From the NCBI GenBank assembly GCA_028554795.2, contig CM068830.1, forward strand, positions 109,877,214 through 109,941,213: a DNA stretch of 64,000 nucleotides. The letters run 5' to 3'. The position numbers and the translations under genes were made by a program. This document shows, in pieces, positions 1 to 64,000 of this stretch. The notes under the pieces were generated by a model that ran no database searches, was not told where the DNA came from, and worked only from the letters and a program-made list of their open reading frames with translations. This DNA is from Sinohyriopsis cumingii (Eukaryota; Mollusca; Bivalvia; Unionida; Unionidae). Numbering within the stretch: the stretch's first letter is position 1; every line of letters begins with the position of its first letter.

Positions 1-258
1 CCTTCTTCGTATGTTTTAGCGAGAACAGGATTTGTCTACTTGGGACCTGAGTCAGGATTGGGATATGAAGTACAGTGTTTCGCTTGTGACCTGAAGTTAC
101 GAATGGATCTATGTATCTATAAAGATTCAGCTATTCTGGAACATACTCGATGGTCTCCGCACTCCCCTTACCTTTCTATGGCCTTTATTTATTGCTTCCG
201 AAACAAAGAGACTATAAAATCAGGCTGCCATGCCACGGATTATGTCACCTATCATTGA
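1..258 (+). CDS. BIR-like domain fragment (IAP-type), partial at left edge
   Basis: Open from the first base to a stop at 258, so it is the C-terminal end of a longer reading frame. The protein reads as the second half of a baculovirus-IAP-repeat zinc fold: an aromatic-rich GFVYLG stretch, a CFAC pair, then EHTRWSP, in the spacing used by BIR domains. BIR proteins bind and restrain caspases, and large DNA viruses often carry them. It sits directly upstream of family A genes on the same strand, so it is probably cargo of the element. A host IAP gene interrupted by the element is the alternative. The equivalent region of copy A3 (54,660-55,260) does not resemble it. Confidence 0.5.
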   Translation, partial: PSSYVLARTGFVYLGPESGLGYEVQCFACDLKLRMDLCIYKDSAILEHTRWSPHSPYLSMAFIYCFRNKETIKSGCHATDYVTYH

Positions 259-715
259 ACAGATTCCGTGGAAGGAACTCAATGACCATATTCAAACCGT
301 GGATCATTACCATCGATTATTACAAGAACTGTATCCATTCAATTTGGGTCGACAAGTGGTGTGTCTTAGTGACTTGTTTTCTGGGATTTCGTTTACCAGC
401 CGATTCTTTCTGGACTCTTTACGATCAGTACTTACCACACCCCCCATGGCCTTAAATGGTCACGAAAAACTCCTTTTTCTCAAAGCCTTGCGGTTTCATC
501 TGGATACTTCTCGACCTCTACGGAAAAAAAAGATTCGTCAACTTTTAGCTACCCAAGACGTGTATGACGATGTGTGTGTAGCTTGTGACTTACACCCCCA
601 TTGGACAGATGTCCGTGCCTGGAAAGAATGGGATTTTGAGGCTTGGACCCAAGAAGTGGCCCAGTATGCACGAGAGTTGTTCAAGGAAAAAAAGTTACTT
701 TTCAACCAGTGTTAG
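230..715 (+). CDS. Family A conserved ORF, about 160 aa, unknown function
   Basis: An intact open frame that begins 29 bases before the stop of the preceding BIR-like frame. The protein has no domain I can name. It has no membrane segment and contains a central basic block (RKKKIR) and several Trp/His positions. The same protein is recognisable in copy A3 at 55,540-55,880, where stretches such as NLGR-VVC and FKALRFHLD are conserved. This shows it is a genuine family A gene that was under protein-level constraint and not a chance frame. The real start could be any of the first Met codons (230 or 242). It lies between the PolB side of the element and the ATPase. Confidence 0.6.
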   Translation: MPRIMSPIIEQIPWKELNDHIQTVDHYHRLLQELYPFNLGRQVVCLSDLFSGISFTSRFFLDSLRSVLTTPPMALNGHEKLLFLKALRFHLDTSRPLRKKKIRQLLATQDVYDDVCVACDLHPHWTDVRAWKEWDFEAWTQEVAQYARELFKEKKLLFNQC

Positions 716-951
716 TGACGGTGCCAGAAGAACCCGTCACCCAGGACAGGACTGTCATGGACAGGCCTGAAAGACCCTTTCGGGAGGACACTTGTGTGAC
801 CTTACCCCCTATAGAACTGGTCAGAACTTTACCCAAAACATGTTGTACAGACACTTGTGTTTATTCCACGTTAATGGTTATCATGTGCCTTTTATCGTTG
901 TACTTAAGCCTTTGGCTTTTATGTATTTTTGTCTTTCGTATTCATGTTTGA
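643..951 (+). CDS. Family A small membrane protein
   Basis: This overlaps the end of the previous gene in another frame. The protein is about 100 residues, with a Pro/Glu/Asp-rich N-terminal half, several Cys residues near the middle and one strongly hydrophobic segment close to the C-terminus ending in the WLLCIFVFR motif. The same C-terminal motif and the upstream VTF-P-SVT-EEP stretch recur in copy A3 (55,998-56,320), which supports this frame over the alternatives. It is likely a single-pass membrane protein with a short C-terminal tail. A polyadenylation signal (AATAAA, about 959-964) follows immediately. Function is unknown; a virion membrane or exit role would be a guess. Confidence 0.5.
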   Translation: MDPRSGPVCTRVVQGKKVTFQPVLVTVPEEPVTQDRTVMDRPERPFREDTCVTLPPIELVRTLPKTCCTDTCVYSTLMVIMCLLSLYLSLWLLCIFVFRIHV

Positions 952-981
952 AACATTCAATAAACGTGTTCTGAAAAAAAG

Positions 982-989
982 TATATAAA
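982..989 (+). promoter_or_regulatory. TATA box of the packaging ATPase gene
   Basis: TATATAAA lies 43 bases upstream of the ATPase ATG (1,032) and just downstream of the previous gene's AATAAA. Copy A3 keeps a TATAAAA at the matching place (about 56,346) before its ATPase, so the box is conserved across the family. Confidence 0.6.
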
Positions 990-1031
990 CTCTTTGTTTG
1001 TTTTCGTGTCACAAGTGACATTCCTAACACT

Positions 1032-1758
1032 ATGGCTACCTCTGCTGTCTCTGCTTCCTCTTCCTCTACTGTCAAAGTCATCGACGAACACTTAGATCGT
1101 GCCAGTTGAGAGGCTTTATATCTTCGCCATCCCTTTAACTTACTCATTGCTGGACCTAGCGGTTCAGGCAAAACCGAATTCGTCAAACGTTTGATCGAAC
1201 ATAAACATCATTTGATCGATCGACCACCTCAGCCGATCGTGTGGTGTTACAAAGAGTGGCAATCGGCGTACAGCCTCTTGCGAGAAAGTCAAGGCGATTC
1301 CATCGTGTTTGTGGAAGGCATTCCTAAAGAAGACGACGGCATCGTCTCTGACTCCTGTCAAACCCATTTAGTCATTTTCGACGACATGTTAGGAGAAGAC
1401 GAAGAAGAAATTAAACTGTGGTTCACGCAAAGGGCATCACCGTAATGCCAGTGTCGTTTACATCACCCAAAATTTGTTTCAACAAAGTAAAGCCCATCGC
1501 ACCATCAGTCTCAATGCACATTACTTGGTCTTGTTTAAAAGCCCTAGAGATAAATCACAAGTGCAAGTCTTAGCCAAACAGTTAGGGACGCCTTGGCTGA
1601 CTCAGGCGTACGACGATGCCACTCAAACGCCACACGCCTATTTACTCGTCGATTTGAAACCTACGACCCCCGAGGATTTGCGATTTCGTACCCACTTGTT
1701 TCACCACTGGTGCCAAGACGGAGGGCGTGTCCTGTACACGTCTCCGTCCTCGACTTAA
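1032..1758 (+). pseudogene. Packaging ATPase (FtsK/HerA, A32-like), family A
   Basis: Genome-packaging ATPase that would drive DNA into the capsid. A Walker A box (GPSGSGKT) is followed by a hydrophobic strand, and a Walker B-like LVIFDDM lies further on. A C-terminal part with LFKSPRDKSQV matches the arginine-finger and core region seen in the A2 and A3 copies (37,941-38,425; 56,404-57,080). The N-terminus is Ser/Ala-rich and low in complexity, as in the other copies. The start is chosen at the ATG that follows the TATA box and is conserved in copy A3. The gene is broken at about two points in this copy. The family assignment rests on the Walker motifs, size and position in the gene order. 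Confidence 0.8.
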
Positions 1759-1779
1759 TTTCACTCCACAAAAAAAATC

Positions 1780-1787
1780 TATAAAAA
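1780..1787 (+). promoter_or_regulatory. TATA box of the basic core-like gene
   Basis: TATAAAAA lies 40 bases before the ATG at 1,827. The same arrangement is seen in copy A3, where a TATATAAAA (about 57,064) precedes the homologous ATG at 57,111. Confidence 0.6.
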
Positions 1788-1826
1788 CCTCAGGCCCTTT
1801 TTGTCTGTCTCACACACATTTTGAAC

Positions 1827-2789
1827 ATGACGTACCTTCAGTCGCATCTTCCCGTCAAATTGATTCGTGCCTTGTATGGCATCAGTCGAGAAAAAAATCA
1901 ACAAATACGAGCTCGTGTCCTAGAAGCTAGTCTCAAAGAAGTCTTACGATGGTTCACGGTGACGGCACGTCAATTAATCCAAGGAATCATTCAGATTCCT
2001 CATCAAACCAAACGCTTTTTTGATCGAAACAAAGTCGCTTTGGCCGATCCCCGCATCGACACTCAAACCAAAAAACAAATCATTTTGAAACCTGGAGGGA
2101 GCGGTACTCTAGGAGGGGTCATCATTCGCTCTCTCTTAAGATGGGATCCTAATGCCCCCAAATTTCTCCCCAACAAAAAAGTCAAACGAAGCTCCAAGAA
2201 GAAGAAAAAGACCAGGTCCCCAAGGAGAACTTCTCCAGTGGCGGGACCCTCCTCTTACCAGACACCACCACCACCCCGGAAAAAGAAAAGAAGCCCAAAG
2301 AAAAAGAAACAGAGAAAAAGTCCACAGAAAAAGAAAAGTCCACAGAAGAAAACTAGTCGGAAGAGAGGAACTTCTTCGCCCAGGACGCAACCTTACACTC
2401 GCAAACCACGACCGGCCACGGCGGTGACTGCGTCTCCGGCAGCCTCACGTTCATCCACTTCCCCGCTGATGACACCAAGAACTGAAGAGTACTTGGAGAC
2501 GTTGATCACACCAAGAACTTCTCCGTTGATGACCCCAAAAAGAACTTCCCCAGTGGCAGGACTATCCAATTTAGTGGCAGTGGCTGCTGCTCACAAAGTA
2601 CCTTCTCCCAAAATCAAAGTCCAAGAAAGACAATCAGTGGCGACGCGTTCCACTATAAAAAAGGCCTGTGACCAAGTCGGGGTATCAGTGTTTTTGGTGC
2701 TGAAGACTCAAAGATGCCACCCTCCAGAAAACATCCCTCTTCTAAACAGCCCCAAAGAAAGAAAAGAAAAGGACTACCTCCACGTTTAG
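1827..2789 (+). CDS. Basic core-like virion protein, family A
   Basis: Open frame of about 320 codons. The first ~110 residues form a compact helical domain (PVKLIRALYGI, ASLKEVLRWFTVT, KQIILKPGGSG) that is conserved in copies A2 (38,481 on) and A3 (57,111 on). The rest is extremely Lys/Arg/Ser/Pro-rich, with repeated SPKKKK, SPQKKK and TSPLMTP blocks, as in DNA-condensing core proteins of adenovirus-like viruses. The ATG at 1,827 is preferred because the other two copies start at the matching ATG, each preceded by a short CAAC/GAAC context. The role as a DNA-binding core protein is inferred from composition. The N-terminal domain is one I do not recognise. Confidence 0.65.
   Translation: MTYLQSHLPVKLIRALYGISREKNQQIRARVLEASLKEVLRWFTVTARQLIQGIIQIPHQTKRFFDRNKVALADPRIDTQTKKQIILKPGGSGTLGGVIIRSLLRWDPNAPKFLPNKKVKRSSKKKKKTRSPRRTSPVAGPSSYQTPPPPRKKKRSPKKKKQRKSPQKKKSPQKKTSRKRGTSSPRTQPYTRKPRPATAVTASPAASRSSTSPLMTPRTEEYLETLITPRTSPLMTPKRTSPVAGLSNLVAVAAAHKVPSPKIKVQERQSVATRSTIKKACDQVGVSVFLVLKTQRCHPPENIPLLNSPKERKEKDYLHV
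2654..2660 (+). promoter_or_regulatory. TATA box within the core gene for the next gene
   Basis: TATAAAA lies inside the end of the core-like gene, 54 bases before the ATG at 2,714. The gene here overlaps its neighbour, so the promoter sits within coding sequence. The decayed copy A2 still shows a TATAAAAAAAA at about 39,391. Confidence 0.5.
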
Positions 2790-3115
2790 TCAAACATGGG
2801 GACATGTTATCTGTCCTGTCCAAAGCTTCTCCACCTCTGCGAAAAAAACTCATTCAATCAGCCTCCAAAGAGGTCATCGATACCGTGTGCGAATGCTGTT
2901 TGAACGTCTTGAAAGGCACGATCCCTTTGTCCAAACACCAGAAACAATGCTTAAGCAAACATCGTCACGTTCTTCGCCAAATGGTTCAAAAGAAAATTCC
3001 CATTCGTCAAAAGAAGATGTTGGTCCAACGTGGAGGCATTTTACCCCTCTTGTTAGGTCCCTTCCTGAAAGGAGTCTTGGGAACCATGTTGGGAGGACTG
3101 GTGGGAGCAAGATAA
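2714..3115 (+). CDS. Conserved Polinton small basic protein (pX-type position)
   Basis: An open frame of 133 aa overlapping the end of the core-like gene by 76 bases. It begins with a basic leader and then has a helical domain (DMLSVLSKASPPLRKKLI) and a Cys/His-bearing segment (VCECCLNVLKG, then HQKQCL). A further basic helix and a Gly/Leu-rich hydrophobic tail (GGILPLLLGPFLKG) follow. This architecture recurs in many animal Polintons: a short basic protein with LLVQ-GGFLPLLL-like endings. The hydrophobic Gly-rich tail suggests a membrane-active or virion-internal peptide. A decayed homologue lies in copy A2 at about 39,790-40,130. Function is inferred, not shown. Confidence 0.65.
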   Translation: MPPSRKHPSSKQPQRKKRKGLPPRLVKHGDMLSVLSKASPPLRKKLIQSASKEVIDTVCECCLNVLKGTIPLSKHQKQCLSKHRHVLRQMVQKKIPIRQKKMLVQRGGILPLLLGPFLKGVLGTMLGGLVGAR

Positions 3116-3163
3116 AAAGGACCTCGGAAGTCCAAGATCTCAGAATCGACCCCTGACAACCCC

Positions 3164-3793
3164 ATGGAAGGACGAAAACTAGCTTTAGTGCCTTACAAAC
3201 GATGGATGGAATACCATCGTTGGCAACAACAATGCACCCCGCATTTACCTCCCAATCCCAATTTGAGCGAGATGTCCCAATTACAACACGAATTGCAGTC
3301 CTTGATCGATCGCCAAGATTTGTCCGAAACAGAAAAATTGCAAAAGTACGGTCAACTCTTGCAACGACTGCAACTCTTTCACCAGAAAGCTTTAGACGAA
3401 ACAGCTCTACCCACTCTGAAAGATTTTAAGACCTTGATGAAAAGTCCAGCACCATCACCAGTACCCGTACCACCACTACCAGTGACCAAGACAGAAAAAG
3501 AAGAAGAAGAAGAAGGGTTTCAAACTCCACCAGAAAAAGTACTCAAGTTAACAACACCACCTACCTCCAGAATTGGATGGATTAAAAAGATGATGGCCAC
3601 CCCTTCTTCGTCACAAGAGAAAAAGAAAGTGAAGACAAAAGTGAAGACAGAAGTGAAACAAGAACCGATATCCCCCGCTCAGACATCCTCCTCTGCGACA
3701 CCTATTGCTGGTCGCACACGCAAAGCATTGCAATCCAAGGAAGTACCCCAAGAGAAAAAGAGTAGCATCCTCCAAGAGTGGGTGCCTTATTAA
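3164..3793 (+). CDS. Family A conserved protein upstream of integrase
   Basis: An open frame of 209 aa. The first ~90 residues are well ordered (LVPYKRWMEYHRWQ, then LQHELQSLID and KYGQLLQRLQLFHQKAL) and are helical by eye. The remainder is a low-complexity Pro/Glu/Lys/Thr linker with a short ordered C-terminus (SILQEWVPY). A homologue with the same N-terminal pattern is at 40,178-40,850 in copy A2. A protein opening with a LVPY-like strand and a Gln/Leu helix commonly precedes the integrase in animal Polintons; its function is unknown to me. A weak TATA-like GATAAAAAGG lies at 3,111-3,120. Confidence 0.6.
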   Translation: MEGRKLALVPYKRWMEYHRWQQQCTPHLPPNPNLSEMSQLQHELQSLIDRQDLSETEKLQKYGQLLQRLQLFHQKALDETALPTLKDFKTLMKSPAPSPVPVPPLPVTKTEKEEEEEGFQTPPEKVLKLTTPPTSRIGWIKKMMATPSSSQEKKKVKTKVKTEVKQEPISPAQTSSSATPIAGRTRKALQSKEVPQEKKSSILQEWVPY

Positions 3794-3810
3794 CACACAA
3801 ACACAAAAAA

Positions 3811-4919
3811 ATGGAAAAAGTCTTAGCCAGCATTTACTACGATCCCTCCCATCCTGCAGGTTACGCAGGAGTTCAAAAATTGTATCGTGCTGCCAAAACT
3901 CGACTGAAAAGTCTCCGTTTACCTCATGTGCAACGATGGTTACAAGAACAAGCTACCTACACTTTACACAAACCCATTCGACGCAAGTTTGCCAGAAGTC
4001 GCACCCGAGTGGAAGGCATCAATCATCAATGGCAAGCCGATTTAGCCGATGTCTCTCATTTGGCCAGCTACAATCGTGGCTACAGATATTTGTTTTGTGT
4101 CATCGACGTCTTTTCCAAATTTCCCTGGGTCGTGCCCTTGACTTCCAAATCGAGCAGCCAGTTAGTGCGAGCCCTGCAACGGGTGTTGAAACAAAGTGGT
4201 CGTCACCCTCTTCGATGGCAAACGGACAAAGGCACCGAATTTCTGAACCAAGCTTTCCAAAAATAATTAAAGAAACGTGACATTCACTTTTTTACCACCG
4301 AGAATCCCGAAACCAAAGCCAGCATCGTGGAACGTTTTCAACGCACGTTCAAAGAACGCATGTGGAAATATTTTACGCATCACCACACTCTGAAGTACAT
4401 CGACATCTTACCGCAGCTGGTGCAAGCTTACAACCAATCTTACCATCGAAGCATCGGCCGTGCCCCGCAAGAAGTGACTCCCGACAACGAAGTGTTGGTG
4501 TTTGAGCGCCTGTTTGGTACGTCCCCGACGAGGGCTGTCCCCAAGAAAAGTGGAGCGTTGACCGTAGGAGATTGGGTGCGCATTGGCAAAACCAAACGCA
4601 CTTTCGACAAAGGTTACTTACCTAACTGGACGACCGAATTGTTTCGTGTCACTGGACGAGTGCATGGTCGTCATCCTGCCGTCTATAAATTGGAAGACAT
4701 GAACGGAGAAGTGCTAAATTAACGTTTTATTTGCCCGAGTTACAACGTGTCACCAAAAAAGAAGACGACGTGTACGACATCGAAAGCATTCTCGAACGCA
4801 GAATCCGTAAAGTAGGCAAACGACGTGTCAAAGAAGTCAAAGTTCGTTGGAAAGGATATCCACCCAGTTTTGATTCTTGGATCGACGCTTCGCAAGTCAT
4901 CGACTATAAAAAGAAGTGA
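3811..4919 (+). pseudogene. Polinton integrase with chromodomain, family A
   Basis: Retrovirus-like DDE integrase that inserts the element. The N-terminal part (YYDPSHPAGYAG, then VQRWL) is the helical Zn/H2-like domain of Polinton integrases. The RNase-H-fold core has the three acidic blocks QADLADVS, QTDKGTEF and VERFQRTFKERMW. A C-terminal chromodomain (YDIESILERR, VRWKGYPPSFDSWI) would bind modified histone tails and steer insertion into chromatin. ATG 3,811 follows the previous gene by 17 bases and matches copy A2. The gene is broken at about two points. Family B's integrase lacks the chromodomain, a clear difference between the two families. Confidence 0.88.
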
Positions 4920-4924
4920 CCATC

Positions 4925-5332
4925 ATGCCTTTTCACACGGACGCAGCTACGTCGACCACTCCTTCACCCAGTTCTTCTGTGCAAGATTTGCAAAAACAAC
5001 CCTTGTGGGTGTGGTGTGGAGAACGTGTACCTAAAACGCAAATCGTCTTTTTCTGCCAAATCTTCGTGGTGTATTGTGTCATCGGGGCAGCCATCGCCAA
5101 TTTGAGTTTGCAACAAGGAGACAAACAATTGTGGACCATTTTATTGAGCAGTTGCATCGGTTACCTGCTTCCTAATCCCTCCCTGAAATTCTCCTCGAAC
5201 GGGAACCTTGTGTCCAGTGCCAGTGCAAGTCACCACTCCAATAACAACCACAACCAGAACCCCATTTTAGGCGGAGACACGCCTCTGACGTCGATTAACC
5301 CCTCGGACAGCCACAGAACTCTGGAATTATGA
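4925..5332 (+). CDS. Polinton two-helix membrane protein
   Basis: An open frame of about 135 aa. A short Ser/Thr-rich N-terminus and a VWCGERVPKTQIVFFCQIFVV segment lead into a first transmembrane helix. After a short loop (LSLQQGDKQLW) comes a second hydrophobic stretch ending in SSCIGYLLPNPSL, then a Asn/His/Ser-rich tail. The KTQIVFFCQ ... LLSSC-GYLLPNP pattern is one I associate with Polinton and adintovirus membrane proteins next to the integrase. Only the tail survives in copy A2 (about 41,280-41,420). The ATG is 6 bases after the integrase stop. A TATAAAAA at 4,905-4,912 is too close to serve this start unless the mRNA is almost leaderless. Confidence 0.65.
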   Translation: MPFHTDAATSTTPSPSSSVQDLQKQPLWVWCGERVPKTQIVFFCQIFVVYCVIGAAIANLSLQQGDKQLWTILLSSCIGYLLPNPSLKFSSNGNLVSSASASHHSNNNHNQNPILGGDTPLTSINPSDSHRTLEL

Positions 5333-6253
5333 GTCACCAAAACCAATTTTACTTAACCTTACCCAGTGATAGTTCCATGGAGGTGTTTCCCAACAACACG
5401 TTGTGCTGTTACACGGCCAAATTACCTCAGGCCATCCCATTAGATCACGAAGCCCATTGGGAAGTGGCTTTAGTAGAAATCATTCACCCGACCCAAGTCC
5501 TCAATGTCCTTCCCAATCAAAATTTCTTTGATGCGGAAGTTCATGACGAACCATTGCAACAGTACTTGGATACCTATGGCAAATATGACAAGAAAACCCC
5601 TGGCACAAAAAATCAAAAGTACACCACCTATCACTTGTTCATTCCTCCAGGCTTTTATTTTAGTGGTCAATATTTGGTCAGCACCATAGCCTCCAGGTCT
5701 AATGTCGTGTTTCTTAAAGCTTTGGAAAGTGTCAAAAAAAGTGTCACCATGGAATACCACAAAGCAGCTCGTCGCTTCTTGATGAAATTTGACGGGAGTA
5801 AAATCCTGTCCATTTTATTTTGTCCTGAATTGTTTGACATGTTGGGCGGAGACATGGACATGAGAATGGCCATGATCAAGAAAAAGGAATTACCAATCAT
5901 TTACGACAACGAGTCTTTTAGCAAGTTATTTCGTGCCCCGGTAGAACTGAACCAAGGACTGAATTTGATATTCCGATGTGGTGGAGTACAACGTGGTGGG
6001 ACACACCTCTGTGCCGTTACTGCGTGTCATTCCTTTCAAAGTGGATTCTGCCACGAACGCTGACGAGGAAGGTGGAAACACTTATCACGTCCACCGCGAA
6101 TTTGCACATCCTCACTATTTGCCTGTCAGCAAGTCGTATTTGGACACGGTCAACATTGCTATTAAAGGAGATCTGGGACAAAATATTTCATTCACCAAAG
6201 GAAAAGTCACGGTGAAACTCCATTTTCGAAAACGGTTCTCTCACGACTCGTAA
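5329..6253 (+). pseudogene. Penton-like minor capsid protein, family A
   Basis: About 300 residues. The opening (FYLTLPSDSSMEVFPNNTL, then LDHEAHWEVALVEIIHP) is typical of a Polinton protein in which a LPS-NSS...FP-NT strand is followed by an E-WEVAL-EI-HP motif. The middle has FYFSGQYLVS and FCPELFDMLGG, and the end has VGHTSVPLLR and YLPVSKSYLDT. I take it to be the minor capsid/penton protein by position (between the membrane protein and pVI-like protein, upstream of the major capsid) and by beta-rich appearance. That assignment is inference. It starts with a 4-base overlap with the preceding gene. It is broken at about one point; a homologue in copy A2 is at 41,428-42,359. Confidence 0.6.
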
Positions 6254-6256
6254 GTC

Positions 6257-6681
6257 ATGTATCCAGTGTACCGAGGGGTTGCTCGACAGCGAGGACACGG
6301 TTTAGGAGATATGTTAAAATCGGCCTTTCGTTCGGTGGCCCCTGTGTTGAAACCGATGGTGACACGCGGATTGCACGCCTTGAAAGATGCGGCACTGACG
6401 CAAGGCAAAGAATTTCTCCGAAATGTCATCATCGACAAAAAAACCCTAAAGAAGCCTTCATGAGGGCTGGCAAAAATGTCTTGCTGCAAACGGGCAAAGA
6501 CCTTTTGGGCCGCCGAGAAACACCTATAAATGCCCTGCACGCTACAGAATCAGGCATTCAGCAAGGACAAGGCAGAAAGAGACGACGAAGAAAACACCCT
6601 TTCACCAGACTTCACACTTCTAAAGCGAGAAAGGCAAAGAAAAGAAGAACCGTTCGAGACTTAGACGTTTTCGATTATTGA
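6257..6681 (+). pseudogene. pVI-like minor capsid protein, family A
   Basis: About 140 residues. It starts with YPVYRGVARQRGHGLGDML, a Gly-rich amphipathic opening, followed by FRSVAPVLKPMVTRGLHALKD. The middle is helical and the C-terminal half is strongly basic (GRKRRRRKHPF, KARKAKKRRT). This pattern of Gly-rich, amphipathic helix, then basic tail matches adenovirus pVI-like membrane-lytic minor capsid proteins and the family B protein at 34,611-35,084, which sits at the same place beside the major capsid gene. It is broken at about one point. A TATAAA (6,525-6,530) inside the gene is conserved in copy A2 and may serve the capsid gene downstream. Confidence 0.6.
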
Positions 6682-6694
6682 GACACAGAACAAA

Positions 6695-7976
6695 ATGATG
6701 CACCGAGAATCTTGCGCTTGTTCCAAGTCGGAACTGGATCTGTTTGCCATGCCCCCCACCATGATGACGATGCAAGAACCCCAGTGGGTGGAATTTCATC
6801 CCGTCTCCTCATTGATCGATTCCGCTCCCATCGAGTTTGAAATCAAAGGACAGTTACCTATACTTGAAAGTGAAAGTGATCGAACCACCCAACGCTAACC
6901 TAGACAATGATGATGCAGTAGCTCCCGTCAACAATTTCATGCATTCCTTGTTTAGCGAAGTGGACTTGTACTTGAATAACAAACTGGTCAGCAGCAGCAT
7001 GGATACTTACCCTTATCGAACGTACCTGGAAAATCTCTTGACGTACGGAAAAGAAGCCAAGAACACTCATCTGGATGCTTGTGTGGTATGGAAACCTGAC
7101 AAAGCGACTAAGTTCAACGGCCTTACACTTGCTGGGGATGCTTCAAATACAACGGGATTTGTAGAACGACGAACGAAAATTCATCTAAGTCGTAGTTTAG
7201 AACTGATGGATCGCTTGCATCTATACATGTGGTTACAAGAAAAGTATTTGCTGAACGGGGTGGATGTTCGCCTGAGACTGAATCTCAGCAGTGCCGCTTT
7301 CCATTTGATGGCTGCTGATGGTTCCACTTACAAAACCATCATCCAAGAAGCCAGACTCTAAGTGGAAGTGTTACCTAAAGTGGGAAACGACGTCAGTCAG
7401 ACGTTGAGCAGAACGACCGCCAAGTATCCGACACGTCGCGTGGAAGTGAAAACCTTCACCATTCCTGCTGGACAGCGATCCATGATCGAAGATCATCTGT
7501 TCCAAGGACAGTTACCCAAGCGTTTGATTGTTGGCATCGTCAAGAATTCAGCCTTCAACGGAGCCTACCATGAAAATCCTTTCAACTTTCATCACTACAA
7601 TGTGTCCAAGATTGAAGTCAGTCGCGATGGAAAGACCTTGTGTACCCGACCTTTTGAGCCTAACTTTGGTGACAGGAATTATTTGAGATCATACTTGTCG
7701 CTGTACGAAGCCAACGGACAGTTAGGAACCAACACCAGTCACGGCATTAGGTACGAGGATTATGCAGGTGGCTATGCTTTATGGGCTTTCGATTTCACTC
7801 CAGACCAAGGCAGCGACGAGGGACATTTCCACTCTATAATATCCGGCCAAATTCGTGTGGAAATTCAGTTTGCGAGTCCACTGGATGCAGGGAACACAGT
7901 GAACGTCATCCTGTATGCAGAATTTGATAATACGATAGAAAACAACAGTTTGAGAGAAGTCATTCTAGATTATTAG
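6695..7976 (+). pseudogene. Major capsid protein (double jelly-roll), family A
   Basis: About 430 residues in all. Family marks include PTMMTMQEPQWVEFHPVSSL near the N-terminus, VNNFMHSLFSEVDLYLNNKL and YPYRTYLENLLTYG, and a second barrel region with RRVEVKTFTIPAG, PKRLIVGIVKN and PFNFHHYNV. The end, VNVILYAEFDN, is typical of Polinton major capsid proteins related to adenovirus hexon. The order VNNF-HSLF-VD-YLN...Y-YR-Y-E-LL is diagnostic in my reading. It is broken at about two points, yet most of the length reads cleanly. A truncated copy is in A2 (42,812-43,232); A3 has lost it. Confidence 0.9.
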
Positions 7977-7981
7977 AAGCT

Positions 7982-8488
7982 ATGGAAGACTGTTATCCCT
8001 CTTTACCTAGTGAAGAAACTTTGGACATGAAATGTGAGGAGACCATGGAAGAAGAAGAAGAAGATTCCCAAGACGAAGAAGTGATCATGATGAAGTCAAG
8101 ATGGCCAGAACAAGAAGCCCATTTAGTCTCCTGTTTTGCTACATTCCTGACAGATGCAATCAAAGAATTGTTCAAGGAAGAATGCTATGGATGTTAAAAC
8201 GATCATCCCAGTCAAATTCAACACGACAAATGTCTGATGTTGAGCCAAGAAGAAAAATTGGACGAATATCTGGACAAAGCTTGGGATCACATCGAGATAG
8301 AATTCGTGTTGAACGAGTGGTATAAAGGCTTGGATAAACATTCTTCTCCACCATTCACGTCTCTGGAGCGCCGTCGCATCGAATCTCTCTTTGACCCGAA
8401 TAAGAAGTCGGAGCCAAAAGCCTTTTACTTGTCAGACATTTTCAAGCAAAAGATCAGGATCGAATTGATGACTTATCATTACCTGTGA
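7982..8488 (+). pseudogene. Conserved Polinton Cys/His ORF between capsid and protease
   Basis: An acidic N-terminus (runs of Glu near residues 20-30) precedes a conserved block. That block has an FKEECYGC motif, a DHPSQIQHDKCLMLS motif, and helical KLDEYLDKAWDHI and VLNEWYKGL segments. The combination EC-GC ... DHPSQ-xH-CLM recurs in Polintons of many animals, usually next to the capsid or protease gene. The paired Cys and His suggest zinc binding. Function is unknown. It starts 5 bases after the capsid stop and is broken at about one point. Remnants with DHPSQ-like NHPRQIQH and EEKLEEYL are at 57,310-57,640 in copy A3. Confidence 0.55.
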
Positions 8489-8501
8489 AGAAGAAAAAAA
8501 C

Positions 8502-9062
8502 ATGGATACCTGGGAACTTTATTACCTTTTGAACCACAGTTCGTATACGGCTTCTTGGAACCCTGTCGTCTGTGCTAAAGATGAACTCCCTCATCGCAAA
8601 CCTCAAGACCATCTAGCTTACGTGATCAACACGGACGACAGTCATCTCCCAGGAATCCACTGGGTAGCCGTCTACTTTCCTCAAGAAGGATGTGTGGAAT
8701 ATTTCGATTCGTACGGATTGCCCCCTTTGGAAGACGATATCATTGACTTTATGCGAAGAAATGCTCAGACCACCCGATTCAAGAATGTGAAATTACAAGG
8801 CACAGATTCCTTGGTGTGTGGACAGTAGTGTGTGTATTTTCTGCATCATCACAGCCTGGGCTATTCCTTAGAACATTTAGTGACTCATTTTGATCCTCGT
8901 TCTTCTTCAAGAAACGATGTGAAAGTAGATCGATGGTTTTGTGACCATTATGCTTATCTTTTGTCTCAAGGTAGAAAACGTAGTGTCCATCAATGGCCTA
9001 ATGACTTCCAACAGTGGAAATCACAATTTCATTCACAACGTTGTCAACCCTGTTTAAAGTAG
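8502..9062 (+). pseudogene. Adenain-type maturation protease, family A
   Basis: Cysteine protease of the adenovirus protease (C5/Ulp1-like) family that would cut virion precursors. The first half has GIHWVAVYF (catalytic His), VEYFDSYGLPP (Asp/Asn strand) and then the SLVCGQ block carrying the nucleophile and oxyanion Gln region. This is followed by a CVYFLHHHSLGYSLEHLV helix and a C-terminal extension ending in a Cys-rich SQRCQPCLK. Length (about 185 residues) fits the family. It is broken at about one point. The same C-terminal part is seen on the opposite strand at 63,747-64,000 in copy A4 with very few differences. Confidence 0.8.
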
Positions 9063-9310
9063 AGTGTGAATTGAAAAAAATGTTTGTCATTTGAAAAAAA
9101 AGTGTTTGATGTTATATTGTTGGATTATTGTTAAAAATGTTAGAGTTGTTGGTTAGTGTTAAGTGATTTTTGAATAAAAAATGATGTGTTTTGAAAAAAA
9201 AACGCCTTTGTCTTTCGTTTGGCTATAAGAATGTTGATTCATGCTCTTTGACTTCTCTCTATCCCTCACATGTCACTCATTGAACGTTGCGGCTCGAAAA
9301 CGGTGGAGGG
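9063..9310 (+). other. AT-rich 3' region of the core gene block
   Basis: No gene here. Homopolymer A runs, TTGTTG stretches and an AATAAAAAA signal at about 9,172 suggest ordinary polyadenylation of the protease transcript. This contrasts with the histone-type ends used by the arm genes that follow. A weak TATAAG sits at about 9,224. The same region is mirrored at 63,500-63,745 in copy A4. Confidence 0.5.
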
Positions 9311-9335
9311 ATGTTTTCCTTCACGTCCGCGCTTT
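9311..9335 (+). promoter_or_regulatory. Arm promoter motif (CACGTCCGCGC), arm gene 1
   Basis: The core TTCCTTCACGTCCGCGC sits 51 bases upstream of the arm gene 1 ATG. The same sequence precedes every arm gene in copies A1 and A4 and, with changes, in A3. Unlike arm genes 2 and 3 it appears singly here, and its TATA is replaced by TTTAAAT. Confidence 0.6.
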
Positions 9336-9385
9336 AAATTTAAGAACCGGGGTAGTTTCCATTGTCGACTCATCCTCCTACGAAG

Positions 9386-9745
9386 ATGTGCTCCAAACTA
9401 GCTAAGCTAAACGAAGCCTACGTGAATTTGCATAGGGTCAGACACAGTCTGATACCGAAGCCAGAAGAGATAGAGAATGTGAGAATGTTAAAAGTCACTG
9501 AAGACCTGATAGAAGAGCTCTTCAGAGAAGAAGTGAACAAGGAGAAAGAAGAACGGACAGAGAAGTACAGACTTCAGAGACAGCAGCAACAGCAACAACA
9601 ACAGCAGCAGCAGCAGCAGCAGGAACCTGACAGAGGCTTTGTCGATTGTCGTATCGACACCAAAGAGTTCTTCTTCTCTTTCCGAAGAAGCAGACCTATC
9701 GTCAGTAAGTCTATCCTCAAAGGACATCGCATTCTTAGAAACTAA
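9386..9745 (+). CDS. Arm gene 1: polyglutamine coiled-coil protein
   Basis: An intact frame of 119 aa. An N-terminal helical region (LAKLNEAYVNLHRVRHSLIP) is followed by an acidic/basic coiled coil, then a tract of 14 Gln, then a short conserved C-terminus (DRGFVDCRIDTKEFFFSFRR). Start 9,386 is the first ATG and is shared with copy A4 (63,048-63,419). A4 has a longer Gln tract and is otherwise nearly identical. A decayed homologue is at 58,034-58,360 in A3. I do not recognise the family. It is flanked by the arm promoter motif and a histone-type 3' hairpin. Conservation between copies and across A3 supports a real protein. Confidence 0.7.
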   Translation: MCSKLAKLNEAYVNLHRVRHSLIPKPEEIENVRMLKVTEDLIEELFREEVNKEKEERTEKYRLQRQQQQQQQQQQQQQQEPDRGFVDCRIDTKEFFFSFRRSRPIVSKSILKGHRILRN

Positions 9746-9776
9746 AAGATTGCCATAGCAAACAAAAAAAAACCCC

Positions 9777-9818
9777 AGCCATTTTCAGGGCTACCCAATA
9801 CTCTAGAAAAGAAATAAC
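9777..9818 (+). terminator. Histone-type 3' stem-loop after arm gene 1
   Basis: The hairpin AGCCATTTTCAGGGCT (one mismatch in a 6-bp stem, 4-nt loop) is followed at once by ACCCA. AGAAAAGAAATAAC begins 8 bases further on. This order is that of replication-dependent histone mRNAs: stem-loop, ACCCA, then a purine-rich element that pairs with U7 snRNA. It lies 31 bases after the stop codon, a spacing usual for histone genes. Inference: the transcript is cut here without polyadenylation. Confidence 0.7.
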
Positions 9819-10082
9819 AATCGATTTGCCAATGTGTGTAGGTAGAGCAGTGTGAATATAAACACTGGCTCTTTTTTTCTAGTGTGAGTGCATGTGTTTG
9901 TAAGTGCTCACATACGTTGGTGTGGATAGTAGATTAAGATAATTTTATTTTTTTTGGTGTTTGAGGTGTTGGGAGAGTAGATTTGGGGTTTGATTGATCT
10001 GAGTATGTGAATAGTATATTGAAGTGATTAATGACAATTTTTATTTTAGAATAGGAATGGGTAGTATAAAAAAAAGTGAGTG
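9819..10082 (+). other. Arm spacer with conserved TATAAACAC box
   Basis: A non-coding spacer. A TATAAACACTGGCTC block (9,858-9,871) followed by a T run recurs after the hairpin of nearly every arm unit (10,646; 58,470; 59,923; minus strand near 62,050 and 62,920). A GTGGATAGTAGATT phrase with the GCTCACATACG/GCTCACGTACG neighbour also repeats. The TATA-like block could drive the next arm gene with a long leader or a non-coding RNA. No ORF is evident. Confidence 0.45.
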
Positions 10083-10187
10083 AGTGTTTCTTTTAGGTCC
10101 GCGCGTTGTTTGGTTATGATCTAGGTAAGATAAATTTTATATTTTTTAGGGGGATGTTTTCCTTCACGTCCGCGCTTTTAGTATAAA
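10083..10187 (+). promoter_or_regulatory. Paired arm promoter elements and TATA, arm gene 2
   Basis: Two copies of the GTCCGCGC core lie about 70 bases apart (10,083-10,105 with TTTAGGTCCGCGCG; 10,154-10,178 with TTCCTTCACGTCCGCGC). They are followed by GTATAAA at 10,181-10,187 and the ATG at 10,238. Copy A4 shows the same pair at 62,572-62,596 and 62,651-62,671 on the minus strand. The fixed geometry argues for a specific activator site. Confidence 0.6.
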
Positions 10188-10237
10188 TTGAAACTCGCTG
10201 GGCAGTCTAGCTACCCTGTTCATTCGTTGACAAAACA

Positions 10238-10537
10238 ATGAATACCAGAATTGTGAAACTGCTAGAACTCCAGATGCACCTGGAATATGCCAGGCGCATA
10301 CTAAATGAACTGGCCGCGGAGGCCATTGTCGAAGAGGCAAGGATGAAAGAGGAGGAGGAAAGAAGAAAAAAAGAAGGGGAGGAAAAGGAGAGAGAAAATT
10401 TCAGAATCCCAGAGACAGAAAATTGGGATTCTGAAGCCACTTATCCCGCCTCTGCACTCCCAAGAAGAAAGGTAAAAAGAGACTGGGGAGAAGATGTGTG
10501 TGCGGTGCCAGGCCTGGAAGGTGCCATCATTAGATAG
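10238..10537 (+). CDS. Arm gene 2: charged coiled-coil protein
   Basis: An intact frame of 99 aa. The N-terminal helix LLELQMHLEYARRILNELAA leads into a long Glu/Lys/Arg run (coiled coil or single alpha-helix), then a conserved FRIPETENWDSEATYP segment and a C-terminal tail. The copy A4 homologue (62,161-62,511, minus) keeps the first and last parts but has extra tandem EEEERRYK-type units in the charged run. Two decayed relatives lie in A3 (58,741-58,960; 59,304-59,812). The N-terminal helix resembles the start of arm genes 1 and 3 in pattern, so the three may be distant paralogues. Function is unknown. Confidence 0.65.
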   Translation: MNTRIVKLLELQMHLEYARRILNELAAEAIVEEARMKEEEERRKKEGEEKERENFRIPETENWDSEATYPASALPRRKVKRDWGEDVCAVPGLEGAIIR

Positions 10538-10564
10538 GTGCATCTGGAGTTAAAAAAAACAAAC

Positions 10565-10606
10565 AGCTCTTTTCAGGGCTACCCAATACTCTAGAAAAGA
10601 AATAAC
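10565..10606 (+). terminator. Histone-type 3' stem-loop after arm gene 2
   Basis: AGCTCTTTTCAGGGCT forms a 6-bp stem (one G-U pair) with a UUUC loop. ACCCA follows directly and AGAAAAGAAATAAC begins 7 bases later. It lies 28 bases after the stop codon. Confidence 0.72.
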
Positions 10607-10956
10607 AATCGATTTGCCAATGTGTGTGTATGTAGAGTAGTGAGAATATAAACACTGACTCTTTTTTTCCTAGTGTGAGGGTATGTGTTTGAGTTTGTGT
10701 GTTTGTGTTTGTGTGTTTGTGTTTGTAAGCGCTCACGTACGTTTGTGTGAATAGTAGATTATGGGTTTGTTTATTGTTTGTTAGCGTATGTGGAGAGTAT
10801 AGTTAGGGTTTTGTAACCGCTCACGTACGATTGTGTGGATAGTAGATTATGGATTTAGTTTTAATGATTTGCGTGTGTAAATAGTAGATTTGGGGTTTGT
10901 TTATTGCTGATTCACATATGTGGATAGTAGATCATATGAAATGAGAAAAGCAGGGG
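10607..10956 (+). repeat. Arm spacer with degenerate ~65-bp repeats
   Basis: Non-coding and GT-rich. A unit of the form CGCTCACGTACG-TTGTGTGGATAGTAGATTATGG-TTTG is repeated about three to four times (around 10,728, 10,815, 10,875 and 10,915). The same unit occurs in the other arms, including 60,365-60,620. The regular GTGGATAGTAGAT phrase and the palindromic ACGTACG/ACGTACGT core suggest protein-binding or replication-related repeats. No ORF is supported. Confidence 0.5.
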
Positions 10957-11059
10957 ATGTTTTCCTTCACGTCCGCGCGTTGTTTGGTTATGATCTAGGT
11001 ATTATCAATTTTATGTCTTAGGAGGATGTTTTCCATCACGTCCGCGCTTTCACTATAAG
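10957..11059 (+). promoter_or_regulatory. Paired arm promoter elements and TATA, arm gene 3
   Basis: Two CACGTCCGCGC cores (10,957-10,978 and 11,025-11,050) are followed by TATAAG at 11,054-11,059 and the ATG at 11,100. A TGATCTAGGTA phrase lies between the two cores here, in arm gene 2 and in copy A4. The mirrored copy is at 61,661-61,756 on the minus strand. Confidence 0.6.
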
Positions 11060-11099
11060 AACCCACAGTATTCGTCGTTCAAACTATTCTACAGAGAAG

Positions 11100-11438
11100 A
11101 TGGCTTCAAACCACCTCGATAAAATGCAAACATTGCAAGACGTCCTGGACAATTTGGGCATGATGGAACAAATGCTAGTGAGACTAAATGAAGATCACTA
11201 TTCTTATAGCCCCCATCGAGTAAAGATGGAGATTAACAACTTAAGAAAAGTAAAGGAAATGATAAGTGCTGTGATGAAAGAAATAAAGGAGGAGAAGGAG
11301 GATGAAGGGGAAAGGATAAGAATAAGTACATGGAAGGAAAAAATTGAAAAAGAAGAAGAAAATGAGAAGGGGAAGAAAGAAGAGGAGGAGAAGAAGAAAG
11401 AAGAGAAAAAAAGGAAGAAAAGAAGAGAAAGAGTGTAG
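11100..11438 (+). CDS. Arm gene 3: charged coiled-coil protein
   Basis: An intact frame of 112 aa. A helical N-terminal half (TLQDVLDNLGMMEQMLVRLN, then INNLRKVKEMISAVMKEI) is followed by an almost pure Glu/Lys/Arg tail ending RKKRRERV. The gene at the same place in copy A4 (61,006-61,609, minus) shares only the helical pattern, although the promoters and hairpins around both are nearly identical. The coding part has therefore diverged or been exchanged. The antisense strand also shows long open frames here, but these are complements of the GAA/AAG-rich tail. Function is unknown. Confidence 0.6.
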   Translation: MASNHLDKMQTLQDVLDNLGMMEQMLVRLNEDHYSYSPHRVKMEINNLRKVKEMISAVMKEIKEEKEDEGERIRISTWKEKIEKEEENEKGKKEEEEKKKEEKKRKKRRERV

Positions 11439-11497
11439 GAGAGAAAATAAGAAGTTGGTGGAGAAATAGAAAAAAATAGAAGCAGAAGAAATCCAAA

Positions 11498-11540
11498 GGC
11501 CCTTTTCAGGGCCACTCATAGGTCTCGAAAAGAGAATAAC
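11498..11540 (+). terminator. Histone-type 3' stem-loop after arm gene 3 (perfect)
   Basis: GGCCCTTTTCAGGGCC is a perfect 6-bp stem with a UUUC loop and fits the metazoan histone stem-loop consensus at every constrained position. ACTCA follows, then GAAAAGAGAATAAC after a short gap. That last block resembles the AAAAGAG core that pairs with the 5' end of U7 snRNA. It lies 60 bases after the stop codon. Confidence 0.78.
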
Positions 11541-11589
11541 TTTCCATTGCCTACCCTTTTTATTTTTTATTTTTTTATTTTTTTTTTTT

Positions 11590-12115
11590 TTTAAATCTCA
11601 TGTTAAATTTCCCATTGTCGCTATATAGTCCCACCCTGTTTAAATTCCCTTGACGCTATACAGTCCCATATTCCCATGTTCAATTCCCCTTGTCGCTCAA
11701 CAGTCCCACGATTTTTTCTCCATGTTAATTTCCCTTGTCGCTAAACAATCCCACGATTTTTCTCCATGTTAAATTTACATAGTCGCTAAACTGTCCCGGG
11801 GGGGGGGGTCTGTAATGCTATTTCCCATTGTCGCTGAATCGTCCCCTTTCACTACTATTGTCGCTAGGCAGTCCCAATCCATTGTCACTCTACATCCCTG
11901 TGTTTAATTCCCCATGTCCCTATATAGACCCAATCCATACAATTTCCCTTGTCTGTATACAGACCCAACCTATGTTAAATTCCCATTGTCCCTAGAGTGG
12001 ATATAACATTCCCCATGCTAAATTCCCATTGTCGCTATTTTTATAGACCCCTTTTTAACAGTACGTCCCCCATTGTCCCTCATGTGGCCCACATTACTAT
12101 TAATAGTCTTTGTGA
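11590..12115 (+). repeat. Subterminal minisatellite of family A (about 50-60 bp unit)
   Basis: About ten degenerate copies of a unit of the form CATGTTAAATTCCC-TTGTCGCTA-ACAGTCCC. A C/G run lies at about 11,797-11,808. Copy A4 ends in a related array at 60,640-60,905 (read on the minus strand: CATGTTCAATTCCCCTTGAGGC and CCCACGATTTTTCTC), so the array belongs to the element end. It holds no ORF. Confidence 0.65.
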
Positions 12116-12560
12116 TCAACCGTCGTTGCACAACCTTTGACCTATTGTCAGCAATCCTATTATCAAATACCCGAATACCATTATTTTAACTCTGAAATGT
12201 ACCCAAATGTATGAAGACATTAGCGGTTCATCGCCACAGCTGCTAATTGCAAAATTCTTAAAATTAAAATTAAATATACATCAGAACGTTCTAGTACAGA
12301 TATTATTTGTTGAGGAGGCATTTAATGCCCTGCAATAACTAGTATTTTTTTTAAAAAAAAAAAACAGCAATAAATTAAATAGAGTTTAGATTTTTTAGCA
12401 ATCTGTGCTTAATTCAATCAAAATTATATTTTCTGCGAATACATATTCTTCCTGAAAACTGTTAATGCATGTTAATTAAATGCTGATATTTGATATAAAC
12501 ATACATCATTTCATTATATTGTACATTTTTCGTATCATTTATTTGTATCACCTTTGCCAA

Positions 12561-12612
<52 letters not shown>

Positions 12613-13029
12613 TTTTGTAATCTCGTTAAGGTCTTCCCTTTAGGTATACTTTTACCAGCTTCAACTATTATGACGTGCAATCCAAATGCTGTGATACTAT
12701 TTATGCAAACAAATATGATGTTACTATGAATAGAACCAGTTAACTACATACAATGCTAAAGTTAGATCAGTACGGAGGAAACAACGTCCATGAAATAATT
12801 GGATTCAGCTGAGAGGCATCTGAAACGACAACAATTACAATGAAAATGCTAAATAATTTTGTTTCAGAAGTGACCTTGATAAGCATAATATTCTAACAAT
12901 GATCATGCTTCAGTGATGACATCTCTCGTATAACGTGTGTTGTTCATGCTCTAAAATCCAAGCTTCCAAAAAAAACCTAATTACCTCAATCACATATGAT
13001 TCAATACGATTCAATACTTTTTTTCGCAG
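12116..13029. other. Non-coding host DNA with a (TA)n tract
   Basis: AT-rich sequence between copy A1 and the first visible exon of the receptor gene. It includes a (TA)n microsatellite at 12,566-12,609 and an A/T homopolymer junction near 12,350. I searched for an upstream exon (signal peptide or Ig/FN3-like) and saw none. It is probably intronic to the receptor gene. Confidence 0.6.
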
Positions 13030-13368
13030 GCCCTCCACTTAAGGTTGATAGATTTTACCTTAACCGACTTGTGGGTGATCATATTGAGTTGCACTTTATT
13101 CCCGGATTCAGTGGCGGTCCAAGGCAGACGTTTGTTATCGAGTACACGCCATCGACACGTCGTGACAACGTCTGGCGAAATACCAGTGTTACCAACCTGA
13201 TGGAAATAGGCAGTCCTAACAAACTTCAAAATGGCACTTTCTCTGTCAATGTCACTAAATTAAATCAGGGGATTTATTTGTATAGGATGTATTCCTGGAA
13301 TGTTAGAGGCAATAGCCCATTCTCAGATATCATTACAGTGATCATTCCAGATACAGAGAGTAATAACG
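13030..13368 (+). CDS. Host receptor gene, exon encoding a fibronectin III domain
   Basis: An exon bounded by TTTTTCGCAG and GGTATAC, phase 1 at both ends as usual for Ig/FN3 modules. The 113 codons give one FN3 domain: a strand with LNRLVGDHIELHFIPGFSGG, then TFVIEYTPS and VWRNTSV, and later LNQGIYLYRMYSWNVRGNSPFSD, which carries the conserved Tyr and the N-x-x-GxSxxS end of FN3 domains. Two N-glycosylation sequons (NTS, NGT) fit an extracellular location. The GG-x-x-TFVIEY pattern is like nephrin/hemicentin-type FN3 domains. Earlier exons (signal peptide, any Ig domains) are not visible in the window. Confidence 0.85.
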
Positions 13369-13862
13369 GTATACAGTCTACCATATATTACATTGCGCTT
13401 TTGGTTTACATCCCTATTAGATTTAACCATTATGTCTTATGATTACACTGACACCTTTACAGACTGGAAATACTGGCTACCTTTAACTTGTGTTTACGTG
13501 CCAATTATTGCCGATGATACCATCGCCAGTTGTACATTAATCAGTGGAAAATATCTTTATTACCAAATGACATGTCACTCCTTGCACAAGATGCACGAAT
13601 TTCTCTTTCCTAAGCATGTATAAAAATTAAGGATTTCAAATCATGACACAATCAATCAATTATATAATTGATCTTTTCTTATCATAGGAGTTAACATTCA
13701 AAATTAAATGAAAAGTACCTAGTCTTACTTTTTGCAACCGTATCGCGTAAAGAGCTCAGTTCTGAAAAGCAGAGTAAACATGAACCGCAAGCTTTCTTTT
13801 GTTTTCATTGAAACATTCAGATTGATATTTTTCACACAATGTTCTTTTGTTGTTATTACCAG
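13369..13862 (+). other. Intron of the receptor gene
   Basis: GT at 13,369 and TTACCAG at 13,856-13,862 bound this intron. AT-rich, with no ORF or repeat that I can support. Confidence 0.7.
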
Positions 13863-13991
13863 GGCTGCAAGATGCACACGAACAGGCGACAGTTGCTGTG
13901 GGATCGGTAGCAGCTTTGTTCGTTAGTATTGTTATAGCTGGAGTGGTCATTTTTCAGAAAAGAAAATCTTGCCAAAGTAGATCATTTCATG
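13863..13991 (+). CDS. Host receptor gene, transmembrane exon
   Basis: A 129-base exon, phase 1 to 1, in frame with the FN3 exon. It encodes a short juxtamembrane stretch (LQDAHEQATVAVGSV), one transmembrane helix (AALFVSIVIAGVVIF) and a basic stop-transfer sequence (QKRKSC). This gives a single-pass type I membrane protein with the FN3 domain outside and a tyrosine-rich tail inside. Splice sites: acceptor TTATTACCAG, donor GGTATGC. Confidence 0.85.
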
Positions 13992-16546
<2,555 letters not shown>

Positions 16547-16595
16547 ATGAAATGCAGGACACACATCTTATGAATATAAGGAATACATCTCCTAG
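16547..16595 (+). CDS. Host receptor gene, small cytoplasmic exon
   Basis: A 49-base exon after TTTCTTTCAG, ending CCTAG before GTTAGC. Entering in phase 1 it encodes DEMQDTHLMNIRNTSP and leaves in phase 2. It is short but has good splice sites and keeps the frame with the microexon that follows. Confidence 0.6.
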
Positions 16596-17018
16596 GTTAG
16601 CTCATATACATTTAATGTGTCATAGAAACATGTCTCTGAATTATTAATTATATATGTCCTAAAATGAATTCATGCAAGTCGGATATAATAAAACATCATT
16701 AGATATGATAAGATAATAATGTCTCTTCTTTCGCCTAACTCTCTTCTTCAGTTTTATTAGCATGCAGCTAAAACTAAACTCAACAGAGTATCAGCCTATG
16801 ACCTTGTTTTATATAACATCTTGAAGTTTGTCACATTTGTATTATTAAATTTAAAGCAAAATATAACTGCAGGATTCATTCTAGTAAGGTTTGTAAAAGG
16901 TTACAAAATTTCTTAAAAATAAAATGCATAATGGAAGTTGTCCGGTTACGGGAGGTAGCATGTTTAACATACCACTGACAAAATGTTAGTCAAAGTCTCT
17001 ATTAGATTAATGTACTGG

Positions 17019-17088
<70 letters not shown>

Positions 17089-17649
17089 TTCTTTAATGGG
17101 ACTAATATTCTGAGTATCTCATACTACCACGATTTTGCATCCACCAATAGAAAAGTACAAGTAAGTTATTCAGGTTTAAAACGATATTCAGAACTATTAC
17201 TTGAGACAAGAAATAATAATACTGCATGTGCAGGAAAAGTCAGGTTATTTAATAAAAGATTTACCTGATCGACTTGAACACCAAATAGCAAAAATTAAGA
17301 AATAAAGACCCCGGTAGCATTGAATCTTGTAGGATAATGCGTAATAATATGTAATAAAATGTATGTCAAGAAGAAATGTTTTGTCACTGATTAGAGAATT
17401 TTGTATTCGTTCCCTATTTAGATTCATACATGGGTCCGGCTGGTTAGGGCACCAATTGCCCCCACCTGCACAAACAAACCAGAGTACCGGGTTTGGATCT
17501 CAGTAGGTGATGAATTAAAATATTATCTAACGTACATGAACACATTCTGCAATATTCGGTTAATCACTGTTTGTTTTATAACATACATTAATATACATTA
17601 TTTATATATATGCAGTGCTAAGTCATACAATGTTTATTTTTCATTTCAG
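16596..17649 (+). other. Receptor intron with (TA)n and a SINE-like fragment
   Basis: It holds a long (TA)n tract (about 17,022-17,081). At about 17,428-17,510 there is a short tRNA-like stretch: GGCTGGTTAGGGC resembles an A box and GGGTTTGGATCTC a B box, so this may be a decayed SINE head. Nothing else is supported. Confidence 0.45.
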
Positions 17650-17666
17650 GAGAAGAGAAGAAATTG
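17650..17666 (+). CDS. Host receptor gene, 17-base microexon
   Basis: GAGAAGAGAAGAAATTG lies between TTTCATTTCAG and GTATGA. With the 49-base exon it totals 66 bases and restores phase 1, giving RRREEI. The fit of both splice sites and phase is good, but an exon this short needs transcript support. Confidence 0.5.
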
Positions 17667-19180
17667 GTATGATCAGCATCATAATTTTATATGTTCTTAG
17701 GGAAATTTTATGCTTCATTTAAGTCTGCTAAAAACCTATGAGGAGGATTCTAATATATTTTCAAGACTAACCAATCATATGACCTGTTGTTATGAATGTC
17801 AAGAACGGATATAATCAAGCCTACTCATCGGCATATCATTCTCAGTAAACCGATGACTTGCATTCAACCATTGCACCTGTCTGATATATTTTCTTTTGAT
17901 TTGGGATTAAAAAGTATGAAGTTATTACACAATAAATGTATACATTTAAGCCTGTGCAAACCATATCAGTGTCTAACCATGGTAACAGTACATGTCATTT
18001 TAGTCAGCAAAGCTAATCATAACTATAACATAGTACACGTTTCAAGGAAATGTTGACTTGGGAGTAATTGGAATTTAGAACAAATAAAGTTATCTAACGT
18101 TGTGAAGTTTGGAGATGCCTTAACATGTATACTCTTTGGACAATGTTCACTTGCAAGTGTTAAACATTTATATGAATTTAAAATTTAAAAAAACTCATCA
18201 GTCAACTTGTCAATAGCCCAGATATTACAGGAACATGATGTGTTCAATCAGTCTAGGAATAGTATTCTCTGGACAGTTGGCTGCCTACTCATACTGGTAT
18301 AAAATATGACATGGCAGATAAAGCGCCAAAAGCTACCCTGTAGACACCCATCCCCGAGCGAAAGATTACATATACTTACTACAAGTATTGTATAAATTTG
18401 TATAAATCAGCATCTTCGTCCTACTTGCAAATTATGGGGAATGAAAACTCTACAAACAAACCTAAGAACATCAGACAATTATAAAGAAAGCAGCATACCT
18501 CATATAGAACAAACCAAAGAGATGATGTGCTATTGTATCGGTCGCGTATAGGACACATCAACCTGACTTATGCACACATCCTCAAAGGTGAACGTCGAAG
18601 GAATGAATAATGTAGCTGTTCCCACTGAAGCAGAGCACATTCGTGTCGACGGTGTTAATTTCCACCCTATGAAAGAAATATTTTGACTTAGACTGCTTAA
18701 CGAAACTGTGCAAGGACATACCACCTGAGAAAATCCTGGATTTTGCAGGGAATGAACTTTATACGAAAAATGTGCTAATAAGTTAAATATTTTAATTTGT
18801 TACCTTAGTTTTTATTTTATTTACATTTTAGAAAATTTTAACATGATGACGTTGTATAAGTTATGTCATTGTGGTTAATTTTGGATCTATTTGGAGAAGT
18901 TTATCTACCTAAATGTTGTGCAGTTCATTTGTATATTTTCGAACTTTACTTTCAGTTGCTTGTATGTGCCGAATTTTGTGCTGAGATGCCGTAAAATACT
19001 ATTATAGCTCACACATGCATACCACCAATTCCATCGAAACATGATGCATTGTTCTAAAACACACAAATCTTGCTGTGAGAACCAGTAATATAGTTGTATA
19101 AACAAGAAAGTCAACAGATGATGAATTATATAGTCCCAATATGAACGTTAATAATTATTATATTATTTTTCGTCTTGCAG
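17667..19180 (+). other. Intron of the receptor gene
   Basis: About 1.5 kb of AT-rich sequence. No supported ORF, RNA gene or recognisable repeat. It ends at CGTCTTGCAG. Confidence 0.6.
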
Positions 19181-19335
19181 CTGACGTTTATGAAAACTTT
19201 CCAATGAGGAATGCAATTGCAGACCTAACTGATGTAAACGAACATGCATTCGGAAATGTACGAGTTGGCGCGGATGTCCATTTTGATGACGAAAATGTGT
19301 ATGAAAACCAGCCTTTTATGGATAGGCATGTCTTG
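19181..19335 (+). CDS. Host receptor gene, cytoplasmic tail exon
   Basis: A 155-base exon entered in phase 1, encoding ADVYENFPMRNAIADLTDVN and later DDENVYENQPFMDRHVL. The two VYEN/YENQ-like tyrosines are possible SH2-docking sites (YENQ fits a GRB2-type Y-x-N motif, YENF likewise). The consensus donor TTG/GTATGT at 19,335/19,336 leaves phase 0. A second, weaker donor (GTTTGT) lies 4 bases downstream at 19,339/19,340 and leaves phase 1, which matters for the next exon. Confidence 0.75.
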
Positions 19336-19465
19336 GTATGTTTGTACAGAAATACTTATATATGAAAGCTTTCCAGTTAACTATATTGATCTAAAATTTA
19401 TTTCGTGACGTGGGCTATTTTTGATCTGTAAATAGCATGTCGGCTATTTTGTGTAATTTGTTCAG

Positions 19466-19515
19466 ATACAATGGGAGACTTTGAAGAGTACAGTCAATAT
19501 GATGGTAATGAAAAG
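19466..19515 (+). CDS. Host receptor gene, 50-base exon, probably alternative
   Basis: A 50-base exon with good splice sites (TTTGTTCAG; AAAAG/GTATG). In the frame that joins the last exon smoothly it encodes TMGDFEEYSQYDGNEK. That frame requires the previous exon to use the weaker donor at 19,340. With the strong donor, inclusion would shift the frame and end the protein before the ITIM/ITSM region; skipping it keeps the frame. The exon is therefore a plausible switch between tails, or the weaker donor is the one normally used. Confidence 0.5.
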
Positions 19516-19719
19516 GTATGTTTTTGATTAAACTTTTGATCCCTGTTTTCAGCTAAGCGATGAGATAAAAGAAATAATTATGCATTTCAAATATTAATAA
19601 TCAAGTGAATCCATGGTTTTGGAAATATATCGTTTGTTTTATAATATGAAATTTTGCGAAATAAATGGATGTATCAAAGTTTAATCTTTGCCTCTGTGAA
19701 ACTGTTTTTTTTTAAACAG

Positions 19720-19878
19720 ATTAACAATGGTTGCCTTCACTATGCGGACCTGGAATTGGTGAGTCCAAAGACAAATCAAGGGAAAACAATCATCCATGGC
19801 TCTGAGAACCGTACTGAATACGCGGAAATTGCTTTCGGCTTGCAGGGACAGCCATTACCTGATAGCGAAGAGGAATAA
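19720..19878 (+). CDS. Host receptor gene, last exon with ITIM- and ITSM-like motifs
   Basis: A 53-codon terminal exon ending at TAA 19,878, entered in phase 0 after TTTAAACAG. It encodes LHYADL, which fits the ITIM pattern (I/V/L/S-x-Y-x-x-I/V/L), and TEYAEI, which fits the ITSM pattern (T-x-Y-x-x-V/I), about 30 residues apart. It finishes with an acidic SEEE C-terminus. This order is that of inhibitory immune receptor tails that recruit SH2 phosphatases. The motifs are visible; the signalling role is inference. Confidence 0.8.
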   Translation: MNNGCLHYADLELVSPKTNQGKTIIHGSENRTEYAEIAFGLQGQPLPDSEEE

Positions 19879-22234
19879 GTCTAGATTTCCACGGGAAGAA
19901 GAAACTAATTCACAGGATGTGTATAATGGACATTTCAATGTTATGCTAGTCGATAATTAACTTCATGTGATTTTTGTAAGTTTTAAATTAAAAAAACAAA
20001 TTGGAAACTGGCAAGCAAAATGAACTCCACTCATGAAAGTTCAGGTTTTGATGTTACCCCATAAAACATTAGATTGGTAACCCTTTTAAAGAGAAAGATG
20101 TAAATCAATATTTTTCTCATCTTGAAAAATAGCACATAATTTAAATTGGCCAAGAGAGCACTATAATTTGTTATTACATAGTGTACTTATTGGGAAAGCT
20201 CGTGCAGTTTATATAATAGTGTTAGTAGAAGCAAGTGCTTTTGTTTCTTGCGGGTCAAGGTCATCGTCATTTATTGGAAACAATACATTAGTGGGTTGAA
20301 ACAAGCCCCAGTCTGATTATATTATGGAGAATCATTCAACATTCATGTAGAAGGGTTCTTTATCACTATTCGGTGATTCGACCAATCCTATCCGTATTAA
20401 AATATTAAGGGACGCTTGAGATACTCAGAATCTTTTATTATCAGGTACTTATTTGTAACGTATTCTTCTTCCTAACTATTTCCAAGCGGCACTTTTATAT
20501 AGGCTTATTTCTTCGCCTTGGCGTGGTTGTTATTCATTATAACAAGCCCTAATGTATTGACGTTGAGAAGGATAGAAAAAGTGTTTCCTCAGTTAAATTT
20601 GTATATGTATTCAGGTCCTCTTGCCGAAAGTTAACGGATGATGATAATGCTTGTAATTTGGCACTACATTATCCATGCACCATAAACTGGTATCGTACTA
20701 ATTAATTATGTATCAAATATGTTTTGTAAATAAGTAACTAATTGACTAAATAAATAAATAAATAAACAAATAAAAGGTACTTTTTAATTTAGTATCCTAA
20801 GCACATTCATTTATCCAGGTATGGTACATATACTTTATAATTGGACTCTACCTGCTGTACGGTGTTCTTGTACTATGTATTTCTTTGTATATTATGATCT
20901 GATATGTAGCCTTTTCTATGAAAAAGAACTTGCAGTTGTATCAGTATTGATTAAGACTTATGTTTACGAATGATGAACTGATGATCATGTATATATTACA
21001 AAGTATGTGTCAATGATTTTTTGCATCGCATCGTTTCTTCTCCCTCATCATGTGCATCACCTGAATGTAATTTTGCTAAAAACAAGATAATCTTTGAGAA
21101 AGATTAGCAAAACATTCTATACTTTTACGAAATCTAGAAATCCCTAACACATTAAAAGTTTTAAAACAAGCTGCTATACTGAAATGTTGCAAGAACTAAT
21201 TAACGTTGAATATTATATCAATAAGCATTTAAGCCATAATTGTTGCACATACGACAATTACAAAGGTTGCGTTTTGTCGATTCTCTTGGTTTTATATTTC
21301 AGAAGAAGCGTGTTCATTATGCGCACTGGTCGTGAGTAGATACTGTTGACAATATGTGGTTTAATATATAGGTCAGATTCTACATTTCCCTCCAGGAGGG
21401 TAGACTGAGTATCCAGATGTTCAGCCTGTTTAGTTACTCTGACGTACATTTATTAATGGGAAGAAAACAATTGCCGAATTAAAAAGAATGTTTTTAATTT
21501 TCTCACGATTTCATTGATTATATTTTTATGTTATCTTACATATACATCATTACATATATAGGATCATGAAAAATTTCCGTCAAATTAACACCTTGGCATA
21601 CTATTCAAATGAGCCTGCAGTGTAGTTGACAACTTGTTTGATGTGGTATTCTGTGAGAGTGACTTTATCATAGAGATCCATGCTTTTTTATTTCTGATCG
21701 GAATGTTTGGTTTAATTTCTGTATAAAAGTAATTCCTTAAGGATTTTGCTTAATCTTATCCTTTCGAACGTTGAAATTTATGCTTGTTGTCAAACACTTC
21801 GGAAACAAAAATTCTACTAGACCTTTTCATTGTTTCAATAGATGTCGTTGTTCTCATGACATTACAAATAGTTATCTTTATATTAAATAAACACTATTGT
21901 TTATATCGACCAAAAAATAGACTCACATATGTGTATACGTATTTATATATCTGTCTGTCTGTCTCTCTGTACCAGTCTATGTCTCTCTGACTGTCTCTAC
22001 CTGTTTCACTGTCTGGCTGTCAGCTGGTATGCGATTTTGTCTAATTTCTGTAAATTGTAGTGATTATCTAAAACTGGATTTTGTACGTGAGCATGGTTTA
22101 TTTTAAGATATTAGAGAACATGAAATTGCATAGGATATATAAATAGATGTTTACGATTGTGTTGACAGTAACCAGTAATAAAACTATTAGGAAATATGTT
22201 TAAGAGATCCTGCCTTTTTCCCATTGGACACACA
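19879..22234. other. 3' UTR and intergenic DNA after the receptor gene
   Basis: AT-rich. Possible poly(A) signals (AATAAA runs around 20,748-20,765) would give a 3' UTR near 0.9 kb. A stretch of ACCCCATAAAACATT and other singletons shows no ORF. A CTGTCTGTCT-type simple repeat lies at about 21,948-22,020. No further gene is supported. Confidence 0.6.
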
Positions 22235-22280
22235 CACACACACATGTATGTGCTGTATGTACACGGTATCAATGCTATAC
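22235..22280 (+). repeat. Left copy of 46-bp direct repeat flanking family B element
   Basis: A CA run followed by TGTATGTGCTGTATGTACAC and GGTATCAATG. The same 46 bases with one difference lie at 37,119-37,164, right after the element. Fourteen CA-like bases separate this copy from the terminal inverted repeat. Confidence 0.75.
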
Positions 22281-22294
22281 ACACATACACACAC

Positions 22295-22643
22295 AGCAGC
22301 AGGGAGGGCGGGCAGACTTTTTAGCTATTTTCAGACAAAAACCATCATTTTTCGGGGGGGGGGGGGTATCTCAATATTGTAACCTCCGAGATAGAAAAAT
22401 AATCCTCGGCAGGGAAGTTGTACAGACCAGACGTTCCAGACCAAATAAAGCTTCCTACGAGAACTTTCTCCGTAGAAGCCTCAGATTTCAAAAATAAGCC
22501 TTCCTACGAGAATTAATTTGCGTAAATTCGTCACCGATTGCAATTTTTTGTGTGCAAAAATCATTGATTTTGGACAGCAATTTTAGGGGGGGGGGGTAGG
22601 AGAAATTTATTCCATCGATGAAGTTTGCAAAGATTTGGCTGCC
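22295..22643 (+). repeat. Family B left terminal inverted repeat
   Basis: About 349 bases matching the complement of 36,766-37,118. It contains G-runs (about 22,354-22,367 and 22,587-22,596) and a shared internal block reading CCTACGAGAA twice in the opposite repeat sense. The last shared bases, TTTGGCTGCC, stop just before the ATPase stop codon. Confidence 0.9.
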
Positions 22644-22646
22644 TTT

Positions 22647-23297
22647 TCATGAATAAATTTGATCGAGACCGATTCGATATCTACTACGCGGATCATGAAG
22701 ATTAATCGTGATGAAACCATGCGGTATTGCCTGAGCGCGGCTGAAGAAATTTTTAAATTTGTTTATGTCCATATCGCCGTTGCACCAAGTCTGATGAATA
22801 TTTCTCAACGTGTGAGTATCGACGCCATTGAACACCGACAAAATATTACAATTGTCCCTAATTACTTTTGGAATTTGCGTATATCGCTGCGTCACGTAAA
22901 TCACATCGGTGTTCTTGTGTCGGCCACGCGAGAATATCCTAGCCGGATTAGTTTGCTTATCCAGCATAACATCATCGAATACAACAAGATTATTAACATC
23001 GCCATCTAAATTTTCCACGGATGGGGTATCATTGATGTCTGTGATGAATTCTATCGTGCCTTCGTCGGTATTGTCGCTAAATTCTTTTAGTACCTGATAG
23101 CAACGCTGATCATCAACGGACGGTGCAACCAAATACAATTTGTCCCATTTTAGCCATCGCATTATCAAATTTAGTAACAATTGCGTCTTTCCAGAACCGG
23201 ACGGGCCAATAATTATCATCCTTATCGAATTCGGTAACACCGCGTTGTGTTTCGCTTGCTCGCGTCGCTTCGTGGCCGAAAAATCAATTACATTCAT
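22647..23297 (-). CDS. Packaging ATPase (FtsK/HerA, A32-like), family B
   Basis: An intact 216-aa protein that would pump DNA into the capsid. Walker A is GPSGSGKT at residues 31-38. Walker B is the LVVFDDVM strand near residue 105, followed by the FSRGRHKNTDVIYVTQRY sensor/arginine region. Length fits the family (200-250 aa). Its C-terminus ends directly at the inner edge of the left terminal repeat. It is transcribed away from the zinc-ribbon gene at 23,312, with only 14 bases between the two start codons, so the two share a very short divergent promoter. A decayed relative is at 47,250-47,730. Confidence 0.9.
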   Translation of the reverse strand: MNVIDFSATKRREQAKHNAVLPNSIRMIIIGPSGSGKTQLLLNLIMRWLKWDKLYLVAPSVDDQRCYQVLKEFSDNTDEGTIEFITDINDTPSVENLDGDVNNLVVFDDVMLDKQTNPARIFSRGRHKNTDVIYVTQRYTQIPKVIRDNCNILSVFNGVDTHTLRNIHQTWCNGDMDINKFKNFFSRAQAIPHGFITINLHDPRSRYRIGLDQIYS

Positions 23298-23311
23298 GTT
23301 ACTAGAATATT

Positions 23312-23488
23312 ATGGATCTATATTGTGTTAAGTGTCGCACGCGCACAGCTACGATAAATCCAACCGAAATCGTCACACGCAATAACAGGAACGCAATTGC
23401 AGGAGAATGCGAAGTTTGTAAGACACGCAAATTCAGATTTGTAAAAAAAAAAATAGAAGAACCGGAGGAGACATTACCGCCTCCATGA
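23312..23488 (+). CDS. DUF5679-like zinc ribbon, 58 aa
   Basis: A small intact frame. Two CxxC knuckles (CVKC near residues 5-8, CEVC near 33-36) and a KTRKFRF strand match the DUF5679 type zinc ribbon often encoded by viruses and mobile elements. A short acidic/Pro tail follows. Its TGA overlaps the ATG of the phospholipase gene in the sequence ATGA, so the two are likely translated from one transcript. The role is unknown; nucleic-acid binding is a guess. Confidence 0.7.
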   Translation: MDLYCVKCRTRTATINPTEIVTRNNRNAIAGECEVCKTRKFRFVKKKIEEPEETLPPP

Positions 23489-23820
23489 AAAATCTACCTG
23501 GGCTGCCCTGGGCGAAATATCCCGGAGAAAAACATCTGCCAGGATACAATTACTGCGGACCTGGTACGAGGCTCGATATCAGACTCAACGATAATAATCA
23601 ACCAAATCCCGGCGAAGATCCAGTAAACGCCATCGATAACGCGTGTTACTATCACGATCTTGCGTATCGCAGCGGGGATTTACAACAAAGACATCTCGCT
23701 GATATTAGGCTAATTCATGCAATAGACGCGATTCCTGATAAAAGTTTCAAAGAAAAATTGGCAACTTGGTTGATAAAAGGCGCAATGAAAGGTAAATTAG
23801 TATTCGGTGCTGGTAAATAA
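23485..23820 (+). CDS. Parvovirus-type phospholipase A2 protein
   Basis: An intact 111-aa protein. The opening GLPWAKYPGEKHLPGYNYCG is the same as in parvovirus VP1 unique regions. The calcium loop YCGPGT is at residues 23-28 and the catalytic pair His57-Asp58 lies in ACYYHDLAY. A second helix (ADIRLIHAID) follows, then a basic, amphipathic end. In parvoviruses this enzyme opens endosomal membranes during entry; here it is a stand-alone protein, as seen in some adintoviruses/Polintons. It overlaps the zinc-ribbon gene by 4 bases and is separated from the integrase by 2 bases. Confidence 0.9.
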   Translation: MKNLPGLPWAKYPGEKHLPGYNYCGPGTRLDIRLNDNNQPNPGEDPVNAIDNACYYHDLAYRSGDLQQRHLADIRLIHAIDAIPDKSFKEKLATWLIKGAMKGKLVFGAGK

Positions 23821-23822
23821 TA

Positions 23823-24773
23823 ATGGAGCAGATATATTATTCTCCGCGAGGATTCTGGCGAGGAAAATCAGCAATTGCCAAACTCGCCAAGGCAGCAAAA
23901 GTAAAACAATCCACCGCTGAATCGTGGCTATCGAAACAGGCAGTCTGGCAAATTTATCTTCCTCCACCTAAGAAAATATCATATGCGAGTTTCTCTGTCA
24001 GCGTCCCTAATGAAGTCCATCAGGCTGATTTAATGTTTCTTCCTTACGATACCGTCGACGGAGTCACATACAAGTATGTGTTGACGGTTGTTGATATCGC
24101 TAGCAGATACAAGGAAGCAGAACCGTTATCGAATAAAACAGCAACGGAGATCGCTAAGGCGTTTAGCGAAATTTATTCACGATCTCCATTAACATGGCCG
24201 AAGCTTCTCCAGGTTGATCCAGGTCGAGAATTTCTTGGCGCGGTTACTTCATTGATGAAAAAGAATAATGTTAAAATCCGTCGCGGTATTGTAGGTGTTC
24301 ATCACAATCAAGCTATCGTTGAGAGATTCAATAAAACGCTTGCAGAACGATTATTCGGATACCAGTACGCGCGTGAATTTATTCAGGATAATCGATCTCA
24401 TGATTGGGTATCGAGGTTGCCTCATGTGATTAACGCACTAAATAACGAGACAACGAGAACAATAGCAATGAAACCCGCAATTGCGATTACAAAACCGAAT
24501 ATACCCCTAAAGCGAGGTTCCACAATTCCGCCTGTGCTAGGTAGCGTCACGGTCCGGTATTTATATAAAGAAGGCGAGGCCGAAGGAGGAAGAAAAAGAG
24601 CAACTGATCCAAATTGGAGCGTTACAACACACAAAATATCAGCCGTAACAAGATCATCGGGAAGACCGGCAATTTATTTCCTAGATTCACTAGCGCCACA
24701 ACGCGGATTTACCAAGGAGGAATTACAAATAATACCGAAAGATACTCAACTACCGCCAGCGTCATTAATGTGA
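23823..24773 (+). CDS. Polinton integrase, family B (no chromodomain)
   Basis: An intact 316-aa DDE integrase. The N-terminal helical domain (IAKLAKAAKVKQSTAESWLS) is followed by the core with Asp near residue 69 (QADLMF), Asp near 131 (LQVDPGREF) and Glu near 167 (QAIVERFNKT), with about 35 residues between the last two. The C-terminal SH3-like part (VTVRYLYKEG, then YFLDSLA) ends without a chromodomain. Its last 28 bases overlap the end of the PolB-helicase gene on the other strand. Confidence 0.93.
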   Translation: MEQIYYSPRGFWRGKSAIAKLAKAAKVKQSTAESWLSKQAVWQIYLPPPKKISYASFSVSVPNEVHQADLMFLPYDTVDGVTYKYVLTVVDIASRYKEAEPLSNKTATEIAKAFSEIYSRSPLTWPKLLQVDPGREFLGAVTSLMKKNNVKIRRGIVGVHHNQAIVERFNKTLAERLFGYQYAREFIQDNRSHDWVSRLPHVINALNNETTRTIAMKPAIAITKPNIPLKRGSTIPPVLGSVTVRYLYKEGEAEGGRKRATDPNWSVTTHKISAVTRSSGRPAIYFLDSLAPQRGFTKEELQIIPKDTQLPPASLM

Positions 24774-27718
24774 AACCGAATTCTACCTAACTGAGATAAT
24801 TTTCTTACTCTCGACACGGCTAAATAAACTAAATTTGACCAGGAAATTCTATCATCGACGATACAAACTTGGCCATCCACGGTTAATCCCTGCGATGAAT
24901 GTATCGTTGTTGCGTAGCCTAGTTTCCATGGTGATCTTTCTGCGTTTATCGCGTCATTGACAAGATTAATATCAACAAGAATAATATCATTCAGTACCAA
25001 GATCTTTTCCTCTCCGCAGGGTAAAGTAACACTAATATTTTGTTTCCTGGTATCAGCGGGCCTGTAACACAACGGCACCTGCAATGTTGGAAATTTCTCG
25101 CAATGAAGCTTGAATAACATTTCCTGAATAACATCACGAACAATTTTCCTACTAGCAACAATCAGATGATCGGGACGCCACAAATTTAGAAAAATATCCA
25201 TTGGAGTCTCGTCGATTATTTTTCTCATCACATCGCATTGAAATTTATTCGGTTGTAATCGAATTATTTTCTTAAATTCAGTCAGTAAAATATCATCGGA
25301 TCTATAATCAGCGTCGATTTCCTCATAATAGTCAACGAAATTCCTGAGCCATTCGTGAGGAGATTCACCATCAATCGGATCAGGCTGGCCATGATCTCCG
25401 CACATTACCACGGCGGTATTTTTTTCCTCCAGCCAGATCAGGAATGATTTTAATACAACTAAATTTACTGTGCAAATTTCATCAAATATTATAATTTTAT
25501 TGATATATTTATTTCCCATACGAGCCGAATCCCACAATCCACCGCTGTATTTGAAATAACTATGATAAGTACCAGAATCAACGCCGCGTTGTCTTATTTC
25601 TCGCGCTAATCTGTGAGTTGGAGTCAGCACTATCATATCAGATTTCGCAAATAAATTTATCGCTCGCGTTGTTTTACCGCTACCACCAGGTCCATTCATG
25701 TAAACGAATTTGTTACGTGAAATCGGGTCAAATGCGGATGCAGCCGTCGATATTTCCTCGCATTTATCTCGATGAAATTTATCGCAATCTTCGACATCGG
25801 CGTCCTCACAATAATCTAGAATATCCTCGTTTTTTATCCTCCAAGTGCCCCAAGAGCCGTCGGAGATTAAATTTTCTAGCCTATGCTGATATTTCTTATC
25901 GATATAAAACGAGTCCGTTGCGACCCTTACCGCGATATCAGAAAATTTATTTATCATCGACAGTAAATTTATGCTCACATAAGCTAGCATCGAAGACCTC
26001 AAATGCGTATACTGCGCTGATTCTCCGTCGAGATAGCTAATTACGGTACCCAACTTTACTCCGTCAATGATAATATTCTCTCTGTTGCAGAATATTCCTC
26101 GCGATACCGTATCGGCAATAATAAAATCCATTTCGGCATCGTTGATAAACAACCTAGCGTGTCGGTGTTTATGATCAACGGATCCCCCTTGAGTAAATTT
26201 TCCAATTATTTTTCTTCCAATATCCTTCGCGTTTTCACAGTCCGTCGGTAGCCACACCTTAGTTTGTTTTCTATACGATATAATTGCCTCGCTCACTGTC
26301 AACGATACTAACATTGACGAATCTAGCATATACCTCAACAACACTATAGGGACCCATCTGCGTTGAGAGAAATGCCGACCAAACCAAATATAACAAATTT
26401 TATGTAAATTTTCAGCAAACTCAAATGAAGTTACATAAGCGAATCCGGTCATAACAAAATCTGGCAACGGTCCGTTAATTGCCACTCTCGTCATCTCGCT
26501 GGTGGGATGGCCAAATTTAGCAAAATAATCCGCACAATCGCCGTATCCTAGGAAACTTCCAGGATAGCACGCGCTCATATCAACGGATATCATATCTTCG
26601 AAATAATATTTGGTATTCCACAATCCGCCATGGCCGTACTCGATACAACTAAGTTGAATATCAGCGAGGTATTCGTTCCTTGTAGGTTTCCACGAATTTC
26701 TTTCTCTGGCAGCGTGAGCAGCAACAGACGGAACCGTAAAACAATTTGTCAGTAACTGATCAGGATTTGACGAATATTTCACCGCGATATTTTTCATCGA
26801 TTCATGCAATTTTTCATCACGGTAAATATCTCCTCGAGGCAAGATAAACTGATCATATTTTTCTTCACTCGAGAATAACCAAACTGATATCGGATCAGAT
26901 GCGGCTAATATTTTGATATATCGGAACATAGCATCAGAATTATCCTTTGCGCCTTCCACAGGATAAAATTTAACAACCCGATCTCGCGGGAATATCATTA
27001 CCGACTGCGACCACGCATGTGAATTATGATCAACAATCTCGATTGGTACTCCTCGAGATCTATATGGCGACGAATATAATATTTCTCCCGATAGTGTTTT
27101 CACCGTGATAGGAAATTTAAGTTTCTTGCTCAACACAGCAACATCGTCAATCGATGCGCCATCAACAACTGTCTTCGCCCACGCGTTAATTTTATCCAAC
27201 CTCAACTGAGTCAATCCAGATCCACGACGAGCGTTTTTCATGTGCTCGATAACACGCTCGGCAACGCAATTTATCATCGGTGATTCTTTCATCGCAGGTA
27301 GCTTTTTCACATCCGGGTTGTTATTTAGCCGATAAATTCCATAGACAACAGCGCTAGAAGGATACGCCCTGGCATAATAAGGACCATCGATTCCCAATAA
27401 TAATCCTGGCTTCGAATTTTTATCAAGAACGACGTTTTTCTTACCGCCACGCACGGGATCTCGTTTATCGCGAATAATCCAAGTGTCGTCAGGCATTTGT
27501 GCAATAAATTTTATTCCAAAGATAAATCGTTCTTCCTTATGTTCGGATTTTATATGCTCGATTATCTTCTTGGCCCGTTCCAGATTCATCGTAGCATCAA
27601 TAGTGTTAGTTTTCCATGTCGACCAAACATGAATCGCTCCATCATCGAAGAATTCCTTCTTGGCACGATCAACCTCAGGTATAATATATTCTGCCTCATC
27701 AAGATCAAATGTATCCAT
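24746..27718 (-). CDS. PolB-type DNA polymerase fused to SF1 helicase
   Basis: An intact 990-aa protein. The first ~330 residues are poorly conserved. PolB motif A is visible at about residue 376 (DMISVDMSACYPGSF), with a thumb/motif B region (QYTHLRSSMLAYVSINLLSM) and motif C near 600 (VRVATDSFYI). A linker with Cys/Asp leads to a superfamily 1 helicase at ~675-990. It has Walker A GPGGSGKT, Walker B IIIFDEIC, motif III VVMCGDHGQPDP and the C-terminal TIHSSQGLTVDGQV and LAVSRVRKL. This would copy the element and unwind DNA in one chain. Classic Polinton PolB lacks the helicase. Similar fusions occur in other animal and fungal genomes as I recall; the exonuclease domain is not evident. Confidence 0.85.
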   Translation of the reverse strand: MDTFDLDEAEYIIPEVDRAKKEFFDDGAIHVWSTWKTNTIDATMNLERAKKIIEHIKSEHKEERFIFGIKFIAQMPDDTWIIRDKRDPVRGGKKNVVLDKNSKPGLLLGIDGPYYARAYPSSAVVYGIYRLNNNPDVKKLPAMKESPMINCVAERVIEHMKNARRGSGLTQLRLDKINAWAKTVVDGASIDDVAVLSKKLKFPITVKTLSGEILYSSPYRSRGVPIEIVDHNSHAWSQSVMIFPRDRVVKFYPVEGAKDNSDAMFRYIKILAASDPISVWLFSSEEKYDQFILPRGDIYRDEKLHESMKNIAVKYSSNPDQLLTNCFTVPSVAAHAARERNSWKPTRNEYLADIQLSCIEYGHGGLWNTKYYFEDMISVDMSACYPGSFLGYGDCADYFAKFGHPTSEMTRVAINGPLPDFVMTGFAYVTSFEFAENLHKICYIWFGRHFSQRRWVPIVLLRYMLDSSMLVSLTVSEAIISYRKQTKVWLPTDCENAKDIGRKIIGKFTQGGSVDHKHRHARLFINDAEMDFIIADTVSRGIFCNRENIIIDGVKLGTVISYLDGESAQYTHLRSSMLAYVSINLLSMINKFSDIAVRVATDSFYIDKKYQHRLENLISDGSWGTWRIKNEDILDYCEDADVEDCDKFHRDKCEEISTAASAFDPISRNKFVYMNGPGGSGKTTRAINLFAKSDMIVLTPTHRLAREIRQRGVDSGTYHSYFKYSGGLWDSARMGNKYINKIIIFDEICTVNLVVLKSFLIWLEEKNTAVVMCGDHGQPDPIDGESPHEWLRNFVDYYEEIDADYRSDDILLTEFKKIIRLQPNKFQCDVMRKIIDETPMDIFLNLWRPDHLIVASRKIVRDVIQEMLFKLHCEKFPTLQVPLCYRPADTRKQNISVTLPCGEEKILVLNDIILVDINLVNDAINAERSPWKLGYATTIHSSQGLTVDGQVCIVDDRISWSNLVYLAVSRVRKLSQLGRIRFHINDAGGS

Positions 27719-27751
27719 TATTATATTTTAGACAAATGTTTAAATTATATA

Positions 27752-28039
27752 ATGCAATGCAAATGGATACCAATCGGATCAACAAAATCATGCGACAAAT
27801 CCTGCAGAGGCGAATATTGTGGCGCTCATATATATGCAATTCGACGAGGCAGTAAAGGACCACAACGGTGTTTAGTTTGCCAAGTTGGCACGCGAGGAAA
27901 GACTCGATTGTGTTTATCCTGTGGAGGGAAAAATTATCGGGAATTGCTCAGATATTACAAAAAGAAATCTTCCTTGGTGATAACATGCGAAGAGGATTAC
28001 ATTAATCGATTCAAGGCAAATTATGATTTAGACAGATAA
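27752..28039 (+). CDS. Cys-rich zinc-binding protein, 95 aa
   Basis: An intact frame. Start 27,752 is chosen because it is the first ATG after the divergent PolB start (27,718) and opens right at the Cys-rich part; an upstream extension would run antisense through the polymerase gene. Paired cysteines occur as CDKSC, CRGEYC, CLVC and CLSC, giving two likely zinc sites, followed by a basic helix (YRELLRYYKKK) and a short tail. The function is not recognised. It may be a small regulator or DNA-binding protein, and it leads a three-gene + strand cluster. Confidence 0.6.
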   Translation: MQCKWIPIGSTKSCDKSCRGEYCGAHIYAIRRGSKGPQRCLVCQVGTRGKTRLCLSCGGKNYRELLRYYKKKSSLVITCEEDYINRFKANYDLDR

Positions 28040-28049
28040 TTATTATATA

Positions 28050-28610
28050 ATGGAAATGAAATCAACGATTCCTGCAATGAAAATCACGCACGAGTATAAA
28101 TCTCATCCTACGATCATGGGATACGAGGCATCATCGGATGGTACCGTCAGACATATCAGAACGAAGAATCTTGTTGGTAGAGTTGATAACAGTGGATATC
28201 TTAAATTTTCAGTCGGCGAGAATAAAAAAATGAGAAAAATGAGTTATTACAATCACAGGTTTGTATACGAGTGCTATCACGGACCAATAGAGATTGGCCT
28301 TGTTATCGATCACATCGACGGAAACAAACTCAATAATAAACTATCCAATCTACGCGCAGTGTCTCAGAGTGAAAATTTAAGATCCGGCAATACCGGCGGC
28401 GCACGATCAGCTAAGGCCGTCAAATCGATAAATCAGGCAACAGGCGAGGAGATGATATTCGAATCGATGAGCGCCGCTGCGAAATATTATAAAATTAATT
28501 CAGCATCGGTACGACATGCAGCAGAAAAAAAATACAGGGCGACGTTTTCATATGACCTCGGTGAATGGATCGAATTTTACTATATCCCAATAATATTCGA
28601 CGAAGAATAA
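28050..28610 (+). CDS. HNH homing-type endonuclease with NUMOD domains
   Basis: An intact 186-aa protein. A NUMOD4-like N-terminal part (YKSHPTIMGYEASSDGTVRH) is followed by the HNH nuclease core HRFVYECYHG, then VIDHIDGNKLNN-LSNLR at about residues 69-105. A NUMOD1-like helix-turn-helix (VKSINQATGEEMIFESMSAA) lies near 125-160. These proteins are usually free-standing or intron homing endonucleases of phages and giant viruses that cut specific DNA and spread by repair. It starts 10 bases after the previous stop. Confidence 0.88.
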   Translation: MEMKSTIPAMKITHEYKSHPTIMGYEASSDGTVRHIRTKNLVGRVDNSGYLKFSVGENKKMRKMSYYNHRFVYECYHGPIEIGLVIDHIDGNKLNNKLSNLRAVSQSENLRSGNTGGARSAKAVKSINQATGEEMIFESMSAAAKYYKINSASVRHAAEKKYRATFSYDLGEWIEFYYIPIIFDEE

Positions 28611-28635
28611 TTGAATATTACAAAATTAATATAAC

Positions 28636-29013
28636 ATGAATGAACAAACCATAAGCAATATTATCGAAGCCATCGATGACCTGAGAAAAAAAAATATAAA
28701 TCTTCCATCGGAGTTGGACACGAATAAAATCCGATCCGAATTCGAGGCGATTGTTCAGGGGAAACTTGAATACAAATACACGCTACCATCCGAATACAAA
28801 TTAATAAAGAAAATTCAGATTGCGATGTATCAATCACTTGCGACAGTCAGCGATGATCGCATCGAGGATTTTGTTAAATTATCGACGCTAGTGGAGAAAG
28901 CTAGATTGATTTTATCAGAAGCATACGAATCAAAAAAAATTACAAGCTCGCGCATCAGACAACTGAAAAAACTTGTCGAAGAGAGCAAGGCCAAGGAAAT
29001 TTCTGATCCTTGA
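28636..29013 (+). CDS. Family B unknown helical protein, 125 aa
   Basis: An intact frame, almost all alpha-helical by eye: IIEAIDDLRKKNINLPSELD, then KLIKKIQIAMYQSLA and KARLILSEAYESKK. It has no Cys, no membrane segment and a charged C-terminal coiled-coil region. It is the last gene of the + strand cluster and converges on the virion block at about 29,050. I do not recognise it. Confidence 0.55.
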   Translation: MNEQTISNIIEAIDDLRKKNINLPSELDTNKIRSEFEAIVQGKLEYKYTLPSEYKLIKKIQIAMYQSLATVSDDRIEDFVKLSTLVEKARLILSEAYESKKITSSRIRQLKKLVEESKAKEISDP

Positions 29014-29135
29014 ATCTTCCTGAAGAAATTCCACAAAAAAACAAAAATTAAAAAAATATATTAATTTTGAAAATTTCCCTGGATTTTATTTATTTTTTTG
29101 GCCCATTTTTCCCTGGCAGACAGATTCGAAGATTC
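29014..29135. terminator. Convergent AT-rich terminator region
   Basis: Between converging genes. A and T runs on both strands, with ATTTTATTTATTTTTTTGG on + and AAAATTAAAAAAATATA nearby, could serve as poly(A)/termination signals for both clusters. No strict AATAAA is present on the + strand side. Confidence 0.4.
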
Positions 29136-30500
29136 TCACGATCTTACCAGCAGATTGATACTTAATGTTTCTCCGCGGATATCAAGCAAATTTCCGTCTT
29201 GATTCGTTAGTTTGAAATTTATTCTTGATAATAATCGATTGTGGCATCGCAGATAAAACGGATTTACTGGCTCTTTTATTATCAAATAACCCGGAGAGAC
29301 GTTAGGTGAAAACGAATACAAGATAAATCCCTGCTGCGCCTGATTTGACTCTGACGAATCAACATTGTAGCTGCCTTCGACAACATCCGCGTGAAGATAA
29401 ATCGCGATAACTTCTGTTATATTAACGATACCAGGTGAAATATGCCGTCCTTGCCCCACTCCGTCGTTGTTATGCTGCAAAATCGATTCTGCTTGTAATT
29501 TTTTCTTAGTCCACGCATCGTGTAATTTAGTAAATAACTTATCAGTGGTATCAGTGACAAATTTTCTCATTTCATTAACGTTATAACCAGGAAATTTGTA
29601 ACTTAGCAGTGTCCTCTCGGTTAAGTTATGTCTTTGCATGAATGCCGTAATAATATAACCAATACCAAAAACAGCGCTGTTTTGTATATTTTCCGTCGCT
29701 AGGTTGTTAATGAGTTCCATATCAGCGGCTAATTTATTTATTCGCTCTACTGTTATGGTAATTTCGTTACATGAAGTTTGCACGTTAAATATGCACTCCT
29801 GGAAAAAATGATCTAATAATTTTTTTTGTTTCTCGTATTCGTTAATAATTTCACCAAACAATAATTTGATACCATCCTCGAACAAATCCAGCATATACAC
29901 AGAACCTGAAGAAAAATCGAGGCTTTCTTTCATTTTTTCATATTTATCGATGTAGTCCAAGTTGATTCCGTGATAGTTTTTTTCATTGCTGATAAAATCT
30001 TCTTTTTTTGGTTCTGGCGTTATTATCTCCCCGGGTGGAATTTCAGGCCAACCCAATACGGTCCTAATCGACGAATGATAAATATCTACCATGTAAGGTG
30101 ATGATACCTCGATGATCGACGATAGTGTTGGTTCATGTGAGGATATCTTTATTCCTGGAGTAGCATCGCCGGTTATATTTGATATCCTGCTGGTAAATTC
30201 CTTATCCAGCTGCTCAATTTCGTAACTGCCTGTTGGTATACTAACAGTGAACCAATCGGGAGATCCATCGGCGCGTTTTTTATTAGCGATAACAAGTGAA
30301 TTGTTTGACAATAATTTACCAAATGATTTTGATCTGATATTAGGCCAGCTGTTGTAGACACGCAGCTGCGTTAACGCAATTTCTTTGACGCTGATTGGTG
30401 TTGGAAAATTAATGCTAAATTCAGGTTTGGTGGAGCTTAACGATATTAGTGTTGTTGTCGGCGGTGTCGTGTTTGTCACGATCTGAGCTAGTTCGGACAT
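29136..30500 (-). CDS. Penton-like minor capsid protein, family B
   Basis: An intact 454-aa protein. The N-terminal ~190 residues carry the pattern seen in Polinton capsid accessory proteins: a strand ISLSSTKPEFSINFPTPISV, ALTQLRVYNSWPNI, then IPTGSYEIEQLDKEF and a SSPYMVDIYHSSIRTVLGWP strand. A long helical middle (about residues 190-340) and a beta-rich C-terminus follow. I read it as the penton/minor capsid counterpart from this N-terminal beta pattern and its place in the virion block. Sequence similarity to the family A protein at 5,329-6,253 is only general. Its start overlaps the next gene by 80 bases in another frame. Confidence 0.55.
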   Translation of the reverse strand: MSELAQIVTNTTPPTTTLISLSSTKPEFSINFPTPISVKEIALTQLRVYNSWPNIRSKSFGKLLSNNSLVIANKKRADGSPDWFTVSIPTGSYEIEQLDKEFTSRISNITGDATPGIKISSHEPTLSSIIEVSSPYMVDIYHSSIRTVLGWPEIPPGEIITPEPKKEDFISNEKNYHGINLDYIDKYEKMKESLDFSSGSVYMLDLFEDGIKLLFGEIINEYEKQKKLLDHFFQECIFNVQTSCNEITITVERINKLAADMELINNLATENIQNSAVFGIGYIITAFMQRHNLTERTLLSYKFPGYNVNEMRKFVTDTTDKLFTKLHDAWTKKKLQAESILQHNNDGVGQGRHISPGIVNITEVIAIYLHADVVEGSYNVDSSESNQAQQGFILYSFSPNVSPGYLIIKEPVNPFYLRCHNRLLSRINFKLTNQDGNLLDIRGETLSINLLVRS

Positions 30501-30945
30501 TATTAATATTCATTTGTTCAATCTCCGAGTAAATACTGATCATTGCCGAAAATTCTGGATCGGAGATAACGCCATCGTTGAGACTCTCGGAAAGCAGCGA
30601 TGTTAATTTCGAATACGCGTCGTTGACCTTGGATAGTTTATTCTTGTACAACGATAATTTCTCACTCGTGCACGAGGATATCTTTTTCGCTACGATATTG
30701 AGAACACCAGCGATTGTTGTTGTTGACGAGATTATTATCGTTGCTACGATCGGCGCGATTGTTGTTACCGCGGATAAAATTATTACAGCACCAGCGACTA
30801 TCGCGGATACCGTGTACACGGCGACGTCAATGATAACTAATCTACGCTGGTATTTTTTTATTTTTATCTGATACTCGTCTAGTAGTTTTTTTAGCGAATC
30901 CTGCCATGATCGCGCCTGATTGTAACGGTAGTCAGATGCGGTCAT
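30421..30945 (-). CDS. Membrane protein with two helices between coiled coils
   Basis: An intact 174-aa protein. A charged N-terminal helix (SLKKLLDEYQIKIKKYQRR) precedes two adjacent hydrophobic segments (VIIDVAVYTVSAIVAGAVII and IAPIVATIIISSTTTIAGV). A second coiled-coil region (LSLYKNKLSKVNDAYSKLT) and an Asp/Asn-rich tail follow. A hairpin membrane anchor beside the penton-like and fiber-like genes suggests a virion or entry protein, but that is inference. Confidence 0.6.
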   Translation of the reverse strand: MTASDYRYNQARSWQDSLKKLLDEYQIKIKKYQRRLVIIDVAVYTVSAIVAGAVIILSAVTTIAPIVATIIISSTTTIAGVLNIVAKKISSCTSEKLSLYKNKLSKVNDAYSKLTSLLSESLNDGVISDPEFSAMISIYSEIEQMNINNVRTSSDRDKHDTADNNTNIVKLHQT

Positions 30946-30968
30946 TTATTAGTATCTTACGATAACAA

Positions 30969-32309
30969 TTACGGATTCTGCTTATATTCGGATAAAAATT
31001 CGAAAAATATAATATAATACACTGGTCCCATGTTGGTTCTATCTGGTGGTTCTAGCACAAATATGAACTCGTAACCTGCGGTCATAATGTAATTAAAATT
31101 TTCATCGAAAGAAGCGCCACCTGCGGCTTTTATTTTAAATTTTATCGGAGCTTGAAGAAATATTCGATATACTCCAGTAATTGGCGGGGTAAATTTAAAT
31201 ATGTTATTCTCGGGTGTCCATGCGCCCCTTTGTGTATCTACCATAAATGGCACACGGCATTGTAGATTTTTTGTTTCTACCTCCGCTGGTATCGAAATAC
31301 GCGATAATCTTCCAAGATTCAGTGGTGATATTTTTGTGTTGATATCGTTAATTTTTGTAGATGCGTCGAGAAGATCCTCGTTGATTTTTTTTATTTTCTC
31401 CTCTGTCGATTCACGCATCGCGTTAAACCCCTTAGTAAATTCGGGAACAACAAGTTCGCTGAGTTTATTAATTTCCTTGTTGATATCGTCGATTGTTGCT
31501 CTCTGACCCTTCGCGGTATTTATTTTGGTAATTTCCTCGTTGATGGATTTTACTCTCTCGATGAGATCGCTGTGTGATGTTCTGTCGGCTTTTTGAAAAA
31601 TTAATGCGCGTGCCGATTCAATCTCTCTGTTGATTTGGGCGATATCTTCGTTTGTTTTCTCGGTAAGATCGTTATGTGATGTTCTATCGGCTTTTTGAAA
31701 TATTAATGCACGTACCGATTCAATCTCTCTGTTGATTTGGGCGATATCTTCGTTTATTTTCTTTGTTTTCTCGATGAGATCGCTGTGTGTAGTTGAGGAG
31801 GTTTCGATGAATTTTTTTATATCCTCGTCGAGTTTTTTATTGAGATTTTTTGATGTATCGTCTAGTTTTTTAAGATCGTTAGTTAGCTTGGTAAATCTTT
31901 TTATCATTCTGTCCTGAAGATCGTCGTGTAATGCTTTATCGGCCTTTAGAAGTATCGCCGCTGATAGCTCTTTGTCGGATTTTTCTACATCCGCGATATT
32001 AGCCTTTAGTGGCAATACCGCTAATAGATCAGTAATATCAGCTATAGATTTCAACACTAATTCTGATTGACGAGTAAATTGACTGATATGATCATTATAT
32101 TCTTCTCGCTTGATTATATCAGCTATTTTGACATTGCTGGTTTGTAATCGCCCTTCGGTATTTTGAAAAACAGCAACTTCACCAGGATCCACCTCTGACA
32201 GCGATAGAAGATTGTTAATATCGCTCTTGGTTGCGAACTTTGATAGATCGACGTCAGTCACTTCTGCTTTTTCCTTCCTGTAGATAAATCTACCGTAAAT
32301 GTCAACCAT
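30969..32309 (-). CDS. Fiber-like coiled-coil protein with globular C-terminal head
   Basis: About 446 aa from the ATG at 32,309, which overlaps the protease stop by 8 bases; an in-frame ATG at 32,333 lies further inside the protease gene. A long heptad-rich shaft runs from about residue 60 to 310. It includes a directly duplicated ~35-residue block (NEDIAQINREIES-RALIFQ and KADRTSHxDL, twice). A beta-rich C-terminal domain of about 120 residues (GAWTPENNIFKFTPPITGVY) resembles C1q/TNF-like trimeric heads in the phrase F-PP-TGVYRI. By analogy to adenovirus fiber this would be a trimeric receptor-binding spike. Confidence 0.65.
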   Translation of the reverse strand: MVDIYGRFIYRKEKAEVTDVDLSKFATKSDINNLLSLSEVDPGEVAVFQNTEGRLQTSNVKIADIIKREEYNDHISQFTRQSELVLKSIADITDLLAVLPLKANIADVEKSDKELSAAILLKADKALHDDLQDRMIKRFTKLTNDLKKLDDTSKNLNKKLDEDIKKFIETSSTTHSDLIEKTKKINEDIAQINREIESVRALIFQKADRTSHNDLTEKTNEDIAQINREIESARALIFQKADRTSHSDLIERVKSINEEITKINTAKGQRATIDDINKEINKLSELVVPEFTKGFNAMRESTEEKIKKINEDLLDASTKINDINTKISPLNLGRLSRISIPAEVETKNLQCRVPFMVDTQRGAWTPENNIFKFTPPITGVYRIFLQAPIKFKIKAAGGASFDENFNYIMTAGYEFIFVLEPPDRTNMGPVYYIIFFEFLSEYKQNP

Positions 32310-32640
32310 GATATTTATATACGGTATATTCAAATAAAATTTTGTTATAAGGACCGGATGATTTTGAAATTGCTTCGAGGACGTTAATTGACTCTGGGCC
32401 GCATATTGGCGGATCCGCTAATGTCTGCGTTGGAAGTGTCGAATACCAAACCGGAAGTTTCAGCGAAGACACGTAGTTGATAAATTCATTTGGCGGTGCT
32501 AATCCGTACGAATCAAAATAAACGACTTCGCGAGGATTAATCGCGTAGGCAACCCAGTGTGTGCCAGGGCCGGTATTTTTATCGAGATTAATTATTCCTG
32601 TCTCGGTAGAGTTTGGTTTGTCTGGTAGTTGATCTCGCAT
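32302..32640 (-). CDS. Adenain-type maturation protease, family B
   Basis: A cysteine protease of the adenovirus type. The conserved lead MRDQLPDKPNSTETGIINLD is followed by GPGTHWVAYAI (catalytic His), VVYFDSYGLAPP (acidic strand) and PPICGPESINVLEAI (nucleophile Cys and following helix). The motif order and spacing match family A's protease. Counted from this ATG it is only 112 aa, and the start is uncertain because similarity to the family appears to begin a little upstream. It lies between the pX-like and fiber-like genes. Confidence 0.8.
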   Translation of the reverse strand: MRDQLPDKPNSTETGIINLDKNTGPGTHWVAYAINPREVVYFDSYGLAPPNEFINYVSSLKLPVWYSTLPTQTLADPPICGPESINVLEAISKSSGPYNKILFEYTVYKYHG

Positions 32641-32693
32641 AAATACACCTCTGAAAAATTTAATTTTTTTTTTCTTTGCTTCGTTGATTAGAT

Positions 32694-33143
32694 CTAAATT
32701 TGATAGGGACGTGTTAATCTTAGGCCGGATCCGTACAAAGGGGGTCGTCCTAGTCTTAGGCCGGATCCGCGATGATATTTTTTTTTACCGTATCGTCCTC
32801 CTGTAACTTTTTCTATTATTTTTTTAGCCCCGAATCCACCTAAGGCCGATACTGCGCCTGTTATTAACGGAGCTAGTAAAGGAAGAAGAAAAGGAAGAAA
32901 TCCGCCTATTTTGACCATGTCTTTGATTGCGCCTATTGAGAGATTCACATGAACGCCGGAATTCGCTGATTTGGCCTTGGTAAATCGTTCACGTTGACCT
33001 CTAGTTAGTGATAGTTTGTTAGGCCCACCGTGAATCTGATTGTTTTTCAAGGTTAATTTCAAACCGCGTCGCGCTGCTGTTGCTGCTTGGAGCTTTTTTA
33101 TCTGACCCGGGGTCAGAGTTACACTGACGTGCTCGTATGGCAT
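32694..33143 (-). CDS. Polinton small virion protein (pX-like)
   Basis: An intact 149-aa protein. The start has a LTPGQIKKLQAA motif, then GLKLTLKNNQIHGGPNKLSL and a second LTRGQRERFTKA, so the N-terminal half looks like a doubled L-T-x-GQ-x-K-x motif. A hydrophobic Gly/Leu-rich segment (GGFLPFLLPLLAPLITGAV) and a Gly/Arg/Tyr tail with twice-repeated GSGLRL follow. The family is widespread in Polintons. The hydrophobic middle suggests a membrane-active virion component like adenovirus pVI/pX; this is inference. It sits between the protease and major capsid genes. Confidence 0.65.
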   Translation of the reverse strand: MPYEHVSVTLTPGQIKKLQAATAARRGLKLTLKNNQIHGGPNKLSLTRGQRERFTKAKSANSGVHVNLSIGAIKDMVKIGGFLPFLLPLLAPLITGAVSALGGFGAKKIIEKVTGGRYGKKKYHRGSGLRLGRPPLYGSGLRLTRPYQI

Positions 33144-33176
33144 ATTAATAACCGCTTAATCTAAATTTAGAATTTG

Positions 33177-34595
33177 TCACATGTTCTCGACAGGAGCATC
33201 GATGACTCTCATTCTACCACTGATGCCTTCCAGGATCATTGTTCTATCGCTGAGGATCACCGCGATGGCTCTATATAAATTATTTCCTGTGCGAATTCTA
33301 GCTTTGAAATGGATATCAACAACGGATTGCTTTACCAAATCGAGATGCTCCAGGGAAAAGTAATAGATAGGATAGCGAGTATTAAAATCTAGCTGTGATA
33401 TTTGCAATCCGGTATCGATATTTTGATCGCGACCCATAAAACTTAGCAATCGATAATACGCGCGAGCTGTCGAATAATTTTCAAAATTAATTGATATTTC
33501 CTCTGATGGTTCTTGTTGGCCACTTACTCTCAGTGACACGTTTGTTGCGTTGATACTATCGAATATCATATGGCTGTATAATTGATGATATCTTCGCGTG
33601 TGCAAAAAAGCGATAAAGATATGCCTAGGTGCAGAGGTACCTTGCTGCGATGCAATACGCCAAGTAAAATCACCATCAATATCGGTAGTTATAGAATCTG
33701 TTGTTGTTGTTAGCCATGACATGATAGATTTACCGCCTTGGTTCATAAATGACAATAATTTTTCTTCTTCGATTATTGATGGATTTATCGCTGGCATCCA
33801 CAAGGTAAATTTGAGTAATTTTACCTGGCCGGCATTTCCCGCATCGAGAGCATTTATCACGTTAGTAGCGTAATCGATATTACCTTCTCGCCAGATAGCA
33901 TCATCGCTATTTCCTTTTCTAATAAGTGTTATGGTATGTTTCGCTCCGTAAATAATTTTTCTGAAATGCCTGCAAAATCCGAATATATGGGATAACGGAA
34001 TAGCACAAGAGAATCTTCTGTGAAGTCCTTGCAGCATAGATTTTCGCGTGGCAAATCCGAGATTATAATCAGGATAAGGTTTAATGATCATATCTTCGAC
34101 ATCATTATTGGGAACAGCAGGATTGGCGCGATTGTTGGGTTGTCTGATGTCAAACGGCCTACTTTCGGGACGGTCAGAATTATCTTTGGCAAACATCATA
34201 CTAGGACCAGCTGATCTAGTAAAATCATCCGAGTATCTAGCTAGGCCTATTATCGTCGTTGCTAAGTCAACATCATTAGTAATTGACTCAATTTCTCTTC
34301 CATCAATCATGTAAGTGGCGCTCTTGAATAACGCCATAATACCGTTGTTAACAAATCCGACTCTAAAATCTGCTCCATAGAGGGTATTATCTGTTTTAAT
34401 AATTTCCCCGATAACTTCGATATATGCCTCAGATGGAAGAAAATATCTTGTTGTATCGTGAACTTGAATTTCCAAGCGATTAGGTGTATTTGGTTCAACT
34501 GCATCGTACGAGAAATACTGGAAATCTCGCACGGATGTGTCTCTTCCTACGGGCTCGTCCATGTCGAACACTTCATTTGACACTTGTGCGAACAT
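33177..34595 (-). CDS. Major capsid protein (double jelly-roll), family B
   Basis: An intact 472-aa protein. The N-terminal region has DFQYFSYDAVEPN, then LPSEAYIEVIGEI and FVNNGIMALFKSATYMIDGR, the V-N-N-G/F...LF...Y-ID/N signature of Polinton hexon-like proteins. The middle carries ARYSDDFTRSAG and FGFCRHFRKIIYGAKHTI. The second barrel shows LLKFTLWMPAI, APRHIFIAFLHT and INFENYS. Length (450-500) fits. It is flanked by the pX-like and pVI-like genes as in family A and would build the capsid shell. Confidence 0.9.
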   Translation of the reverse strand: MFAQVSNEVFDMDEPVGRDTSVRDFQYFSYDAVEPNTPNRLEIQVHDTTRYFLPSEAYIEVIGEIIKTDNTLYGADFRVGFVNNGIMALFKSATYMIDGREIESITNDVDLATTIIGLARYSDDFTRSAGPSMMFAKDNSDRPESRPFDIRQPNNRANPAVPNNDVEDMIIKPYPDYNLGFATRKSMLQGLHRRFSCAIPLSHIFGFCRHFRKIIYGAKHTITLIRKGNSDDAIWREGNIDYATNVINALDAGNAGQVKLLKFTLWMPAINPSIIEEEKLLSFMNQGGKSIMSWLTTTTDSITTDIDGDFTWRIASQQGTSAPRHIFIAFLHTRRYHQLYSHMIFDSINATNVSLRVSGQQEPSEEISINFENYSTARAYYRLLSFMGRDQNIDTGLQISQLDFNTRYPIYYFSLEHLDLVKQSVVDIHFKARIRTGNNLYRAIAVILSDRTMILEGISGRMRVIDAPVENM

Positions 34596-34610
34596 TTATT
34601 ATTAAGAATA

Positions 34611-35084
34611 TCATCTAAAACGAAGACCACTGCCTGAAATAAAACTTGTATTAGCAACTTCATTTGCGAGATTTGTCTTAGCAACTTCCTGCGCTAAATT
34701 TGTCTTAGCAACTTCCTGTGCAAGATCGTTTATTTTTTTATTTGCCGCGTCGTTTATGACTTTGCTGATTTCGGGTGGCATTTCTCTGGTGATGGGTAAT
34801 TTGACGAATTGTTTTTTGCGCACTAAATTTAATATTTTACTTTTGACAGCATTGAAACCCTTGCTGGCCAAATTACCGATACCAGAAATGGCAGTCTGGC
34901 CGATTTTTCCTATTGCTTTTGACGCGAATTGTTTGATCGTGGGTCCGATTTTAGGTATTACTCGCGTAACGAGACTTCCAATGATATCACCGAATCCATT
35001 GCCGTGGATATATTTGTACACGGGCAATCTAGAGTTTACTATGCGGACCTGTTTGGGTCTGCGCTGATGTTTGTGAACAATCAT
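34611..35084 (-). CDS. pVI-like minor capsid protein, family B
   Basis: An intact 157-aa protein. A basic N-terminus (KHQRRPKQVRIVNSR) precedes a Gly-rich amphipathic section (YKYIHGNGFGDIIGSLVTRV) and helices with IGPTIKQFASKAIGKIG. A C-terminal region holds three near-identical copies of the heptapeptide/decapeptide LAQEVAKTN and ends in SGSGLRFR. The GNGFGD-IG-L-RV-P-IGP-IK pattern corresponds to family A's GHGLGDML...APVLKP, supporting the same pVI-like identity in the same position next to the capsid gene. Confidence 0.65.
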   Translation of the reverse strand: MIVHKHQRRPKQVRIVNSRLPVYKYIHGNGFGDIIGSLVTRVIPKIGPTIKQFASKAIGKIGQTAISGIGNLASKGFNAVKSKILNLVRKKQFVKLPITREMPPEISKVINDAANKKINDLAQEVAKTNLAQEVAKTNLANEVANTSFISGSGLRFR

Positions 35085-35104
35085 GTTATTTCAATTGTGT
35101 TGTT

Positions 35105-35767
35105 TTAATCGATGAGCTCATCGACAAGTTCCTTGTAAATGTGAGAATTAATGATGCCACCGCGGAATAACCGCTGACAAATATCTGAGGCTTCGTTAAT
35201 TACTTCGCGAGAGTTATTTCCGGCTCGTTTTCCTCCGATTAATACCTCGAGGCGAGATACATCGTTGACAACGCTGTCAGGGCAAACGGTATATCCGCTT
35301 CCTGTTTTTGGTTCTGAAAATGACGATGGCGATAACGCTTCCTCGAATACTTCTCCTGACGATGTCCCTGACGACGTTAATGGTGATTCTAAGGGGAGTT
35401 GAAAGGAGGGGGGGGGGAAACCCGGGATTAATATATCACTCTTCCTTGTAGATGATAGACTTTCCCTTAGCTTCGTAAATTTATAATCACCAACATCCGA
35501 TATAAATTTTTCAAAATTTTTATCAGAATAGTCTATTGGTTTTCCTAAAGTGCCAAAATAAATTATCGCCAGCCAATCAACTTCTTCGACTTTATCAGAA
35601 ATAGGTCTTATCAAAAAAAATCTTCTATTTTCAATAGAATCATCTGCAGCCATCTGAACTTTTGAATCATAGTTACTAAGTAAATACAATTTGTTCGTGT
35701 TCAAATAATTATCAGCGGTTACACTAGTATCAAGTTTTATTGGATGAAGTTCATATTCTTCCTTCAT
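35105..35767 (-). CDS. Family B unknown protein, 220 aa
   Basis: An open frame with a beta/alpha N-terminal half (TADNYLNTNKLYLLSNYDSK, then FFLIRPISDKVEEVDWLAII), a Ser/Pro-rich linker and a helical C-terminal part (VINEASDICQRLFRGG). The frame stays open upstream of this first ATG through a Pro/Gln-rich stretch with repeated QPQEPIVQPQEL phrases (to about 35,990), so the true start is uncertain. I do not recognise a domain. It follows the 242-aa gene in the virion operon-like cluster. Confidence 0.5.
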   Translation of the reverse strand: MKEEYELHPIKLDTSVTADNYLNTNKLYLLSNYDSKVQMAADDSIENRRFFLIRPISDKVEEVDWLAIIYFGTLGKPIDYSDKNFEKFISDVGDYKFTKLRESLSSTRKSDILIPGFPPPSFQLPLESPLTSSGTSSGEVFEEALSPSSFSEPKTGSGYTVCPDSVVNDVSRLEVLIGGKRAGNNSREVINEASDICQRLFRGGIINSHIYKELVDELID

Positions 35768-35991
35768 CCTTATATCTTCGGAAAGTTGTGCCTTAGGTTG
35801 TGCTGGTTTAACTATCGGTGCCTGTGGTTGAATATCTTCTTTTTTCCTTCTTGATTTTATCTCTTTTTTCTGAGGTGGAATTTTTTCTTTTGGTCTAGCT
35901 CCTAATTCCTGTGGTTGAACTATCAGTTCCTGTGGTTGAACTATCGGTTCCTGTGGTTGAATATCCTCTTCCTGTGGTATTACTTTTCTCC

Positions 35992-36720
35992 TTACTTTTT
36001 AGCTTTTTCTTCCTTCTTCTGTTGTTTTATATCTTCCGCTAGTTGCTTATTATGTTTATATCTACAATCTAAAAATCTTCTAAAAAATGGATCCCTTTCA
36101 CTCGCATGTGTTTTTTCCGCATAAACTTTATATAACATGCTATACCAACTATTACGTTTTTTATATTTTTCCTTTCCTATTTCAGTCAAATATTCATTTC
36201 GAATATTAAACATATCTTCCGCAAATTGACCAATTCGATCTATGGAATACAGTGTCGAGAGCGGTCGTGATATTATTTCCCATCCCCCATCGGTGAAATT
36301 TTCTCTTAAATTCTCGATATTAAACTTCCCTTTTTTTACTCCCGGTTTTCCTACTTTAGGTTTTCCATTACTTGCTCCAGAATCAATTGCAGGTTGTTGC
36401 TCTTGTGCTGCTGCTGCTATTGCTAATCGATCGGGTAATGTTCGTGATTGTTCCTCAATACCTTTCAACATGGGAAAAATTCCCCTTTTCCTAGTATCCG
36501 GATCTTTTTCGTCACCAAATACAACTTGCTCGATTGTTCCGGTAACTGGCTTCAACCATTTCAATGATTCCTCGGCAATTCCATGTTGTACATCTTCGTA
36601 ACCACGAACATTTCTCTTGAATAATTGTTTTGTCGGGATAAGCTTCTTTAATGCCGCTAATTGTTCTCGCGCTAATTTGGCAGAATGAGGCTCTCCAACT
36701 CTACTAGCTTTCCGACTCAT
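35992..36720 (-). CDS. Family B unknown protein, 242 aa
   Basis: An open frame whose ATG is about 46 bases inside the right terminal repeat edge, so it is the first gene of the virion block. The N-terminus is basic and helical (AKLAREQLAALKKLIPTKQL). A Pro/Gly/Lys linker (KPKVGKPGVKKGK) leads to FNIENLRENFTDGGWEIISR and LSTLYSIDRIGQF. The end is a Lys/Glu/Gln coiled coil. I do not recognise it. A role at the head of the virion cluster, perhaps in core or scaffold, is only suggested by position. Confidence 0.5.
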   Translation of the reverse strand: MSRKASRVGEPHSAKLAREQLAALKKLIPTKQLFKRNVRGYEDVQHGIAEESLKWLKPVTGTIEQVVFGDEKDPDTRKRGIFPMLKGIEEQSRTLPDRLAIAAAAQEQQPAIDSGASNGKPKVGKPGVKKGKFNIENLRENFTDGGWEIISRPLSTLYSIDRIGQFAEDMFNIRNEYLTEIGKEKYKKRNSWYSMLYKVYAEKTHASERDPFFRRFLDCRYKHNKQLAEDIKQQKKEEKAKK

Positions 36721-36765
36721 ATTATTTTCAACTATATTGTTTTAATGCGAGGTAAAATTAGGATC

Positions 36766-37118
36766 GGCAGCCAAACTTTGCAAACTTCATCGACGGAATA
36801 AATTTCCCCCCCCCCCCCCCAAAATCATTGTTTTTTACTTGTCCAGAATCATTGATTTTGCACACAAAAAATTGCAATCGGTGACGAATTTACGCAAATT
36901 AATTCTCGTAGGAAGGCTTATTTTTGAAATCTGAGGCTTCTACGGAGAAAGTTCTCGTAGGAAGCTTTATTTGGTCTGGAACGTCTGGTCTGTACAACTT
37001 CCCTGCCGAGGATTATTTTTCTATCTCGGAGGTTACAATATTGAGATACCCCCCCCCCTGAAAAATGATGGTTTTTGTCTGAAAATAGCTAAAAAGTCTG
37101 CCCGCCCTCCCTGCTGCT
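36766..37118 (-). repeat. Family B right terminal inverted repeat
   Basis: The complement of 22,295-22,643 with a few differences, mainly in the length of the C-runs (about 36,807-36,820 and 37,050-37,058). It ends GGGCGGGCAG...AGCAGCAG when read inward from the right edge. Confidence 0.9.
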
Positions 37119-37164
37119 CACACACACATGTATGTGCTGTATGTACACGGTATCAATGATATAC
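37119..37164 (+). repeat. Right copy of 46-bp direct repeat flanking family B
   Basis: Matches 22,235-22,280 at 45 of 46 positions by eye, in the same orientation, directly abutting the terminal repeat. Confidence 0.75.
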
Positions 37165-37228
37165 TACGAGATTTACAAAGGTTTCACTGAAAGGAAAAGA
37201 GCCTTGCCGAGTTTCCTTTTAATGAAAA

Positions 37229-37516
37229 ATGTATATTAAAGAGTGGTATGTTATTGGTGCAGGGTACATACTCTACGTATATTTTATTTATATCACATAC
37301 AAAGACACATTTTGCCTTTTGAATGGAGTTGAAACGGACTACAGGCAACTGTATATTGACCAAGTCAATGAACTCCTCACATCCCCGAGTGTGTCCACTA
37401 CTGTGCCTTTCGGGGCTACACATCAATGTATTACAATCAACTTGAACGATATGACAAAACAATGTCAAGCATTCACATCAATAATCTGGACTACAAGTGT
37501 CAGTGTGATAGTATGA
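37229..37516 (+). other. Possible ligand-gated ion channel (Cys-loop receptor) exon or fragment
   Basis: An open stretch whose middle (about 37,325-37,500) encodes DYRQLYIDQVNELLTSPSVS and then VPFGATHQCITINLNDM and FTSIIW. The spacing D-YR-L ... V-FG ... I-xx-ND/DE ... T-(S/N)-xxW is that of the first part of the ligand-binding domain of nicotinic-type receptors. The first ~30 residues are hydrophobic and may be intron read-through. It could be a real exon whose partners lie elsewhere, or a retrocopy fragment. Evidence is pattern only. Confidence 0.28.
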
Positions 37517-37930
37517 TATATATATTCATGATAAAACAAAGTCGCACCCAGATCTACCGATTAAAAGTAGGCGTTAAGTTAAGTTGAAAAAGATAAAAAA
37601 GGGAACTACTCAGAACAACAACCCTAAACCCTCAATGCCGTCGTTTTCATAAGTTTCACAATTCTTCCAGTCTACAGTATAGAAGGAATGAAATGACTTA
37701 TGTAGAAAAGCAATCAAGAACGTAAACGACAGTTAATATTCAGTTTAGCATTAAGAGGTGTCACCACTTATTTCAATCGCAGAGGTCGCTCGTAATTCCC
37801 TCCTTTTTCGGGAGTGCTCCAGAATTAGTAAAGCCATGTATTCTAAAATTTCCGCTAGCGAATAATCTGATAACAACCACATTCACTCATGACTGACAAA
37901 TTGATTCCATAGGGAATAAAGAGATATAGA
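37517..37930. other. Non-coding flank between family B and copy A2
   Basis: AT-rich, no supported ORF. It may include a decayed leader of copy A2. Confidence 0.5.
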
Positions 37931-37940
37931 CATTCTTTGC

Positions 37941-38425
37941 TCTATTGCTAACTCTGCTGTCTCTACTCCCTCTTCCTTCACTTTCAAAGTTATCGAAGAA
38001 CACATAGATCCTGCTAGTTGGGAGGCCTTGTATCTTCACCATCCATTTAACATGTTAATTGCAGGGCCTAGCGGATCAGAAAAACCGAATTTGTCAAACG
38101 TTCGACAGAACATAAACATCGTTTGATCGATCGTCCACCTCAACGAATCGTGTGGTGTTACAAAGTCAGTCACAATGCTCATTACGTGATCTTGCTTAAA
38201 AGCCCTAGAGATAAATCGTAAGTGCAAGTCTTAGCCAAAGAGTTATGAAACCTTGGCTGACTCATGCGTACGATGATGCCACTCAAACCCCACACACCTA
38301 TTTACTCGTGGATTTAACCACTACCCCAGCCCTTCCCGATTATTTGCGATTTCCTACCCATCTGTTTCACCTCTGGTGCCGAGGCTGAGGGCCTGTCCTG
38401 TACATGTCCACATCGTCGACTTAAG
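37941..38425 (+). pseudogene. Packaging ATPase fossil (A2)
   Basis: Matches A1's ATPase from the Ser-rich N-terminus (VIEEHIDPASWEALYLHHPF) through the Walker A region to the C-terminal YLLVDL-like end. It is shortened in the middle and broken at many points. Confidence 0.75.
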
Positions 38426-38480
38426 AAAACAAAATCTACAAAATCCTTGACCACATTTCGTCTGTCTCACACAGAGTCAA

Positions 38481-39400
38481 CATGGTGTCCCTTCATTCTT
38501 ATCTTCCCGTCAAATTGATTCGTGCCTTGTACGGCATCACTCGCGAACAAATTTCCCAAATACGTGTTCGTGTCTTATAAGCCAGTCTCAAAAAAAGTCT
38601 TACGATGGTTTACGGTGACAGTACGTCAATTATTGCAAGGCATCATTCACATTCCACATCAAACCAAACGATCTTTTGAGAGAAGCAGAGAAGCCTTGAC
38701 ACAACTAGCCGATCCTCGCATCGACACTCAAACCAGAAAGCAAATCATTTCGAAACCCAAAGGTAGCTGTTCTCGAGGACGGTCATAATGTCCTCCCTCT
38801 TAAAATGGAAACCCAATGCCCCCAAACGTTTCCCCAAGAAATCAGCCCCTCCCGAAAAAGACAAACGGACCCAAAATAAAAAGAACAACGGTGTCAAGAC
38901 CAGGTCACAGACCCAGAAAAAGAAAATCACAAAGAAAAATAAAGTCCCCAGGAAAATAAAAGACCCCATCAAACAGCTTCTACCCGCAAGAGAGACACTT
39001 CCCTAGGACGCAAACTTACATTCGCAAATAACGACCTTCAGCAACGGTGACCTCGTATCTATTAGTGTCAGGTTATTTTGCTTCTCCGTTGCTAGCCTAA
39101 TCCAATTTCACACCCGTTCTTCCTCATTTGATGAAACAATGGAAACCCGCGTCTCCAAAACTTCTTCTCCAGCCGCGACATCCTCCGACTCTTAAATTGC
39201 AGTGGCAGATGCTCACAAAGTACCTGCCATACAAATCAAAATTCAAGAGAGATCGGGCATGTTATCGAGTTTACTGGATTTTCCAATCAAGAACTGTCCA
39301 GATTTAGTCCGTTGCGAACCACTCCACGACGTGTGATGCCTGTCATCAATTAAATGCTATGTAAAGACAATCGGTGGCGACGCATTCCAGTATAAAAAAA
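38481..39400 (+). pseudogene. Basic core-like protein fossil (A2)
   Basis: The N-terminal domain (LPVKLIRALYGI) and Lys-rich tail correspond to A1 1,827-2,789. The start ATG at 38,481 lies in the same context as in A3 and supports the start chosen for A1. Broken at several points. Confidence 0.7.
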
Positions 39401-39789
39401 AACTTGTGACAAATGAATGAGATCAGTGATTGTGTGCTCTTAATCCCGCAAAGGTGTCCCATCAAAGAAGTCACGGTCACCATCGTCGTTCTCCTGTCCA
39501 AAATGGAAAAGTAAAATGAAAAGGACAGTCTCGTCATCCGAAACAAACGTTTAGCCAAGCATCGACGTCACTCCCAGAAAAAAACACAATCGTTCAAAGA
39601 AGAAAAGGAGCAACCAAAGGGGAGGATTCTTTGGCGACTTTCGTACCTTTTTAACAAAGCGATATTCCAAAAGTCTGATAAACGGTCGTATACCAAGTCA
39701 TCGACGTCAGTGTCTTATTTGTTTGTGACCTGGAACCGACAGACAAAGATGTCACCCCCAAAAGTCATTCCAATTCTACCACTAAAGGA

Positions 39790-40135
39790 ATGAAAATGAA
39801 AGGACTGCCTCCTCGTTTAGCCACACATTGAAACGCGTTGTACGTCCTGGCCAAAGCCTCTCCACTTAGGCGAAAACAAATCATTCAAACCGCCTCCAAA
39901 GATGTCATCGATACGAATGTTGAAAGGTACTATAGATCTGTCTAAACACCAGAAAGAATGCTTAGCCGAACATCGACATGTTCTTCGCCAAAATATAAAT
40001 TAGTCAAAAGAAAAAGATGTTGGTTCAAAGGGGAGGATTTATACCTCTGGTACAACGTTTTACCAAAGCAAAAGTAGGACCCACGTTGGGGCTCCTGGGA
40101 AATGATTTACCCATACTTCCAGGAAGATAAAAGGG
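39790..40135 (+). pseudogene. Small basic protein fossil (A2)
   Basis: Recognisable GLPPRL, KASPLRRK-like and LVQRGGFIPL blocks correspond to A1 2,714-3,115. Heavily decayed. The 390 bases before it (39,401-39,789) hold only rearranged family A remnants. Confidence 0.55.
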
Positions 40136-40177
40136 ACCTCTGGATTAAACAAATGTCAGACGTGACCAGTGAAATTA

Positions 40178-40850
40178 AATGGAAGGAAGAAAACTTGCTT
40201 ACAAACGATGGATGGAATACCATCGTTGGCAAGAACAACAAATCACTCATTTGCCTCCCAATCCTCATTTGACCTAGATGTTCCATTTACAACACGAATT
40301 GCATTCGTTCATGGATCTCAACGATTTGTCCGAAAAAGGAAAATCTCAAAAGTACGGTCGACTATTTCAACGACTACAACTCCTTCACCACAAAGCTTTA
40401 GACGAAACAGCTCTGCCAACTCTGAAAGATTTTAAAGCCTTAATGAAAGGCCAGGACCCTCACCACCACCACCACCACCGCCAGTGACAAGACAGCGTCT
40501 GCCCCAAGAATGCCAGAGGAATAATAGGTACGAGAAGTCTTTCAAACCCCGTCAGCAGTTTCCATTCCTAGTAAGGTTTCATCGTCCTTGTTGACCCCTT
40601 CCCCACTTGCAAAGGAGAAGAACTTAAATCTTTTTTTAAAAAGATGATGTCTACTCATCCTTCGACAGAAGTGAAAAAGAAAGCAGGGAAACCAGAAAAG
40701 AGAAAAGAAAAGAAGACCAAAGACGTTCCATTAACACCTTCATCACCACCACTACGTTCGACTTCTACTCCTGTGGCATATCCGACACGTAAAGCCGTCA
40801 CCATCTCACCTCGTCCAGGGTAGCAACAGCGAAAAGTTGGTGATTTATTA
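40178..40850 (+). pseudogene. Pre-integrase conserved protein fossil (A2)
   Basis: YKRWMEYHRWQEQQITHLPP, LQHELHSFMDLNDLSEKGK and KALDETALPTLKDFKALM match A1 3,164-3,793. The linker is decayed; a run of His codons lies at about 40,459-40,482. Confidence 0.65.
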
Positions 40851-40859
40851 AAAAAGAAA

Positions 40860-41270
40860 TTGAGAAGGTGTTAGCCAGTGTTTACTAGGATCGATCCCAT
40901 CCTGCAAGCTACGGATAAGTTTAGATATTGTATTGTGCTGCCTAAACCCGTCTAAAAAGTCTCCGTTTACCTAAAGTTCAGCGATGGTTACAAGAACAAG
41001 CCACGTACACTTTGCACAAACCAATTCGACAAAAGTCTTTTAGAGATCAAACCCGAGTGGCGGGCATCAATCATCAATGGCATGCCGGTTTAGACGATGT
41101 CTCTCAAGTGGCCACCTACACTCGTGGCTACAAGTATTTGTTTTGTTTCATCGACGTGTTTTCTAAATTTGCGTGGGTCGTGCCATGGACATCAAAATCG
41201 AGCAACGAATTAGTGCGAGCCATCAAACCGGTGTTTAAACAAAGCGGATGCCACCCTTTTCGATGATTCT
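40860..41270 (+). pseudogene. Integrase fossil (A2), N-terminal half
   Basis: Keeps the helical domain and the first catalytic block (INHQWHAGLDDVS) with the FCFIDVFSKFAWVVP strand. The second half and chromodomain are gone, removed by the deletion that joins it to the membrane-protein tail. Confidence 0.75.
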
Positions 41271-41274
41271 TGGC

Positions 41275-41425
41275 AATCGTTCTCTGAAATCATCTCGAAT
41301 GCGTACAACGGGAGTCTTGTGCCCAACGCCAGTCAGCAGCCCAACAATAACAATCACCACAATGATCCTCTTCGTGACACTCCTCTGACTTCAAATAGCC
41401 CATCGGACAGCAGCTAACTCTGGAA
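41275..41425 (+). pseudogene. Membrane-protein tail fossil (A2)
   Basis: NASQQPNNNNHHND and DTPLTSNSPSDSS match the C-terminal tail of A1 4,925-5,332. Membrane helices are lost. Confidence 0.6.
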
Positions 41426-41427
41426 TT

Positions 41428-42359
41428 ATGATTTAAAAAAACAACCAATTATCTTAACGTTTCCCAGTGACAGTTTCATGGAGGTGTTTCTCAACAATAT
41501 TATGTGTTGTTACACGGCCAAATTACCTCAGGCCATCCAGTTAGATCACGAAGCACACTGGGAAGTGGCTTTGGTGGAAATCATTCACCCTATACGAGTC
41601 GAAAATGTCCTTGAAACTCAAAACACATTTGAGGTCGAAATTCTTAACCAAGCAGTGGAAACCATAATTACCACTAAACATCAAGAATTCACCGCGCAAC
41701 GACCCAACACTGCTCCTATATTGTACATCAATGAGTTTAGAATTAACTCAGGCTATTAATTTAGCGGTCAATATCTGCTGGACGCGATTGCTGCCAGATT
41801 CAATCAAGTATGTGACAAAGCCTTGGACAAACAAAATGTCATCCTCGGGTACCATAATGTGGATCGTCTCCAACTCATGAAATTTGAAAGTGGGGAAAAA
41901 GTGATAGGTATTAGATTTTGTCCTGAATTGTTTGACATTTTGGGTGGAGACCTCAATATGGTCACGGATAAGACTACCAAAACGATTACCATACCAACCA
42001 TTGCCAACAACCTCGATTTTGCAAAATATTTTCGTTCCCCGGTAGAACTGAACCAAGGACTGAATTTGATATTTGTGTACTCCGATGTGGTGGAATACAA
42101 CGTGGTGGGACACACCTCCGTGCCGTTACTGCATGTCCTTCTTTTCTAAGTGGATTCTTCCACGAACGCTGACGAGGAATGTGGAAACACCTATCGCGTT
42201 CACCACGAATTTATACATCCTCACTATTTGCCCGTCAGTAAGTCATATTTTTACACTGTCAACATTGCTAGTCTGGGACAAAATAATCCATTTACCAAAG
42301 GTAAAGTCACAGTGAATCACCATATTTCGGAAAAAGATTGTCTCACGACTCGTAATTCA
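41428..42359 (+). pseudogene. Penton-like protein fossil (A2)
   Basis: The best-preserved gene of A2. It keeps MEVFLNNIMCCYTAKLPQAI, HWEVALVEIIHP, FCPELFDILGGDL, RSPVELNQGLNLIF and LPVSKSYFYTV in the same order as A1 5,329-6,253. It shows which positions stay constant between copies and so supports the reading of A1. Broken at a few points. Confidence 0.75.
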
Positions 42360-42360
42360 T

Positions 42361-42800
42361 GTAGCTAGTGTACCAAGGCGTCGCTTGACAGCGAGGACAC
42401 GTTATAGGAGATATGTTAAAATCAACATTTCGTTCGGTCGCCCTGGAGTTTAAACCGATGGTGACTCGAGGATTCGAATCCCTGAAAGATGCCGCATTGA
42501 CGCAAGGCAAGGAATTTCTTCAACATGTCATCATCGACAAACAAAACCCTAAAGAAACTTTCTTGAGAGCAGACAAAACTGTCCTGCTGTAAATGGGCAA
42601 AGGCATTTTGTGTCGAGCAGAAACGCCTATAAATGCCCAGGATACTGCCGAGTCAGGCATTCCTTCTTATCTGATGCCACAGCAAGGACAAGGCAGAAAG
42701 ACATGACGAAGAAAACACCCCTTTAGAAGCCTTCATACTCATTAAGGTAAAAAGACTAAGAAAATAAGAGTTGTCTGGGATTTAGACCTTTTTCATTATT
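42361..42800 (+). pseudogene. pVI-like protein fossil (A2)
   Basis: Corresponds to A1 6,257-6,681, with VYQGVA-like start, FRSVALEFKPMVTRG and a basic end. The internal TATAAATGCCC of A1 is conserved here at about 42,628. Decayed. Confidence 0.6.
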
Positions 42801-42811
42801 ACAAAACAAAT

Positions 42812-43235
42812 GATGCATCAAGAGTTTGCGACTGTTCCAAGTGGGAACTTGATCTAGTTGCCATGCCACCCATCATGATGACGATAGAAGAATTCCTATG
42901 GGTCGAATTTCACATCGTCTCTTGTTTGACGGATTCAGCTCCCATCGAGTTTGACATCAAAGTACAGCTCGCATCCGGAAGAGAATGACAGAGTAACTCC
43001 CGTCAACAATTTCGTGCATTCCTTGTTTAACGTAATGGATTTGTACTTGAATAACAAACTAGTCAACAGCAGCATGGATACTTACCCTTGCCGATCGTAC
43101 CTGGAAAATCTCTTGACATACGGAACGGAGGTCAAGAATACGCGTCTGGATGCCTGCTTGGTATGGAAACGTTTAACGTCACAGCACCTGACAGAAGATG
43201 ACAATCTTTACAATGTGGTTTTAACAGCCGTCGAT
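42812..43235 (+). pseudogene. Major capsid protein fossil (A2), truncated
   Basis: Keeps VNNFVHSLFNVMDLYLNNKL and the LENLLTYG block of the first jelly roll. The remainder is missing and the sequence passes into an arm-gene remnant. Confidence 0.75.
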
Positions 43236-43320
43236 AGAAGAAGGTGAAGAAGATAAAAGATACGTGGGCAAAGGAGAGAAAGGACATTGACATTTGAAGG
43301 ATGGAAACTATCGAACAAAA
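43236..43320 (+). pseudogene. Arm gene 3-type fragment fused to the A2 capsid fossil
   Basis: Encodes KKIKDTWAKERKDID, matching EKIKEKWREERKDVE of the copy A4 arm gene 3 (61,006-61,308, minus). This shows that arm genes belong to family A copies older than A1/A4 and that a large internal deletion brought capsid and arm together. Confidence 0.55.
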
Positions 43321-46300
43321 TTTGTATAAATTTGAGTCTCATAACTCCCTGACACTTGATTTTTGTCAGTTAATCTGGCAGTATTCGGACAGGTACAAAT
43401 TTATTGTGTGACAATTTGTATCATAATGTGGCTGAGGGAGAATAACTCATTTTATTAGTTTGTATTAGATATTATATACTGAGGTAAAATGTCATGGAAG
43501 GATATTGTTAGAAACATTCCTGTAAGCAAAAGTTACCAATTGTACTCATGAAAAACAGTTTTATATTTTATCAAAATTATTCTTGTTAGCTTTAGAAAGA
43601 ACAAATCAAGAGACGTCTTCTGACCTCATCGACAATTAAAAATCGTTCACTAATTGTTGGTGTGGGCTTGGATTCAGTATTGAATAATTGTTTACATCTT
43701 TATTTCATATTATCGCTAAATTTTGCGTTGTACGCTATAAGCAGGTATTGCTTAAAAATAAATATAGAACTAAATAGCTCCATATTAATTGCACCTAAAG
43801 CGCTAATATCCCGTATGTATGGAAAAAGCATTAAAGGAATATCATTTAGGACAGACCTACTAAAGAAAGCAGCACTCGTCACACAAGTAATAACGCTTTC
43901 AAACGTCCTTCTGATATATGGACAAAGTAAATAACTTAATTCCAATAGCAAAAATCGGTTAGACATACTGTAGAAAATGCTAATACTACTACTACTAGTA
44001 CTACCACTAATAATAATAATATTACTAGTACTACTACTACTACTAATAATAATAAGAATGATACTAATAATAATGATCATAATAATACTTGCCATTAATA
44101 TGTTATAATCCGAAATATTTTTCTGTACTTGTTACCATCCAGGTCAGTAACTACAAACATGAACAAAATACATTGTTATCCTCTGATTACAGCTTCCTTT
44201 TATATTTGACAGACAATCAGGTGAGATCCAGAACCAAATTCTCGTTGGAAAGGGCACAGTCTGACGAACTAATCGCAGTCTCTTGACTTGTGAAACCCAC
44301 CAGGAAAGAACACAAAAACAGTTAAAAAAAAAACAAAAAAACAACAGCATTGATATTAATATTATCACCTCGCCAAATACAAAGTCAGATTTTGTTTTGA
44401 ATTTCACAGTTGTTTACGAAGCATATAAGCATAATTTAGATTACCTAATTATCCAGTTTGGCAAATAAACCTTCAATTAATTTAATATTTGTTTCATTCA
44501 TTTGCAGTCCTTGTGTTGTATTAACTATCTTAAGCCAGGAAAATAGGCAAATTGAGCCGAAGCGGTACATCCTGACATATAAATTGACCAATTGTTTAGA
44601 TACTTGAACTTTATTATACACGTTTCTATAAGGAAGGAAATAAATGATGGAAAAGCTGATTGTTACATGCCCGTCATATGTTACTGATATTTGATCAATA
44701 TAATAAAGTCGTACATATGACAATGCCGTTTATTTAGTCATTAATGTAGACATGCAGCCGGTTCGCTTGTAAACTGTCAACCTTGTTTTGCTGAACATCA
44801 TCATTTGTCATGAGATATACAATTTAAATTTCCAGTTGCATTCAAATTGTACACTAAAGCCCCATCTCCATCTGGTCCATCTCATGCAACATATTAGGCT
44901 AATTGGATTGCTCGATGCTACATAGCTTTCATAAGTTTATAATCCGAATGCAGCCCGAGAAGCAATGAAGTAGGTTACCGTGCATAAATTCATGTAGGTA
45001 CATTTTTGTTAAGACTGCAGAATGACTCTGTGTCTTATGGATAAGTAGAATGTCCTACAGAGTAGATTTCTCAAATACTCTTTCTTAGTCATAATATCTT
45101 GAAAATGAGATATCAAACCGAACATGCACCAAGGATTCAAGTTATCAAATTTTGTTTTAAAAGGTACCTTCCGTAACGTTTGGCTACAACTGGGACACAC
45201 ACCAATGTAAATCCCAACACGTCCAACAGTTTAATGTTGCTACGGTGCCTATTTGTATTTGCCTCTTTGTTTCCGGAAAGTTCATATACGATTGTAGCGT
45301 AGTAGTCTTAAAAAGTGCACATGCCCACATAATACTGTCATTATATTAAATATCGGGTCGATCTTTTTGTACATTTTTACAAGCGATGTTTCTCCAAGGA
45401 GATGTATCATGTTGTAGTACTGGTCAGAAAGGGTAAATTGAATATATGTCAACCGGTTATCATGAAATGAAAGATTCACAAACTATGCAAGAGTAATCGA
45501 TAATACATTTCGTATTCATAACTGCATCGTTGAAGCAAATCTGATAATGCCAGTCAGGATATGGTATCACATGCGTAAAAATCGTTTGTCAACTGGAAAG
45601 TCTTCATGATAACATAAAACTGAACTTACGGACGACCAGTTGATATCTGAGCATGGTGCAGATTCGATTGAAATGACAGAACTGAGTGTTGCTTCTTCGC
45701 CAACGTCGACATTTATGCAGCATGTTCAGAATTATACCAGATGGAGTCATTATTTGCTGAGAAGACAATTAATTATTTCCATGAAAACTACTATATGGTT
45801 GTGATGAACTATTTAACTACTATATGGTTGTGATGAACTTTTTGGGCAACTGTAATAATCTCGCAATGACACTAATGCATTTTCAACAATACTTGATTCC
45901 TTGGTGGTAATTGATGTAGACAAGGTCATTTTAAACTCTGGTTTCATTGATGACACCCCATGGTAACGCTCTGGTTTGTGTTCACAACAGCACGTTGCAT
46001 AGCAACACAAATTTCATGCAAAACAGTCACCTCGAATCCATTCTCGGTGTCGTTATATACTTCCTCGAGGTCTTTAATACGTTCATGCATCAATGAGCAC
46101 CATTACATGACTTTATGTTGCATTATTACTAGCTTGGACTGATCCCAAAGTGTTTCCTTTCAATCAACAATGTCGTTAGACAATGTCCACCTAGACTTTT
46201 TCCTTTCGTTGGTTTGTTTACTATAACCATGGCAAATTCTTCGAGCTCAGGCCAGGATTAACACAAGAGTTCGGGTTGTCATTCTTGTTAGTTAAGGTGC

Positions 46301-46547
46301 TTATTTCATTTCCACTACCCGCTTGCTAAGGACTTCATATGCTTTATTCATTGTGGGTGCATGCATTTTTGCCCGTGGATGTATATGTATACATTATAAT
46401 GCTCTCTATTCATTTGTTCAAACTCATGCTCACGTTGCTTTGGATCTTATTAACGTTGTTCTTGTCTTTGTATGCATATGCTTTTCAAGGAACCACTGGC
46501 AACCGATTTCATTAAAATGTTGCGCTGCTGTTTTGCATCATTGATTA
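43321..46547. other. Host non-coding DNA
   Basis: AT-rich. A trinucleotide repeat of ACT/AAT type spans about 43,978-44,090. A tandem pair of about 25 bases (CTACTATATGGTTGTGATGAACT) is at 45,788-45,840. I saw no convincing exon, RNA gene or element. Confidence 0.55.
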
Positions 46548-46985
46548 CTATGTGGGCGGTGGTACTGGTGGAAGCTTTCTAAGTAATTCTTTGATTGTTT
46601 GATCTTCTGATATCCTTCCTATTTCTCTTATGTCTTTCACAACTTCCACAATCGCTTGTGGCAAGCGTCTGATAGTTGTTGTAATGACTGTTACTGCTTC
46701 CTTAATATCTTTGGTTCGTTTGGCTACTTTACGAATCCGGTACTTCTTCTGTTTCACTTAGCGTTGCCACTTGTTCCATTGGTGCTGTTGTTGTCTTGTT
46801 ATATCCTAGTTCCATAATTCATATGCTGGCTTAAATGTTGCTCAAAGCAGACTTTGAGACATTCTAGTTCCGTTTGTCTCACTGCAATATAGTTGACACT
46901 TTTGCAGCTTTCGATAACCTTACGAACCAGTTCAAGCTGTTCATGAATGTCTTCACTTAGTCGCTTTGCTTTTCATACCCTTCTA
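46548..46985 (-). pseudogene. Small ORF remnants of the third Polinton
   Basis: Two helical segments: one with LELVRKVIESCKSVNYIAVR and ELECLKVCFEQHLSQHMNYG, one with TKDIKEAVTVITTTIRRLPQ and DQTIKELLRKLPPVPPP. Coding-like in composition, but not recognised. Their strand and position next to the ATPase suggest they belong to the same element. Confidence 0.4.
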
Positions 46986-47249
46986 TGACAGTACTGACAT
47001 AAGGAGACATTATAATTATCATGATTGTTAAATTCCTGTGTCTACACAAGCACGATATGTTTATTTTGGTCCAACTGTTAAATCAATAGTGCACATAGTA
47101 TAAGGGTCGTTAGTGACCCCAGCAAAATTTACGAAATTAATCCCATGAGATATCTGCGGCACACAAAGCCCAATGAATATTTATAAGGCTATAAGGGTCA
47201 ATACAAAGAAATATAACCATCATGTTTACAGTCATATCAATACTTTAGA

Positions 47250-47688
47250 CTCAACCTCGTAAAAATATTCTTGCGGGTTGAATTTCGTGTTCAAGTATCA
47301 TGTCGTTGTACACGATCAAATCATTCTCACTAGGAAAAAAGTCGTAAATAGTAGGTGCTTCATCAATTGTGGAAAACGAATGAATTGTTGTAGCTTTGCC
47401 ATTCAGCGCATCCTTAAAATCCTTGAGTACATCATAAAGCGGTTGATCATCAAGTGACGGCTTAATCTAGTAAAACTAATTCCTTGTTAATCGTTTGAAA
47501 ATCATATTCAGCAACAATTGAATTCTAACTGATCCCGCTGGACCAATGATGAATGTACGAGTTGATTTGGAAATACAGAACTGAATCCGTCGGAACAATG
47601 ACTGGCTGGTTTTCGATGCTGCTTGTGCAGAAAAAGCGAAGACGTTGAATTTCCTATCATCTGATGCCACTGAATCATATAATCGTGT

Positions 47689-47730
<42 letters not shown>
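47250..47730 (-). pseudogene. Packaging ATPase fossil, third Polinton
   Basis: The stretch FIIGPAGS-x-IQLLLNMI is the Walker A region. SLDDQPLYDVLKDFKDALNG, then APTIYD and NDLIVYNDMILE and QPARIFLRG, line up with SVDDQRCYQVLKEF ... NLVVFDDVMLD ... NPARIFSRG of the family B ATPase. Broken at several points. A (CA)n tract of about 36 bases (47,692-47,729) lies at its 5' end. Confidence 0.65.
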
Positions 47731-47732
<2 letters not shown>

Positions 47733-47989
47733 AATGTTAATATTATGTGCGGTGTCGCATGAAAATTCGTACCGCAAATCAAACTATGTCAATGTGCATC
47801 GTGGCGAAGTAATTGTGAAACGATTCAATTGCACCTTTGACGAACGGTTATTCTGACATCTGTACGCAAAAGAATTAGTCACGAAATCTAGGAGAACTAT
47901 CTACAACGATCTCATGAATGGGTCACACGATTTCGATTCGTTATATAACCACCAAATATTGAAATTAATCATGAAGTTCGTTTAAAACC

Positions 47990-48825
47990 AGCCAATTCGA
48001 TTCGATAAAAGATTGTCACCGTTCAATACAAAATGATTTCAGCACTAAGCTTTCAACGCTTATCTTGTTAACTATAACGAATAAGGTCAACACGAAATTG
48101 TTTTCTCAAATTCTCCATCGTGTTATCAAACACATTGATGACCTTTGTTCTCAGATTCATTTTAATGTAGGGGGTCATCCAAACTTGCTGACGAAATCCA
48201 GGCACTCGATGGACTTTACGTATACGCAGATGTCGTACTTGCATAACATAAATGTTTTTGACCTGGCATTTGGGTAACCTTGGTACATTCAGAACATTAA
48301 GTCCTTGCTCATCAACTGTTGTTCACTGATAAGGGGACAACCACTCCGTGGGGCGCTGACAACATTGATGGTGCTAATGAATAATATTTATGGACGTGGT
48401 GAAGTTTTTCAGGTTAAATTAATATTAACTTCAAAGAAATAACCAAAGTGATATTGCTGTCGTAATCGTGTTTGTCAATGTGTGCAGGATGAATCCACGC
48501 AAACCCAATCAAATGTTTAAGGTTTTCAACAATCCACTTTGAAAACGTAGAGTTTATCACTTAAATATTCCAGATTGTGGCATTCCTATCAAGGATAGTG
48601 ACAGTAGAGATGATTATTCTTTTGTGCATCTTTTGAATGATTTGTATTGATGTCACGTCGTTTAACGATGAAATAGTTACGAATTGGGCTAAAATCATAC
48701 AGCGATCGAAACGAGGTCCCAGGCACAAACTGGGAAACACCACAACAGTGACCGTTATCTGGCAATATGAATTTATTAGCGAACACTTCCTTGCCAACCC
48801 TAAAGCACAACCGCAAAGAAAATTG
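47990..48825 (-). pseudogene. PolB fossil, third Polinton
   Basis: A block WMTPYIKMNLRTKV followed by DNTMENLRKQFRVDLI matches the Polinton PolB region before motif B (P-yi-mn-...-fgktmenlrk). Further out, RDINTNHSKDAQKNNHLYCH resembles the zinc-bearing HY-x-C part N-terminal to it. Heavily broken. Confidence 0.5.
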
Positions 48826-48830
48826 TTGTG

Positions 48831-49201
48831 TGAATCATTGCAAAGGCGGGTCAAGTTCAACAATCACGAAATGGTTAATGTTATGGAAATTTGTTCCCAT
48901 TTGGTTGTCACCTAGAAAATGCAAATCCCGTGTACTGAAAGTGGTGCACGGGTTAAGCATACCAGGTCACTTATACATGAACGAAACAACTTACGAATTG
49001 GACCAGTGCTAATAGAGAAAGTACTATTCTATCAATCGTAACACGTTTGTCAAGAGATCGTGTAGAAGTGAAGAATATATATACCGTTAGGCCAATTGCC
49101 TTTAAAGATGGTAGCTGTAGATATTGTGTGGCCCCTATCTTCTGTTACAGACCAAAAGTAAAACAAGATATGGTTTATCATCATAGCACAAAAGATCAGA
49201 G
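48831..49201. other. Non-coding, perhaps more third-element remains
   Basis: Short coding-like scraps on both strands, none assignable. Confidence 0.3.
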
Positions 49202-49480
49202 CATGGTGCCTGAGTTGTTGTTGTTGTTGTTGGGTTTAACGCCATTTTTCAGCACCTGATAGGCTATACATGGCGGCCAGTATTAATGGTGGAGGAAGAA
49301 CCAGAGAAAACCCCGGAAAGAACCACCTACCCACGAGAAGCTACTGGCAAGCTTTCTCACATACCCACATTGGCTGAATCTTAGACTCGAACCGGCGCAG
49401 ACAGAGGTGAGATGGCAGTGATCCGTAACGAAGAGCGCTTTAGACCACTCGGCCACTCGGGGCCCCTCATGGTGCGTGAG
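49202..49480 (-). repeat. tRNA-headed SINE with 13-bp target duplication
   Basis: Read on the minus strand from 49,466 it starts GGCCCCGAGTGGCCGAGTGG, a Leu/Ser tRNA-like head with A box, then a B box GGTTCGAGTC about 60 bases on. A tRNA-unrelated body follows, ending in a (CAA)n tail (complement of 49,215-49,234). Direct repeats CATGGTGCCTGAG (49,202-49,214) and CATGGTGCGTGAG (49,468-49,480) flank it, with one mismatch, and show insertion by LINE-type retroposition. The type is common in molluscs. Confidence 0.8.
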
Positions 49481-52400
49481 GAGGCTCAGTTTGCTTCGAA
49501 ACGTGCTGCAGAAATTAAAAGGTTGATATCAATCAACCAATTAAGCACAACACTGTATCATCATATGTGTAATATCTTGGTCGATACCTTTAATGTGGCG
49601 GTACAACGAATGTTACATTAGATGGGCACGCAATGACTGCGAGATTGTGACCGATATATGAAAGTGAATATTTGCTGACCTATCTTGAGGTATCGCACAA
49701 TGACTCGAGATCTTTGACATTTACTTCGTATACGGTACGTCTATTCGTTTTCTTTTGTGGATTCTGCATGAACTTTGGGCAGGTTATATCGCAGGCGAGT
49801 AAGTAACAAGGACCTACCAAGATGTTTTCGATCTGCGTACATTATTTGAGAATATGTGTTAGATGACAGGTGACGAAATCGGGTAAGTATGCAAAAAATT
49901 ACCCTTGGAATTCAAACAATGAAAGTTTCAAGTAGGTGAGTGAGTGCTAGTGCTTCTCTCTACTAATAAATTATTGATCTAGTGGAAAAAAATATGAAGC
50001 AAAGCTTTTCAAGTGCGAAATGGACATGATAGGTAGGCTAAGAAAATGATATGCAAACATGTTAAACGATATATAAAAATCCCGAGATCTCTGAGAAAAC
50101 GTTTAAAAACCGGGTATTCTACAATATGTGCTTTGGTCATCGATGAGAGTCGGGTGGTGAACTAAACGTAGATCCTAGTGCATAATTCCAAAGAGTGCCT
50201 CGTGGGGTGGGATGAGAAGGAGTAGATAGGGTCAATGTTTGCTCATGAAGGCAAGGACAAATCTCAGAAATACTCATGCATATTTCAAGAGACGGAAAAG
50301 CGCTCCTGCAAGACAATTTAGAACCACTGCTTACACTTACTCGTTGAGGTTTAAAGATTACATGTCCGAAGTACCCCTCGTAATTTACGAGGATTCATCG
50401 CCGATTTGTGGGATTCCTGGTTACCCACAATGAATAGATGTCACGGAATTAAACTTTTTTTTATTGAATACATGGACTCGGGTTTCGCTTTTTGTGTACA
50501 ACTATACCCGAGGGTGATTTATGTATATTGTGTCGTATGTCGAAATAGTGAGTTTAGTTCACCCCATGCCGCACGTGCGAAGTGGTCTCGATGGGACGAG
50601 CCAAATGCCTATAATGCACAGACTATGTTTATGTATAAATACCTCACCGTACGTACATTTCTTTAAATACTGAGTAGTCTTGTCAGCCGGCAGTCTGCTT
50701 CAAAGACTTGCAAATTTTCAGGTGTAGATGTATGTACGTTCATTAAGTTCTAGTCTATAAGTTATAACTACTTTATTACCACGTTTATTTTTGAATGTTT
50801 GCTATGTAGCTATGGTTTACGCAGTATAATGCACGTATTTCTAGCATTGTTTGCGACTTGTCAAGGGATTTATATTAGTAATGTAAAGCTACATTTCTTT
50901 AAGGACTGTTTAATATAGTAGGATTCGTATCGAGCAGGATTAGGCTTATTTTTGAACCTGTCATTTTATAATTATTGCGCTGATAATGTAATCTATATAA
51001 CTTACCGTGTACGTCATTACGTTAGTATGCCAGTGTCATGTATAGTACAGTGTATTGGATATATTTTCAGCTGCATGTGTCTGTGTCTGTGTCTGTGTCT
51101 ACTTTCTGTGACCGGAGTGTCTGTTTGGAATGACCAGAGTGTCTGTGTCTGGATTGACCAGAGTGTCTAATATCCTGGGTGTCCGGGATGTCCATGGTTT
51201 CCGGAGTGTCCTGGGTGTCCGGAGTGTCTAATGTCCGGAGTGTCTAATGTCCGGAGTGTCTGGAGGGTAGAATGTTCGGAGTGTTCCGAGTGTTTCGAAT
51301 TGTTCCGAGTGTCCGGAGTTTGTAGCAGCTGTGAAGCTGAACTGTAGCAGCCGTGGAGCTGAAACAGTGTACTGATGACAGAGTGTATCTCCATACATGT
51401 AATTTGTTAGCCGTGGGCTAATTTTGGGGTTCGTAAAACCCAGTGTATCTTTCGGGACTGTAAAGATAAGTTGTATATCTGTACTTCTTTTTTATCACCA
51501 TAATTTCTCTACCTGAGTGAATGCATTTTACTACATGATTAAAATTTTACATCGTTTAATACCTGAATAAACTATATTCATTGTTTCATTGTCAAATCAT
51601 TGTGAACCGTTCACTCCTTATCTTTATATTTTCTAAATTAGTTTATTTGTATGTTTCATCATTAAGTCTGTGCGTTCTTATGCTAATTAAATCCAATATT
51701 TGGATTATATATCCACGCACATATGCATAATTAATTGCTCATGCTAGTCATCAATTATTAAACATTGTATTTATATCATCGTCAATAGTGTTCTGTTGTG
51801 AATCCAAAAATCCCACCCGGTTATCTTGTTACAATAGACAATGTCAGGTTGTTTTGCCACTAAGGACAAGAAGGAATTCATTGCTTAGGTTCTCAGCAAA
51901 CGTTTGTCAGGCCTACGTGTTACCACAAATCATTTCATGTCACAAGGATCACATCAGAAAAATGCTTGCCAGATCATAACATTGTGCTCTACTTGCGAAC
52001 AACTCATACGCACCAACATCCACAAAGCACGCCTCTGACCAGGAACGAAACGATGGCATGTTTATCGTCTAATCGTGGACCTGAAACATAAATGATATAT
52101 TCAAACATATCAAGAGACGGGCATTCACATTCTTAATTTCTTCCCAGCTCATTTAGCGTGCGTGAAGTGTATCCAATAACCTCTCTATTTTCATTGCCCC
52201 CATTGTAGTAAGATTCCAGGCGGACATGAGAAAATCTTTCGAGGATGTAGCACGCTTCACGATTTCGCCCGATGCATAATAGACCCTATCGACGACACGT
52301 GGAGTCGAGAGGACATCGAACGTTACTGAGACTATCATCGTTTGCTATGGTGATGGCTCACAGTCTCTCTGGATACGATGAACACTTACTTCTGAAACGT

Positions 52401-52609
52401 TATAGAGAACAAGGCACCGAGTGCCTTAAAGTCACCATGAATTGAGCCAAAATTTTATATAAGTAGAACAAGTACAGTTTACAGATTCCATGAGAGATCT
52501 GACCATGCCTTTGATTCAAATGCCTAAAACGTTTAGAATGACAGAAGTGGCCAAATGATATTATCCACACGTTTTCAGAACCAAAGCCAATCAACATTAA
52601 GCCTGACGC
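49481..52609. other. Host non-coding DNA with a GTGTC-type minisatellite
   Basis: A degenerate minisatellite of GTGTCCGGAGT/GTGTCTAATGT units spans about 51,070-51,310, beginning as a (TGTGTC)n hexamer. The rest is AT-rich and shows no gene, RNA or element I can support. At 51,830-52,620 a few coding-like + strand scraps may be the decayed left part of copy A3. Confidence 0.5.
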
Positions 52610-54650
52610 TTACTACGACCCCTAAAATATGCATATTGACCTACCAGGAGGTTTCTACGCTTGGTATCGTTCTTACGCTTCGGACCCATCCGACGTTCAT
52701 AAAGAAATGTTAAAATATGTCGATCCTACTTGGACATTTTACGACGCTGCGTTGAAAATTTGAAAACTGTTCACAGAGCACGGAGTGATCGAACCCTTGA
52801 CGGAATCCTGCCCCATTGCCAAAGCATGCTCCTTAGTGTCCCACAAGTGTTTTATGCCCGAGAACACAACAGCGATCATACGCCGTCCATCAACGGAGTT
52901 CATCAAACGTCGATACTCGGTCAAAGCTCTGCGCTGGCTACATTACTTATGCAAAGAGGAAGACAAATGGATCCATCAGCCGCTAAAGGAGGATGTGCAA
53001 ATACCATTGGAACGCATTCGATGCATGGCTGGGACTTAGAAGACCCAAAATTGTGTACGAATTTAATGGACGCTTTTTTCACGGATCCCCTACCACTTGT
53101 TACCCTCAATGTGACATGAAAAATCCATTCACAGATAGTACACTGGAAGACTTTTCAACCATGCTTGAAGTTATAATAACAAGTATACTGAGCCATTGAA
53201 ATGTGTGAACATGAGCACGACTGCCGTTTGAATACCGATCCTGAGTTTAAACGCGTTGTGGAATGTGACCACCTAGTAGACTCTCTCAACCAACGGGACA
53301 GTTTATTTGGAAGACGTATGAATGCCACATGTTTGTTGTACCACGCCAGTGAGAAGAAAGGAGAAGAAAGCAAATACGAGTTCGCTGCATCCTCATGTGT
53401 GTAAATATCGTAACTTTACAGCATGGAAAACATAACTGCTGACGGAACGTAACGCTGTGAATACACATAATACGAAGGACTCATCAAATGCAAAGTCCAC
53501 AAACTTGTACCATCCCGTCTCACGTTACCATTGCTAAGGATAACTAGTGTTTACTTTGTGCTGTACTTGTGCTGAAGCTTGTAACCACTATCAACCTTGT
53601 CATCACACTCCTGTAAAACGCGCATTGATAGGAGTTGTTTCGAACCTGGAACTGGGAATCAAGTTGTTATAAGTGTACGCAATTTACCACTTTCCCAAGA
53701 CAGAACAGGACCAAAAGGGCGACGACACTCCGAATGGGATTTTCTCAGACTATGTCAATGCCATTTTGAAATTCAAAGAAGAAGCTTGCGGATTTCCTTC
53801 CTGGTATCAGACGTCCGAAGACCAAGAACAATTCAACGAAGTGTACCGTTCCAAGGTTAGCATCACTTTAGATCACGTCGAAGAAAATCAGAACAAGACG
53901 ATCGTTTGCCAAAGTCATGTTGAATTGCTGGTGGGAGAAAATAGTACAACCACCGTGTTTACCTAAGATGGAATACTTGACGGAGCCATCACGCTACTTC
54001 GATATGATTCAAGAAAAAAAAGATATATGAAACACGTGGACGCCGTTCCCCAGGATCTGCTCCTGGCGAACTACAAAGAAGAAGTAGAATTTTTAAAGCC
54101 CGACTAATTTGGAAATATCATCAATAATGCTTACCTGGCGGCCCTCGCTCACTTAAAATTGTACGAAGCATTACGCCAGTTAGGATATCCTGTCCTAGAC
54201 TTTCACACGGAGAGTTGCACCTAAATCCATCGCGCTGATCATCCTCACCCTGAGATTGATGGAGCCTGGAGAGACGAGCATCCCGAAAAGAAGATTCTGA
54301 GCGTTTCTAGCGTCGCTTCTAAAGATTACGGTTACAAATACCGTTACAAGCGAGGAGAATTACACACCGACTGCAAAGTAAAAGGATTGACTCTAAATCA
54401 TGGAATGAGTCAACATGTGAACTTTGATGTGCTGATAGAAGCTTTGCAGTCTGGAGAGGATGAAGACATTAGAAAGACAACATATGAACCGCATACAATT
54501 CTACCATACGTTTACCTGTCAAACAAGTTGTCAGTCGACCCTTGGCAAAATATATCAAATCGTCTGCCAGAAGCGATTGTGACTTCCCAGCCATTTCTTC
54601 ACTATATGGAGACGCCGATCATGCATTGTCAAGTACATAAATAGGAAACA
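52610..54650 (+). pseudogene. Protein-primed-type PolB fossil (A3)
   Basis: Recognisable from N- to C-terminal side: SVKALRWLHYLCKEEDKWIH; a VYEFNGRFFHGSPTCYPQC block (the vertebrate/invertebrate Polinton YEF-GC-WHGCP signature); CDHLVDSLNQRDSLFGRRMN (the R-A-FGGRTN region near motif A); LKFKEEACGFP; LKLYEALRQLGYPVLDFHTE (motif C neighbourhood); and LHTDCKVKGLTLNHG (a C-terminal K-VKG-TLN motif). This is the standard Polinton DNA polymerase and lacks any helicase, unlike family B. Many breaks. Confidence 0.8.
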
Positions 54651-55535
54651 TTCCAAGACCGACACTTCATTGACGAAGAGAAAAGTAGATCTAGAAAGAT
54701 GGATGTGTATGTGTGATACAAAAGCGAAAGAGAGCTTCACGTTCGATGATTATAAACTGGAGTGCGATGAAGTGCCTTGTAATTACAGCGAGATAATCGA
54801 TTCAACACGACATGAACACATCGCTACTACTACCACTACGACTGTCATAAAAGGTGATGCTGTCCGTGTAAAATATTATGGATGCAATAGTGATGCTGTT
54901 TATTTCCGTTCACATAATAATTGTTACGATGCTACGCGGCCACTTAGTTTTAGTCGCAAAGTTGATACCGTGCGTCTACCACCTTACTGATCTAATATAT
55001 GCTTCAGGACATTGCTTCAGGTATCATCAACACCTCATCGAAATGAACCTGTCAAAGATGAATATTCGTTCTCTGCGTCTTGACCTGGATACTGCAACTT
55101 TTAAAATCGATTCCGAACGTTCAAAGGAAAGTGCCCTACGTGGGAAAGTCGGGGGCTTTAGTTGCGGTGTCTCGCTTCACGAGTGGAGCAGAAAGTCTCA
55201 TCTTTTGTAGAGCGTAATCGATTATCTCTGCACTGTCACTACGTCCTATATTGGACCCAAATAAAATCTTGAGATTATGGCTTGTCTCTTGAATTGAGAG
55301 AAAGCATTTACAAATAGTTTGTCAAAATACAAGTGAAACGCGAACACAAACTGAATCATCCATTTTTGTTCAAAAGTACTGTCCAAAAGTAGACGAAGAC
55401 TGATTCTTGAAGAGTATTACTTCGATCACAAATTTAAAAGAGTCCACGACCTTGTGAAGACTGATTCTTGGAGGACATTGTTTATATTATCAATACATTA
55501 GTAGTCATAAATGATTTCGACCTTTATCGGTATTG
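54651..55535 (+). other. Unassigned family A region between PolB and small ORFs (A3)
   Basis: Coding-like pieces (for example TTTTTVIKGDAVRVKYYG and MNIRSLRLDLDTATFKIDSE) that I cannot assign. They occupy the place where A1 has the BIR-like fragment but do not resemble it. Confidence 0.35.
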
Positions 55536-55539
55536 ATAC

Positions 55540-56330
55540 AACCGATTCAGTGGAATGAAATCAACGACACCATTAAGACATTGGAGGGTTACAAAAACGT
55601 TTTACTATAACAGTTTCCATTGAATTTGGGACGCCATGTGGTGTGCGTGTTAGTGACTTTTATTGTTGGCATTTCTTTTTCCAAACGATTCCTTTTGGAC
55701 TATTTACGATCACATCCCACAAATACATTATGGTTGCTGCTTTAAATGTGCACGTGAGAATCAATCTTTTAAAGCGTTGCGCTTTCATCTCGATGCCTCT
55801 CAACCTCTACGTGAAGAAAAGATTCGTAAAACTTTATCGACTAGGGATGCTTACGAATATGTGTGAATAACCTGTGACCTATACCTACAATGACAAGATA
55901 TACGTGACTGGAAAGGTCTTAGCTTCGATGCAGGGACGCAAGAAGTTGCTGACTGCCAAAGAGATGTGTTAATGACTTACAACGTCAAGTCAACAATGTG
56001 ACATTTAAACCCGTGTCAGTCACATTGACTGAAGAACCCGACAACGAGGAAAACCAAATTCAGAACAACAGGACCGTCGTCTACATAGACATGAATGCAA
56101 AGTTATTCCTGAAAAACAGATTAGAGACTACCCATAATGAAGAGATTCAAAGAACATTACAGAAAGTCCCTAGAAATTATAAGATACTACACACTCATCG
56201 ACAATGTTGTACAGTGACTTGTCTGCTTTGAATTTTGATCGTTTTTCGCTTGTCATGTTAGACATGTGCTTAACAATTTGGCTCTTATGTATTTTCGTAT
56301 TTCGTGTCCAAACGTTAATTTTAACACTCA
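55540..56330 (+). pseudogene. Fossils of the two small ORFs before the ATPase (A3)
   Basis: 55,540-55,880 matches A1 230-715 (PLNLGRHVVC, KALRFHLDASQPLREEKI). 55,998-56,320 matches A1 643-951 (VTFKPVSVTLTEEP, WLLCIFVFR). Both decayed. Their conservation supports the frames chosen in A1. An AATAAA at about 56,329 and a TATAAAA at about 56,346 follow as in A1. Confidence 0.6.
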
Positions 56331-56403
56331 ATAAACTTGTCCTGAATGGTATAAAATCTCTTGTCTTGTCTGTGTCATTTTCAAATTTCTAAACCCCTGC
56401 ATT

Positions 56404-57080
56404 ATGGTTACATCTTCCTCTTCTACCTCTTCCGCAGCTATCAAAGTCATTGTCGAACAATTACATTGTTCCAGCTGGGAGACACTGTATTTTTGCCATC
56501 CCTTTAACGTGTTGATTGCTGGACCGAGTGGGTCAGGAAAAACAAATTTGTGAAACGTTTGATTGAGCACAAAACCCATGTGATAGATCATCCACCTGAG
56601 CGCATCGTGTGGTGTTACAAAGAGTGGCAATGGGTTTGCAGTCTTCTTCAAGAATTCAAAAAGATTCCGTTGTCTTTGTGGAAGGTATTCCTCTAGAAGA
56701 CGACGAGATCGTGTCAGACACGAGTCAAACACATATTTGGTCATCTTCAACAATATGTTAGGAGAAAACGAAAGACGATATTGATATTTGTTTTACACGC
56801 AAAGGGTATATTCGTAATGCCAACTTAATTTACATTAAACAAAATGTGTTTTAACAAAGTAAAGCACATATTACTATCGGCATCAATGCTCATTACATGG
56901 CTCCGTTTAAACGTCCCAGAGATAAATCTCAAGTGAAAGCATTTGCCAAACAGTTAAAAACTGCTTATCAGACTTATGAGTACGATTTCATACCAATCTG
57001 TTACACAACTGGAGTCAAGATGGAGAGCCCTTTGTTTACACGTCTCCGTCGGCATTACAAAATATATAAAACGCTCTGAC
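56404..57080 (+). pseudogene. Packaging ATPase fossil (A3)
   Basis: Ser/Thr-rich start, SWETLYFCHPFNVLIAGPSG and the later MAPFKRPRDKSQVKAFAKQL match A1. Many breaks. Confidence 0.7.
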
Positions 57081-57110
57081 ATTTCTTGTCTGTTTAACAA
57101 ATCGTCAACA

Positions 57111-57290
57111 TGACTTCATTTCAATCTTATCTTCTAGTCAAATTCATTCATGACTTGTATGGTATCCGTTCCGAAAAAAAATATACAAAGACATGCTCAT
57201 GTCTTAGAAGCCAGTCTAAAGGAAGTCGCATGATGATTAAGTTGACAGTTTGTCAATTACTTCAAGACATCATTTACTTCTGAGAATAAA
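57111..57290 (+). pseudogene. Core-like protein fossil, N-terminal stub (A3)
   Basis: MTSFQSYLLVKFIHDLYGI matches the A1 N-terminus, preceded by a TATA box at about 57,064. Only the first ~60 codons remain. Confidence 0.6.
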
Positions 57291-57299
57291 ATTTAGTCT

Positions 57300-57640
57300 G
57301 CTGTTTTGCTAATCCCCTGGCTGAAAATTTACAGATCTGACCCATGAACATTGTTTTGCGCGTCAAAACAATCATCCTAGGCAGATTCAACACAATAAAT
57401 GCATGATATTGAGCTAAGAAGAAAAGTTGGAAGAGTATCTAATGACACTTGAAGTCTCATCTCGGAAGCAGCATTCTTGTAGCAGTGGTATAAAGACTTG
57501 TGTGACTATTCCTCTCCTCCATTGACTTCTCTGGAGCTCTCTTTCCCCAGAGTTCGGAGTCGAAACGTAGTGACATTTACTCGACAGAGGCTTTCAAGGA
57601 AAAATACAGGATTGAATTAATGACTTATCACATGTTGTGC
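57300..57640 (+). pseudogene. Cys/His ORF fossil (A3)
   Basis: NHPRQIQH, KCMILS, EEKLEEYL and IELMTYHML correspond to the second half of A1 7,982-8,488. It directly follows the core-like stub, marking a deletion of the integrase-to-capsid block. Confidence 0.6.
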
Positions 57641-58033
57641 CGATTCCCACTCGGATATAATCAGGTGCCCCGATAAGCGTGTAAACACGGAACCGGGGTG
57701 ACGTCATAAGATCAGTGCGCAATCCTGTGAGACGTCTTATCATGGCATACTTTCTAATACAGACATATAATTACATAACTTGAGTGCTTGTTGGATCCAA
57801 TCCTACTCTTATTGTCCCACGACCTGTCGGCTAATCGGCTAATCAATCAGCACTCGAAGAGTGCATTAATGCGTTGGAGGAGGTGGCACTATTCCCTCCC
57901 CCTCAGAACAATCTAATGTTCCCAAATGGGGAATTAACAAGTCGTGAATACCCGAAAAAGGTGATTTACGACTTTAATCCAAAAGATAAGGTAATAATCT
58001 GACCATCCATTGTTGACTTGTCAACCTATGAAG
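57641..58033 (+). other. Insert of unknown origin with a short coding-like stretch
   Basis: At about 57,830-57,995 a frame reads SALEECINALEEVALFPPPQ and then FPNGELTSREYPKKVIYDF. It looks like a real protein fragment but has no start, splice pair or family that I can name. Flanking bases (GTGACGTCATAAG) are GC-richer than the surroundings. It may be another mobile element remnant lying in A3. Confidence 0.3.
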
Positions 58034-58360
58034 ATGTCTTCTAATTCAGCTAACCTAAACGAAGCCTACGTGCATTTGCATCGTGTCAGGCAAACACTGA
58101 TACCGAAGCCTGATGAGATAGAGAATTGATGCTTAAAGTGGCCGAAGATCGGATAGGAGAAGTATTCAGAGAAGACAGCAAGAAGGAGACAGAAGAATGG
58201 ACGGAGAAGTACAGACTTCAGAATCAGAGAGAGCAGCAGCAGCAACAACAGCTGGAGCCAGACAGAAGCTTTGTGGACTGACTGTAGACACGAAAGAGCT
58301 CTTCTCTTTCCGAAGAAGCAGACACTATCCTGTGGAAAAACCTGCCGCAATAAAAGATTG
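58034..58360 (+). pseudogene. Arm gene 1 fossil (A3)
   Basis: MSSNSANLNEAYVHLHRVRQ and LIPKPDEIEN match arm gene 1 of A1/A4. The Gln-codon (CAG/CAA) tract is present but short. Decayed. Confidence 0.6.
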
Positions 58361-58382
58361 CCTAACACTCAGTCCACAAAAC

Positions 58383-58422
58383 AGCACTTTTCAGGGCTAC
58401 CCAATTCTTTAGAAAAGACATA
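58383..58422 (+). terminator. Histone-type 3' stem-loop after A3 arm gene 1
   Basis: AGCACTTTTCAGGGCT (one stem mismatch), ACCCA at once, then AGAAAAGACATAG. The three parts persist even though the gene is decayed. Confidence 0.6.
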
Positions 58423-58740
58423 GTCTAATAGCAAAATTTTGTATTTGTAGTTTAAAAAATGGACGTGTGTCTATAAACACGTCGTTTCTTTGTTTAATGT
58501 ATAAAAAGTGTGCCTATCAACACGTTGTTTTTCTGTGTTGTCAGATAGTGTGTATGTGTTTGTAAGTAAAAAAAAAGTCAACGTGAGTGTTTCGTTTAGT
58601 TCTGCGCGTTCCATGTGATGGATAGTAATGTGGATCTTGTAGGTTTTGGTGTCAAGGGATGGTTTCCTTCAAATCCGCGCTTCACAATATAAAACGAAAG
58701 CATTCGTCACTCTGGCTACCCAGCGTTGACTAGTCAACTG
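58423..58740 (+). promoter_or_regulatory. A3 arm spacer and promoter for arm gene 2 fossil
   Basis: TATAAACACG (58,470) and a second TATCAACACG, a TTCTGCGCG element at about 58,595, then TTCCTTCAAATCCGCGC (58,663-58,680) and TATAAAA (58,688). The layout is that of A1, with substitutions. Confidence 0.5.
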
Positions 58741-59000
58741 CAAAAAAATCAATTATAGTATTGCCAAATTCTTGGAACTCCAAATGCACCAGGAGTATGC
58801 CAGGCACATTTTAGATTAGTTGACCATGGAGGCGATCGCAGAAAGTGCGAGAATTGAAGAGGGGGATGAGGGGAGGAAAAAGAAGAGAGAGAATGGAGAA
58901 AGAATCCTGCCTCAACTCATGCTAAGGCCTCTGTGTGAGGTCAAGCCTTAGACGATGACAGCTCCACGACCAGTAACAGTATCACAACCAGTAACCAGCA
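58741..59000 (+). pseudogene. Arm gene 2 fossil, first unit (A3)
   Basis: LELQMHQEYARHIL and a MEAIAESARIEEGDEGRKKK stretch match arm gene 2. Decayed; no hairpin seen before the next unit. Confidence 0.5.
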
Positions 59001-59303
59001 ACACAGCCACTACAAATACTTCGTTCTGTTGTTTTATATCAAAGAAAAAGAAGTGTGCCTATCAACACTTCGTTATTTCTGTCTAGTCAGATATTGTATG
59101 CATGTGTTTGTACGTAAAAAAGTCAATGTGAGTGTTTATTTTAGGTCCACGCTTTCCATGTTTTTTTTTTTTTTTTTTGGTGATGATATGGGTATTGTAC
59201 GTTTTGGTTAATGTGAGGTTTTCCTTCACGTCCGCGCTTCAGAGATATAAACAGAGAGCTCATTCATCTGGCTACCCATCGTTGACTTGTCAACTGCAAA
59301 AAA
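59001..59303 (+). promoter_or_regulatory. A3 arm spacer and promoter, second unit
   Basis: A TTAGGTCCACGC element (about 59,143), a T run, then TTCCTTCACGTCCGCGC (59,222-59,238) and ATATAAAC (59,245). Same paired layout as elsewhere. Confidence 0.5.
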
Positions 59304-59812
59304 ATGAGGAAAAGAAATGTTTAGTTGTTGAAACTCCATATGCCAGGAGCCTACTTGACGAGCTGACCATGGAGGCGATACAGGAGGAAGCCAGGACAAA
59401 AGAGGAGGAGGAGAAGAAGAAATAGAAGAAAGAGAAGGAAGAAAGAATTCTTCCTCACCTCATGCTAAGGCTTCATTGTGAGGTCAAGCCTGAGGTGAGA
59501 ACACCGACACGGTCAGTACCAGTACCACAACCAGTACCAGCACCACATCCTCTACCAGCACCGCAGCCTCTACCAGCAACACAGTCAGTACCAGTACAGT
59601 TACGCGCGCAGGAGATAAGGAGGCCACATCATCAACGAGTTTGGAATAGAAGAAGACACAGGGAAGTCTTCACTATCCCTGAAAATGAAGATTGGAAGAG
59701 TAAAGCCAGTCAGCCCCTTTTTTCTGCGCTACCAGCAACAACCTTAACTTGGAAGCAGGACTGGAGCCGACGATGTGTCTGTGGTGCCACGCCTGTGAAA
59801 TGTTACCATTAG
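59304..59812 (+). pseudogene. Arm gene 2-type fossil with Pro-Ala repeats (A3)
   Basis: Starts ETPYARSLLDELTMEAIQEE like arm gene 2, then has an insert of repeated P-V-P-Q-P/P-A-P-x-P units (about 59,510-59,600). It regains the FTIPENEDWKSKASQP segment equivalent to FRIPETENWDSEATYP. Decayed, but it shows a diverged unit of the same class. Confidence 0.55.
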
Positions 59813-59840
59813 ACAGGTGTATTTGGAGTTAGAAAAAAAC

Positions 59841-59885
59841 AGCCCTTCTCAGGGTTAACCAGATTTCTAGAAAAGAGACTATTCT
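59841..59885 (+). terminator. Histone-type 3' stem-loop after second A3 arm unit
   Basis: AGCCCTTCTCAGGGTT (6-bp stem with a G-U pair, loop TCTC), then AACCA in place of ACCCA, then AGAAAAGAGACTATTC. Confidence 0.55.
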
Positions 59886-59940
59886 GGTTGCTAACTTGTG
59901 TGAATGTGGAGTAGTGTGACTATAAACACCGACCAAATTA

Positions 59941-59972
<32 letters not shown>

Positions 59973-60016
59973 CTGTGTCTGTGTGTGTGTGATTTGGATT
60001 TTTAACGTAGATTTAA
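59886..60016. repeat. (GT)n microsatellite and A3 arm spacer
   Basis: TATAAACACCG at 59,922 then a GT/GTCT run at about 59,943-59,990. Confidence 0.6.
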
Positions 60017-60310
60017 CAATTTTTCAGTCATATCGCTGCGATGTCTGCAATGTGGCAGTTTATAGTGATGTCTAGCACTGGGGCATCATGGCATAGACAA
60101 TTTGCATGATGTTCCACCCAGTCACATTATCCTGACACCGGGCTGACCAGTCCTAACACCAACCTCTTAATACTGAGCACCAAGCGAGGCAGCTGTTAGT
60201 ACCATTTTTATAAGTCTTTAGTATGACTCGGCTGGGATCGAACCCACGCCCTTCCGCATCTGAGGCGGATGCTCTAACCACTAAGCCACCGGAGCGGTTC
60301 ACTCCATTAC
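60017..60310 (-). repeat. tRNA-headed SINE (second type)
   Basis: On the minus strand from about 60,305: a head with GGTGGCTTAGTGGTTAGAGC (A box) and GGTTCGATCCC (B box) and an anticodon-like CTCAGATGCGG, then a long conserved body read through 60,017. It fits the V-SINE-like SINEs common in molluscs. It is not a functional tRNA gene because the acceptor stem does not close. Target duplications are not clear because CA/GT runs surround it. Confidence 0.65.
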
Positions 60311-60639
60311 TGGCATGTGTGTGTGTGTGTGTGTGTGAGTGTGTGTGTTTGAGAGTATTTGTATGCGTTCACGTACGTTTGTGTGTTGATAGTAGATATC
60401 GGGTTTGTATGTGTTCGCTTACGTATGTGGATATTATATAATGTTTTTCCCCTTCCCTTCTGTTTGGATAGTAAATATTGGTGTGGATAGTATATAATGT
60501 TTTTTTTCCTTCCCTTTTGTGTGGATACTCGGTATTGGTGTGGATAGGATATAATGGTTTTCTCTCCCCCTTCTGTGTGGATACTAAATATTGGGGGTGT
60601 TTATTTTCCCCTTCCTTTATGTGTGGATAATAGTAGTGA
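60311..60639. repeat. GT-rich spacer and ~62-bp repeats at the A3/A4 junction
   Basis: (GT)n at about 60,317-60,350, then a TTCACGTACGTTTGTGTG phrase. Tandem units of the type TGTGTGGATACT-TATTGGTGTGGATAG-TATATAATG-TTTTCCTTCCC follow (60,420-60,620). These are the arm spacer repeats seen at 10,728-10,930. A3 and A4 meet tail to tail here. Confidence 0.5.
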
Positions 60640-60905
60640 ATAGGGTCACTTTAGCCTCAATGGGAATTAGCATTACAGAGACCCTGGGTCGTTTTAGCCT
60701 CAATGGAAATTTATCATGGAGAAAAATCGTGGGTCGTTTTAGCCTCAAGGGAAATTTAACATGGGAAACAGTCTTGGGTCGTTTTAGCCTCAAGGGGAAT
60801 TGAACATGGAGAAAAATCGTGGGTCACTTTAGCCTCAAGGGGAATTGAACATGGTCGAATAAAGTGTGGGTCTATTTAGGGACAAGGGGGAATTGAACAT
60901 GTGAT
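60640..60905 (-). repeat. Subterminal minisatellite of copy A4
   Basis: About five units reading on + GGGTCGTTTTAGCCTCAAGG then GGAATTGAACATGG, period about 57 bases. Counterpart of 11,590-12,115; copy number and unit sequence differ between the two ends. Confidence 0.7.
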
Positions 60906-60941
60906 TTTTTTTTTAAAAAAAAAGGGGTAGGCAATTGAAAA

Positions 60942-60984
60942 GTCATTCTCTTTTCGAGAAATATGGGTGGCCCTGAAAAGGGCC
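60942..60984 (-). terminator. Histone-type 3' stem-loop after A4 arm gene 3 (perfect)
   Basis: On the minus strand GGCCCTTTTCAGGGCC (60,969-60,984) then ACCCA (60,964-60,968) and TCTCGAAAAGAGAATGAC. All three parts match the metazoan histone 3' end layout exactly. Confidence 0.8.
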
Positions 60985-61005
60985 TTTGGGTTTCTTCTTC
61001 TTCTT

Positions 61006-61609
61006 CTAACACTTCCACTTCTTCAACCATCTTCTCACTTTTGTCACTATTCCTGTCTTCTTTTTCTCCTTTTCTGGCATCCAGTCAGGATGGCCTAGAG
61101 CTCTAAACTTTTCCTGAACTTTTATCCAATTCTGATTCAGCCTCTCAAACTCTGCCTGTTTCTTTTTGTTTTCCACATCTTTTCTTTCTTCCCTCCATTT
61201 CTCTTTAATCTTCTCTACTTCTTCCTCCATTACTTTTCTCATCAGATCTTCCCCTTTCTTCACCTTTTCCAACCCCCATTTTACATTCCTCCACTCTGTC
61301 CAGTACAATATTTTTTTCTAGGAAGCACCGGACTTTGATGACATTATCCAGTGCTTCCTTCAAACTTCCCACTCTGAAGTAAGGTGGGTTAATGAAGCCT
61401 CTTGACTTATTGACTTCTTCTTCAATCATCCCTGCTATGATATCTCTTGCTGTCTTTAGGCCTTGAACTTGACTCGTTACAAAGTCTTTCATATCTCCAT
61501 GCCTCCATTCCTCTTCTATTCTTCCCACAACATATTCTACATCCATTATCCAGAAATAGATGTCTCTCAATAGATTAAATAGAACTGATATTGAGTCATT
61601 TTGTCTCAT
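61006..61609 (-). CDS. Arm gene 3 of copy A4 (diverged coiled-coil gene)
   Basis: Two overlapping open frames in one stretch. The upstream one starts at 61,609 with helices LFNLLRDIYFWIMDVEYVV and TSQVQGLKTARDIIAGMIEE. The downstream one is Lys/Glu-rich (VEKIKEKWREERKDVENKKK), ends KVRRWLKKWKC and matches the A2 fragment at 43,236. Which combination is expressed is not clear from sequence. Compared with A1 arm gene 3 (11,100-11,438), only the helical pattern is shared while the flanks are near identical. Function unknown. Confidence 0.5.
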
Positions 61610-61660
61610 TTATTCTTTAGAATGGTTCCAACATCAAACTTTGTGGGTTCTTATAGTGAA

Positions 61661-61756
61661 AGCGCGGACGTGATGGAAAACATCCCCCAAAAACATAAAA
61701 TTGATCTTGCCTAGATCATGACCAAACATCGCGCGGACGTGAAAGAAAACATCCCC
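61661..61756 (-). promoter_or_regulatory. Paired arm promoter elements, A4 arm gene 3
   Basis: GCGCGGACGTG (complement of CACGTCCGCGC) at 61,661-61,686 and 61,730-61,756, with a TATAAG on the minus strand at about 61,652 between the promoter and the ATG at 61,609. Mirrors 10,957-11,059. Confidence 0.6.
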
Positions 61757-62085
61757 TACTTTTCTCATTTCATGTAATATACTATCCACATAAGTGAAGC
61801 AACATTTAACAAACCCCAAATCTACTATTTACACACGCTAATCATTAAAACTAAATCCATAATCTACTATCCACACAATCGTACGTGAGCCGTTACATAA
61901 CCCTAACTATACTCTCCACATACGCTAAGAAACAATAAAGAAACCCATAATCTACTATTCACACAAACTTACGTGAACCGTTACAAACACAATCACTAAC
62001 ACACAAACACATACACTCGCACTATTAAAAAAGAGTTAGTGTTTAAATTCACACTACTCTACCTACACACATTGGCAAATTGATC
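61757..62085 (-). repeat. A4 arm spacer repeats
   Basis: The complement of the 10,607-10,956 spacer: ACTATCCACA-type and CGTACGTGAGC-type phrases repeated about four times. No ORF. Confidence 0.5.
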
Positions 62086-62127
62086 GTTATTTCTTTTCTA
62101 GAGTATTGGGTAGCCCTGAAAAGGGCT
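62086..62127 (-). terminator. Histone-type 3' stem-loop after A4 arm gene 2
   Basis: On the minus strand AGCCCTTTTCAGGGCT (62,112-62,127, perfect 6-bp stem, UUUC loop), ACCCA (62,107-62,111), then AGAAAAGAAATAAC. Confidence 0.75.
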
Positions 62128-62160
62128 GTTTTTTTTGTTTGGAACTTCATGGACACCTGG

Positions 62161-62511
62161 TTAATGGTGGCAACTTCCAGGCCTGGCGCCACATACACAC
62201 CTTGTTCCCCAGTTGCTTTTTACTTTTTTGGGGGAGAGAGCAGAGGCAGGATATGTGGCTTCAGAATCCCAATTTTCGCTCTCTGGGATTCTGAAATTTC
62301 TTCTTCTTCTCTCCTTTTCCTCCTCTTCTTTGTATCTTCTCTCCTCCTCTTCTTTGTATCTTCTCTCCTCTTCTTCTTTGTTTCTTCTTTCCTCCTCCTC
62401 TCTCATCCTTCCCTCTTCCACAATGGCCTCCGCGGCCAGTTCGTTCAACAGGCGCCTGGCATATTCCAGATGTACATGAAGATCCAACAGTTTCGTCAGT
62501 CTCGTGTTCAT
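62161..62511 (-). CDS. Arm gene 2 of copy A4
   Basis: An intact frame of 116 aa from the ATG at 62,511, which matches the A1 start; an extra in-frame ATG lies at 62,526. N-terminus HLEYARRLLNELAAEAIVEE and C-terminal segment FRIPESENWDSEATYPASAL are shared with A1 10,238-10,537. The Glu/Arg run between them is longer through tandem EEEERRYK-type units. The last ~20 residues differ (WGTRCVCGARPGSCHH). Function unknown. Confidence 0.65.
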   Translation of the reverse strand: MNTRLTKLLDLHVHLEYARRLLNELAAEAIVEEGRMREEEERRNKEEEERRYKEEEERRYKEEEEKERRRRNFRIPESENWDSEATYPASALSPKKVKSNWGTRCVCGARPGSCHH

Positions 62512-62571
62512 TCTGGTGTTGATCAATCAACAAGGGTAGCTGGACTGCCGAACGAGTTTCAATTTATACTA

Positions 62572-62671
62572 AAAGTGCGGACGTGAAGGAAAACATCCCC
62601 CTTAAAATACATAAAATTGATCTTACCTAGATCATGACCAAAAAAACAACGCGCGGACCTAAAAGAAACAC
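62572..62671 (-). promoter_or_regulatory. Paired arm promoter elements, A4 arm gene 2
   Basis: GTGCGGACGTGAAGG at 62,572-62,596 and GCGCGGACCTAAAAG at 62,651-62,671. The minus-strand TATAAA is at about 62,564. Mirrors 10,083-10,187. Confidence 0.6.
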
Positions 62672-62960
62672 TCACTCACTTTTTATACTGCTCATCACTA
62701 TTCTAAAAAAATTTTCATCAATCACTTCAATAGACTATCCACATACGCAAAGCAATCCAATCCAGCCCCCAAATCTACTCTCCCCACACCTCAAACAGCC
62801 AAAAAAACAAAAAACAAACATCATATTAATCTACTATCCACACCAACTTACGTGAGCACTTACAAACACACAATCTTATACACAAACACATACCCTCACA
62901 TTTTTTTAAAAAAGAGTTAGTGTTTATATTCACACTACTCTGCCTACACACATTGGCAAA
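62672..62960 (-). other. A4 arm spacer
   Basis: Complement of 9,819-10,082: ACTATCCACACC, GTGAGCACTTAC and a TATA-like block at about 62,920. No ORF. Confidence 0.45.
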
Positions 62961-62967
62961 TTGATGG

Positions 62968-63009
62968 TTATTTCTTTTCTAGAGTATTGGGGTAGCCCTG
63001 AAAAGGGCT
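62968..63009 (-). terminator. Histone-type 3' stem-loop after A4 arm gene 1
   Basis: On the minus strand AGCCCTTTTCAGGGCT (62,994-63,009, perfect stem), then ACCCC(A) and AGAAAAGAAATAACC. The A1 counterpart at 9,777 has one mismatch in the stem. Confidence 0.72.
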
Positions 63010-63047
63010 GTTTTTGTTTGTTTTTTTGTTTGTTATGGCAGTCTTTT

Positions 63048-63419
63048 TTAGTTTCTAAGAATGCGATGTCCTCTGAGGATAGACTTTCTGGCGATAGGTC
63101 TGCTTCTTCGGAAAGAGAAGAAGAACTCTTTGGTGTCGATACGACAATCGACAAAGCCTCTGTCAGGTTCAGGTTGCTGCTGCTGCTGCTGCTGTTGCTG
63201 TTGTTGTTGCTGTTGCTGCTTCTGTCTCTGAAGTCTGTATTTCTCTGTCCATTCTTCTTTCTCCCTGTTCACTTCTTCTCTGAAGAGCTCTTCTATCAGG
63301 TCTTCAGTGACTTTTAGCATTCTCACATTCTCTATCTCTTCTGGCTTCGGTATCAGACTGTGTCTGACCCTATGCAAATTCACGTAGGCTTCGTTGAGCT
63401 TAGCTAGTTTGGAGCACAT
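63048..63419 (-). CDS. Arm gene 1 of copy A4 (polyglutamine coiled-coil protein)
   Basis: An intact frame of 123 aa, almost identical to A1 9,386-9,745 but with a longer Gln tract. All other differences are a handful of substitutions (for example NR for NK near the charged run). This close match, with the tract length as the main change, indicates recent common origin. Function unknown. Confidence 0.7.
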   Translation of the reverse strand: MCSKLAKLNEAYVNLHRVRHSLIPKPEEIENVRMLKVTEDLIEELFREEVNREKEEWTEKYRLQRQKQQQQQQQQQQQQQQQPEPDRGFVDCRIDTKEFFFSFRRSRPIARKSILRGHRILRN

Positions 63420-63483
63420 CTTCGTAGGAGGATGAGTCGACAATGGATGGTTAGACTGGAAACTTCCCCGGTTCTTAAAGTCA

Positions 63484-63507
63484 AAGCGCGGACGTGAAGG
63501 AAATCAT
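63484..63507 (-). promoter_or_regulatory. Arm promoter motif, A4 arm gene 1
   Basis: GCGCGGACGTGAAGG, single copy as in A1. Confidence 0.6.
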
Positions 63508-63746
63508 CCCCACACAGTTTTCGAGTCGCAACGTTCAATGAGTGTCATGAGAGGGATAGTAAGAAATTAAAGAGCATCAATCAAACATTCTTATTGCTAA
63601 ACAAAAGACAAAGGCATTTTTTATTTTTTTGAAAACACAACATTTTTTTATTCAAAAATCACTTAACACTAACCAACAACAACTCTAACATATTTTTTAA
63701 CAATAATCCAACATTATAACATCAAACATTTTTCTTCAAATACAGT
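63508..63746 (-). other. AT-rich region between protease and arm, A4
   Basis: Mirror of 9,063-9,310: TTTTTTATT runs on the + strand (poly(A) signals on minus), no gene. Confidence 0.5.
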
Positions 63747-64000
63747 CTACTTTAAACAGGGCTGACAACGTTGTGAATGAAATTGTGATTTCCACTGTTG
63801 GAAGTCATTAGGCCATTGATGGACACTACGTTTCCTAGCTTGAGACAAAAGATAAGCATAATGGTCACAAAACCATCGATCTACTTTCACATCATTTCTA
63901 GAAGAATGACGAGGATCAAAATGAGTCACTAAATGTTCTAAGGAATAGCCCAGGCTGCGATGATGCAGAAAATACACACAATATTGTCCACACACCAAGG
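63747..64000 (-). CDS. Adenain-type protease C-terminal part, A4 (partial at right edge)
   Basis: Open from the right edge to 63,747 on the minus strand. It carries VCGQYCVYFLHHRSLGYSLE with the catalytic Cys and the C-terminal SQRCQPCLK end. It matches A1's protease end with few differences; the His and acidic strands lie beyond 64,000. Confidence 0.8.
   Translation of the reverse strand, partial: LVCGQYCVYFLHHRSLGYSLEHLVTHFDPRHSSRNDVKVDRWFCDHYAYLLSQARKRSVHQWPNDFQQWKSQFHSQRCQPCLK

Follow-up and report, generated by a model that had tools for sequence, protein, structure and literature searches.

Histone-gene control signals on the small arm genes of a Polinton family in Sinohyriopsis cumingii

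Small genes in the arms of a Polinton family are followed by hairpins and U7-type blocks at the spacing used by the host, and host histone promoter blocks are also present at three of the five gene types; therefore the mobile element appears to use the control cassette of the host histone genes. Judging from these signals, we consider it quite likely that the arm genes use the host pathway for expression of replication-dependent histone genes. The cassette here appears to serve non-histone proteins, in very many copies of a mobile element. The family is large, very abundant and virus-like, with five types of small accessory (arm) genes. In the open literature we found no report of histone-gene control signals on Polinton genes.

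The window (the whole 64-kb stretch of DNA analysed) includes copies A1, A3 and A4 of this element. An earlier note on the window had classed the element as a Polinton and Pfam agrees, with a family B polymerase, an integrase and an A32-type ATPase among the genes of the window and sister copies. The RVE integrase (rve) is matched in window copy A1 and in sister copy L047, which also gives a Chromo match below the cut-off and a weak Peptidase_C5 match (E 0.02, below the cut-off). Sister copy L048 gives DNA_pol_B_2 (E 5.4e-34) and L045 gives Pox_A32 (E 3.2e-7, above the cut-off). No capsid protein was matched by Pfam among the element A ORFs tried. The window also contains a second Polinton-like element (22,357-37,058), which has none of the hairpin or promoter signals.

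The five arm gene types (g1-g5) are seen in copies outside the window. Types g1-g3 make up the right arm; g4 and g5 were not found in the window by tblastn at E up to 0.1. The features of the window are listed below, with the basis for each in brackets.

3811..4266, plus: A1 integrase fragment (rve), a core gene without the hairpin signal (Pfam)
9308..9332, plus: A1 g1 promoter block, H1/H2B-type GGGATGTTTTCCTTCACGTCCGCGC (promoter comparison with host)
9386..9745, plus: A1 g1 ORF, 119 aa, non-histone, 9 homologues (ORF, Pfam)
9777..9792, plus: A1 g1 stem-loop, one mismatch, then ACCCA (RF00032, 16.4 bits)
9802..9813, plus: A1 g1 HDE-like block TCTAGAAAAGAA, with a host counterpart (sequence)
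10087..10107, plus: A1 block identical to host H4 promoter, 21/21 (sequence comparison)
10151..10175, plus: A1 g2 promoter block (sequence comparison)
10238..10537, plus: A1 g2 ORF, 99 aa; g2 matched at least 157 times in the genome (ORF)
10565..10580, plus: A1 g2 stem-loop, one G-U (RF00032, 25.4 bits)
10590..10601, plus: A1 g2 HDE-like block TCTAGAAAAGAA (sequence)
10954..10978, plus: A1 g3 upstream promoter block (sequence)
11023..11047, plus: A1 g3 promoter block; 11025-11048 equals host H2B promoter, 24/24 (sequence comparison)
11100..11438, plus: A1 g3 ORF, 112 aa (ORF)
11498..11513, plus: A1 g3 stem-loop, perfect 6 bp, UUUC (RF00032, 36.2 bits)
11523..11534, plus: A1 g3 HDE-like block TCTCGAAAAGAG (sequence)
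58383..58398, plus: A3 g1 stem-loop, one mismatch, after a decayed g1 ORF (RF00032, 21.7 bits)
58408..58419, plus: A3 g1 HDE-like block TTTAGAAAAGAC (sequence)
59213..59237, plus: A3 g2 promoter block (sequence)
59841..59856, plus: A3 g2 stem-loop, one G-U, UCUC loop (RF00032, 17.7 bits)
59866..59877, plus: A3 g2 HDE-like block TCTAGAAAAGAG (sequence)
60948..60959, minus: A4 g3 HDE-like block TCTCGAAAAGAG (sequence)
60969..60984, minus: A4 g3 stem-loop, perfect; 60949-60984 against host H2B 3' end, 32/36 (RF00032, 40.8 bits)
61006..61609, minus: A4 g3 gene, broken reading frame (ORF analysis)
61661..61686, minus: A4 g3 promoter block; host H2B 24/24, host H1 25/26 (sequence comparison)
62091..62102, minus: A4 g2 HDE-like block TCTAGAAAAGAA (sequence)
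62112..62127, minus: A4 g2 stem-loop, perfect (RF00032, 31.0 bits)
62161..62511, minus: A4 g2 ORF, 116 aa (ORF)
62575..62599, minus: A4 g2 promoter block; host-H4-type block at 62648-62668, 21/21 (sequence comparison)
62972..62983, minus: A4 g1 HDE-like block TCTAGAAAAGAA (sequence)
62994..63009, minus: A4 g1 stem-loop, perfect (RF00032, 29.3 bits)
63048..63419, minus: A4 g1 ORF, 123 aa (ORF)
63486..63510, minus: A4 g1 promoter block (sequence)

Position and strand hold for all eight hairpins described in the earlier note, each of which is in sense orientation and downstream of a small arm gene. Perfect 6-bp stems with a UUUC loop, of which three had been reported, in fact number four (that of A1 g3 and every stem of A4). 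Two stems in A1 and A3 need one G-U pair, as had been noted (A1 g2, and A3 g2 with the loop UCUC), and the other two (A1 g1 and A3 g1) contain one mismatch. ACCCA, said to follow most stems at once, does so in five of the eight, the remainder having ACTCA, AACCA and ACCCC, and the purine block reported downstream is present as GAAAAG at all eight sites. RF00032 scores range from 16.4 to 40.8 bits: two hairpins (40.8 and 36.2) reach the gathering score of 34 and six lie at 16.4-31.0, those of A3 g2 and A1 g1 being matched in restricted searches only (E about 0.2). Elsewhere in the window RF00032 gives no match at E up to 10, and a descriptor that recovers seven of the eight hairpins has no match in simulated 64-kb sequences (n=60). 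In the six arm ORFs of A1 and A4 the stem begins 21-59 nt after the stop (the frame of A4 g3 being broken), and none of the six has AATAAA or ATTAAA within 250 nt downstream of the stop.

The proposal that these are histone-type 3' ends is supported by comparison with the host: the purine block CTAGAAAAGA is the same as that of four of five host histone genes and lies at an equal distance from the stem. Of 72 element sites, 64 have AAAAG starting 14 nt past the stem, a count that leaves out four loose-descriptor matches to AGTACTTTTCAGGGTT located away from arm genes (L048, L053, L060 and L068); in the five host genes it starts 14-15 nt past the stem. A(A/T)TAAA is nearby in 16 of the 72 element sites and in two of the five host genes. 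Host histone genes score 35.0-39.4 bits with RF00032, and element copies elsewhere score up to 45.6. The comparison of covariance scores with host genes, suggested in the earlier note, therefore divides the arm genes: g3-g5 equal or exceed the host, whereas the g1 and g2 hairpins score 32.0 at most in every copy scored, below both the Rfam cut-off and the host histone genes. The location of the hairpins in the arms, near the element ends, would suit signals acting at the DNA level (in replication or packaging) whose resemblance to histone genes is due to chance. We disfavour this explanation and find it scarcely credible, given that the hairpins are in sense and come right after the stop, that their spacer and purine block are placed as in the host, and that the chance expectation is nil.

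Upstream, the right-arm genes g1-g3 carry host histone promoter blocks, an addition to the signals described in the earlier note. The best identities are 24/24 (H2B), 25/26 (H1) and 21/21 (H4), and the promoter core GTCCGCGC occurs ten times in the window, always in the arms, against 0.46 expected. The signals would most likely have been captured from host histone genes, with H2B as the closest source for g3. No histone promoter block was found in the one g4/g5 intergenic stretch compared. That stretch, together with the tight spacing of small genes that each have a short 3' module to themselves, would suit an explanation in which the 3' ends function (SLBP/U7 cleavage, no poly(A)) and the gain is not S-phase timing but small mRNAs without introns, able to escape host shut-off or control that acts through poly(A). 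We think this unlikely, since 3'-end economy alone does not need the H2B/H1/H4-type blocks at g1-g3.

Across the other copies, each of the five arm types has a hairpin, an ACCCA-like spacer and a U7-type block at the host spacing. When full-length arm ORFs were aligned without any hairpin pattern, a hairpin was present behind 47 of the 49 examined (g1 9/9, g2 8/9, g3 4/5, g4 11/11 and g5 15/15). The two misses are a g2 ORF that reads through its own hairpin (L058) and a g3 ORF with a foreign flank (L064). Strict-pattern counts, which took in truncated ORFs and in which the use of pattern-found hairpins biases distances low, were g1 7/9, g2 6/8, g3 4/5, g4 10/16 and g5 12/15; the misses are due to early-stop or cut-short ORFs, a changed hairpin base or a flank that fails the pattern. 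The 20 loci picked for one strong hairpin gave 27 further RF00032 matches, all at arm genes or remnant places, and larger fragments totalling 62.5 kb gave nine, all at arm genes or remnants and none at the core genes. RF00032 misses the decayed hairpins at two arm genes of L042. Since strong hairpins, chiefly those of g3 and g5, led to the loci, the intactness of these two types is biased upward. The arm genes are under purifying selection (dN/dS 0.12-0.46 for the five). Their products are not histones, as the earlier note had stated: Pfam gives no histone match for g1-g5. For g1 and g4 the predicted structures consist of helices, and their pTM is low (0.31 and 0.27).

These copies bear on the possibility that an ancestor acquired histone gene flanks and then multiplied, the signals being inert. 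The close identity with host H2B flanks would fit such a history, as would the decay of many copies (A1 and A3 in the window among them; the majority of copies are probably dead) and the fact that the g1 and g2 hairpins are conserved only about twofold better than their flank. We give it little credence, however. Hairpins persist behind five different genes, and the pattern-free alignment gives differences of 0-0.058 in the hairpin columns (g1 0.056, g2 0.058, g3 0, g4 0.023 and g5 0.008) against 0.106-0.303 in the remaining 3' flank (g1 0.106, g2 0.124, g3 0.303, g4 0.132 and g5 0.252). The purifying selection on the arm genes and the lack of hairpins at core genes in the scanned fragments also argue against it.

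Two exact 20-base hairpins are present in 19,306 and 13,628 copies genome-wide (reversed controls, 0) and a promoter 24-mer in 6,015, host H2B copies included (reversed control, 0). The 75 genome candidates scored with RF00032 (the best 75 of 589,472) all reach at least 34, the lowest being 34.5. The loci of 28 of these best 75 were examined and all 28 lie among arm features, be it a promoter block, an arm ORF or a paired hairpin. A stem-loop scan of the host genome meets element genes before histone genes. With more than 30,000 exact hairpins against at least 150 scored histone matches in the genome, the element might also be imagined as a decoy that titrates SLBP or U7 and alters host histone supply. 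This is very improbable in our opinion: titration requires that many copies be transcribed, and the signals are placed precisely behind ORFs under protein-level selection.

We also searched for the host factors. For U7, RF00066 gave no match in what was an uninformative search, and the pattern TCTTTTN{0,8}TTTGTCTAG matched 157 times, against 372 for its reversed control. One match, C13:13,576,117, is perfectly complementary to the HDE over 12 nt and resembled U7, but was rejected because it is a decayed 3' end of the element read in antisense. Of the other 156 matches, 11 were inspected (picked by eye among 100 listed), and none of these 11 has a convincing U7 3' hairpin. For SLBP, an exon search with PF15247 found nothing at E 0.001 and, at E up to 10, four pieces below the cut-off, two of which were judged from their translations not to be SLBP. 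The SLBP domain may be split by introns and the negative result with PF15247 therefore carries no inference.

If the arm genes do use the host histone pathway, the factors that activate the histone genes of the host during S phase would also transcribe the right-arm genes, SLBP would bind the arm hairpin and the U7 snRNP would cut about 5 nt past it. S-phase timing and a lack of poly(A) are thus predicted for the arm mRNAs, which would be intronless and mainly present during DNA replication, the period when a DNA virus-like element could replicate. The core genes, without the signals, would presumably be expressed by ordinary polyadenylation. With moderate confidence we extend this to the whole gene class, which would be expressed histone-style from its promoters to SLBP/U7 tails without poly(A), with host S phase directly gating the accessory genes of some ten thousand integrated copies; the rule that only histone mRNAs among metazoan protein-coding mRNAs end in this stem-loop would then be wrong. 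If true, this would be a novel route by which a DNA virus-like element links its own genes to host S phase. It predicts, in a form that can be tested, SLBP and U7 targets beyond histones, and would give a reason for poly(A)-selected RNA-seq to overlook the arm genes.

Relatives of the arm genes were sought in two sequence collections: none was found for g1 or g4 in viral_contigs, nor for g4 in genome_contigs. Histone stem-loop patterns gave no match in viral_contigs and then two, both in phage-like contigs and without RF00032 support, which we take as chance.

Like metazoan replication-dependent histone genes, the arm genes have a 6-bp stem, a 4-nt loop, an ACCCA-like spacer and an equally distant U7-type block, consist of a single ORF and have promoter blocks in common with host H1, H2B and H4. 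Unlike them, they encode non-histone proteins and are dispersed in mobile-element copies, and the g1 and g2 hairpins differ from histone hairpins in an A-U basal pair and lower scores. The element itself resembles Polinton/Maverick elements, to which adintoviruses are related, in its family B polymerase, integrase (with a weak match to a chromodomain), A32-type ATPase, weak match to an adenovirus-type protease and accessory genes in the arms. Accessory genes are described in a paper on vertebrate Mavericks, in the main text of which the word histone is absent (PMC8097293). Animal DNA viruses that touch histone biology include the adomaviruses, whose Histoid, as described in PMC11071296, is a histone-like gene. 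In Histoid it is the protein that is histone-like (PMC11071296), whereas in the Polinton arm genes the control signals are histone-like and the proteins are not.

The earlier note described eight histone-type hairpins 3' of the small arm genes in three copies (A1, A3 and A4) of the Polinton element A. All eight are present in the sense orientation 3' of such genes in the two window arms read. RF00032, the Rfam histone 3' stem-loop model, was run on the full window and then on restricted stretches, and gives them 40.8, 36.2, 31.0, 29.3, 25.4, 21.7, 17.7 and 16.4 bits. The first two sites pass the gathering score of 34; the hairpins of arm gene types g1 and g2 lie below it in all copies scored (maximum 32.0). 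A descriptor detecting seven of the eight finds no match in 60 simulated 64-kb sequences. Judged by the hairpins, preservation is best in A4. A1 and A3 have the same arms in a more decayed state, and inverted blocks shared by A1 and A4 match at 73-96%.

A second hairpin, with a loop resembling GAATATAA, lies about 50-65 nt 3' of the g1 and g2 stem-loops. Its stem varies in sequence among copies while keeping its pairing (weakly in A3 g2), and in A1 and A4 a T run follows it. In the window it occurs at:

9844-9872, second hairpin
10634-10662, second hairpin
58462-58483, second hairpin
62032-62060, second hairpin
62913-62941, second hairpin

By its gene content element A is a Polinton. An integrase (rve) is recognisable in A1, and separate pieces of copies elsewhere in the genome carry a family B DNA polymerase, an rve integrase and an A32-type ATPase, together with sub-cut-off matches to a chromodomain (on the integrase) and to an adenovirus protease; Pfam recognises no capsid gene in element A. 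Copies are arranged as a left arm (g5/g4), the core genes and a right arm with g1, g2 and g3 in tandem. In genomic copies g5 (76-80 aa, arginine-rich) points outward and g4 (about 190 aa) inward; a search of the window finds neither. The pair is divergently transcribed with a histone stem-loop on both genes (L044 189-1344, L049 6800-9740 and L055, all loci from elsewhere in the genome), an arrangement reminiscent of divergent H2A/H2B gene pairs. Some loci have two g5/g4 pairs near each other. At L066 489-2552 (minus strand) a 687-aa open frame starts near the g4 start and extends far past g4, so that g4 and a core gene may be fused here. Beyond g3, imperfect repeats of the TCCCATTGTCGCTATATAGTCCC type stand in tandem (11600-12130 and 60600-60900, inverted between A1 and A4) and are probably the terminal region of the element. 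Between the A3 and A4 arms, a longer repeat containing a tRNA-like match (60224-60295, minus strand) is probably an inserted tRNA-derived SINE. A separate Polinton-like element (22357-37058) has 203-bp terminal inverted repeats matching at 100% and genes for an A32 ATPase, an rve integrase, a double jelly-roll capsid, an AAA_30/AAA_19 helicase-like protein and an HNH endonuclease; the Rfam scan and promoter-block search of the window detect no histone signals in it.

The signal is found on all five arm gene types. Twenty loci of about 3.5 kb, each selected by one strong hairpin, yielded with cmscan the 20 selecting hairpins and 27 further ones, all at arm genes or remnant sites. In larger fragments (62.5 kb) all nine matches are at arm genes or their remnants and none at core genes, the scan having missed the decayed g1 and g2 hairpins of locus L042. 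When full-length arm ORFs were aligned without the hairpin pattern, 47 of 49 had a hairpin 3' (g1 9/9, g2 8/9, g3 4/5, g4 11/11, g5 15/15), frequencies that are biased upward for g3 and g5 because loci were reached via strong hairpins: the selecting hairpins include most of g5 and several of g3, but hardly any of g1, g2 and g4.

Between-copy differences are summarised below. The hairpin columns differ less than the rest of the flank, which indicates that the hairpin has been retained while neighbouring sequence changed; this retention is strong for g3-g5 and about twofold for g1 and g2. The basal pair is A-U in g1/g2-type hairpins and G-C in g3-g5, and the host H1 hairpin has U-A where other host histone genes have C-G, so that pairs have changed on both sides.

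Differences between copies: gene; hairpin columns; remaining columns of the 130-nt flank; synonymous (pattern-matched ORFs); dN/dS (number of ORFs, some truncated)
g1; 0.056; 0.106; 0.193; 0.46 (9)
g2; 0.058; 0.124; 0.393; 0.21 (8)
g3; 0; 0.303; 0.452; 0.19 (5)
g4; 0.023; 0.132; 0.087; 0.45 (17)
g5; 0.008; 0.252; 0.410; 0.12 (15)

The dN/dS values indicate that the arm proteins are under purifying selection. None has a convincing Pfam match (sub-cut-off noise only); public data contain relatives of g1 (9 proteins), g4 (19) and g5 (2).

A 25-base block upstream of arm genes has 10 matches in the window (up to 3 mismatches), all in arms, with 0 expected. Comparison of the window with the histone unit identifies it as a host histone promoter element: it matches H2B at 24/24 positions (11,025-11,048 and 61,661-61,684) and H1 at 25/26. 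In 30 simulated units the 25-mer never matches with fewer than 9 mismatches, against 1 observed. A second block matches the H4 promoter at 21/21 (10,087-10,107 and 62,648-62,668). The host H1, H2B and H4 promoters have in common the core GTCCGCGC, which is a candidate promoter element of the host's histone genes; the window contains it 10 times, always in arms (0.46 expected). Host H3 in the unit compared has no such block. Nor does the g4/g5 intergenic stretch of L044, the sole one compared, where these genes seem to use another promoter. Genome-wide the promoter 24-mer has 6,015 matches, a number that includes the host H2B copies; its reversed control has none.

The genome contains 19,306 copies of the g1/g2-type hairpin 20-mer AGCCCTTTTCAGGGCTACCC and 13,628 of the g3-g5-type GGCCCTTTTCAGGGCCACCC, and none of their reversed controls; neither 20-mer is present in the five histone genes of the reference unit. 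Among the 100 g1/g2-type matches listed, many form pairs with a spacing of about 800-880 bases, equal to that between g1 and g2, which suggests roughly ten thousand element copies, most of them probably inactive. High Maverick counts are not unusual among bivalves: Mercenaria has 7,091 copies (1.69%; PMC8905726). The tRNA-derived repeat and the shape of the genome suggest that the present host is a bivalve too.

At the level of signals, the reading of these sites as histone-type 3' ends is upheld and the promoters extend it: arm genes bear host histone 3' signals, and three of the five types also bear host histone promoter blocks. Their functional use is likely. From established histone biology, SLBP would bind the hairpin, U7-guided cleavage would follow about 5 nt past the stem, and the mRNAs would lack poly(A) and accumulate in S phase. 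As these signals are also present on the host's own histone genes, the host must possess the machinery that reads them; profile and pattern searches of its genome found neither U7 nor SLBP. AATAAA or ATTAAA is absent within 250 nt past the stop in all six window arm ORFs examined, which is weak support because A(A/T)TAAA lies between -60 and +150 at 16 of 72 element sites and in two of five host genes. Among the papers listed by searches of the openly accessible literature, screened by title and opening of the abstract, there was no precedent for histone stem-loop signals on Polintons, viruses or transposable elements.

In the 2.9-Gb host genome the histone genes are arrayed in tandem, with a unit length of about 8.3 kb (8.27-8.29 kb; contigs G000 C531, C1031, C14 and others), and at least 150 histone matches were scored. 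In the reference unit (L039) RF00032 gives 35.0 (H1), 35.9 (H3), 37.7 (H4), 38.2 (H2B) and 39.4 bits (H2A); pieces of two further arrays give the same five scores, plus 27.9 for one hairpin cut at a piece end. The host stop-to-stem gap is 27-38 nt. The purine block, the putative U7-pairing element, is CTAGAAAAGA in four of the five histone genes and CCGAAAAGG in H2A; in the element it is CTAGAAAAGA, CTCGAAAAGAG or near variants. A scripted AAAAG offset of 3 for H4 was rejected as a chance earlier AAAAG. A 36-nt block of A4 g3 is identical to the host H2B 3' end at 32 positions. AAAAG starts 14 nt after the stem at 64 of 72 element sites (15 at four, 16 at one, none at three) and, in the host sequences read, at 14 in three genes and 15 in two. 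The arm genes thus share with host histone genes both the type of 3' purine block and its distance from the stem.
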